Shown here piece after piece: positions 1 to 34,122 of a stretch of 34,122 nucleotides of DNA. Within the stretch, counting starts at the first letter, position 1. The number at the start of each line of letters is the position of its first letter. The notes under the pieces are model-generated. The model saw only the letters and a list, made by a program, of their open reading frames with translations, was not told the origin of the DNA and ran no database searches. The position numbers and the translations under genes are program-made. The DNA is from Colwellia sp. GTDB lineage: Bacteria > Pseudomonadota > Gammaproteobacteria > Enterobacterales > Alteromonadaceae. The stretch covers positions 1-34,122 of the forward strand of contig JALJPA010000022.1 of the NCBI GenBank assembly GCA_022969215.1, in the 5' to 3' direction.

Positions 1-104
1 CTGCCTAAATAATTAGCATAAGCATAGTGTACTGGCTCAGCTTCATCAGCCAATGTCGGTAAAGCCGTGAATATGAGTAAAATTCTCAATAAAAAGTATT
101 TCAT
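1..104 (-). CDS. Start of a secreted protein of unknown function (truncated by window edge)
   Basis: Only the first 34 codons are present; the gene runs off the left edge. The start ATG (102-104) follows an AAGG Shine-Dalgarno on the minus strand. The translation opens with a positively charged, strongly hydrophobic stretch ending in PTLA, then DEAEPVHYAYANYLG, which reads as a type I signal peptide cleaved after about residue 19. The product should therefore be periplasmic, outer-membrane or secreted. It lies 44 bases downstream of mltF on the same strand and could be cotranscribed with it. The mature part visible is too short for family assignment. Confidence 0.6.
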   Translation of the reverse strand, partial: MKYFLLRILLIFTALPTLADEAEPVHYAYANYLG

Positions 105-148
105 ATGCCTTAAAAATTAAACAAGGTTATGTTAAACATTTCTAACCA

Positions 149-2308
149 CTAGCCAGAAATACGAATATAGCTTAAATAACGTTGGTGAATATCACGCACG
201 TAATTTACCGGCTCTCTGCCTCTAACGTAGCCATACCGCGCCTTTTGATAATAGTGGCGGCGTTGCAGTAATAACATGGCTTTTTCAACATTGTTAAACC
301 AGCGATCACTTCTTAAACCTAGTTGTCTTGCTAAGCGCTGTGCATCTTTCACATGGCCGTAACCAGCATTATAAGATGCTAAGGAGAAAAATATTTGCTC
401 CTGTACCGGCAAATCCTTAGAGAATCGGTCCCGCGTCCAGTCTAGATACTGCACCCCTGAAGCAATGGCTTGCTCTGGGTCTTTTAAATCTTCCACACCA
501 AGCTCTGCGGCTGTTCGAGGCAACATTTGCATTAAACCAAAAGCACCTGTGGCATTACTGGCTAGTGGGTCAAAGCGACTTTCTTGATACATTTGCGAGA
601 CAATCAGACGCCAATCAAAATTATAGGGTTGTACGTAAGCGCGGACAATATCGTCATAGGGGGACAAAGTTGAACCCGAAACTAAACGGTGCTTTTTATG
701 ACTTACCCGTGATTTCTCATTGTAGAAATATTTATTTTTAACGACATTATAAAAAGTACCGCGGTAGTACTTTCTAATAAACTCATTTAAGTAAGCGAGT
801 AATTGCGGATTACCTTGCCTAACCAAATAAGCATAAGGTACATCTTCTTTAAACGTTAATGGGGTAATAATTTCCGCACGAAAGCTGCTCTCAATAGCTA
901 TTAAATTACTATCGGCAATAGTTAAATCAATTTCTTTATCCGCCACCTGACTAATTAATATCTCGGTGGCAATATCTTCTTTGGCTATGACGATATTAGC
1001 GCCAAAATCCTTCGCTAGCATTTGCGCCGTTGTCCAAAAGCTACTGCTCTGCCTAATGGTAATAGTACGACCTTTAAGGTCGGCTAGTTCGTTGATAGGA
1101 AGACTACCTTGGTGAGCTACTAATTGTTCTTTTACCCGGTTATAACGAAGACTGGTCGATAACTTTGCTTTAGCTATTTGTTTTGCTCGTTCTTTAGTTC
1201 GAGACAGGCCTGCGGCAATTATATCGCCTTTACCCTCGGCTAATAATGTCAGCATTTCTGCGTAGCTATCAGCAACCACAATAACTAACTTCACCTTGTT
1301 GATATCAGCAAACTTGCGTATCAATTCATATTCAAAACCGAGTAACTCGCCCCGCCATAAAAAATAAGTTTCCGGGCTATTTCGCGTGATAACCCGCAGC
1401 GGCAGTTTATCTTTTCTTAACTGTTTAAAGTCAATTTTACGTTCTGGCTCAACCACCTGCATAACATGGTGCACCGAAATAAATTCATTTAGCGCATGGA
1501 GGAAATTATCATTATCTCTATTAACCGCCCAAGCGAGGTTGATTGCTTTAGGTAGGGTAAATACGCTTTGAATATCATCACGATATTGCTTTAAAGTTTC
1601 GAAGGAAAAACCATCTATAATGGTATATTTCGCGGAGCCATCGGCAATGGTGTCAGCCATTTCTTGCGAGCTAACTCGCTCTTTAATGATATTAATCTGC
1701 CAATGGGGAAACTGCCTACTGACACTGTCGATATAGGCTGAGCCGACCGGTAACGAAATAGTGATATCGTCTTGGCTATTAAAAGTATGTTTACCCGCTT
1801 TAGCAATAACGACTTCTCTATCACGCAGCAATGGATAGGAAAAACTCACTTTTTCTAAACGATTAGCGGTTATGGTTAAATGTCTTGGAATAATATCAAC
1901 GTCAAAAGCCAATAGCTTGCTGAACATGTCGGCTAAGTTACTGACTCGCAGCCAGTTAATTTTTAAGCCGCGCTCATCGGCAAAGCTTTGTAATAAGGTA
2001 GAGTGATAAGCACTGGTCGAGCCTGCACGAGGTAATGCTGACTCTAACTGCCAATCAAGTTTTACCGCATTAATGTAGCCTGAGGCTTTTATTTCAGCCC
2101 ATGTTCTAGCAGTCGTTCTTTTTTCAACAACTTTTTTAGCCACCAGCCGCAACTCAGCGTCACTCGCGTTTAGGCTATCGTTCGAGCGATCCTGCTTACT
2201 TAGCGCAGCCTTAGCACTTTCTTCTGCTGAAGGCGGCTCTTGACAGCCGGCTAAGGTAAATAGCAATAAAACACTGGCTATTACTATGGCAACTAACTGT
2301 TTATTCAT
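149..2308 (-). CDS. mltF: Membrane-bound lytic murein transglycosylase F with two SBP_bac_3-like domains
   Basis: The predicted 719-residue lipoprotein cleaves peptidoglycan glycan strands to 1,6-anhydro products at the outer membrane. A lipobox LAGC ends at Cys22. Two periplasmic solute-binding-like modules follow (about residues 75-285 and 302-525; the second has the typical LLGFEYELIRKFAD and LLAEGKGDIIAAGLS). The C-terminal SLT domain (about 545-700) shows YQESRFDP with the catalytic Glu near 576, GLMQMLP and ASYNAGYGHV. E. coli MltF is about 518 residues with one binding domain, so this protein is longer by one domain. The start ATG is supported by the lipoprotein signal. glnS lies upstream on the same strand but is separated by terminators. 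Confidence 0.88.
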   Translation of the reverse strand: MNKQLVAIVIASVLLLFTLAGCQEPPSAEESAKAALSKQDRSNDSLNASDAELRLVAKKVVEKRTTARTWAEIKASGYINAVKLDWQLESALPRAGSTSAYHSTLLQSFADERGLKINWLRVSNLADMFSKLLAFDVDIIPRHLTITANRLEKVSFSYPLLRDREVVIAKAGKHTFNSQDDITISLPVGSAYIDSVSRQFPHWQINIIKERVSSQEMADTIADGSAKYTIIDGFSFETLKQYRDDIQSVFTLPKAINLAWAVNRDNDNFLHALNEFISVHHVMQVVEPERKIDFKQLRKDKLPLRVITRNSPETYFLWRGELLGFEYELIRKFADINKVKLVIVVADSYAEMLTLLAEGKGDIIAAGLSRTKERAKQIAKAKLSTSLRYNRVKEQLVAHQGSLPINELADLKGRTITIRQSSSFWTTAQMLAKDFGANIVIAKEDIATEILISQVADKEIDLTIADSNLIAIESSFRAEIITPLTFKEDVPYAYLVRQGNPQLLAYLNEFIRKYYRGTFYNVVKNKYFYNEKSRVSHKKHRLVSGSTLSPYDDIVRAYVQPYNFDWRLIVSQMYQESRFDPLASNATGAFGLMQMLPRTAAELGVEDLKDPEQAIASGVQYLDWTRDRFSKDLPVQEQIFFSLASYNAGYGHVKDAQRLARQLGLRSDRWFNNVEKAMLLLQRRHYYQKARYGYVRGREPVNYVRDIHQRYLSYIRISG

Positions 2309-2339
2309 TAAATATACCCTAATTAATGGATTACATTTT

Positions 2340-2345
2340 ATTATA
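2340..2345 (-). promoter_or_regulatory. Probable mltF -10 box (TATAAT)
   Basis: On the minus strand a perfect TATAAT lies about 31 bases upstream of the mltF ATG, within an AT-rich stretch just after the glnS terminator. The best -35 match (TTGTTA, 2361-2366) has a short 15-base spacer and overlaps the terminator U-tract, so the -35 assignment is weak. Confidence 0.45.
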
Positions 2346-2364
2346 TAAGGTTAACAGATTTAAC

Positions 2365-2408
2365 AAAAAAAAAGCCAGTAGTAAGTTTATATAACTTACT
2401 ACTGGCTT
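2365..2408 (-). terminator. Strong intrinsic terminator (second) after glnS
   Basis: There is a perfect 16-bp stem (2372-2387 with 2393-2408) around a 5-base loop. On the minus strand it is followed by a run of nine T (2365-2373, partly within the stem base). It lies downstream of glnS and before mltF, so it isolates the two genes. Confidence 0.88.
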
Positions 2409-2430
2409 CATTCAAAAAGGCTCGGTTCAA

Positions 2431-2450
2431 CAAAAAACAGCAAATGCTGT
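2431..2450 (-). terminator. First, smaller intrinsic terminator after glnS
   Basis: On the minus strand ACAGC-ATTT-GCTGT forms a 5-bp stem with a 4-base loop directly followed by six T. It sits 40 bases after the glnS stop and 23 bases before the stronger hairpin, giving a tandem terminator arrangement. Confidence 0.6.
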
Positions 2451-2490
2451 CAGCAAATTCACTGAGCTTTAGGCACTACTTTTCTTTAGG

Positions 2491-4161
2491 CTATTTACTA
2501 ACTTTAGCCCAAGTATCTCGCAGACCAACCGTGCGGTTAAAGATTAACGCTCCTGGCTCTTTAATATCGTTATCAAGACAGAAATACCCTTGTCGTTCAA
2601 ACTGATAAGCACTTTCAGCTTTAGCATCAGCTAATGAAGGCTCAACTTTTACCCCTTTAATCTCAACGAGAGACTCAGGATTAATGACCTTATGGAAGTC
2701 ATCTTCTGCCGCAGGATTAGGCACAGTAAATAATCGGTCATATAAGCGTACTGTTGCGTCCAGTGATTTATCGGCATCAACCCAGTGAATAACACCTTTA
2801 GGTTTAGTACCATCCGTTGGGTTTTTACCTAAAGTATCTTCATTGTAAGTACAGTAAACCGTAGTGACATTACCTTGTTCATCTTTATCACAGCGTGTAG
2901 CAGTAACAACATAGGCGCCACGTAAGCGAACAGCTTTATCAATAACTAAACGTTTGTATTTCTTGTTGGCTTCTTCTCTAAAGTCTTCCGCTTCGATATA
3001 AAGCTCTTTAGAAAATGGCACAATACGTGTGCCGTGCGCTTCATCACTTGGGTGATTCTTAACAACAAGATCTTCATGTTTATCTTCCGGATAGTTCTCA
3101 ATCACTAATTTAATAGGATCTAAAACTGCCATAGCGCGTGGCGCATTATCGTTTAAATCTTCACGGATACATGCTTCTAGCACGCTCATCTCAATGGTGT
3201 TTTCCATTTTAGTAACACCGATGCGCTTAGTGAACTCTCGTATTGATGCAGGGGTATAACCACGGCGACGAAAGCCTGCAATCGTAGGCATACGTGGATC
3301 GTCCCAGCTATCAACTAAATTTTCTTCGACTAAAGTATTCAACTTACGCTTACTCATCAAAGTGTATTCAAGGTTTAAGCGAGAAAACTCATATTGATGT
3401 GGTGTCGATGGTACCGATACGTTTTGAATAACCCAGTCGTATAAACGGCGGTTATCTTGGAACTCTAACGTACAAATAGAATGAGTAATGCCTTCTATCG
3501 CATCAGATAAACAGTGAGTAAAGTCATACATAGGGTAAATGCACCACTTATCTCCCGTTTGATGATGATGAACAAAACGTACGCGATAAATAATAGGATC
3601 GCGCATACACATAAAGCTTGAACTCATGTCTATTTTCGCACGCAAGGCACAAACGCCTTCTTCAAATTCGCCATTTTTCATCTTAGCAAATAAAGCTAAA
3701 TTCTCTTCGATGGACGTATCACGGTAAGGACTATTTTTACCCGGCTTATTTAAAGTGCCACGATATTCACGTGTTTCTTCTGCATTTAACAAACAAACAT
3801 AGGCTAAGCCTTTTTCAATAAGCTCAACAGCAAAGCCATGTAACTGGTCAAAGTAATTCGATGAATAACGAACCTCCCCTGCCCACTCAAAACCTAACCA
3901 CTGCACATCTTTTTGAATAGCATGTACGTAATCAATATCTTCTTTTTCAGGGTTGGTATCATCAAAACGTAAATTACATTTGCCGTTATAATCCTGGGCA
4001 ATACCAAAACTCAAACAAATAGCCTTTGCATGACCAATATGTAGAAAGCCGTTTGGCTCAGGTGGAAAACGTGTTTGCACACTGGTGTGTTTACCACTAT
4101 CCAAATCGGCATCAATGATATTACGAATAAAGTTTGTTGGGCGGTTTTCGGCATCCGACAT
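2491..4161 (-). CDS. glnS: Glutaminyl-tRNA synthetase
   Basis: This 556-residue class I aminoacyl-tRNA synthetase charges tRNA-Gln with glutamine in the cytoplasm. The HIGH signature is at residues 41-44 (within [15 protein letters not shown]) and the KMSKS-type loop appears as LMSKRK at about 268-273. The Rossmann catalytic half is followed by the beta-barrel anticodon-binding half that ends near the C terminus. Length matches E. coli GlnS (about 554). The ATG start is immediately followed by the usual N-terminal region ending in TRFPPEPNG. It is a single-gene unit with its own promoter upstream and tandem terminators downstream. No key residue is missing. Confidence 0.97.
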
Positions 4162-4460
4162 GAAAATAAACCTCTGAAAATAACCTAAAATAAACGGATT
4201 AGCTTATCAATCCGCTTGTTATAAAGCTTGGTATAAAGTGCGTTTTTAGCACAAAGATAGCCGCATTATAGCAAGTGTTTACGGGGGAGAATAGCGTTAG
4301 ATAAGAGTATATTGCCGATTAAATTACAGCCAATATTTCATATTTTGATATTACTTCGAGAAATCATCAATGTTAGGTGTATAGATAATGTTCAGTATCT
4401 ATTATGAAGGCACTCCATCGCCTTAGCTCACATGTAAGCCTGAGATGTAAAGGTTAAAAA
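4162..4460. other. Intergenic region between glnS and the chemoreceptor gene
   Basis: No gene is seen in these 299 bases. The part nearest glnS holds its promoter and leader, including a small inverted repeat CGGATT/AATCCG near 4195-4214. The part nearest the chemoreceptor stop holds two weak hairpins, ATAGATA/TATCTAT (4381-4402) and AAGGC/GCCTT (4407-4424). Neither has a clear T-run, so neither is a convincing terminator. Confidence 0.5.
4265..4273 (-). promoter_or_regulatory. glnS promoter with extended -10 (TGCTATAAT)
   Basis: On the minus strand TGC-TATAAT gives a perfect extended -10 element. No good -35 hexamer is seen at 16-18 bases, which is usual for extended -10 promoters. Transcription would start near 4258 and leave a leader of roughly 97 bases before the glnS ATG. 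Confidence 0.6.
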
Positions 4461-6092
4461 CTAAACCTTGAAACTAGCAACTAATTCATTTAACTCTGTA
4501 GCAAAGATAGCTAAATTTTCACTCGCCTGTGCAGTATGGGCTGCGCTATCGGTTGTTTGCTCTGTCATATCATTAATTTGATTAATGATTTCTTTAACTT
4601 GCTCCGTTGTTGCATGCTGCTCTTCTGTTGCCGTACTTATAACATTATTTAAGTCAGTAACTTCTAACATTGCTTTTTGCATATTACTAACTAAACCGCC
4701 TGCTTGCTGCGCTAAAGCGACACTAGATTGCGCCTGCTTCTGACACTGAGCCATGTTTTGCACCGCTTCCTCAATACCTTGCTGTAACAACTCAATGACG
4801 GATGTAATATTACCAGTAGAGTCTTGAGTACGGCTTGCTAATGTTCTCACCTCATCTGCAACAACTGCAAAACCTCTACCTTGCTCACCGGCTCTGGCTG
4901 CTTCAATGGCGGCATTTAAAGCTAGCAGGTTGGTTTGTTCGGCGATTGCTTGAATGGTTGATACAATTTCCCCAATATTTTTACTGGCATTTTTAAGTTC
5001 CATTATTTGGCTAGCAGAGTGTTCAACTCTACCACTAAGATCATTAACTGAAGCTATGTTTTCGTTTAAAATACTGACACAATCATTTGTTTCTGCCGTA
5101 GCAGCATGTGTTGCTTCAAGCGTTGTGTGAGTATTTTCTGCGACCTCTTTGATAGCCACAACCATTTCATTAGCAGCAATGTCAGCTACTTTGACATTAT
5201 CACTTTGTATTTTCATTCCTTGATTGATTTGCTCAGTAACTGCAGATAACTCTTCAGCTTGTGCAGCTAAACTACCCGATGAATTTGAGATATTAATTAA
5301 GACATGCCTAAAGTCAGTAATCATTTTATTGAAAGCTCGAGCAATATCACCCAACTCATCACTACCTTGAGCTTTTAACTCTATAGTTAAGTCGTTGTTG
5401 GAATTTACTTTAATCATCAACTCCCTCATTTTATGTAAAGGTTTATAGATATTTGCACTTATTTGATGAGATAACCAAGTAGCCAAGAGTAAAAATAGTC
5501 CTGCGGTTAAAAGCAGTGTTTCGGCATTCTGCCAAAAGATTTCATCAACATCATCTAAATATATCCCCGTCCCTATTACCCAGCCCCATGGCTGAAATAA
5601 CTTCACATATGATGCTTTATCAACAGGCTTTGCAACGCCCTTTTTATACCATTGATAATCTACTCCCCCTTGCCCTTGTGCATTAATTACTCGCATCATT
5701 TCAACAAAGACATACACACCATTAGGATCACTAATATTCTCAATATTTTGCCCTACTAGAGTTTTTTTAGGATGCGATAACATTATGTAATTAATGCTAT
5801 TAACCCAGAAATACTCCTCCTTATTGTAATGCATACTGCTTAGTGCCGATAATGCATGTTGCTTAGCTTCTTTTTCGGTGAAATTACCTTGTTCAAACTG
5901 CGAATAAAAATACCTAACGGTATCCGTTGCAACTTCAGTTAAATGTTGAGTTTGTAAATGCCGGTCCTCTAGCAAATTAAACTTTAATGTTTGTATCGAT
6001 ACAAGAATAACCGCAATTAAACTTATTGACGTTAAAATCGTTAACATTAACAATTTATATTTAACCGTTAGCTTAGCTAAAAGTGACTTCAT
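4461..6092 (-). CDS. Methyl-accepting chemotaxis protein with a single-Cache sensor domain
   Basis: The product is a 543-residue inner-membrane chemoreceptor that would pass ligand signals to CheA/CheW. TM1 is at about 13-35. A periplasmic sCache_2-type domain follows (about 40-185, with [18 protein letters not shown] and [13 protein letters not shown], typical of small-organic-acid sensors). TM2 is at about 187-208, then a HAMP domain and the cytoplasmic coiled coil. The highly conserved hairpin tip ([35 protein letters not shown]) is intact. The C terminus ends ELVASFKV without a CheR-binding pentapeptide. The gene is monocistronic by spacing. Ligand is unknown. It has no obvious link to the polysaccharide locus. 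Confidence 0.93.
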
Positions 6093-6168
6093 TAATTCTC
6101 TCTTGTTCCGCTTATTAATTATTTAGGAATGATTGTTGATACGAAAAGGTTAAATTTACCTTTTTGAA

Positions 6169-6206
6169 TGTGACAACATATGACAGCGCTGTCATATGTT
6201 GTCACA
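6169..6206. repeat. Perfect 38-bp palindrome upstream of the chemoreceptor gene
   Basis: The two 19-base arms match without a mismatch or loop around the centre AGCGCT (6185-6190). Each arm contains two TGACA/TGTCA pentamers, so the site reads as nested TGACA...TGTCA dyads. It starts 77 bases upstream of the chemoreceptor ATG and is not followed by a T-run on either strand. An operator for a dimeric or tetrameric regulator is more likely than a terminator. The regulator is unknown. Confidence 0.75.
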
Positions 6207-6582
6207 AAGTTACCATGCAAAGTCATTACTTGAAAGATTCTCATTTAGATTAAGGGCGCGTAAATTTAATAAAAATATAGGGAAACGTAAACTCAAAGAA
6301 ACACTTAGGGATGGGTAATTATAAAATTGGAACAACCTAGGATATTAAGTAATTGATATACTTACTAAACTATCTAGCAGCTAACTTTACTCTGCTGATG
6401 AAAAAGTCAACGAACTGGCATTCAACTTTTTAATCATTGAAAAAGTGATAGCCATGCCACAGTAAAATGTACTGTTACATTAATATGGTTATTTTTAATA
6501 CAGCGATAAAACGAATTTATAACGCAGAAAAGTTGTCTATATCAATAGAATAATAACGAGCTTTTAAAGCTAATTATAAAAA
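6207..6582. other. Gene-free stretch between chemoreceptor and response regulator genes
   Basis: No credible ORF, RNA or strong terminator was found in these 376 bases. The sequence is AT-rich. A tiny inverted repeat AGCTT/AAGCT (near 6559-6571) lies just after the stop of the response regulator, without a convincing T-run. Confidence 0.5.
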
Positions 6583-7869
6583 TTAACGTGCATAAATAAG
6601 GAAATATTCACCTTGCTCTTTTTCAATTTCAATTAGTTTATCAATATGATGCTGCTCGACCTCAGTGCCTTTAGTTAACATAGGGTTTTTATCGATATTG
6701 ACAATATCTCTGGTTAGCACCATGCCCTCTCGCAAGTCTTCACTATTTAATAAATAATCGACACTGCCTTCGCTCGATCTTGGCCGTTCATCAAGTATGG
6801 TTAAATAGTGATTAACTAAACTCGGGTCAAACATGGTCTTAGCTAATTCTTTAATATGGTGTTTAGCCAGCGCAGTCGACGTTTTAGCCTGCGACTGCCG
6901 ACCATTCACTAAATTATCGTACATTGAAACAATGGCAATAATACGCGAGCCAAGGGGGATCTCTTCTGCGCTTAAATGATCAGGTGCGGTATTACCGTTA
7001 TAGTTTGTCGGGATGTGTTTAATAATCTCGGCGACAAAGGACAATTCATCAACTTTATTAAGTAATTCGAAGCTTTTTTGATAAAAGCCACTGTAAAGAC
7101 TTTTTTCATGTTGCGACATGGTATCAATTGGTTTTGTCAGTAAGTTTTGTTCAAGTGCTAATTTACCCGTTTCATACAACAAGCCGGCAATATATATTTG
7201 AAAGGTGGTGAGTTTATCGCAAGTTTGACGTTCGGCGATTAACCTAGCATGAGCGGCAACACGAAAATTATGACGGGTAACATCCTGATTATGCAAACAA
7301 ATGGTTTCTGCATAAATATCAATAAAAGTAGAAAAAGTCTTTTTAAGCCGAACAAAGCCATTGGCTTCTCGGGCAGAAATAAGCTGTAGTTTTTTTTGGC
7401 TTTTATTGGTTGCTAATTCAAGTGAACTGTTAATAAGAGACAGCTCGGCATTTTTAGCCAAATTAATTTTTAATAACTGCTTAGTTTTTCTTTCATTAAG
7501 GTAGAGTTCATAGGCATTTTTCAACTCGGAAATCAGTTCCTCATTATCCCAGGGCTTCGAAAAATAATGACTTATTTTCCCTTCATTTACCGCGGTCACC
7601 GTTAAATTAATATCGGCATGACCGGTTAACAAGAAACGTTTACAGTGTGGATTAATATCAATTATTTTTCCTAAAAAGGTAGCGCCGTCCATTACCGGCA
7701 TTCTCATATCAGTGAGGATGAGCGGAATATTGGGATTATCTCGGTAAAAGCCAATGGCTTCATTAGCATCTGAAAACAAATACAATTGAAAATGTTTACG
7801 TAACACACGATTTAGTGCGTTAAGTACTTCCTTTTCATCATCAAGTATTAGTAATGAAGGTTTGTCCAT
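6583..7869 (-). CDS. Response regulator with degenerate HD-GYP output domain
   Basis: The 428-residue product starts with a REC domain (about 4-120: acidic DDE at 10-12, phosphoacceptor Asp54 in ILTDMRMPVMDG, Lys105 in SKPW). A coiled-coil linker (about 120-165) leads into an HD-GYP-like domain (about 170-365). The fold is recognisable (HNFRVAAHARLIAER, EIPLGSRIIAIVSMYDNLV) and the usual C-terminal LREGMVLTRDIV segment is present. However, the metal-binding HD is replaced (LLYETGK where LLHDIGK is expected) and the HHE...GYP stretch reads KHIPTNYNGN. It is therefore probably not an active c-di-GMP phosphodiesterase and may be a protein-interaction module. The ATG is preceded by AGGGAAG. It is divergent from the sigma-54 regulator, suggesting a functional pair. 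Confidence 0.82.
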   Translation of the reverse strand: MDKPSLLILDDEKEVLNALNRVLRKHFQLYLFSDANEAIGFYRDNPNIPLILTDMRMPVMDGATFLGKIIDINPHCKRFLLTGHADINLTVTAVNEGKISHYFSKPWDNEELISELKNAYELYLNERKTKQLLKINLAKNAELSLINSSLELATNKSQKKLQLISAREANGFVRLKKTFSTFIDIYAETICLHNQDVTRHNFRVAAHARLIAERQTCDKLTTFQIYIAGLLYETGKLALEQNLLTKPIDTMSQHEKSLYSGFYQKSFELLNKVDELSFVAEIIKHIPTNYNGNTAPDHLSAEEIPLGSRIIAIVSMYDNLVNGRQSQAKTSTALAKHHIKELAKTMFDPSLVNHYLTILDERPRSSEGSVDYLLNSEDLREGMVLTRDIVNIDKNPMLTKGTEVEQHHIDKLIEIEKEQGEYFLIYAR

Positions 7870-7927
7870 TTATTCTTCCCTAGCAAGCGAATACCGTTTT
7901 CAAGTCGGTCACTTCTTTATAACAGCT

Positions 7928-7947
7928 TTAATAAAAAGCTTTATTAA
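7928..7947. repeat. 8-bp inverted repeat in the divergent regulator promoter region
   Basis: TTAATAAA (7928-7935) and TTTATTAA (7940-7947) flank a 4-base AAGC centre between the two divergent regulator genes. It is AT-rich and may simply reflect promoter composition; an operator role is possible. Confidence 0.3.
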
Positions 7948-7978
7948 TTATAACTATAGTTTAACTATGTTAAAAAAA

Positions 7979-8014
7979 GACGCAAATTGCAAATACTGCT
8001 TATGATATTGCAAA
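7979..8014 (+). promoter_or_regulatory. Two TGCAAA boxes 21 bp apart, enhancer-like, upstream of the sigma-54 regulator
   Basis: GACGCA-AAT-TGCAAA (7979-7993) resembles the dyads found before the five sigma-54-type promoters downstream. A second ATTGCAAAT copy (8007-8015) repeats the nine bases of 7986-7994 exactly 21 bases later, two helical turns. They lie 45-80 bases upstream of the regulator start. Autoregulation by the encoded protein, or cross-control of the divergent gene, is inferred. Confidence 0.4.
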
Positions 8015-8058
8015 TTTATCCTATGATTAATAGATACAAACTCTGAAATTGGTATTTG

Positions 8059-9525
8059 ATGATGGAAAATCAAGACAATAGTTCAACACTACCGGTATTA
8101 CTGCTCGTTGATGATGATGACAATATATTGCAAGCATTAAAAAGAGCCTTACATAATACTCAGGCTACTATCATTGACTTTAATTCGCCACTTGCAGCAC
8201 TAGAATATTGCCAAACAAATCAGCCTGATGTGGTTATTTCAGATCAGCACATGCCCGATATGAATGGCTGCGAATTATTAGAGAAAATAAGAAATCGTTG
8301 GCCTAATTCTCAGCGTATTATTTTATCGGCCTATCAAGATTTTGACCTTGTTTCCGCCGCATTTAGCTCAGGCGTCGTCGAAAAATACATTTGTAAACCT
8401 TGGGTAAATAAAGAGCTGAAATTTGTAGTCGATAAGGCGCTAAGTAGAAAGGTCAATGTCACTGTTATTCCTAGTGATGAAGACAACATACCACTGACAG
8501 GGTTAATTAACTTTCACGGTATGGTGGCTGAAGATGAAACCATGCATGAACTGTTTGACAGTATTAGGCACGCTTCAAGCACTAATGCGCCCATTTTTAT
8601 TACCGGGGAAACAGGTACGGGGAAGGAGTTGGTAGCCAAAGCTTGTCACCTTGAAAGTTACCATAAAGACCAACCTTTTATTGCGGTAAATTGCGCTAAT
8701 TTCAGTGAAAACTTAATTGAGTCGCAACTCTTTGGGCATACTAAAGGGGCCTTTACTGGTGCAATATCAAATCAAGAAGGCTTATTCTCAGCAGCGAAAC
8801 AAGGCAGTTTATTTTTAGACGAGATAACCACTTTATCTAAACCCTTACAAGCAAAGTTATTGCGCGTAGTGCAAGAACGAGAATTCTCGCCATTAGGCAC
8901 CAATGAAGTACTAAAGTTTCATGCGCAAATTATTTCAGCTTCATCTAATTCTATTAGCAATGCTGTAAGAGAAGGTGACTTTAGAGAGGATTTATATTAC
9001 CGACTTAATGTTATTACCATGGCTTTACCGCCATTAAGGGAGCGAGGAGGAGATCTTGTGCATCTGGCTAGTTTCTTTCTGAAAAAATATAACAAAATCG
9101 AGAAAAAACATTTTAAAAAGTTCTCTCGTAACGCCATTCAAATCATATGCGCTTATGACTGGCCCGGTAATATTCGTCAATTAGAAAATGTAATTCATGG
9201 CATGGTTATTTTAAATAGTGGCGAGCAAATAACCTCCGAAATAATCATAAAGTCATTGTCTACTACGGTAAAGAATTATATGGCTGTGCAACCTATACCA
9301 ACTCAGTCGGCTCAGTTAGCTCAACCAGCGATGGGAAGTAATGATTCCTATCAAAACACCACTAACGGTTATGTAAAAAACAACTTGGCGATTCAACCAC
9401 TTTGGCAAGTAGAAAAAGATGCTATTGAAGCGGCCTTATTACATTGTCAGGGTAATATCCCTAAAGCTGCGGCGATGCTAGAAGTAAGCCCTTCAACTAT
9501 ATATAGGAAAAAACTCGGCTGGTAA
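8059..9525 (+). CDS. NtrC-family sigma-54-dependent response regulator, SypG-like
   Basis: The product (488 residues from the chosen ATG) is an enhancer-binding activator of RNA polymerase-sigma-54. The REC domain has the acidic VDDDD cluster, phosphoacceptor Asp62 in VVISDQHMPDMNG and a CKPW lysine. The AAA+ domain (about 165-390) shows Walker A GETGTGKE, the sigma-54-contact loop GAFTGA, Walker B GSLFLDE and the arginine-finger region YYRLNV. A C-terminal Fis-type helix-turn-helix (GNIPKAAAMLEVSPSTIYRK) binds DNA. An in-frame TTG at 8056 and a second ATG at 8062 are alternative starts; the Shine-Dalgarno is weak. Its position beside a syp-like polysaccharide locus with several sigma-54-type promoters makes it the likely master activator. 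No cognate kinase is nearby. Confidence 0.92.
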   Translation: MMENQDNSSTLPVLLLVDDDDNILQALKRALHNTQATIIDFNSPLAALEYCQTNQPDVVISDQHMPDMNGCELLEKIRNRWPNSQRIILSAYQDFDLVSAAFSSGVVEKYICKPWVNKELKFVVDKALSRKVNVTVIPSDEDNIPLTGLINFHGMVAEDETMHELFDSIRHASSTNAPIFITGETGTGKELVAKACHLESYHKDQPFIAVNCANFSENLIESQLFGHTKGAFTGAISNQEGLFSAAKQGSLFLDEITTLSKPLQAKLLRVVQEREFSPLGTNEVLKFHAQIISASSNSISNAVREGDFREDLYYRLNVITMALPPLRERGGDLVHLASFFLKKYNKIEKKHFKKFSRNAIQIICAYDWPGNIRQLENVIHGMVILNSGEQITSEIIIKSLSTTVKNYMAVQPIPTQSAQLAQPAMGSNDSYQNTTNGYVKNNLAIQPLWQVEKDAIEAALLHCQGNIPKAAAMLEVSPSTIYRKKLGW

Positions 9526-9662
9526 ATAATGATGGCAAAGCTAATAGTTAAGGCTAAAGACGACTAGTTTTAAGTGCTAAAACCAAAAAAAATATGAGCA
9601 GTTGATGCTCTATTTCTATTTATAACAAATTAAACTCAATGTATTCCTGATATCAAAAGTGC

Positions 9663-9677
9663 TTTGCAGTTTGCAAC
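9663..9677 (+). promoter_or_regulatory. Putative enhancer site A (TTTGCA-N3-TGCAAC)
   Basis: TTTGCAGTTTGCAAC lies 60 bases upstream of the sigma-54-type promoter at 9737. It has the same form as the sites before 19032, 24346 and 30641, consistent with a binding site for the adjacent sigma-54 regulator. It sits in the otherwise gene-free 9526-9844 interval, where no other structure was seen. Confidence 0.5.
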
Positions 9678-9736
9678 GGCAATTATCCACAAAAAACCAA
9701 CAAAACCTAACCTACTGAAAAATAATATAAAAAAAA

Positions 9737-9752
9737 CGGAACACTCCTTGCA
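9737..9752 (+). promoter_or_regulatory. Sigma-54-type promoter A before the LruC-domain gene
   Basis: CGGAACACTCCTTGCA has GG at 9738-9739 and GC at 9750-9751, exactly ten bases apart, with an intact TTGCA -12 element. Transcription would start near 9763, leaving a leader of about 80 bases before the ATG at 9845. Confidence 0.6.
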
Positions 9753-9844
9753 ACGCATGTTACTAATCACGGTATTAATAAATACGGCCTTAATAATCAA
9801 AGTAACAACAACCGTAGTATTAGAAACGTTGCAGGGAGTTTTTT

Positions 9845-11944
9845 ATGATGTATGCAAAAAATATTCAGTGTGCTTTTTTCGCTTTCTCTTATTGTTGCTT
9901 AATGCTTTTTAACGGCTATGTCACTGCTGCTCCCTTCGAAAGTTGTCCTTCTAAAGCGTTTCTAATGCAACAACAAGTCGCACAGCTTTATGGGGTAAAC
10001 CTAGTGACAGGGGATTACTCGCTATTATCTGCTGATTTAGGCACTAATGACAAAATAAACGCCATTGGTTTTAATTTTCATGATAATTACATTTATGGTT
10101 GGGGTTATGAATGGGGCACCTTAGTTCGCATTGGCGATGATTACCAAGCTACGCCTATTACCTTAGGAAACAATCCAGGAGTAAATTTTTTTGTTGGTGA
10201 TGTCGCACTCAATGACAACAACTATTATTTTTATAAAAAAGGCTCAGCTTATGGTCTCTATAAGCTTTCTTTAGACGAACAATCAGTCGACTTTCTGCAA
10301 GTTAGTAAAGTTATTGATGGGCAATCCTTGTCGTTAAGCATTTATGATTTTGCTTTTCATCCCGTCAATAACTTTCTTTACACCGTTGATAAAAATGGCC
10401 TATTACACCAAATCGATGTAAATAGCGGCGTAGCAAATACGCTGGGTAATGTCGGTGAACAAGGCACATTTGGCGCTATTTATTTTGATGTTGATGGCAA
10501 CTTATATATCAGTCGAAATAGTGACGGCTATGTATTTATTATTGACGTGACTGACGCAAGCCCGACCGCTACCTTATTCGCTTATGGCCCTAGTGCCTCA
10601 CAAAATGACGGCGCCCGCTGTGCTATTGCGCCGATTGTTGACGAGTCTATTGCCGCAACTGTCGATTATGGTGATGCCCCTGATAGTTATGGCACAACCT
10701 TGTTTAGTAACGGCGCTAGACATAGTGTTAGTGATAATTACTTAGGTAATAGTGTAACTACTGAGCACAATGCCAATGTCTATCCCAAAACAGATGTGGA
10801 TGACGGCATCGTTTTCTTAACCCCCTTATTAGCCGGCAGCGATAGCTTAATCCAAGTACAAGCAACAGGGGCTGGCTTTCTTAACATTTGGGGTGATTGG
10901 AATCGAGATGGCCAATTTTCAGCCGATGAAAAACTAATCTCTGACAAATATTTAGAAAACACCACTGACGTTTTTTTGGTCAATACACCGCTAACTGCCT
11001 TAAATGGTTTTACCTGGCTCAGGGCAAGGTTTACCACAATGGCTGATGTTGCTGTCAGTGGCGGCGTATCTGACGGTGAAGTGGAAGACTACCGCGTTAT
11101 CGTGACGAATTCAGGCAATAGCCAAATTCAAGATACCCCGTATTACCTTGCTTTTGAGGATAGTTGGCCTGAGGAAGGTGATTACGATATGAATGACGTG
11201 GTTATTTTACAGAATTCATCATTATTGTTAACCGATACCGGCCAAGTAAAACAAATAGAATTTCAAGGTGAAGTAAAAGCGTTAGGTGCTTCTTATCATA
11301 ATGGTTTTGCCATTCAATTAGATAATATATTACCTAGTAATGTAGACACTAGCTTAGTGCGCTTTGAAATTAACGGTGTTTTGCAAGAGGTCAGTCCCAT
11401 AGAAGAAGGTACACAATATTTAGTCATTAATATTACTGATGATTTACGCAGTCACATTCAATTAACCCAGAGCTGTTTATATTATCGAACCGAGAGTAAT
11501 TGCAGTAACTCATCTTTGATGACCTTTAGCGTAACAATCCCGTTTGTTGCCCCTATTGCTCTTGAAGAATTTCCTGAAGCTCCCTATAACCCCTTTATAT
11601 TTGCTAAAGACGGGACTTATCATGGCGACCTTTTCTTTCACCCTGGTAGAGGGCTAGAAGTTCACCTAAAAAATAAACTACCAACATCTAAAGCTGACCT
11701 ATCGTTGTTTGGCATGGCCGCAGACAGAACTCAACTTGATGGAGAAAATAAATATCAAACCAGCAACGGTTTACCTTGGGCACTGGCAATCAATCCCGGC
11801 TCACAAGAAGAGTGGAAGCATCCAAGTGAAATGGTTGACATTTTACAAGCATATCCCGACTTTCAAGTCTTCGTAGAAAGTAATGGTAATAATTCCAGCG
11901 ACTGGTTTTCACAAAGTAATGCGGTAAATTCTAAATTGTATTAA
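9845..11944 (+). CDS. Secreted LruC/GEVED-domain protein, candidate matrix protein
   Basis: The 699-residue product has an N-terminal signal peptide ending near VTAA (about residue 29). A beta-propeller-like region follows (about 45-270, DUF6923 style, repeated 'FHPVNNFLYTVDKNG' type strands). Then comes a YGDAPDSYGT/GARH lead-in and a GEVED domain (about 345-415), which includes an EF-hand-like loop DWNRDGQFSADE and the signature DGEVEDY. An LruC domain (about 433-690, starting YYLAFEDSWPEEGDYDMNDV) completes it. There is no PEP-CTERM, LPXTG or autotransporter end. The start has AGGGAG eight bases upstream; a second ATG follows directly. It is the first gene behind promoter A, so coexpression with the polysaccharide is inferred. 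The biochemical role of LruC domains is not established. Confidence 0.8.
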   Translation: MMYAKNIQCAFFAFSYCCLMLFNGYVTAAPFESCPSKAFLMQQQVAQLYGVNLVTGDYSLLSADLGTNDKINAIGFNFHDNYIYGWGYEWGTLVRIGDDYQATPITLGNNPGVNFFVGDVALNDNNYYFYKKGSAYGLYKLSLDEQSVDFLQVSKVIDGQSLSLSIYDFAFHPVNNFLYTVDKNGLLHQIDVNSGVANTLGNVGEQGTFGAIYFDVDGNLYISRNSDGYVFIIDVTDASPTATLFAYGPSASQNDGARCAIAPIVDESIAATVDYGDAPDSYGTTLFSNGARHSVSDNYLGNSVTTEHNANVYPKTDVDDGIVFLTPLLAGSDSLIQVQATGAGFLNIWGDWNRDGQFSADEKLISDKYLENTTDVFLVNTPLTALNGFTWLRARFTTMADVAVSGGVSDGEVEDYRVIVTNSGNSQIQDTPYYLAFEDSWPEEGDYDMNDVVILQNSSLLLTDTGQVKQIEFQGEVKALGASYHNGFAIQLDNILPSNVDTSLVRFEINGVLQEVSPIEEGTQYLVINITDDLRSHIQLTQSCLYYRTESNCSNSSLMTFSVTIPFVAPIALEEFPEAPYNPFIFAKDGTYHGDLFFHPGRGLEVHLKNKLPTSKADLSLFGMAADRTQLDGENKYQTSNGLPWALAINPGSQEEWKHPSEMVDILQAYPDFQVFVESNGNNSSDWFSQSNAVNSKLY

Positions 11945-12016
11945 CCAAGTTGTATTAATCAAGCAAAGCCAAACAAAACGACACTAAACACAGATAAACA
12001 ATAAGGAATTTAAATT

Positions 12017-12472
12017 ATGAAAACTTACTTAATTACAATGTTGCTGTTAACACAGACACTGCTTGGATGTGGCGGCGAAGAAGAAAGTGAAGGAAAGGTT
12101 GAGGTAGCACAGGAAACACCGCCACCAGTCAACACTGTAACCACCAGTGAGCTAGTTAGCACGCCAGAATTTAACTTTATTTCTGGTATTAAGTTAACAG
12201 TAACCTTGCCTGCTTCCCCGACAGCAACTATCGATTACTTCATTAATATTTGCACAGACTTTATCAATGAAGATAATGTTATAAGCATCAATTACCAAAG
12301 TTGTAAATTAAGAACAGCCATCACGGCACAAACGCAAGAATTTACTTTATCCTTGAGCGTAGCGGAGCTACAGTTAGTAGCCCAGATTTGGCCAATAGAA
12401 AGTAACGCCCAAGCAATAAATGCTTACTGGGATATTGCTGAATCAGGCCGTAACTGGAAAATAGCTTTTTGA
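12017..12472 (+). CDS. Small lipoprotein of unknown function
   Basis: The 151-residue product carries a lipoprotein signal with lipobox LLGC (Cys18), followed by an acidic GGEEESEGK linker and a predicted beta-rich domain with several cysteines (NICTDF, QSCKL). I do not recognise a family. AAGGAA precedes the ATG. It lies 72 bases after the LruC gene and ends before a strong terminator, so the two probably form a two-gene transcript. It could anchor or assist the LruC protein at the envelope. Confidence 0.65.
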   Translation: MKTYLITMLLLTQTLLGCGGEEESEGKVEVAQETPPPVNTVTTSELVSTPEFNFISGIKLTVTLPASPTATIDYFINICTDFINEDNVISINYQSCKLRTAITAQTQEFTLSLSVAELQLVAQIWPIESNAQAINAYWDIAESGRNWKIAF

Positions 12473-12535
12473 TAAATAGTCTATTTACCATTGAGTTATG
12501 CCTTTAGCCGCGTGGGCACCTTCCAGGTAGCAAGC

Positions 12536-12588
12536 CAATGAATACTGAGTTAATACCTTCTTGACAGTATTTTCATTGTTTTTTTTTT
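12536..12588 (+). terminator. Intrinsic terminator closing the LruC/lipoprotein unit
   Basis: CAATGAATACTG (12536-12547) pairs with CAGTATTTTCATTG (12565-12578), a 12-bp stem with a two-base bulge and 17-base loop. Ten T follow immediately (12579-12588). This separates the LruC unit from the chain-length/glycosyltransferase unit. Confidence 0.8.
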
Positions 12589-12641
12589 AAATACCCCCCT
12601 CAGTTAGCCTCTCTATTTATCTACTCGAGCAACTTAACCTC

Positions 12642-12656
12642 ATTGCATTTTGAAAA
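12642..12656 (+). promoter_or_regulatory. Putative enhancer site B (degenerate, ATTGCA-N3-TGAAAA)
   Basis: ATTGCATTTTGAAAA matches the TTYGCA-N3-TGCAWY form except at a few positions (TGA in place of TGC). It is 83 bases upstream of the sigma-54-type element at 12740. It is the weakest member of the series. Apart from this and promoter B, the 12589-12814 interval shows nothing else. Confidence 0.3.
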
Positions 12657-12727
12657 GCGTAACGCGAAAGCAATTCACAAAGCGCTAAAGCAAAGCAACT
12701 TAAACACTAAAATAGACCTATTAACAA

Positions 12728-12742
12728 CCACTTACAAAGTGG
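12728..12742. repeat. Inverted repeat CCACTT-ACA-AAGTGG overlapping promoter B
   Basis: A perfect 6-bp inverted repeat with a 3-base centre ends on the GG of the sigma-54-type -24 element (12741-12742). A protein bound here would block the promoter, so a repressor operator is possible; chance is not excluded. Confidence 0.4.
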
Positions 12743-12755
12743 CTCGTAACTTGAA
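12740..12755 (+). promoter_or_regulatory. Sigma-54-type promoter B before the lipoprotein/Wzz unit
   Basis: TGGCTCGTAACTTGAA shares TGGCTCG with the near-consensus promoter at 19032 and has TTG at the right distance. The -12 element ends GA rather than GC, which would weaken it. Start near 12765, leader about 50 bases before the ATG at 12815. Confidence 0.45.
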
Positions 12756-12814
12756 TATATTAAGATAAGTAAGATGCGCGTTAAGAACTGTATTAATAGT
12801 TAAGGAGGTAGCAG

Positions 12815-13273
12815 ATGAAAATCATGCCATTAAACTGCATTTTTGTTATGACATTGTTTACTTGTACTGGTTGTATTTCGACCTCGATAAGTGATTCATT
12901 GGCATTAATCGAACAAGAAGATAGTCGCGCCAACAATAAAACCGTTAATAAAGAAGTCTTGACTCGTATCCAAGCGTTACGCTTTTCACAAAAGCTAGCC
13001 GAACAGCAGCACACTTTTAGTTATGATTTACATAATACTGAATTAAATTACGCGGATAAAATAAAAATCACCCGCCTAATAGTAAATAACAAACAAAGCG
13101 TTACCATTAACATTGCTCCAGCTAAGGGCACAAATATTCTCCATCAATTAGCTATTTCCATGGAGAGGGCCGAAGTACTGCGCCTATATATTGGTCATTT
13201 TAATAACAAGGTGACCATTAAGTTTGCGCCTAAGTTGACAAACGACACTATTAACTTAGTTATTGGAGTCTAA
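12815..13273 (+). CDS. Small lipoprotein at the head of the polysaccharide assembly unit
   Basis: The 152-residue product has a lipoprotein signal with lipobox CTGC (Cys20). The remainder is soluble, with a charged helical part (about 45-70) and a C-terminal half (LAISMERAEVLRLYIGH, VTIKFAPKLTNDTINLVIG). The latter faintly recalls an OmpA-C or CpaD-type fold, though no diagnostic peptidoglycan-binding motif is present. A perfect AAGGAGGT Shine-Dalgarno precedes the ATG, predicting high translation. Its stop is one base before the Wzz-type start, so the two genes are translationally linked. I cannot name a function; an accessory envelope role in export or chain-length control is inferred only from position. 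Confidence 0.7.
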   Translation: MKIMPLNCIFVMTLFTCTGCISTSISDSLALIEQEDSRANNKTVNKEVLTRIQALRFSQKLAEQQHTFSYDLHNTELNYADKIKITRLIVNNKQSVTINIAPAKGTNILHQLAISMERAEVLRLYIGHFNNKVTIKFAPKLTNDTINLVIGV

Positions 13274-13274
13274 T

Positions 13275-14753
13275 ATGACGACATCAGTCATTATAAATAT
13301 TCACCTTATTTTATCGGCGATATGGCGTCATCGGTATTTAATCTTCTTACCAGCAATTGCCTTACCCTTTATCGCGATAATTGCTTGTTTAATTGCCCCT
13401 AGAACGTGGCAAGCACACACAACCATACTGGTACAAGAAAGTGCCAAAATGAACCCTTTTCTTGAAGACTTATCAATATCCACTGATTTAGAAAATAGAA
13501 TGACCACTTTAGATACCTTACTGCATAGTCGACATATGTTAATTAATGTCGGCAAAGATTTAGCGCTAATAGATGAACAGTCAACAGACTTACAAAAGGA
13601 GCAGTTAGTTAAAGAGTTATCCGCTGCACTTAAAGTACAGTTAATCGGTAAAGATTTAGTAAAGCTTGTTTACCAAACTGACTCACCCGACAATATCGTT
13701 GCTGTCTTACAGGTAGTTAGAGCAAGGTTTTTAGAAAAACTGTTAGCGCCTGAGTTATCCGCAATAGATGCGTCGGAATCATTTCTCAGCAGTCAATTGT
13801 CCTTAAAAACGGCCGACTTACAAGAATCGGAGTTTAGGTTAGCCAATTTCAAGCAATACAATGCTGAGCACTTACCCAGACTTTATAGTGCAAATAGCAA
13901 TAGGTTCAGTCAATTAAGCATGTTACTCGAACAGAAAAAGATTGAATTATCAGGTGCTATTGCCGCTAAAAGAACCATTCGTACTCGGCTTGCCCAAGTA
14001 GACCCTGTGATGAGTGAAATTGAACAAAGCATAGTAACAACAAAAAGTGAGCTAGCTATTTTACGCTCACGCTACACCGGACGACACAGCAAAGTACAAA
14101 CAGCAATGAGGAAATTATCACAGCTTGAAGATGAACGAGTAAACCAAAGCAAAGCATCATACAAGATAACCGAAGTAGACTTAAATCGTTTATGGGAAAT
14201 TGCCAGTCGCATGCAAGATGGTGAAGTGGATAACAATCAAAACTTATTATTAGTCTCACAATTACAAGAATTACAATTCGCCGACAGTCACGTAGAAAAA
14301 ATCAAAGAAGAGATTAACTCTATAGCAAAGCAAACCAAAAACCTAAAGACCTCACTTGCCGGCACGGGTGAAATGGAAAGACAACTGTTATCCCTTGAAA
14401 GAGACCTTAAGGTTAAACGAGACTTATATAGTGATTTACTATATCGCTATGAAAAAGCAAAAATAACGGGCGCCCTTGGCAAGTTTGAACAACCAGAAAG
14501 AATCAAAATAATCGACGAGCCATACCAGCCAAGTTCGCCGACTAACTTTCCGCTTTCTATATTTTTATTAGCCGGGATTATTGGCGGCATATGTTTAGGT
14601 GGCGGTTTAGCGCTATTCGCTGAGTTAGCTGACACATCTATCCGTGCAAGATATCAACTAGAATTAATTACCTCGGCCCCAGTAATAACCCGGCTGCCAC
14701 GAATCGGAGTAAAACCTTTTGCAAGTATGAAAGGTTTAGGAGAAAACTTATGA
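13275..14753 (+). CDS. Polysaccharide chain-length determinant (Wzz/GumC type), SypO-like
   Basis: The 492-residue inner-membrane polysaccharide co-polymerase is expected to set chain length and link polymerase to the export pore. TM1 is at about 20-42. A long periplasmic coiled-coil region follows (about 90-415), and TM2 is at about 430-452 (ending LALFAELADTSIRARYQLE). Only a short cytoplasmic tail is present, with no fused kinase; the ATPase partner is probably the separate gene at 22419. The ATG at 13275 is preferred over an in-frame TTG at 13263 because GGAG sits seven bases before it. The gene overlaps the next one by ATGA. Confidence 0.88.
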   Translation: MTTSVIINIHLILSAIWRHRYLIFLPAIALPFIAIIACLIAPRTWQAHTTILVQESAKMNPFLEDLSISTDLENRMTTLDTLLHSRHMLINVGKDLALIDEQSTDLQKEQLVKELSAALKVQLIGKDLVKLVYQTDSPDNIVAVLQVVRARFLEKLLAPELSAIDASESFLSSQLSLKTADLQESEFRLANFKQYNAEHLPRLYSANSNRFSQLSMLLEQKKIELSGAIAAKRTIRTRLAQVDPVMSEIEQSIVTTKSELAILRSRYTGRHSKVQTAMRKLSQLEDERVNQSKASYKITEVDLNRLWEIASRMQDGEVDNNQNLLLVSQLQELQFADSHVEKIKEEINSIAKQTKNLKTSLAGTGEMERQLLSLERDLKVKRDLYSDLLYRYEKAKITGALGKFEQPERIKIIDEPYQPSSPTNFPLSIFLLAGIIGGICLGGGLALFAELADTSIRARYQLELITSAPVITRLPRIGVKPFASMKGLGENL

Positions 14754-15844
14754 AACCCGTCATAGTTCATGTTGTACAACACTTAAAACCCGGTGGTATA
14801 GAAAGTTTTGCGCTAGAGTTTCAAAGAGCTGCACAGCCATTTTTTGATGTACACATTATTTCTTTAGAAAAACAAAACGTTAAATGTTATTGGAATAATA
14901 TTGATGGCTTTAAAGAATTTATCCATATGTTAAATAAAAAACCCGGTTGGCAAGCCAATATTTTTACCCAATTAAAGCAATTCTTCGAAAAAGTTAAACC
15001 TATCTATGTACACACTCACCATATAGGGCCATTAATCTATGGTGGCGTTGCAGCAAGACAGGCAAAGGTTGCTCATATTATACACACTGAGCATGATGCT
15101 TGGCATTTAGCTGATTTTAAACCGAGATTACTACAGAGACTTATTATTAGTTTGGTTCGTCCTATCTATGTCGCTGACGCTAACTTTGTCGCCGAGCAAG
15201 TTAACCGGTTAATGCCATCCTTAAACCCTGTAGTCATACCTAATGGTATAGATACTAATAAATTTAAGCCTTCAACAGTGAGTAAACAGCAACTATTACA
15301 ACAAGCGGGCCTGCCTACAGAGCTAAAGTTTATTGGTTGTGCCGCTAGATTAGAGTCAGTAAAAGCGCATGATGTATTAATCAAAGCAGTGCATAATCTT
15401 CCTAAGAATATTGGTTTATTACTCGCCGGAACCGGCAGTTTAAGAGAAAAATTACAGCAATTGGTCATTGAGTTAAAATTAGAAAAAAGAGTGTTCTTTT
15501 TAGGTCACGTTGATGACATGACCACATTTTACCCGTTAATTGATGTTTTTTGTCTTTCCTCAAATAACGAAGGGCTGCCCTTGTCTCCTATGGAAGCCCA
15601 AGCCTGTGGCGTACCTGCGGTATTAACTGACGTGGGCGGCTGTAGAGAAGCTGTCTGTAGTGAGACCGGTATGGTTGTTCAAGCTAATAACCCGACATTG
15701 CTATCACAAGCGCTCCTTCGCTCACTCACACAAAAACGTAAACATTCACCACGAATATTCATTGAGAAACAGCGATCACTCGACCAGATGATCAAACAAT
15801 ATGTTTCATTAACCCAAGCTGATTTAAGGAGAAAGCTATGTTAG
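14750..15844 (+). CDS. GT4-family glycosyltransferase, SypP-like
   Basis: The 364-residue GT-B retaining glycosyltransferase is predicted to add a sugar to the lipid-linked repeat unit at the cytoplasmic membrane face. The N-terminal acceptor-side signature PGGIESFALEF and HTHHIG are present. The C-terminal donor domain has NGID, GCAARLESVKAHD and the E-x7-E motif in EGLPLSPMEAQACG. Donor and acceptor cannot be deduced. Start ATG overlaps the upstream stop by four bases; the downstream gene starts seven bases before this one ends, so O-P-Q are translationally coupled. Confidence 0.9.
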   Translation: MKPVIVHVVQHLKPGGIESFALEFQRAAQPFFDVHIISLEKQNVKCYWNNIDGFKEFIHMLNKKPGWQANIFTQLKQFFEKVKPIYVHTHHIGPLIYGGVAARQAKVAHIIHTEHDAWHLADFKPRLLQRLIISLVRPIYVADANFVAEQVNRLMPSLNPVVIPNGIDTNKFKPSTVSKQQLLQQAGLPTELKFIGCAARLESVKAHDVLIKAVHNLPKNIGLLLAGTGSLREKLQQLVIELKLEKRVFFLGHVDDMTTFYPLIDVFCLSSNNEGLPLSPMEAQACGVPAVLTDVGGCREAVCSETGMVVQANNPTLLSQALLRSLTQKRKHSPRIFIEKQRSLDQMIKQYVSLTQADLRRKLC

Positions 15845-17022
15845 ACATAATGATGATAACTATCTTTGCTGTAGCAATATTTTTAGTGGTCTACCACCAT
15901 GCTATTTATCCACTTATGCTAAAAATAGCCACTAAGAATAAAAAAACATCTCATCCTGAAATTAACAAACGTTGTTATATTTTTAGCGCAGCAGACAAAG
16001 AACTTAGCCGCTTTTCTATTATTATTCCGGCATTCAATGAAGCGAAATTTATTGCCGAGAAAATTAGAAATTTAAGTTTTATTGACTACCCAAGTGATCG
16101 ATATGAATTAATTTTGCTCTGTGATGGTTGTCACGATGACACCCATGATATTGCCTTACAAACCTTTGCCGAGCTTGCCTGTCATGATTTAAACTATCAA
16201 CTGGTAAACTTTAAAGATAACAGAGGCAAAGTGGCCGCACTCAAAGCGGGTGTTGCCAGAGCAAAATTTGACAACATTGTCTTTAGTGATGTTTCCGCCT
16301 TATTACCGGTAAATAGCTTACTTATGTTAGCGAGTCATTTTAAAAACCCTGAGGTTGGTGCCGTGTCAGGCGGCTATCAATTTATTCAAAAAGGCTCCGC
16401 TGGTGAACAATCTTACTGGCGCTATCAATCCATGATTAAAGCAAGAGAAAGCTCTCTTGCCAGTGTGCTTGGTGCCCACGGTGCTTTTTATGCACTCAGA
16501 AAGTCTTGCTATCAAGACGTTCCTGCAGATACCATTAATGATGATTTTTTGATCCCAATGAATGTCATTAAACTCGGCTACCGCGTGATATATGAGCCTA
16601 GAGTTGTCGCTATCGAGCTTGAACAAGTCAATTTAGAGCAAGATATGAGCAGGCGTTTAAGGATAGCAGCGGGAAATTTCCAACAACTGATCTATTTGTT
16701 GCCCTTGTTATCACCTAAGTATGGCTGGAATGCGATAAATTTCGCCTCAGGCAAAGCATTAAGGGCAATAACGCCTTTTATCTTAGTGTTCATATTTATC
16801 AGTAATATTTACCTTATATCTATTCACTATTTTTTCTTATCACTCTTTGTTTGCCAAATACTTTTATATAGCCTGGTTATACTGATTAACTTATTTCACA
16901 TCTCACCTAAGTTAACCGTATTAAAATTGATCTGCTATTTAGTTAATGGCTACTGGGTCGCCTTAAAGGGATCCTTAAAGTACATCTTTGGTTTACAAGA
17001 AAAGATTTGGACTAAAATATAG
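15838..17022 (+). CDS. Membrane GT2-family glycosyltransferase, SypQ-like
   Basis: The 394-residue GT-A enzyme has an N-terminal membrane anchor (about 5-30) and a catalytic domain (about 55-285) beginning FSIIIPAFNEAKFI. LLCDGCHDDT carries the nucleotide-binding Asp. SDVSA stands where DxD is usual, INDDFLIP serves as the catalytic acidic motif, and RRLRIAAGNFQQ stands in place of QxxRW. About three C-terminal transmembrane helices follow (310-385). This layout matches processive or membrane GT2 enzymes, so chain extension is possible; a single-sugar transfer is equally possible. AAGGAG lies seven bases before the ATG. Confidence 0.88.
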   Translation: MLDIMMITIFAVAIFLVVYHHAIYPLMLKIATKNKKTSHPEINKRCYIFSAADKELSRFSIIIPAFNEAKFIAEKIRNLSFIDYPSDRYELILLCDGCHDDTHDIALQTFAELACHDLNYQLVNFKDNRGKVAALKAGVARAKFDNIVFSDVSALLPVNSLLMLASHFKNPEVGAVSGGYQFIQKGSAGEQSYWRYQSMIKARESSLASVLGAHGAFYALRKSCYQDVPADTINDDFLIPMNVIKLGYRVIYEPRVVAIELEQVNLEQDMSRRLRIAAGNFQQLIYLLPLLSPKYGWNAINFASGKALRAITPFILVFIFISNIYLISIHYFFLSLFVCQILLYSLVILINLFHISPKLTVLKLICYLVNGYWVALKGSLKYIFGLQEKIWTKI

Positions 17023-17030
17023 GAGATATT

Positions 17031-17672
17031 ATGAAACACGTTAGCTTTGTTCATCCAAGTATTACGCTTATTAAAAGAGCCATTGATTTAACTTTTGCCA
17101 TAACATGTTTGTTATTAACACTGCCCTTATTTGGGCTAATAGCCCTGATGATAAAGTCATCATCACCCGGGAGCATATTTTATTGTCAGTTAAGAGTAGG
17201 AAAAATGTCAGCGGGTAAGGTGAAGCATTTCAACATGATAAAATTTCGCACTATGGTTAATAATGCCGAGGCGAGTTCAGGTGCTGTTTGGGCAACAAGT
17301 AACGATAGCCGACTCACCTCTGTCGGTCGACTACTTAGAAAAACCCGACTTGATGAAATGCCGCAATTTATTAATGTTATTAAAGGTGAAATGTCACTTA
17401 TCGGGCCTAGACCCGAAAGACCTGAAATAGTGATAAAGCTAGAACAAGCTATCCCGTTTTATTCTGAGCGTACTTACGATATGACGCCCGGTATTACTGG
17501 CTTAGCACAAGTGTATCAAGGATATGATACTTGCATTGATGATGTTAAAGCTAAAATAGCTTACGACTTTGCATACTCGCTATCACTTACTAAACTAGAT
17601 AGATGGTTGCTAATGGATTTAAAGATTATTTTTAAAACCATAGTAATTATGGTGTTAGGCCGCGGGCAGTAA
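17031..17672 (+). CDS. Priming undecaprenyl-phosphate sugar-1-phosphate transferase, SypR-like
   Basis: The 213-residue short-form bacterial sugar transferase (PglC/WcaJ C-terminal type) starts repeat-unit synthesis by moving a sugar-1-phosphate from a UDP-sugar to undecaprenyl phosphate. It has KRAIDLTFA before a single hydrophobic (re-entrant) helix (about 17-42). FNMIKFRTM, then LTSVGRLLRKTRLDEMPQ, IKGEMSLIGPRPERP and TPGITGLAQV follow, all conserved. There is no five-helix N-terminal domain. AGGAG at 17021-17025 overlaps the previous stop. The sugar identity is not readable from sequence. Confidence 0.93.
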   Translation: MKHVSFVHPSITLIKRAIDLTFAITCLLLTLPLFGLIALMIKSSSPGSIFYCQLRVGKMSAGKVKHFNMIKFRTMVNNAEASSGAVWATSNDSRLTSVGRLLRKTRLDEMPQFINVIKGEMSLIGPRPERPEIVIKLEQAIPFYSERTYDMTPGITGLAQVYQGYDTCIDDVKAKIAYDFAYSLSLTKLDRWLLMDLKIIFKTIVIMVLGRGQ

Positions 17673-17807
17673 ATCCACTTTCATACTATTTTTGTCCTTG
17701 TTGTGCACTGATAAAATAAATAAGGGCAAAACGGTCGATTAAATAATAATTCAGCGAAGCGGATTTAACACCAGATGCGATTAAAGGATAAGGATAAGGT
17801 TAAGCCT

Positions 17808-18692
17808 ATGACTAAGATTAATGTAACTTGTATTGGTGGCGGCCACGGTTTAGGCCACCTGTTAGAAGCTATCAATGATTTTGACTTTGTTAGTTTAACT
17901 GGCATTGTCTGTACCACGGATAATGGAGGCTCTACTGGCCGTTTAAGGGAGAGCTGCGATACAATTTCCTGGGGGGATATTCGCTATTGTTTGTCAAAAT
18001 TAACTAAAGTGGCATCAACTAAGTCACTGTTATTAGAATACCGCTTCGATAAACTAGGTGACCTATCTGGACACAGCTTGGGAAATTTAATGTTTTGTGC
18101 CGTTGATTCTATTTGTATCCGGCCTACCGAAACTGTGCAGGTGATGCGGGAATATTTAGGTATTAAAGCGACCATTTTACCTATGTCTGATGTGGTCACC
18201 AACTTAGTGAGCCATTCGGCTGATCATTGTTATATAGGTGAGGTTGAAGTTGATGACCACGCTAACCAAGGTATCAAAGAGCTGGCTTTAACACCTGTGG
18301 TAAAACCAAGCGAAGAAGTTTTACACGCCTTAAAAAATGCCGATGTTTTATTCCTGGGTCCTGGCAGCTTTTATACCAGTACTTTACCCAGTCTGTTAAT
18401 GGATGCGGTGATTGAGGTGATTAATCACAATTCTAAACTAAAGGTTTATTTTATTACTAATGTGCAAGACGAATTTAATAACCAATATGACCAAACACAT
18501 TACCAACTTGGCTTTATGAGGAAACTCGGCTTAACAAAAACGGTGCATTCTTTAATCCCTCGCCATCGCGTTTCTCATTGCACCGACTTATGTAAACCTT
18601 ACACCATAGCTGATCTTCCTGCAGATACTAGCGGTAGGCATCAACAGCCCTTTTATCGAGAGCAGTTACTTGAACTCATTAAGCCATACTAA
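17808..18692 (+). CDS. YvcK/GlmR-family (CofD-like) protein
   Basis: The 294-residue cytoplasmic protein belongs to the CofD-like YvcK/YbhK family. Conserved elements are GGGHGLGHLLEAI (about 8-20), TTDNGGSTGRLRE, SWGDIRYCL, GHSLGNLMF, GPGSFYTSTLPSLL and ITNVQDE. Family members bind UDP-sugars, and Bacillus GlmR (YvcK) stimulates GlmS; transfer of that role here is inference. The ATG at 17808 has AAGG eight bases upstream and begins directly at the family start, so it is preferred over an in-frame ATG at 17775. It follows the priming transferase by 135 bases with no terminator seen, so cotranscription with the O-P-Q-R unit is likely. Confidence 0.85.
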   Translation: MTKINVTCIGGGHGLGHLLEAINDFDFVSLTGIVCTTDNGGSTGRLRESCDTISWGDIRYCLSKLTKVASTKSLLLEYRFDKLGDLSGHSLGNLMFCAVDSICIRPTETVQVMREYLGIKATILPMSDVVTNLVSHSADHCYIGEVEVDDHANQGIKELALTPVVKPSEEVLHALKNADVLFLGPGSFYTSTLPSLLMDAVIEVINHNSKLKVYFITNVQDEFNNQYDQTHYQLGFMRKLGLTKTVHSLIPRHRVSHCTDLCKPYTIADLPADTSGRHQQPFYREQLLELIKPY

Positions 18693-18708
18693 TGTAAAAT
18701 AAATAGCC

Positions 18709-18730
18709 AACAAGCTATAGCAAGCTTGTT
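18709..18730 (+). terminator. Possible terminator hairpin after the YvcK-like gene
   Basis: AACAAGCT (18709-18716) and AGCTTGTT (18723-18730) form an 8-bp stem around six bases, 17 bases after the stop codon. No T-run follows, so termination may be incomplete or the hairpin may have another role. Confidence 0.4.
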
Positions 18731-18944
18731 AACATACTAATCACCGGTAATAGCTCTAAGAGTAATTCCACTAAATTATTGCCCACTTGTGCTGGTTAAA
18801 ATTGCCCAAGGCGGCGTTGATCTGAAATATTTATCATTTGCACAACAAGATGACAAAATTAATGGCACGGGTCTAACAGGCTTCCTTTAGCTTTTGACTA
18901 CTTTTGTGACTGCTTTTAACAAACAGCCCCACGAAACACCTCTA
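18731..18944. other. Gene-free stretch before the STAS-gene promoter region
   Basis: No convincing gene is seen. A plus-strand open frame between stops at 18738 and 18888 encodes about 49 residues with no good start signal and no recognised motif. It could be a decayed remnant or chance. Confidence 0.4.
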
Positions 18945-18959
18945 TTCGCAATTTGCATT
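18945..18959 (+). promoter_or_regulatory. Putative enhancer site C (TTCGCA-ATT-TGCATT)
   Basis: TTCGCAATTTGCATT lies 72 bases upstream of the best sigma-54-type promoter. It is the closest of the series to the V. fischeri SypG enhancer as I recall it (TTCTCA-N3-TGC). That recalled consensus should be verified. Confidence 0.55.
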
Positions 18960-19031
18960 CTATTATGCCTATTGATAAAACCATACAAAACTCAACACAC
19001 TCAAACCACTGATATTAAACACAAAAAACAT

Positions 19032-19047
19032 TGGCTCGAACATTGCT
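19032..19047 (+). promoter_or_regulatory. Near-consensus sigma-54 promoter C before the STAS-OmpA-SLBB-ATPase unit
   Basis: TGGCTCGAACATTGCT differs from TGGCACG-N4-TTGCW at a single position. GG (19033-19034) and GC (19045-19046) are ten bases apart. Start near 19058 gives a 27-base leader to the ATG at 19085. Confidence 0.8.
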
Positions 19048-19084
19048 CAACTAACTGTGTATTAACTAAAATGGTGGGTCTGCT

Positions 19085-19435
19085 ATGTTAAATGAAACTT
19101 ATAAAATAAATAATGATTTTATTATTAAACTCCACGGTGACTTTGATGCTGATACGGTAAAAGACATGAAAGAAGATATAGAAGCGTACAGTACATTAAG
19201 TACAAATATCATCTTCGATCTCGAACAAGTTCCCTTTATCGATTCATCAGGCATTGGCGCAATCGTTTTTTTATATAAAAGAATGGTGGCTAAAGGCTTT
19301 AGTGTCTCCGTCACGGGTTTAACACAGCAACCGTTAGAGCTATTTCAAATGCTGTTTCTAGATAAAACCATAGACTGTTACTCCACTATTGACTGTTACT
19401 TAGAAACATCACCTAACTTGCAAGTTGCCAGCTAA
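19085..19435 (+). CDS. STAS-domain anti-anti-sigma-factor-like protein, SypA-like
   Basis: The 116-residue cytoplasmic protein is a single STAS domain. The phosphorylation signature DSSGIGA is at residues 53-59, with the predicted phosphoserine at 55, and strands such as IIFDLEQVPFID precede it. In V. fischeri the equivalent SypA sits first in the same gene order and is controlled by the kinase/phosphatase SypE; unphosphorylated SypA promotes biofilm. No SypE-like partner is present here. The Shine-Dalgarno is weak (GGTGGGT). The stop overlaps the next ATG (TAATG). Confidence 0.88.
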   Translation: MLNETYKINNDFIIKLHGDFDADTVKDMKEDIEAYSTLSTNIIFDLEQVPFIDSSGIGAIVFLYKRMVAKGFSVSVTGLTQQPLELFQMLFLDKTIDCYSTIDCYLETSPNLQVAS

Positions 19436-20301
19436 TGTTTATCCAGCCTGTGCTGTTGTCACTATGCGCTGCCATAATTTTATCTGGCTGTAGTAGCAGT
19501 AGTACAACCAAAAAAGTAGATTCCCACAGCAACTTACTTGTTAGTGTTGCAACATCGTCCGGTTTAGACAAAACGCATATGCAAGTTTATATAACCAGCG
19601 CAGCGGCTCAACTATTGTTACTGGAGCAACAAGAAGCTAAACCCTGTATCTCAGGCCAGCTGTCTATTGCACATACCTATTTGTCCCAAGCAAGCGCAGA
19701 ACATACTGCAGGTATGGACAAAGATGCTTTTATAACATTGCTGCAACTCGACCGGCAAGTTCGCAAAATTCGCTGTATAAATCAATATATAAAGGGTCAA
19801 TTAGGTTGTGGCTATACCAACAAAAAAATAATACTTAAGCGTTGGTATGATGAGGGAGATTTTAATCAATGTAAAAACCCTGTACTTGCAAAATCAGAGC
19901 CGAAATTAGAACCTAAACCAAAGGAGACTAGTGAAGAAAAGTACATGCTAATTACTGAAGCCTTGCATGATTTTGATCAAGACCAAATAAAGCCCATATA
20001 TCACCATTCGCTCAATAAACTGATTAAATTAATTAAGCGTTACCCAAACTCCACTTTAGTCATCAGTGGCCATACAGACACGATAGGAAGCAGTGAATAT
20101 AACAGTCAACTAAGTAAAAGAAGAGCGCAAAACGTAGCAAAATATTTTACCAAAAAAGGCATTAAATCAGCACAAATCATAATAAAAAACAAGGGTGAAG
20201 AAAACATCAGGGAAGTTGAGAAAAGTGATGCTGCAAGAGTTTTTAATCGCTATACATCGATCACCTTATCTTTAGATACCCGCGGGAAAAGTAACATATA
20301 G
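19435..20301 (+). CDS. OmpA-family lipoprotein, SypB-like
   Basis: The 288-residue outer-membrane lipoprotein has lipobox LSGC (Cys19), a serine-rich linker, a helical middle region with several cysteines (about 75-150), a proline/lysine/glutamate-rich spacer (about 155-170) and a C-terminal OmpA peptidoglycan-binding domain (about 175-285). The last contains ISGHTDTIGSSEYNSQ and LSKRRAQNVAKYF with the usual Asp and Arg positions. It would fasten the export complex to the cell wall. Translation is coupled to the STAS gene by a one-base overlap, and the export gene follows after ten bases. Confidence 0.87.
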   Translation: MFIQPVLLSLCAAIILSGCSSSSTTKKVDSHSNLLVSVATSSGLDKTHMQVYITSAAAQLLLLEQQEAKPCISGQLSIAHTYLSQASAEHTAGMDKDAFITLLQLDRQVRKIRCINQYIKGQLGCGYTNKKIILKRWYDEGDFNQCKNPVLAKSEPKLEPKPKETSEEKYMLITEALHDFDQDQIKPIYHHSLNKLIKLIKRYPNSTLVISGHTDTIGSSEYNSQLSKRRAQNVAKYFTKKGIKSAQIIIKNKGEENIREVEKSDAARVFNRYTSITLSLDTRGKSNI

Positions 20302-20311
20302 GGAATTGACC

Positions 20312-22417
20312 ATGTTTAAATTATTAATAGCAATGCTGAGCTGTATATTTGTTATGAGCCATGTTCAAGCAGCAGAAATTATCATCCGTCCGGGTGATGT
20401 ACTGCAAATTGAAATCCCCGGTGAAGTTGAATTTGAAAACAGTTTTCAAGTAAAACGCGATGGGTCGCTCAATTTACCAGAAGTAGGTAAAGTTGCCATT
20501 ATCGGTAAAACGCTACAGCAAGCAAATGACTATCTAGCCAAACTCTTAGGCCAAGAATATCGCGCCATCAATAATTTTAAAATTTACTTAATTGAAAGAC
20601 GTGTACCTATTCAAGTGTTAGGTTTTGTTAACATCCCTGGTATGGTCGATTTACCCCAAGACGGCAACATACAAATGGCGCTACAAGAAGCAGGTGGTGC
20701 TAGTTCAGGCGCGCAACTCGATAGAATACAGTTAAATCGTCAAGGACAAATCACCACCTTTGATTATAAAAAATATTTAGACACGGGGGATTTTTCAATT
20801 TTACCTAAAATTGAGCCCTTAGATGTCATCTTTGTACCGGCCTCCCCTTTGATTGGCAATGTACAAATGGATTTCGATGCAGCAACCTTATCAGCCAGTG
20901 GTGATGGCTCTGAGTCCGAAACAGCGATTAAAGTTTTTGGTGAAGTGATAAAACCCGGGGTATTTTCTTTTAAACAAGGTAATACCGTAGTCGATATGTT
21001 AATGAGAGCTGGTGGCGTAACACGCTATGCTGGCGTTGAACATATTCGCGTGATTAACAACGGTACACCTCAACTTTTTGATCTAAAAACCTATTTAGAT
21101 ACCGGTGATGCTTCTCATATGCCAAAAATTGCACCGGGATCCACCTTGTTTGTTCCCATCCAAGAAGAAGAAGTTAAAAGTGGCTTACGCACTATTTATG
21201 TTATGGGCGAGGTTTTTAAGCCCGGAGCATATGAAGCGCCTGCAGGTAGTAAATTTTTTGATATATTAGCCAATGCCGGTGGCCCAACACGCTTTGCCGA
21301 GTCGAGAAAAATTAGAATTATTCGCACCACAGGGAAAGTTGATGCTTTTGATCTACAAGCTTATACCGAAGGTTTAACGCAAGTCACTATCCCGACAGTA
21401 TCGCCAGGAGATGCCATTTTTGTCCCTGAAAAGACTGACATGAATGAAAAATCTTGGCTTAAAATAACACCTGACAGCGCGATTAGAATCATGGGTGCGG
21501 TGAAAAAGCCTGGCCGATATGAATGGGGCAATGAAATGAGCTTTCTTGATATTCTGGCCCATGCCGGTGGGCCCACTCAAGATGCTGACATGTCTCAAGT
21601 AAGAGTCATTAAAAAAGGTCAGAGCAAGCGCATGGAGCCCTTCGATTTAGATAGCTTCATCACCGAAGGCGGCGACTTCGCTTTATTACCTAAAGTATCA
21701 GCAGGCGACACTATTATTATCAGTGAGCGACCACGTGATGTTATCGATAATAAAGCGCGCTGGTTACGTCAATCTCAAGAGTCATCAATTTATGTTTTCG
21801 GCCAGGTAGGCCAGCCGGGACGATATGCTTTTAATAATAAATTACACTTTTTAGATATCCTTTCAGCGGCTGATGGACCAAATCAGCATGCGGATATTCA
21901 CAATATCAAAATTACCCATCGTAATAATTTTAAAAGCAAAGTAAGCACCGTGGATTTGGGTTTGTATTTTGAAACTGGCGATGAGACCTTATTGCCTCGA
22001 GTTAAATCTGGCGACACTATTTATGTCCCGGAAAGAAACAAACCATGGATCGACAATAAAAAAGAACAAACGGTTCGGATCATAGGTGCGGTAGAAAAAC
22101 CAGGACGTTACAAGTTCAGCTCAGACATGACAATTTTAGATATATTGGCTGAATCTGGCGGCCCCACCCAAACAGCTTATTTAGAAAAAATTATGGTAGT
22201 GAATATTTCTAGAAGCCAGTCAGAGGAAAATGTTAGCCACGTTTTTGATTTAGAAAATTTTATTGAACACCCTGATTTCACCACCTTGCCTCTGGTACGT
22301 GTTGGTGACACCATTTTTGTACCTGACGTATCCCAAAGCAATTGGAATGTTTTTATGGATAATGTCAAAGACATGCTGAGCATAGTCTCGCTTGTTGCCA
22401 TTGTTGGAGGATTATAA
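20312..22417 (+). CDS. Polysaccharide export protein with six SLBB domains, SypC-like
   Basis: The 701-residue product has a signal peptide cleaved near VQA (about residue 20) and a Poly_export domain (about 22-95: IRPGDVLQIEIPGE, RDGSLNLPEVG). Six SLBB-type repeats begin at roughly residues 99, 205, 294, 390, 492 and 587, each with a V-x-G-x-V-x-x-P-G-x-Y pattern (e.g. IRIMGAVKKPGRYEW). A hydrophobic end (SIVSLVAIVGGL) closes it. Wza-type proteins are usually near 380 residues with two or three SLBB domains, so this one is much longer. There is no clear lipobox. The ATG at 20312 has AGGGA seven bases upstream and is preferred over TTG at 20306. Confidence 0.88.
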   Translation: MFKLLIAMLSCIFVMSHVQAAEIIIRPGDVLQIEIPGEVEFENSFQVKRDGSLNLPEVGKVAIIGKTLQQANDYLAKLLGQEYRAINNFKIYLIERRVPIQVLGFVNIPGMVDLPQDGNIQMALQEAGGASSGAQLDRIQLNRQGQITTFDYKKYLDTGDFSILPKIEPLDVIFVPASPLIGNVQMDFDAATLSASGDGSESETAIKVFGEVIKPGVFSFKQGNTVVDMLMRAGGVTRYAGVEHIRVINNGTPQLFDLKTYLDTGDASHMPKIAPGSTLFVPIQEEEVKSGLRTIYVMGEVFKPGAYEAPAGSKFFDILANAGGPTRFAESRKIRIIRTTGKVDAFDLQAYTEGLTQVTIPTVSPGDAIFVPEKTDMNEKSWLKITPDSAIRIMGAVKKPGRYEWGNEMSFLDILAHAGGPTQDADMSQVRVIKKGQSKRMEPFDLDSFITEGGDFALLPKVSAGDTIIISERPRDVIDNKARWLRQSQESSIYVFGQVGQPGRYAFNNKLHFLDILSAADGPNQHADIHNIKITHRNNFKSKVSTVDLGLYFETGDETLLPRVKSGDTIYVPERNKPWIDNKKEQTVRIIGAVEKPGRYKFSSDMTILDILAESGGPTQTAYLEKIMVVNISRSQSEENVSHVFDLENFIEHPDFTTLPLVRVGDTIFVPDVSQSNWNVFMDNVKDMLSIVSLVAIVGGL

Positions 22418-22418
22418 T

Positions 22419-23114
22419 ATGCAAGAATTACCGGTTCATTATGCCGAAGTTGAAGCCATTTATAATCAAACTATTGGGTCTGGCTATAAAACCTTAGCTA
22501 TTACGTCAGCTAAAGCAGGAGAAGGAAAAAGCACTATTGCGCAAGCGATTGTTGAACGAGCGCAGATTGTTGGCAAAAAGGTGTTATTGGTTGAAATGAA
22601 TACCTTTAACCCTGCTTTATCTGAACAGCTAAGAAGGACAATGACAGACCTGCCAACTGACAATTCCATCATAACCGTTAAAAGTAAAGGTTATAGCTTA
22701 CTGCCCGCACCGAAAAACATTCGTGATGTACTACAATACCGAGAAAGTAATTTATTACTTGCCTCAATCAAGCAATGGCTAGTTAATTTTGATTGTATTA
22801 TCTTTGATACCTCAGCATTAACCTCACTAAACCAAAGTAACATACCTGCTGAGATTATTTGTGCAGTGTGTGAAGGCGCGGTCCTGGTGATTGAAGCAGG
22901 ATCAACACCAGCAAACTTGATACAAGAAGGTGTGGACAAACTTAAACTAAAAAAGGTTAACTTAATCGGCTCGATATTAAATGATAAAACGAATCCATCG
23001 CTATTAACTGAATTACAAAGAGAAAGCTATCGCCTTAATCGACTATGCCCTGAGTTAATGACTAAGCTAAGAAAGAAATTAGCCAGTATTGTTTTACTCA
23101 ACATTTCTGTTTAG
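22419..23114 (+). CDS. BY-kinase-like ATPase with degenerate Walker A', SypD-like
   Basis: The 231-residue cytoplasmic P-loop protein resembles CpsD/Wzc-C polysaccharide kinases. Walker A is SAKAGEGKST (about 29-38). The Walker A' region reads VLLVEMNTFNP, lacking the DxDxR acids, and Walker B is CIIFDTSAL. The C-terminal tail has one Tyr rather than a tyrosine cluster. It may act with the chain-length protein at 13275, but autophosphorylation is doubtful. The ATG at 22419 has GGAGG eight bases upstream and starts one base after the export gene stop; an in-frame TTG at 22392 is not needed. Last gene of the A-B-C-D-like unit; its end is 18 bases from the convergent EEP gene. Confidence 0.82.
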   Translation: MQELPVHYAEVEAIYNQTIGSGYKTLAITSAKAGEGKSTIAQAIVERAQIVGKKVLLVEMNTFNPALSEQLRRTMTDLPTDNSIITVKSKGYSLLPAPKNIRDVLQYRESNLLLASIKQWLVNFDCIIFDTSALTSLNQSNIPAEIICAVCEGAVLVIEAGSTPANLIQEGVDKLKLKKVNLIGSILNDKTNPSLLTELQRESYRLNRLCPELMTKLRKKLASIVLLNISV

Positions 23115-23132
23115 CAGAAAATCCCACACACA

Positions 23133-24089
23133 TTATTTGTTAAAATCAACCTGAGTTTTTATCGCATAATGATCTGACCAGGTAAACTTATTAATACGTT
23201 GGCGAGCACAAATACTTGCTGGCTTCGACACCCATAAATGGTCAATGGCTAAAGCAAAGAAAGACAAAATATAACGCTTATTCGGCCATGAATTAACAAA
23301 TTCTGTATTCATGCCCTGCTTTAAATTATTTATTCTATTTGAATGTGTAGAAAGGTTTAAATCCCCTATCACTAATGAATATTTTCCTGTTGAGTTTTTA
23401 AGCTCGTCTTTAAGTTGGTACAAGGTTTTATTTCGAATTTGCCAAAGCGCTTCATTACGTGGTGAAGGTGGGTGTAAGCTGTGCAAACTGATAGTAGTAA
23501 AAGGTAGTTGCCATTGACTCGATATTAAAAATGAATTTTGACCATTTTTATAATAGTTAATATTAGCAAAGGCATAACGACTAAACAGTAGCTGGTCACT
23601 AAAAACTTGCTGCTGTGCACTACCCCCGCTAATAAAATGAGGGAAGTAAGGACTTAACGCTACTATCATTTGCCGCTTTAACTGCTGACTAACCCCTTGT
23701 AAGGCAATTAAATGATATTTTTCTGCGATGAGATGCTCTATTAAGGGTATTAACTCGTTGTCCGCTGCCTGGTACTTAATGTTGAATTGAAAAATAGTAA
23801 TACTGTCGCTACAAGGTTGATTATTGAAGGCCACGCTATGACTTAAAGCTGCCAAATTATTTAAGAAAAGTGCCAAAATAAAATTAACTAACAAATAAAT
23901 AACGCACTGTTGCAAAGAAAGAAAATAGATAAATACCAGCATCAAGACTAGATAAATAAGCAAGATAGTAAAAGGTGTTGAAGCCGCGTTTTCAAGCCAC
24001 CAAGGCGAGTGGACCTTCCGCATTAAATACCAAATAAGGCTGGGTAATAATATAACTATCGAGGTAATCACTAGTCTGGTTTCTATCAA
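23133..24089 (-). CDS. Membrane-anchored endonuclease/exonuclease/phosphatase-fold protein
   Basis: The 318-residue product has three N-terminal transmembrane helices (about 8-24, 37-59, 61-79) and an EEP domain (about 95-316). EEP landmarks present are FNIKY, SLHSLHPPSPRN, GDLNLS, IDHLWVS and the final SDHYAI. The metal-binding Glu normally in LQE is absent (LIALQGVS), so activity may be reduced or altered. The start is a TTG (24087-24089) chosen because AGGAGGG lies five bases upstream and no ATG fits. It is the only minus-strand gene within the polysaccharide locus. Substrate could be a phosphodiester in lipid or glycan metabolism; this is not determined. Confidence 0.78.
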   Translation of the reverse strand: MIETRLVITSIVILLPSLIWYLMRKVHSPWWLENAASTPFTILLIYLVLMLVFIYFLSLQQCVIYLLVNFILALFLNNLAALSHSVAFNNQPCSDSITIFQFNIKYQAADNELIPLIEHLIAEKYHLIALQGVSQQLKRQMIVALSPYFPHFISGGSAQQQVFSDQLLFSRYAFANINYYKNGQNSFLISSQWQLPFTTISLHSLHPPSPRNEALWQIRNKTLYQLKDELKNSTGKYSLVIGDLNLSTHSNRINNLKQGMNTEFVNSWPNKRYILSFFALAIDHLWVSKPASICARQRINKFTWSDHYAIKTQVDFNK

Positions 24090-24255
24090 TATTTCCCTCC
24101 TCTTTTAAGTCACAATACTTTTACCCTTAAATTTTAGCTCAAAATATATAGCTTTACTCAATTGTTCCGTATCAAGGTAATTAACTCATCTAATTCAAAC
24201 AACTCCAATAACTCAAAGTTCAAATAGATAACAATTCAACCAAGCTGATTACTAG

Positions 24256-24273
24256 TTTGCTTTGCAAAGCAAA
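24256..24273. repeat. 18-bp perfect palindrome in the GT/EEP divergent region
   Basis: TTTGCTTTGCAAAGCAAA is fully self-complementary and lies between the minus-strand EEP gene and the plus-strand GT gene, 73 bases upstream of promoter D. It contains the TTTGCA/TGCAAA core in both orientations and may be another site for the locus activator. Confidence 0.5.
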
Positions 24274-24279
24274 AACCAA

Positions 24280-24294
24280 AATGCATATTGCAAT
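24280..24294 (+). promoter_or_regulatory. Putative enhancer site D (AATGCA-TAT-TGCAAT)
   Basis: AATGCATATTGCAAT lies 51 bases upstream of the sigma-54-type element at 24346 and fits the GCA-N3-TGCA core of the series. The rest of the 24090-24397 interval holds only the palindrome at 24256 and promoter D. Confidence 0.4.
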
Positions 24295-24345
24295 TAATTA
24301 TGCACAATCACTCAGTCAGAGTAGTGCTACAGCCGTATTTTTAAC

Positions 24346-24361
24346 TGGTCTGCTTTATGCA
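24346..24361 (+). promoter_or_regulatory. Sigma-54-type promoter D before the GT/flippase/ligase unit
   Basis: TGGTCTGCTTTATGCA has GG and GC ten bases apart and shares GGTCTG-N5-TGCATA with promoter E. The -24 element is poor beyond TGG. Start near 24372, 26 bases before the ATG. A TATAAT at 24371-24376 offers a sigma-70 alternative but has no good -35. Confidence 0.45.
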
Positions 24362-24397
24362 TATTCAAGATATAATACCTTTGATAATAGGTTTTCC

Positions 24398-25438
24398 ATG
24401 ACAACAGATAATCTAAACATAGCGTTACTGCTCGATAGTAAAGATTATGGTGGCATAGAAACTCATGTTGCTAACCTTGCCAAAGGTCTGCATAAATCAG
24501 GTCATAGTGTACAAATTATTTTATTGAACAACTATGGTGAGCACCCCGTCTTTGAATCTGAGCAATTCCTTCGTTCAATACTGATAAAATTAGACGGTGG
24601 TCTTAAATCAGTCTTTACATTATTAAAAAAATCAAATATTAATCTTGTGCACACTCATGGCTATAAAGCCGGAATTATTGGCCGAATCAGCTGTAAATTG
24701 ACCAACAAAGCGGTCGTTTCTACTTTTCATTCTGGCGAGAAAGGCAATATTAAAATTAGGCTATATTCATGGCTTGACCGTATAACGGCTCACTTCTCCC
24801 CCTGCATCTGTGTCTCAGAACAAATAAAAAAATCAGCCAACTTAAGCGCCGAGGTAATCCAAAATTTTGTTGAACTACCCACTCAGTCATTAAAAACAAC
24901 TGCGCCAGCAACGCAAATAGCCTTTGTCGGTCGATTAAGTTTTGAAAAAGGTCCTGATGTATTTCTCCGTCTTGCCAAGCAATTACCCCAATACAGTTTT
25001 TCAATCTATGGCGATGGCCCCATGTCAGAGGAGATAAGTGCAACTGCATCTGACAACATGGAAATAGTGGGGCAAGTAACCTCAATGCTGCCACACTGGC
25101 CCAAGATAAACCTGTTATGTATTACCAGTCGAGAAGAAGGTTTGCCACTCGTTGCCATTGAAGCACTCGTTCGGGGAATTCCTGTTATTAGTTTTGATAT
25201 TGGAGGCATCTCATCGGTGGTAATCAATGATCTTAGTGGCTGGTTAATAGCACCATTTAATGAAGCTGCCTTTATTGAGTCAATTAAACAGGGTCAGACG
25301 TTATCACAAGCACAACGAAGTAAAATGTCCTTATTTGGCTATTTGCATATTAGAAATAATTTTTCTTGTAACGCGGTTATCCCTCAAATTTTTAATGTTT
25401 ACCGTAAAGCGTTAATAGGGGTGTCACATGTTAAATAG
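24398..25438 (+). CDS. GT4-family glycosyltransferase
   Basis: The 346-residue GT-B enzyme begins, typically for the family, with NIALLLDSKDYGGIETHVANLA. VHTHGYKAGIIGR and VSTFHSGEKG follow, then donor-domain IAFVGRLSFEKGPDVF, YGDGP and the E-x7-E motif in EEGLPLVAIEALVRG. The ATG at 24398 places this motif at the N terminus as in relatives. A longer frame from TTG 24257 would add 47 unlike residues and run through the regulatory sites, so it is rejected. It corresponds best to the SypH/I/J group. Overlaps the flippase gene by 11 bases. Confidence 0.88.
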   Translation: MTTDNLNIALLLDSKDYGGIETHVANLAKGLHKSGHSVQIILLNNYGEHPVFESEQFLRSILIKLDGGLKSVFTLLKKSNINLVHTHGYKAGIIGRISCKLTNKAVVSTFHSGEKGNIKIRLYSWLDRITAHFSPCICVSEQIKKSANLSAEVIQNFVELPTQSLKTTAPATQIAFVGRLSFEKGPDVFLRLAKQLPQYSFSIYGDGPMSEEISATASDNMEIVGQVTSMLPHWPKINLLCITSREEGLPLVAIEALVRGIPVISFDIGGISSVVINDLSGWLIAPFNEAAFIESIKQGQTLSQAQRSKMSLFGYLHIRNNFSCNAVIPQIFNVYRKALIGVSHVK

Positions 25439-26738
25439 TCGATATAAAAGTCTGTTAAACCAATCTGCACTTTATGGCCTAAGTATATTCCTGATGAAAG
25501 GTATTGCTTTAATTATGCTGCCTATTTATACCAGTTATCTAACGCCAGCAGATTATGGCCGCCTAGAGGTGCTGGTGATATTTGCTAATATAGCCTGTAT
25601 TGTTTTAGGTTTTGGTTTGGTTGAAGCATTATATCGTTTTGTCGGTTTAGCTGATGGCATCGATAAAAAGCGACGTCATGCGGCAGAATGTTTATTAGTG
25701 GCCGGCATCATTGCTATTATTTCCTATGCAACTTTTCATTTTTATGCCAAAGATTTACTGCCTTATTTACCTGGAGAAATCAGCGAAAATGAACTCTATC
25801 TACTCGGCATAGCCCTTTCTGTAGAAGGCTTAATTAATATTCCATTAACTTGGTTACGGATCACTGAGCGAGCAGGGTTATTTTTCGTCATTACGATGTT
25901 GAAAGTATTATTGCAAGTTTCACTGACTTTTTATTGGTTGATTAATGGCTGGGGTATCACCAGTATTTTAGCCGCAGGAGCCTTGTCCTCAGTCGTTGTT
26001 GCAATTATTTTATGTATTATTCAATTAAAAGAAACCCCCATCAGTTTCTCAATAAAACACCTGAAAAGCATAATCTATTATGCGGGACCTATTTTTATTG
26101 GTGGTGCAGCTACCTTTACCCTGTCGGGCATGGACCGATGGTTACTGGCCGAACATTTTGGTGCCACAGAAATTGCTGCCTATGCCATAGCAATCAAGTT
26201 CGCCTTAGTCCCTACCCTACTTATTCAGCCTTTTACTTTATGGTGGTTTCCTAAACGGTTTTCGGTGCTTAAAGAGCATAATGGTAAAAATATAAACGCA
26301 CACTTTGCTGTGCTCGGTGCCATTATTTCCGTACTTATGTGTGGTGGCCTTGGTTTATTAGGTCCGTTATTAATTCAAACGTTAACACCGGTAGATTACC
26401 ACGCAGCGATTGGAATTTTACCTTGGTTGCTACTTTGTACTTTATTGAAAATGTTATCCGATTTGTTAAACCTTGGTTGTTTCGTTGAAAAAAGCTCTCA
26501 ACTGCAAATGAACATTAACCTAGTGGCCTGTGGCTTTGGTGGACTTTTACTGATCATCTTGGTGCCACAATTTATGGTGGCAGGAGCCTTGGCAGCGCTC
26601 ATTATTGCTAATGCCATACGTATGGGACTTTTCTATTACTTCAGTCAAAAGAAAGTCTACCTGCCCTACAAATTTGGTTATTTATATCCGGCAATCAGCG
26701 CCGCAATTGTCGCCACTTGGTTTGGGCAAATTAACTAA
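25428..26738 (+). CDS. Wzx-type oligosaccharide flippase, SypK-like
   Basis: The 436-residue polytopic protein has about 12 hydrophobic helices and the polysaccharide-flippase N terminus (KGIALIMLPIYTSYLTPADYG). Charged residues lie inside the bundle (MDRWLLAEHFGATEIAAYAIA). It would move the completed lipid-linked repeat from cytoplasmic to periplasmic leaflet. It sits beside a Wzy/ligase-type gene, fitting a Wzx/Wzy-dependent pathway. Start ATG lies inside the end of the GT gene, indicating translational coupling. The next gene starts eight bases after its stop. Confidence 0.87.
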   Translation: MLNSRYKSLLNQSALYGLSIFLMKGIALIMLPIYTSYLTPADYGRLEVLVIFANIACIVLGFGLVEALYRFVGLADGIDKKRRHAAECLLVAGIIAIISYATFHFYAKDLLPYLPGEISENELYLLGIALSVEGLINIPLTWLRITERAGLFFVITMLKVLLQVSLTFYWLINGWGITSILAAGALSSVVVAIILCIIQLKETPISFSIKHLKSIIYYAGPIFIGGAATFTLSGMDRWLLAEHFGATEIAAYAIAIKFALVPTLLIQPFTLWWFPKRFSVLKEHNGKNINAHFAVLGAIISVLMCGGLGLLGPLLIQTLTPVDYHAAIGILPWLLLCTLLKMLSDLLNLGCFVEKSSQLQMNINLVACGFGGLLLIILVPQFMVAGALAALIIANAIRMGLFYYFSQKKVYLPYKFGYLYPAISAAIVATWFGQIN

Positions 26739-26746
26739 GGCAGCTT

Positions 26747-28105
26747 ATGACATATTCTCCTTTAAGTATGACCAGTATGGTGCTTATGTTAATGCTAACA
26801 ACATTCGCGCTATATTTTTTCCCTCACCCGATAATATTCATTGTTATAGGATTAATTCCCTTTGCTCTATGGGGTATGGTCAACTTCTCATTTTATATTG
26901 TTTTAGCCTTTGTCATTTTTTCTTTTTTTCGAATCCATGAAATATTTCCTTTTTTAGAGCCACTGAAATTACCTTTACTACTGGCGTTAGCGGCACTATT
27001 TGTTATTGGTTTACGAGCAACAATCAGCCAAAATCTGCACCCTTATTGGTGTCCACAATTTACCTTATTAATACTGTTCTTTTTACTGATAACACTTGCG
27101 GTCCCCTTTGCCAGCAACGTTGGTGTGGCAACAAATGCTTGGACAGGGGTTTACAGCAAAATTATCTTAATGACCTTTGTTATAGCCTGGATGATGCGGC
27201 ACGAGAGCCACTTTATCACCGCCAGCCGGGTATTTATTTTTGCTGGTGCCTGTGTTGGTCTGGTTGCCATATCAAACAAACTTAATGGTATTGGTTTAGT
27301 TGAGGGCACTCGAGTCACTATAGGCCGAGACATCGGCTCTTTACTGGGCGACCCAAATGATCTGGCCTTGGTACTTTTGTACCCTATGGCATTCGCAATA
27401 GCCACTTTCCTAGAGAAGTCTCTTTCAAAGTTTGAACGATTCTTTAGTTTTAGTACTTTTTGTATTTTATTTTATGCGCTACTAGCCACTCAAAGCAGGG
27501 GCGGCTTGTTAGGTTTTTTAGCGGTAGCAAGCATATTCGCCTATAACCGCATTCGATCCAAAGTTTTATTATTTTCAGGGGCAGCGTTTTCTCTAATAAT
27601 TTTATTTGTTGTTGCCGGCATCAGCAAAAGATCATCAGGCGGCGCTGCAGAAGCAGGCATAGATGAATCAGCAATGGGGAGACTATATGCCTGGGAGGCC
27701 GCTTGGAATATGGCACTAGACAACCCCATCTTCGGCGTAGGCATTAGTAATTTTTATTACAATTACTTTTTTTATAGCACCCATTGGGATGGATTAAACC
27801 ATGCCGTACATTCCACCTGGTTTGGTGTACTGGCTGAATCTGGTTTTGTTGGTTTTATGCTGTTCGTTGCGCTAATTGTCAGCACATTATTGATGTCTTT
27901 AAAAATGCTGAAAACAATCAAAGTTGAACATCATACTCCAGGCATACGAGTTGCCTTGAATGCTGCGCCAGCAGGAATTATTGGTTTTATCGTTTCTGGA
28001 ACATTTTTAACGCAAGGATTTCTTTGGCCAATCTATTTGCAAGTGGCTTTAGTTATCGCTTTAAACAGGTATCTTTACTACACAAATGACTCGATAAAAC
28101 CCTAA
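26747..28105 (+). CDS. O-antigen ligase/polymerase (Wzy_C) family protein, SypL-like
   Basis: The 452-residue protein has about 11 transmembrane helices and a large periplasmic loop (about 300-355). Typical family landmarks are GDPNDLALVL, ATQSRGG, GRLYAWEAAWNMALDNPIFGVG and HAVHSTWFGVLAESGFVG. It would polymerise the flipped repeat units, or ligate glycan to an acceptor; the family cannot separate these by sequence alone. As no other polymerase is visible in the window, the polymerase role is favoured. Cotranscribed with the flippase. Confidence 0.87.
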   Translation: MTYSPLSMTSMVLMLMLTTFALYFFPHPIIFIVIGLIPFALWGMVNFSFYIVLAFVIFSFFRIHEIFPFLEPLKLPLLLALAALFVIGLRATISQNLHPYWCPQFTLLILFFLLITLAVPFASNVGVATNAWTGVYSKIILMTFVIAWMMRHESHFITASRVFIFAGACVGLVAISNKLNGIGLVEGTRVTIGRDIGSLLGDPNDLALVLLYPMAFAIATFLEKSLSKFERFFSFSTFCILFYALLATQSRGGLLGFLAVASIFAYNRIRSKVLLFSGAAFSLIILFVVAGISKRSSGGAAEAGIDESAMGRLYAWEAAWNMALDNPIFGVGISNFYYNYFFYSTHWDGLNHAVHSTWFGVLAESGFVGFMLFVALIVSTLLMSLKMLKTIKVEHHTPGIRVALNAAPAGIIGFIVSGTFLTQGFLWPIYLQVALVIALNRYLYYTNDSIKP

Positions 28106-28144
28106 AAAAAAACGGAAATGTGTAGCAAACTAGAGGAAGTGAAT

Positions 28145-29458
28145 ATGTCTAATACTATCGCACAAGTTAAAGGAATTAAGCCGCGGATTTTATATGTTCA
28201 TTACGGTGATAACTGGCTCAGAGGCAGTGAAATAGTTTTATTAGACTTACTTAAGTCAGCTAAAGACAACCATTACGCCCCGGTACTTTGGTGTAATAGT
28301 GAAGTTCTAGCAAAAAAAGCAAGCGATTTAGGTGTGGAAGTCATCGTTGATAACTTCGTTTGCCTGGGTTATTGGACTCTACCTAGATGGAATTTCGCAC
28401 AATTTTTCAAACTACTTGTTAAAGCTAAAAAGCTCATAAAAGATTATAAAATTGCTTTAGTGCACAGTAACAATGGTGCACCCTGCCAGTGGATGGTTCC
28501 TATCTGTAAATTGACAGCTACGCCTTTACTGCTGCATTTACATGCGCGTTATATGTATAGAGACAGGTTAACCCTATTGTTTCACGGCGCTGATAACATC
28601 ATAGGCGTCAGTCAATCAGTCACCAAACTATTCAAAAAAAATGAATTCAGTAATCAACAGGTAGATGTTATTTATAATGGGATTGAGCCAAAGCGAGTAC
28701 TTTGTTCCTGCCCTCGTGATATTAGAGCTGAGCTATCAGCCACAAAAACTGACTTTGTTATCTTGTATATGGGTTCACTAATCCCTAGAAAATCAGTGTC
28801 TCAATTATTATATGCTGTAGAGAAATTAAAAAGTCACTATCAAATAAAACTTGCCATTGTTGGCTCCGGCAGTGAAGCAGCCAAATTAACTCATTTGGCT
28901 GCTCAATTGGCCTTAACTCATCACGTTAAATTTTTTGCCGCGAGCGATAAAGTGGCAGAAATTTATTCTAGTAATGCCGATTGTTTCATTTCTGTGCCAA
29001 GCGAAGAGGTTTTTGGTTTAACACTGGCCGAGGCAAGTATTGCCAAGTTAGCCATCATTACCAGTAATATCCCTGGCATTAATGAAATATATACCGACCA
29101 AGAAAATGCCTTATTAATATCACCAAACAATATTGACCAGCTCGTTAGCGCAATAAAGACCTTAATTGAACAACCCTCTTTAAGAAAGCAACTCGCTGAA
29201 AACGCGCAAAAACATATAGTAAAAAAATTCTCGGTAAAACGACAGTTTATTGCTTTCAACCTTGCTTATCAAAGCTTGTTGCAGGGTGAAAACCAGCTCA
29301 GGGTTAGCCAAGCTGTTGCCTCGCACGCTAAAACATTATTAACAGCCTGTTTAAGAAAAGTCTTCACTAAGGTAATGGCTAAACCCTTAACTAACTATTT
29401 AACGAAAGGCTATAAGCATTTACTGTTGAAGTTTTCATGGGGGAAGAGTCATGACTAA
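28145..29458 (+). CDS. GT4-family glycosyltransferase
   Basis: The 437-residue GT-B enzyme has N-terminal ILYVHYGDNWLRGSEIVLLDLL and VHSNNGAP, a donor-side YNGIEP, ILYMGSLIPRKSVSQLL, and E-x7-E in SEEVFGLTLAEAS. The last 60 residues (after about 375) form a basic helical tail that may touch the membrane. AGAGGAAG lies five bases before the ATG at 28145, preferred over the upstream in-frame ATG at 28118. It overlaps the next gene by eight bases. Confidence 0.88.
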   Translation: MSNTIAQVKGIKPRILYVHYGDNWLRGSEIVLLDLLKSAKDNHYAPVLWCNSEVLAKKASDLGVEVIVDNFVCLGYWTLPRWNFAQFFKLLVKAKKLIKDYKIALVHSNNGAPCQWMVPICKLTATPLLLHLHARYMYRDRLTLLFHGADNIIGVSQSVTKLFKKNEFSNQQVDVIYNGIEPKRVLCSCPRDIRAELSATKTDFVILYMGSLIPRKSVSQLLYAVEKLKSHYQIKLAIVGSGSEAAKLTHLAAQLALTHHVKFFAASDKVAEIYSSNADCFISVPSEEVFGLTLAEASIAKLAIITSNIPGINEIYTDQENALLISPNNIDQLVSAIKTLIEQPSLRKQLAENAQKHIVKKFSVKRQFIAFNLAYQSLLQGENQLRVSQAVASHAKTLLTACLRKVFTKVMAKPLTNYLTKGYKHLLLKFSWGKSHD

Positions 29459-30566
29459 ACGTGTATTAATTTATGATCCTGTGCCTTTTAAGGGTGGCTC
29501 AAAAACAGTGATGAAAACAATAATCGCTGAATTACCTAGCAGTATTGAAGTATGGGTTATTTCAAATGACAGAGACTCATGGTGTGACGGCTGCGACGTT
29601 AATGTACATTTTGTACCCTTGTTTTCTCCTCGTTACCTGCAGAATAAAACCACCGGCATACTTTACTTTATCGAGCACTTTATTTATTTAGTCTCTTTGT
29701 TAGCTAATATGATAAAACTGAAAAGATTTAGTAAAATAATCGGTTTTTCCGGGCCGTGTGTAGATTTTTCTCTATACCTACTCACTTCAATAATTAACAT
29801 CGACATTATTCAGCTTATTCAAGGTAATATTACTGACTCTAGAATTTCAGCTTTCGGTTTAAAACGAGCCAAGCAAGTGTTTTACTTGCCTTCCACTTAT
29901 GCCTCAATTTTACGCGCTTTAAAATGCCATAGTCATAATGTAAACATAGCAGACCATAAATTTATGCCATTTGTTAATGGTATTAACTGCTCAACTATAA
30001 AAGTAAAAGAGTCTAGTAATAAAAATATCGATAAAGTTGGTTTTTTATGGGCTGCCTCGTTATTAAAATGGAAGCGGGTAGAACTATTTATCGCTGCAAT
30101 GGCTAAGCTAAATAGTCGCTATAAAGACCTAGATAAAATTTTTGCCAGTGTTTGTTATATTGAGCCAAAAACTGACGCTTATATAGAAGTCGCGAACCTT
30201 GAGAAGGTTGATAATATTTACTGGTATGCGGACCCTAATAATCTAAATGAGATTAGGGCAAGCTCATCAGTGTTTATCTCTACTGCAGAAGATGAACCTT
30301 TTGGCCTATCAATTTTAGAATCAATGGCTGCAGGACTCGCCATAGTAATTCCTGCTGATAATGCTTATTGGGATCAACAGCTAACGGACGGGTTTGATTG
30401 CGTAAAATATGATCCAAATAAGTTGGAAAGTTTAGTGCAAGTTTTAACTCGCCTAGTCAATGAACCCAGTTTTTTATTAAAAATTGCTCAACAAGCTAAA
30501 CTTTCCGCACAACAATATTGCCAATTAGATTGCTATTCTCATATTCTTAAATGCATTCCTAATTAG
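29451..30566 (+). CDS. GT4-family glycosyltransferase (divergent), SypN-like candidate
   Basis: The 371-residue protein has PVPFKGGSKTVMKTI at the N terminus, a hydrophobic membrane-associating stretch (about 70-90), FVNGINCS, GFLWAASLLKWKRVELF and E-x7-E in EDEPFGLSILESMAAG. The order and fold are those of GT-B enzymes though the N-terminal half is unusual. Last gene of the unit starting at 24398. The donor sugar is unknown. Confidence 0.82.
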   Translation: MTKRVLIYDPVPFKGGSKTVMKTIIAELPSSIEVWVISNDRDSWCDGCDVNVHFVPLFSPRYLQNKTTGILYFIEHFIYLVSLLANMIKLKRFSKIIGFSGPCVDFSLYLLTSIINIDIIQLIQGNITDSRISAFGLKRAKQVFYLPSTYASILRALKCHSHNVNIADHKFMPFVNGINCSTIKVKESSNKNIDKVGFLWAASLLKWKRVELFIAAMAKLNSRYKDLDKIFASVCYIEPKTDAYIEVANLEKVDNIYWYADPNNLNEIRASSSVFISTAEDEPFGLSILESMAAGLAIVIPADNAYWDQQLTDGFDCVKYDPNKLESLVQVLTRLVNEPSFLLKIAQQAKLSAQQYCQLDCYSHILKCIPN

Positions 30567-30576
30567 CAAAATCAAC

Positions 30577-30591
30577 TTTGCAAAATGCAAC
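30577..30591 (+). promoter_or_regulatory. Putative enhancer site E (TTTGCA-AAA-TGCAAC)
   Basis: TTTGCAAAATGCAAC matches site A at all positions except the three-base spacer and lies 49 bases upstream of the sigma-54-type element at 30641. Confidence 0.5.
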
Positions 30592-30594
30592 TGG

Positions 30595-30617
30595 CAACTT
30601 AACACAATCGTAAGTTG
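30595..30617 (+). terminator. Weak hairpin after the GT unit
   Basis: CAACTT (30595-30600) and AAGTTG (30612-30617) form a 6-bp stem with an 11-base loop, followed by TTTATTTTATT. This could be a weak terminator for the upstream unit. Confidence 0.35.
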
Positions 30618-30640
30618 TTTATTTTATTACTTAAAATAAA

Positions 30641-30656
30641 CGGTCTGATAACTGCA
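30641..30656 (+). promoter_or_regulatory. Sigma-54-type promoter E before the glmS unit
   Basis: CGGTCTGATAACTGCA has GG (30642-30643) and GC (30654-30655) ten bases apart and aligns with promoter D over GGTCTG-N5-TGCATA. The match to consensus is partial. Start near 30667, about 43 bases before the glmS ATG. Confidence 0.4.
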
Positions 30657-30709
30657 TAACCAAGATAGGAAATAGGGATGTAGATTAATAATTTAAAGAG
30701 GTAATTATT

Positions 30710-32506
30710 ATGTGTGGGATTATTGGAGCAGTAGCAAAATCAGCAATAACACCGGTATTAGAGGGTTTAGCCAGACTTGAATATCGCGGTTATGACTCTT
30801 CGGGTATTTCAATATTAGCGAATAATGAAATTAAAACGATAAAAGCACAAGGTACACTGAGCAACCTAAAGCAAAGACTATTAAGCCAAGCACTAGAGGG
30901 TGACTGTTGCATAGGTCATACCCGCTGGGCAACACACGGCAGAGCTAATGTAACCAACGCACATCCTCATCAATGTGGCCAAGTCTCTGTGGTCCACAAT
31001 GGCATTATCGAAAACTACCTACAGCTAAAGCAAAAATTAATTCAATGGGGTCATCACTTTAATAGTTCAACTGACAGTGAAGTGATCCCTCATTTAATCA
31101 ATCACTATCTGTCTCAACAAATGACTCAGGAACAGGCGATTAAGAAAGCTATCGCCCAGTTAAAGGGTAGCTATGCCTTGGGTGTGTTAATTAATGGTGT
31201 CAGCAATAACCTCTACGCGATTAAGCAAGGTAGTCCATTAGTGATATCACAAGGTAATGAGGGGGCTTATATGGCTTCAGATGCCATGGCTTTAGGCGCT
31301 GATAGTGGCAAAATATATTACCCTAAAGATAATGAATTAATAAAGTTAAACAGCCATGAAATAACTTTATGTGGTGGCGCTAACAATAATGAAATTCATT
31401 ATATCAATAACAAACATTGCGCTAAGTTAGTATCAAAAGGAACACGTAGCTCTTTCATGGAAAAAGAAATCTTTGAACAAGTGGATCTGCTTAAAAGACT
31501 GTCGGTTAATAATCATACTAGCGAATACTCAACAATTAACTTTAAGGACTTAACTAAAATCACCATTATTGCTTGTGGCACCTCATATTATGCCGCTTCT
31601 GTAGCAAAAGCTTGGTTTGAGAAATACGCCAACATCTTAGTTGAAATAGATATAGCCTCAGAATATCGTTATCGTTCACCTATTGTTACCAATAATGAAT
31701 TAGCTATTTTTGTCTCACAGTCCGGAGAGACCGCAGATACACTTGCCGCATTACGGTATGCAAAAAGTAAAAAAGCACAAACACTCGCCTTAGTAAACGT
31801 GGTCAACAGCACCATAGCGCGGGAGGCAAACTTTACCTTTGAAATTTATGCGGGCCCTGAAATTGGTGTTGCTTCAACCAAAGCGTTTAGCTGTCAGTTA
31901 GCCATATTTTATAAAATGGCACTGGAAGCAGCAAAACAAAGAGCCTTTATAGAAAAGGCTGAGTTAACTCAATTAGCACTAAACTTTGCCCAATTACCCG
32001 ACACCATAGAGAAAGTTTTACAACGCTGTGCCGAGATAAAAAGCATGGCTAAAAAGCTATGTAAATATTCAAACATCCTTTTTCTCGGTCGTGGCGCACT
32101 CACGCCTATTGCACAAGAAGGTGCCTTGAAACTAAAAGAAATTAGCTATATTCATGCTGAAGCTTATGCCGCTGGCGAATTAAAACATGGTCCAATTGCT
32201 TTGCTTGATGAACACATGCCAGTACTAGTGATTGCACCTAAAAATGCCCTGACAGATAAACTGCTGTCAAACATTCAAGAAGTACAAGCACGCAATGCGC
32301 CATTGTTTATTATTGGTGATAAATATATTAGGGAACATATTCACTTACAAGAAGATCAGTTCTTTGAACTGCCAGCAATACCTGAGTCCATACTGCCGAT
32401 AATTAGCGTTATCCCCATGCAATTACTCGCCTTATATAGTGCTCAGATACTAGGGAAGAATGTTGATCAACCCAGAAACTTAGCTAAATCGGTGACAGTA
32501 GAATGA
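30710..32506 (+). CDS. glmS: Glutamine-fructose-6-phosphate aminotransferase (isomerizing)
   Basis: The 598-residue cytoplasmic enzyme makes glucosamine-6-phosphate from fructose-6-phosphate and glutamine, the entry step to UDP-GlcNAc. The N-terminal glutaminase domain has the nucleophile Cys2 (MCGIIGAV), RLEYRGYDSSG, GHTRWATHG and VVHNGIIENY. Two SIS domains follow (CGTSYYAA, SQSGETADT; GRGALTPIAQEGALKLKE, GELKHGPIALL), with the conserved C-terminal DQPRNLAKSVTVE. Length is close to E. coli GlmS (609). AAAGAGGT precedes the ATG. Its place in a polysaccharide operon suggests a dedicated second copy supplying amino-sugar precursor; the presence of a housekeeping copy elsewhere is inferred. It overlaps the acyltransferase gene by four bases. 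Confidence 0.95.
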   Translation: MCGIIGAVAKSAITPVLEGLARLEYRGYDSSGISILANNEIKTIKAQGTLSNLKQRLLSQALEGDCCIGHTRWATHGRANVTNAHPHQCGQVSVVHNGIIENYLQLKQKLIQWGHHFNSSTDSEVIPHLINHYLSQQMTQEQAIKKAIAQLKGSYALGVLINGVSNNLYAIKQGSPLVISQGNEGAYMASDAMALGADSGKIYYPKDNELIKLNSHEITLCGGANNNEIHYINNKHCAKLVSKGTRSSFMEKEIFEQVDLLKRLSVNNHTSEYSTINFKDLTKITIIACGTSYYAASVAKAWFEKYANILVEIDIASEYRYRSPIVTNNELAIFVSQSGETADTLAALRYAKSKKAQTLALVNVVNSTIAREANFTFEIYAGPEIGVASTKAFSCQLAIFYKMALEAAKQRAFIEKAELTQLALNFAQLPDTIEKVLQRCAEIKSMAKKLCKYSNILFLGRGALTPIAQEGALKLKEISYIHAEAYAAGELKHGPIALLDEHMPVLVIAPKNALTDKLLSNIQEVQARNAPLFIIGDKYIREHIHLQEDQFFELPAIPESILPIISVIPMQLLALYSAQILGKNVDQPRNLAKSVTVE

Positions 32507-33237
32507 ATACTTTTAACATAAACCACGCCAAGCAATGGGCTAAAACAAGTGATAGTTTTTTAGCCCAATTGATAAAAACACTATGGTTTAAAATTAAAGC
32601 CATAGAAATGCCGAACATCCCTTTTGTATTTAAACTACTTTATTACGTTCACCTAGTGTTCAAGCATGTAATTTCCGATGTATTACGCATCATTTATTAC
32701 ACACCTTTGCTCAAATCTCGACTTAAAAACAACCCTAAACAGCTGTACTTATATGGTGGTTTACCCGTCATAATTGGCAGTTTAGACATTATTATGGGAG
32801 ACAAAGTCAGGTTCGCTGCTATGACCACCATAAGCGGCCGTGCTGTCGGACAGTACATTCCTCAGTTAATCATTGGGGATAATGTCGATATTAGTTGGCG
32901 TACCTCAATATCGGTCGGTAAGACGATTACCATTGGCAATAATGTTCGTATGGCTGGTGATTGTTATTTAGCTGGCTATCCTGGACACCCGGTTAATGCC
33001 AAGTTACGTGCTTTAGGTAAGCCCGATGAAGAAGCGCAAGTCGGAGATATTATTTTAGAAGACGACGTTTGGTTAGCCACTGGAGTAAAAGTAATGTCTG
33101 GGGTGACAATAGGCCGCGGCACAATCGTCGCGGCAGGTAGTGTTGTTACCAAAGACTTGCCCTGTTTTGTCTTAGCGGCAGGTGTACCAGCAAAGGTGGT
33201 TAAATCAATTGAGGGGGAAAGCCATGAATGTTTGTAA
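32503..33237 (+). CDS. Left-handed beta-helix (hexapeptide) acyltransferase, SypM-like
   Basis: The 244-residue protein has an amphipathic N-terminal region (about 20-70) that could contact the membrane. Hexapeptide-repeat turns follow (VIIGSLDIIMGDKVRF, IIGDNVDISWRTSISVG, VTIGRGTIVAAGSVVTKDLP), with the CatB/NodL-type ending LAAGVPAKVVKSI. It would O- or N-acetylate the glycan or a precursor. The likely catalytic His lies in the loop around PGHPVNAK. The start overlaps the glmS stop (ATGA). Confidence 0.87.
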   Translation: MNTFNINHAKQWAKTSDSFLAQLIKTLWFKIKAIEMPNIPFVFKLLYYVHLVFKHVISDVLRIIYYTPLLKSRLKNNPKQLYLYGGLPVIIGSLDIIMGDKVRFAAMTTISGRAVGQYIPQLIIGDNVDISWRTSISVGKTITIGNNVRMAGDCYLAGYPGHPVNAKLRALGKPDEEAQVGDIILEDDVWLATGVKVMSGVTIGRGTIVAAGSVVTKDLPCFVLAAGVPAKVVKSIEGESHECL

Positions 33238-34122
33238 AGGAAAGTCAACGTCTTCAGTGACTGTAGGTAAAAATAGGCCGCTAATTGTTTTCGGCGAAGA
33301 CTGGGGCGCACACCCTAGTTCAACCCAGCATATAGTAAAAATACTAGGCCAAAACCGGCAGATAATTTGGCTTAATTCAATTGGTCTAAGAAAGCCAAAG
33401 CTAACACTGCATGATGTTTCGAGGCTGTTTAACAAAGTAAAATCCTTCATTGTCAATCAGCAAAAGAGCAATAAAACTAAAGATGGCAGTAGTAATAGTA
33501 ATGACAATAACAACAGTCAGTTCATCATCATTAACCCTTTAGTTATCCCCTGTGCAAATAGCTGGCTTTCTTTAAAGCTGAGCAAGACTATTTTGAACTG
33601 GCAACTCAAGTTAGCCTGCGGGGGGCTTAAGTTAAAAGATGCCATTATTTGGGCCTCTTTACCTACCTCTGTTGATTATTTAGAACTCTTTGGCAAAGCC
33701 CCTTGTGTGTATTATTGCGGCGATGATTTTGCTAACCTAGCCGGGGTTGATCACCATTTTGTATCACAAAAGGAGCGTGAGTTAATAGGAAAATCGCGTT
33801 ATATTTTTACCGCCAGTGAGAAGCTGCTAGATAAATTCCCTACCGAGAAAGTTGTTAATATCCCCCATGGCGTCAACTTTTCACTGTTCAGTAAACCTGT
33901 CGAGACTACGCCTTTGGATTTACCACAAGGTAAACCTATAGCTGGTTTTTATGGCAGTATTTCAGCCTGGTTAGATCAAGATTTATTAGTGCAAACAATT
34001 ACAGCATTACCTCATTGGTGTTTTGTCTTTATCGGCAAAGTTGACTGTAATGTCGATAAACTGCAACAATTTTCTAATGTCTATTTTCTTGGCGCTAAGC
34101 CTCATGTTGACTTGCCTAAGTA
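33224..34122 (+). CDS. Glycosyltransferase-like protein (3' end beyond window)
   Basis: An open frame of 299 codons runs from the ATG at 33224 (GGGGGAAA Shine-Dalgarno upstream) to the window edge and overlaps the acyltransferase by 14 bases. The product has VFGEDWGAHPSSTQHIV at the N terminus, VYYCGDDFANLAGVDHH, IFTASEKLLDKFP, HGVNFSLFS and a donor-domain start AGFYGSISAWLDQDLL. This is the pattern of GT-B proteins related to TuaH/WcaI-type enzymes. An Asn/Ser-rich insert (about residues 85-102) lies between the first strands. The E-x7-E region lies beyond the edge. Confidence 0.8.
   Translation, partial: MNVCKGKSTSSVTVGKNRPLIVFGEDWGAHPSSTQHIVKILGQNRQIIWLNSIGLRKPKLTLHDVSRLFNKVKSFIVNQQKSNKTKDGSSNSNDNNNSQFIIINPLVIPCANSWLSLKLSKTILNWQLKLACGGLKLKDAIIWASLPTSVDYLELFGKAPCVYYCGDDFANLAGVDHHFVSQKERELIGKSRYIFTASEKLLDKFPTEKVVNIPHGVNFSLFSKPVETTPLDLPQGKPIAGFYGSISAWLDQDLLVQTITALPHWCFVFIGKVDCNVDKLQQFSNVYFLGAKPHVDLPK

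Follow-up and report, generated by a model that had tools for sequence, protein, structure and literature searches.

A syp-type polysaccharide locus in Colwellia

Analysis of a 34,122 bp stretch of DNA (the window), which is one entire contig (C135) of a Colwellia-related assembly (genome G000, 87% complete), revealed a locus that is, judged by its proteins, a genuine relative of the biofilm-sugar (syp) gene cluster of the squid symbiont. We consider it likely to be the form that the syp/scv exopolysaccharide locus takes in Colwellia, in which F-E-G has been lost, a different activator is used, a histidine kinase and a periplasmic binding protein would provide the input, and second copies of GlmS and YvcK would serve precursor supply.

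Fifteen of the 18 syp genes have orthologues in the window (A-D and H-R, with N partial). The original prediction had named a syp-type locus and proposed a reciprocal comparison with V. fischeri Syp; in that comparison all 15 window proteins were reciprocal best, within the locus, to the Syp proteins of Aliivibrio fischeri, and together with the gene order inside the modules this upholds the prediction. The likeness to syp goes beyond chance, given these 15 reciprocal matches within the locus and a SypC alignment at 51% over 700 residues. When searched against the whole A. fischeri genome, SypP and SypI retrieved sypP (274 bits, runner-up 61) and sypI (228 bits, runner-up 43) as their top matches. 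The nearest named contigs by SypC identity were all from Colwellia (97, 93 and 92%), in agreement with the proposed Colwelliaceae origin, and carriers of the locus include, by SypC matches, species named C. piezophila and C. marinimaniae. An Rfam search of the window gave zero matches, and no tRNA or tmRNA was found in it.

Annotation with Pfam and NCBIfam placed every gene of the original prediction where it had been expected. The block at 13275-17672, read from the outset as O-P-Q-R, encodes SypO (Wzz/GNVR, chain length; 13275-14753, 40% to A. fischeri SypO), SypP (GT4; 14750-15844, 42%), SypQ (GT2, PgaC-like; 15838-17022, 42%, with an NCBIfam PgaC score far under the cut-off) and SypR (initiating sugar-phosphate transferase, Bac_transf; 17031-17672, 59%), all on the forward strand, as are all features below unless noted. 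The A-B-C-D assignment of 19085-23114 was likewise borne out, with SypA (STAS; 19085-19435, 35%), SypB (OmpA-type; 19435-20301, 25% in an alignment confined to the OmpA domain), SypC (SLBB polysaccharide export; 20306-22417) and SypD (BY-kinase-like, AAA kinase; 22392-23114, 33%). The flippase, ligase, acyltransferase and glycosyltransferase genes, matched earlier to K, L, M and H-N, were reciprocal best with A. fischeri Syp: SypH (GT4; 24398-25438, 41%), whose alignment starts at codon 48 of the longest ORF and whose likely start is the ATG at 24398, SypK (flippase; 25428-26738, 38%), SypL (Wzy_C ligase/polymerase; 26747-28105, 52%), SypI (GT4; 28118-29458, 32%), SypJ (GT4; 29451-30566, 29%), SypM (hexapeptide acyltransferase; 32503-33237, 49%) and SypN (GT; 33224-34122, 43% over 281 aa), which is cut by the contig end that truncates the cluster at its 3' side.

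Going by protein family, this is a Wzx/Wzy-type gene set in which SypR would start the lipid-linked unit, SypH, I, J, N, P and Q would extend it and SypM would acylate it; SypK would flip the unit, SypL polymerise or ligate it, SypO and SypD set chain length, and SypC and SypB export the product. SypA of the window keeps the serine equivalent to S56 and the helix that follows it (motif DSSGIGAIVFLYKRM). A lysine at the position of SypA R27, the SypE-control position, was considered as a sign of altered control and dropped, since the arginine is missing there from SypE-containing loci too.

Gene order and known relatives

The canonical A-R order, present in A. fischeri, G155 and G163, is not that of the window, where O-R comes first and A-D follows. 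This inversion had been singled out in the original prediction and is present, but it is no oddity: of the 40 loci in the best-80 set that come from outside Colwellia, Thalassotalea and Vibrionaceae, 27 have O-R upstream of A-D. Gene order therefore does not define the syp family, and we dropped it as a distinguishing feature, O-R first being common outside Vibrionaceae. The A. fischeri locus shares with the window the 15 orthologous genes (A-D, H-R), an LruC gene with its lipoprotein beside sypA and, by sequence, a sypA upstream region that combines sigma-54 boxes and activator sites. The window differs in its permuted modules, in having another activator and no E, F or SypG within the locus, and in the added GlmS2, YvcK2, EEP and orf12815 genes. 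In Thalassotalea algicola M1531 (locus L186) the order LruC-lp1-lp2-O-P-Q-R-YvcK-A-B-C-D-...-H-K-L is the same, whereas F-E-G is kept between D and H and a match to the EEP protein is missing.

A symbiosis-type system reaching beyond Vibrionaceae had been put forward as a new finding. The syp locus in Colwellia is real; the novelty does not stand, as the text of Liu et al. 2022 (PMC8941931) already describes syp/scv loci of aquatic Gammaproteobacteria in 28 genera, including Thalassomonas and Thalassotalea among Alteromonadales. These belong to the same family as the window locus, and sypE/sypF loss and gene shuffling are described for them there. The main text of that paper contains none of the words Colwellia, YvcK, glmS, LruC, HD-GYP or periplasmic binding. 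No report of this Colwellia syp variant was found in the open-licence literature.

Probable loss of sypF-sypE-sypG

Neither SypF nor a SypG orthologue is encoded among the window's genes, and full-length SypE was not found in G000. Among 14 genomes searched, two (G008 and G070) have a full-length SypE and 12 are without it. F-E-G lies between D and H in all three Thalassotalea loci and in the second locus of one Colwellia bin (G008), and is missing from that place in window-type loci. Because the Thalassotalea loci carry F-E-G there, the colwelliacean ancestor probably had these genes between D and H and the window's lineage probably lost them from that place, which is occupied in the window by a gene for an EEP-domain protein (Pfam; 23133-24089, reverse strand). 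A PDB search with the EEP protein gave no match. SypE and SypF, present in V. fischeri, were not found in V. parahaemolyticus scv and, according to PMC8941931, are not required of scv loci.

A sigma-54 activator outside the SypG clade

The gene at 8059-9525 encodes a sigma-54 activator (REC and sigma-54 AAA+ domains) whose best match in A. fischeri, at 304 bits, is a gene on C34 that we take to be luxO; SypG scored 288 bits. In the activator tree, the LuxO/SypG superclade comprised 37 rows (support 100/99), within which the 11 window-type rows formed one clade (100/100); the fork separating that clade from SypG and LuxO is weakly supported (85/81), and LuxO is placed among SypG rows. The window activator has the GAFTGA motif of LuxO/SypG activators and a very similar HTH region; this region scored 41-63 bits with the SypG proteins of Aliivibrio, Colwellia and Thalassotalea, 46 with LuxO and no more than 11 with other activators. 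The receiver domain of the window activator is not SypG-like: it gave 18 bits to A. fischeri SypG versus 50 to the neighbouring HD-GYP regulator, on a scale where REC scores are low overall, canonical SypG rows reaching up to 38 and the G018 and G019 rows 67-68. Judged by the tree, the A. fischeri scores and the domain scores, the regulator announced as SypG-type is a member of the LuxO/SypG superclade but not a SypG orthologue; it belongs to a separate clade with a foreign-looking receiver.

Candidate input genes

Divergent from the activator gene, at 6583-7869 on the reverse strand, lies a gene for a response regulator with REC and degenerate HD-GYP domains (Pfam Response_reg, HD_5). Both the HDxGK and the GYP motifs are missing from this protein, so its assignment as an active phosphodiesterase was rejected; HDxGK is also missing in all nine relatives examined, one of which (G001) is a fragment. 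Activators aside, no REC domain in the genome matches that of the sigma-54 regulator better than the one in this protein. In relatives, a pair encoding a periplasmic binding protein and a histidine kinase flanks the locus, and in the syp-negative G022 the activator, HD-GYP, binding-protein and kinase genes are contiguous. The pair was not found in G000 (32 of 79 first-look candidates scored, in an incomplete assembly with contig ends), so that its link to the window locus rests on the relatives. A full-length kinase was also not found in the syp-positive G018.

Predicted promoters and operator sites

Four putative control regions were located. The predicted LruC promoter (9663-9751) consists of a palindrome at 9663-9677 and a -24/-12-like box at 9737-9751, an arrangement found in 9 of 11 Colwellia loci versus 0.00 expected. 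The predicted sypA promoter (18945-19046; site at 18945, box at 19032) has its arrangement in 6 of 13 loci versus 0.03 expected, the window's own site (9/12) being below threshold. Before the orf12815-O-P-Q-R-YvcK unit (12642-12754; site at 12642, box at 12740) the box occurs in 11/11 loci (expected 0.75), with the palindrome at threshold in only 2/11. A palindromic putative activator site with one mismatch precedes GlmS (30577-30591), where a site is present in 10/10 loci versus 0.82 expected and the window's own sigma-54 box is weak. In the window alone, none of the patterns was above chance (sigma-54 pattern, 25 found versus 29.4 expected; published SypG pattern, 62 versus 54.9; palindrome, 39 versus 40.6); the signal comes from conservation between related genomes, with the motif defined on those same sequences. 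Read in this way, the regions upstream of LruC and sypA have predicted sigma-54 boxes with TTTGCA-N3-TGCAAA sites that are conserved across Colwellia, with a weaker box at GlmS. This operator differs from that of A. fischeri syp (TTCTCANNNTGMDWN) and resembles both the published LuxO site TTGCAWWWTGCAA and the sites preceding sypA in loci with canonical SypG.

Second GlmS and YvcK copies and the LruC pair

YvcK, GlmS and EEP, listed as extra members in the original prediction, are real additions relative to A. fischeri. The locus-specific GlmS (30710-32506) is about 44% to the housekeeping GlmS; two copies of GlmS were present in 6/6 syp-positive relatives tested and one in 5/5 syp-negative relatives tested. 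A GlmS gene also occurs in 13 of the 40 loci outside Colwellia, Thalassotalea and Vibrionaceae (best-80 set). The second YvcK/CofD-like protein (17775-18692), of a family with UDP-sugar-binding members, is 42% to the housekeeping copy on contig C100 of G000. Aligned with five housekeeping copies, it keeps the core motifs GGGHGLG, TTDNGGSTGR and LGPGSF and is diverged in its C-terminal part. Decay of the locus YvcK in G023, G008 and G037 was rejected, as the stops counted fall at match edges and uninterrupted ORFs of 293, 293 and 308 aa carry nearly all of the score.

The remaining members listed as extra, LruC and its lipoprotein, do not qualify, for in A. fischeri a homologous pair with SypG-type sites lies next to sypA in divergent orientation; LruC was thus rejected as a new part of the syp locus. 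The window's LruC/DUF4842 protein (9845-11944; DUF6923, GEVED and LruC domains; 41% to the A. fischeri homologue) is a secreted, Bmp-like candidate matrix protein, paired with a small Bal-like lipoprotein (12017-12472). The A. fischeri pair beside sypA is probably the Bmp/Bal pair. The SypG-regulated Bmp/Bal proteins of V. fischeri are likewise a secreted protein and a small lipoprotein with SypG-type sites; the literature gives three bmp and three bal genes, whereas two pairs were found here in A. fischeri. LruC is reduced to a remnant in G002, and LruC-lipoprotein pairs are not confined to syp loci, being present in syp-negative relatives as well. The AlphaFold model of LruC, built with 8 sequences, was poor (mean pLDDT 48.8). 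A second small lipoprotein-like ORF, orf12815 (12815-13273), occurs in Colwellia and Thalassotalea loci and had no Pfam match.

A model for control of the locus

In the form of the locus that we favour, the pair flanking it in relatives, a periplasmic binding protein with a histidine kinase, would respond to a ligand by phosphorylating both the activator and the degenerate HD-GYP regulator. The phosphorylated activator would then jointly turn on the units for export, assembly, matrix protein and GlmS. GlmS2 would supply hexosamine to UDP-GlcNAc, YvcK2 would gate or sense the UDP-GlcNAc pool, and the LruC protein and its lipoprotein would bind cells into the polysaccharide. The odds are about even for a stronger proposal, that in one Colwellia lineage the syp command chain was wholly exchanged: SypF-SypE-SypG would have been lost, a four-gene cassette (the activator with a foreign receiver, the catalytically dead HD-GYP regulator, the periplasmic binding protein and the histidine kinase), which appears to exist also without syp, would have taken over the same operator class, and a private GlmS and YvcK would have been captured to gate precursors. 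On that proposal, since SypA keeps a phosphorylatable serine without SypE, another serine kinase should act on SypA.

The locus might instead follow ordinary syp/scv logic, with a diverged SypG as its regulator, SypE and SypF acting from elsewhere, and GlmS, YvcK and EEP as passengers. The SypG/LuxO-like HTH, the weak fork, the likeness of the sites to those before sypA in canonical-SypG loci, the incomplete assembly, and the sypE-less loci of V. parahaemolyticus and V. vulnificus noted in PMC4517449 are all compatible with this reading. We regard it as unlikely, because a canonical SypG exists within the same genus (G008b, 521-528 bits to three Aliivibrio SypG, against 293-295 for the window type), the window-type activators form their own fully supported clade, full-length SypE was not found in G000 or in most of the other genomes searched, and GlmS2 has its own site in every locus compared.

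Two other readings concern the nature of the product. SypL has a Wzy_C/O-antigen-ligase domain, indistinguishable by sequence from a polymerase, and as a ligase it could make a capsule or a lipopolysaccharide-linked polymer and not a released biofilm polysaccharide; this seems rather improbable, as LPS-core genes are not among the window's annotated genes and the studied relatives (syp, scv) produce biofilm polysaccharide according to the text of PMC8941931. That the locus is an unrelated XrtA/PEP-CTERM-type exopolysaccharide cluster merely resembling syp is very improbable: XrtA/PEP-CTERM system models are the top NCBIfam names for O, C, L and P, but only that for SypC exceeds its curated cut-off, an exosortase is not among the Pfam and NCBIfam matches of the window genes, and the reciprocal best matches and module order favour syp.

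With the Colwellia form of syp/scv as the preferred reading, what differs by these comparisons is control and precursor supply, while syp outside Vibrionaceae, the O-R-first order and the LruC pair are already known or common. The parts that stay in syp-type systems would be A-D, H-R, a sigma-54 activator of the LuxO/SypG superclade and often the LruC pair; those exchanged would be the sensor, the receiver and SypE/SypF. How syp promoters stay apart from LuxO was named in 2023, in PMC10162802, as still to be determined. Colwellia bin G008 carries a natural pair of loci, one with F-E-G and one without, and this pair, with the operator shift between Vibrionaceae and the others, makes both that separation and the control of SypA without SypE testable.

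A syp-type locus in Colwellia

The complete window makes up contig C135 (34,122 bp) of a 5.04-Mb assembly (G000; 434 contigs, 87% complete), and we regard its locus as a member of the syp/scv kind (scv, syp homologues elsewhere) in which the regulator has been exchanged and supply genes have been added. Every gene named in the original prediction was confirmed by gene calling and domain searches. The left part carries, on the minus strand, an mltF-type lytic transglycosylase gene, a glnS-type gene, a chemotaxis receptor gene and a response regulator with a degenerate HD-GYP domain. The first part of the plus strand carries the sigma-54 activator (8059-9525), an LruC protein, two small lipoprotein-like ORFs, sypO-P-Q-R, a YvcK-like gene and sypA-B-C-D, after which comes the minus-strand EEP gene (23133-24089), followed on the plus strand by H, K, L, I, J, GlmS, M and an N gene of which only the start is present. 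The chemotaxis receptor (4461-6092, flanked by the glnS-type gene and the HD-GYP regulator) has no counterpart at this place in syp-positive G001, G002, G016, G020, G024 and G037.

The reference for orthology was the locus of Aliivibrio fischeri emors.2.1 (L265 and L266, taken from the genome to which L225 belongs). When BLASTP was confined to the two loci, A, B, C, D, H, I, J, K, L, M, N, O, P, Q and R came back as reciprocal best matches at 25 to 59% identity, which was lowest for B (25%, OmpA domain only), J (29%) and I (32%). P and I, glycosyltransferases for which paralogues could mislead, were searched against the whole A. fischeri genome and scored 274 bits to sypP (next match 61) and 228 bits to sypI (next match 43), the other 13 proteins being compared within the loci only. 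The canonical A to R order is found in A. fischeri and in the g62 genomes G155 and G163; at the syp locus of G147 no J match was found. The reciprocal matches together with the canonical order therefore settle which of the three GT4 genes is H, which I and which J.

SypC of the window type was found in 24 of 99 relatives and in 13 of 38 within the same genus. From a scan of a species-genome collection (401 relatives) the best 80 were kept and named, the closest being Colwellia sp. DT_17, C. piezophila, C. psychrerythraea GAB14E, sp. 75C3, C. marinimaniae, sp. TT2012 and others, then Thalassotalea algicola M1531; since the nearest named relatives are Colwellia, the predicted placement is supported. 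Liu et al. (2022, PMC8941931) report syp homologues in 148 species of 28 genera, including Thalassomonas and Thalassotalea, and record that genes have been lost, duplicated and shuffled. The prediction of a syp-type system beyond Vibrionaceae is thus right as annotation and, having already been published there, not new; the interest of the locus lies in its exchanged control and its operator class. Nor is O-R before A-D, predicted to be the opposite of the V. fischeri order, unusual: counting Q or R above 150 bits within a 10-kb flank, we found O-R upstream on the same strand in 12/13 Colwellia, 3/3 Thalassotalea, 27/40 other and 0/24 Vibrionaceae loci (best 80 of 401). G102, of the Vibrionaceae, has O-R first as well. 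In the Colwellia loci L178 (G010) and L180 (G005) the 20 kb that follow SypD do not contain the H-N part, which suggests a split locus. The Colwellia bin G008 holds two syp loci (contigs C25 and C27), one canonical with F-E-G and one of the window type; the C27 scores are identical to those of the G023 locus, so mixing of this bin is possible.

An activator distinct from SypG

F-E-G lies between D and H in 3/3 Thalassotalea loci and in the second locus of G008 (G008b), and the EEP gene occupies this gap in the window type. Of 14 genomes searched for SypE, two (G008 and G070) gave a full-length copy; G000 gave none, its one REC-PP2C match reaching 45 bits. The canonical SypG of G008b scored 521-528 bits against three Aliivibrio SypG proteins, compared with 293-295 for the window activator. 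In a 50-row tree the 11 window-type proteins grouped together in one clade (100/100), and SypG and LuxO joined them in a superclade (100/99); the fork separating the window-type clade from the SypG and LuxO rows reached 85/81 only, LuxO sits among SypG rows, and the outer part, with several long branches among other activators, is unsure. The name SypG-type thus holds at the level of the superclade, and judged by scores and tree position the activator is not SypG itself. Its best match in the A. fischeri genome was a gene on contig C34 (304 bits), which we take to be luxO, followed by SypG (288).

Against SypG of Aliivibrio, Colwellia and Thalassotalea the HTH region reached 41-63 bits; it reached 46 against LuxO, 34 to 63 over the remaining superclade rows and no more than 11 against any of the 13 other activators. 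For the receiver, A. fischeri SypG gave 18 bits, other SypG rows up to 38 and LuxO 30, while the side group G018/G019 gave 67-68, the neighbouring HD-GYP regulator 50 and two other activators 48-57. Exchange of the receiver is only probable because these scores are small. When the whole genome was searched with the activator, the neighbouring HD-GYP regulator was the best match outside the sigma-54 activators (1.4e-12; next 2.2e-9). In G074, outside the family, the activator is again of the window type and the syp genes have no E-F-G next to them.

Promoters and operator class

Up to 13 Colwellia loci were scanned for the palindrome TTTGCA-N3-TGCAAA (at least 10/12) lying 40-130 bp upstream of a -24/-12 box (at least 8/10), with expectations from 60 dinucleotide shuffles. 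Palindrome and box together preceded LruC in 9/11 loci (expected 0.00), SypA in 6/13 (expected 0.03), orf12815 (the second lipoprotein-like ORF) in 2/11, GlmS in 2/10, EEP in 1/9, SypM in 1/11 and no remaining gene. The palindrome alone preceded GlmS in 10/10 loci (0.82 expected), H in 5/11 (0.53) and EEP in 4/9 (0.47); the box alone preceded orf12815 in 11/11 (0.75). Among genes read as promoterless, SypO, YvcK, GlnS and MltF had no palindrome upstream in the Colwellia loci scanned, GlnS had the box in 3/7, and the palindrome preceded SypK in 2/11, SypM in 1/11, the HD-GYP gene in 2/10 and the activator gene in 3/11. The window's own sypA palindrome (9/12) falls below threshold. Because the motif was defined on the same, related sequences, the pattern is to be read as conservation and not as an independent test.

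Around sypA, the GCA-type palindrome occurred in 7/13 Colwellia, 3/3 Thalassotalea, 16/37 other and 3/24 Vibrionaceae loci, and TTCTCA-N3-TGAGAA in no Colwellia, no Thalassotalea, 5 other and 20/24 Vibrionaceae loci (best 80 of 401; some loci enter both types). Upstream of sypA in L175-L254 the operator class varies by taxon, the LuxO-like TTTGCA-N3-TGCAAA standing in 10/16 Colwellia and Thalassotalea loci, with exceptions including L210, L219 and L244. Sites given in PMC10162802 are TTCTCANNNTGMDWN for SypG and TTGCAWWWTGCAA for LuxO.

HD-GYP regulator, kinase and SypA

HDxGK and GYP are both missing from the HD-GYP regulator of the window, so cleavage of cyclic di-GMP is unlikely by its motifs; HDxGK is likewise missing from each of the nine relatives compared, one of these proteins being a fragment. 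A histidine kinase (HisKA, HATPase_c) follows SypN in G001, G002, G004, G016, G020 and G024 (in G037 by ORF size) and precedes LruC in G005, G010, G017, G023 and both G008 loci. It adjoins a periplasmic binding protein (Peripla_BP_6 in G001), by sequence in G001, G005, G008, G010, G017 and G023 and elsewhere by ORF size. Kinase copies of at least 52% identity numbered 17, in 16 of 41 genomes searched, including four members of the genus that are syp-negative (G006, G007, G019, G022); syp-positive G018 had none. In G022 an 11-kb contig without syp genes carries the activator, the HD-GYP regulator, the binding protein and the kinase side by side. G000 gave only a partial kinase match (43%; 32 of 79 candidates scored), and the window's contig stops short of that place.

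In V. fischeri, SypE phosphorylates SypA at S56, as described in PMC4517449 and PMC8256260. The alignment shows the equivalent serine retained in the window, in 35/35 loci with SypE near (within the 10-kb flank; a more distant SypE would be missed) and in 36/41 without (SypA scored in 76 of 80 loci, best 80 of 401). Replacements in loci without nearby SypE are Thr (L199), Ala (L200, L201, L212, G067) and Pro (L205), as if the switch were locked; among the 35 named loci with SypE (best 80 of 401) there is none.

Second copies of GlmS and YvcK

The locus GlmS is a second copy: two copies were found in 6/6 syp-positive relatives tested, and one each in 5/5 syp-negative relatives and A. fischeri. 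In G000 the locus copy alone was detected, so the housekeeping glmS is presumably missing from the assembly. GlmS also occurs in 13/40 other loci (best 80 of 401) and is therefore a recurrent guest of syp loci. The locus YvcK is likewise a second copy: 13 genomes hold 14 copies with identity of 52% or more, every one beside syp genes, in addition to a housekeeping copy (about 42%). It was found in 12/13 Colwellia and 3/3 Thalassotalea loci and no other (best 80 of 401); no locus YvcK was seen in syp-positive G017, whose contig ends near that place. The family core motifs are kept and the C-terminal part has diverged. Outside the two genera a more distant YvcK gene lies near syp genes in G054, G057, G060, G085, L243 and L247 (the sole YvcK found in the four G genomes), so the link of YvcK with syp may be older than the second copy.

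The syp parts, the second GlmS and YvcK copies and the conserved promoter pattern are established. In the scheme that we propose, the kinase would sense a ligand through the binding protein and drive the activator, which would switch on the LruC, export, assembly and GlmS units. GlmS2 and YvcK2 would tune amino-sugar supply, and SypA would work after transcription, either controlled by some other serine kinase or unregulated. Judged by the protein families, polysaccharide assembly is presumably Wzx/Wzy-type with SLBB export.

LruC and lipoprotein pairs

LruC and its lipoprotein, predicted to be extra members, stand beside sypA in A. fischeri. LruC is divergent from sypA there, in A. sifiae and in another Aliivibrio, followed by a small lipoprotein in those read, and in another family (G067 and G091) it lies beside SypG. 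A second pair of this kind is present in A. fischeri, an exact SypG-type site lying upstream of both; these LruC pairs are probably bmp/bal. L115-L118 (G026, G030, G032, G033; no SypC match) hold the pair without polysaccharide genes nearby. In L113 (G006) and L131 (G019) LruC and lipoprotein, binding protein and kinase adjoin a polysaccharide cluster of another type, so these modules may be passed from one cluster to another.
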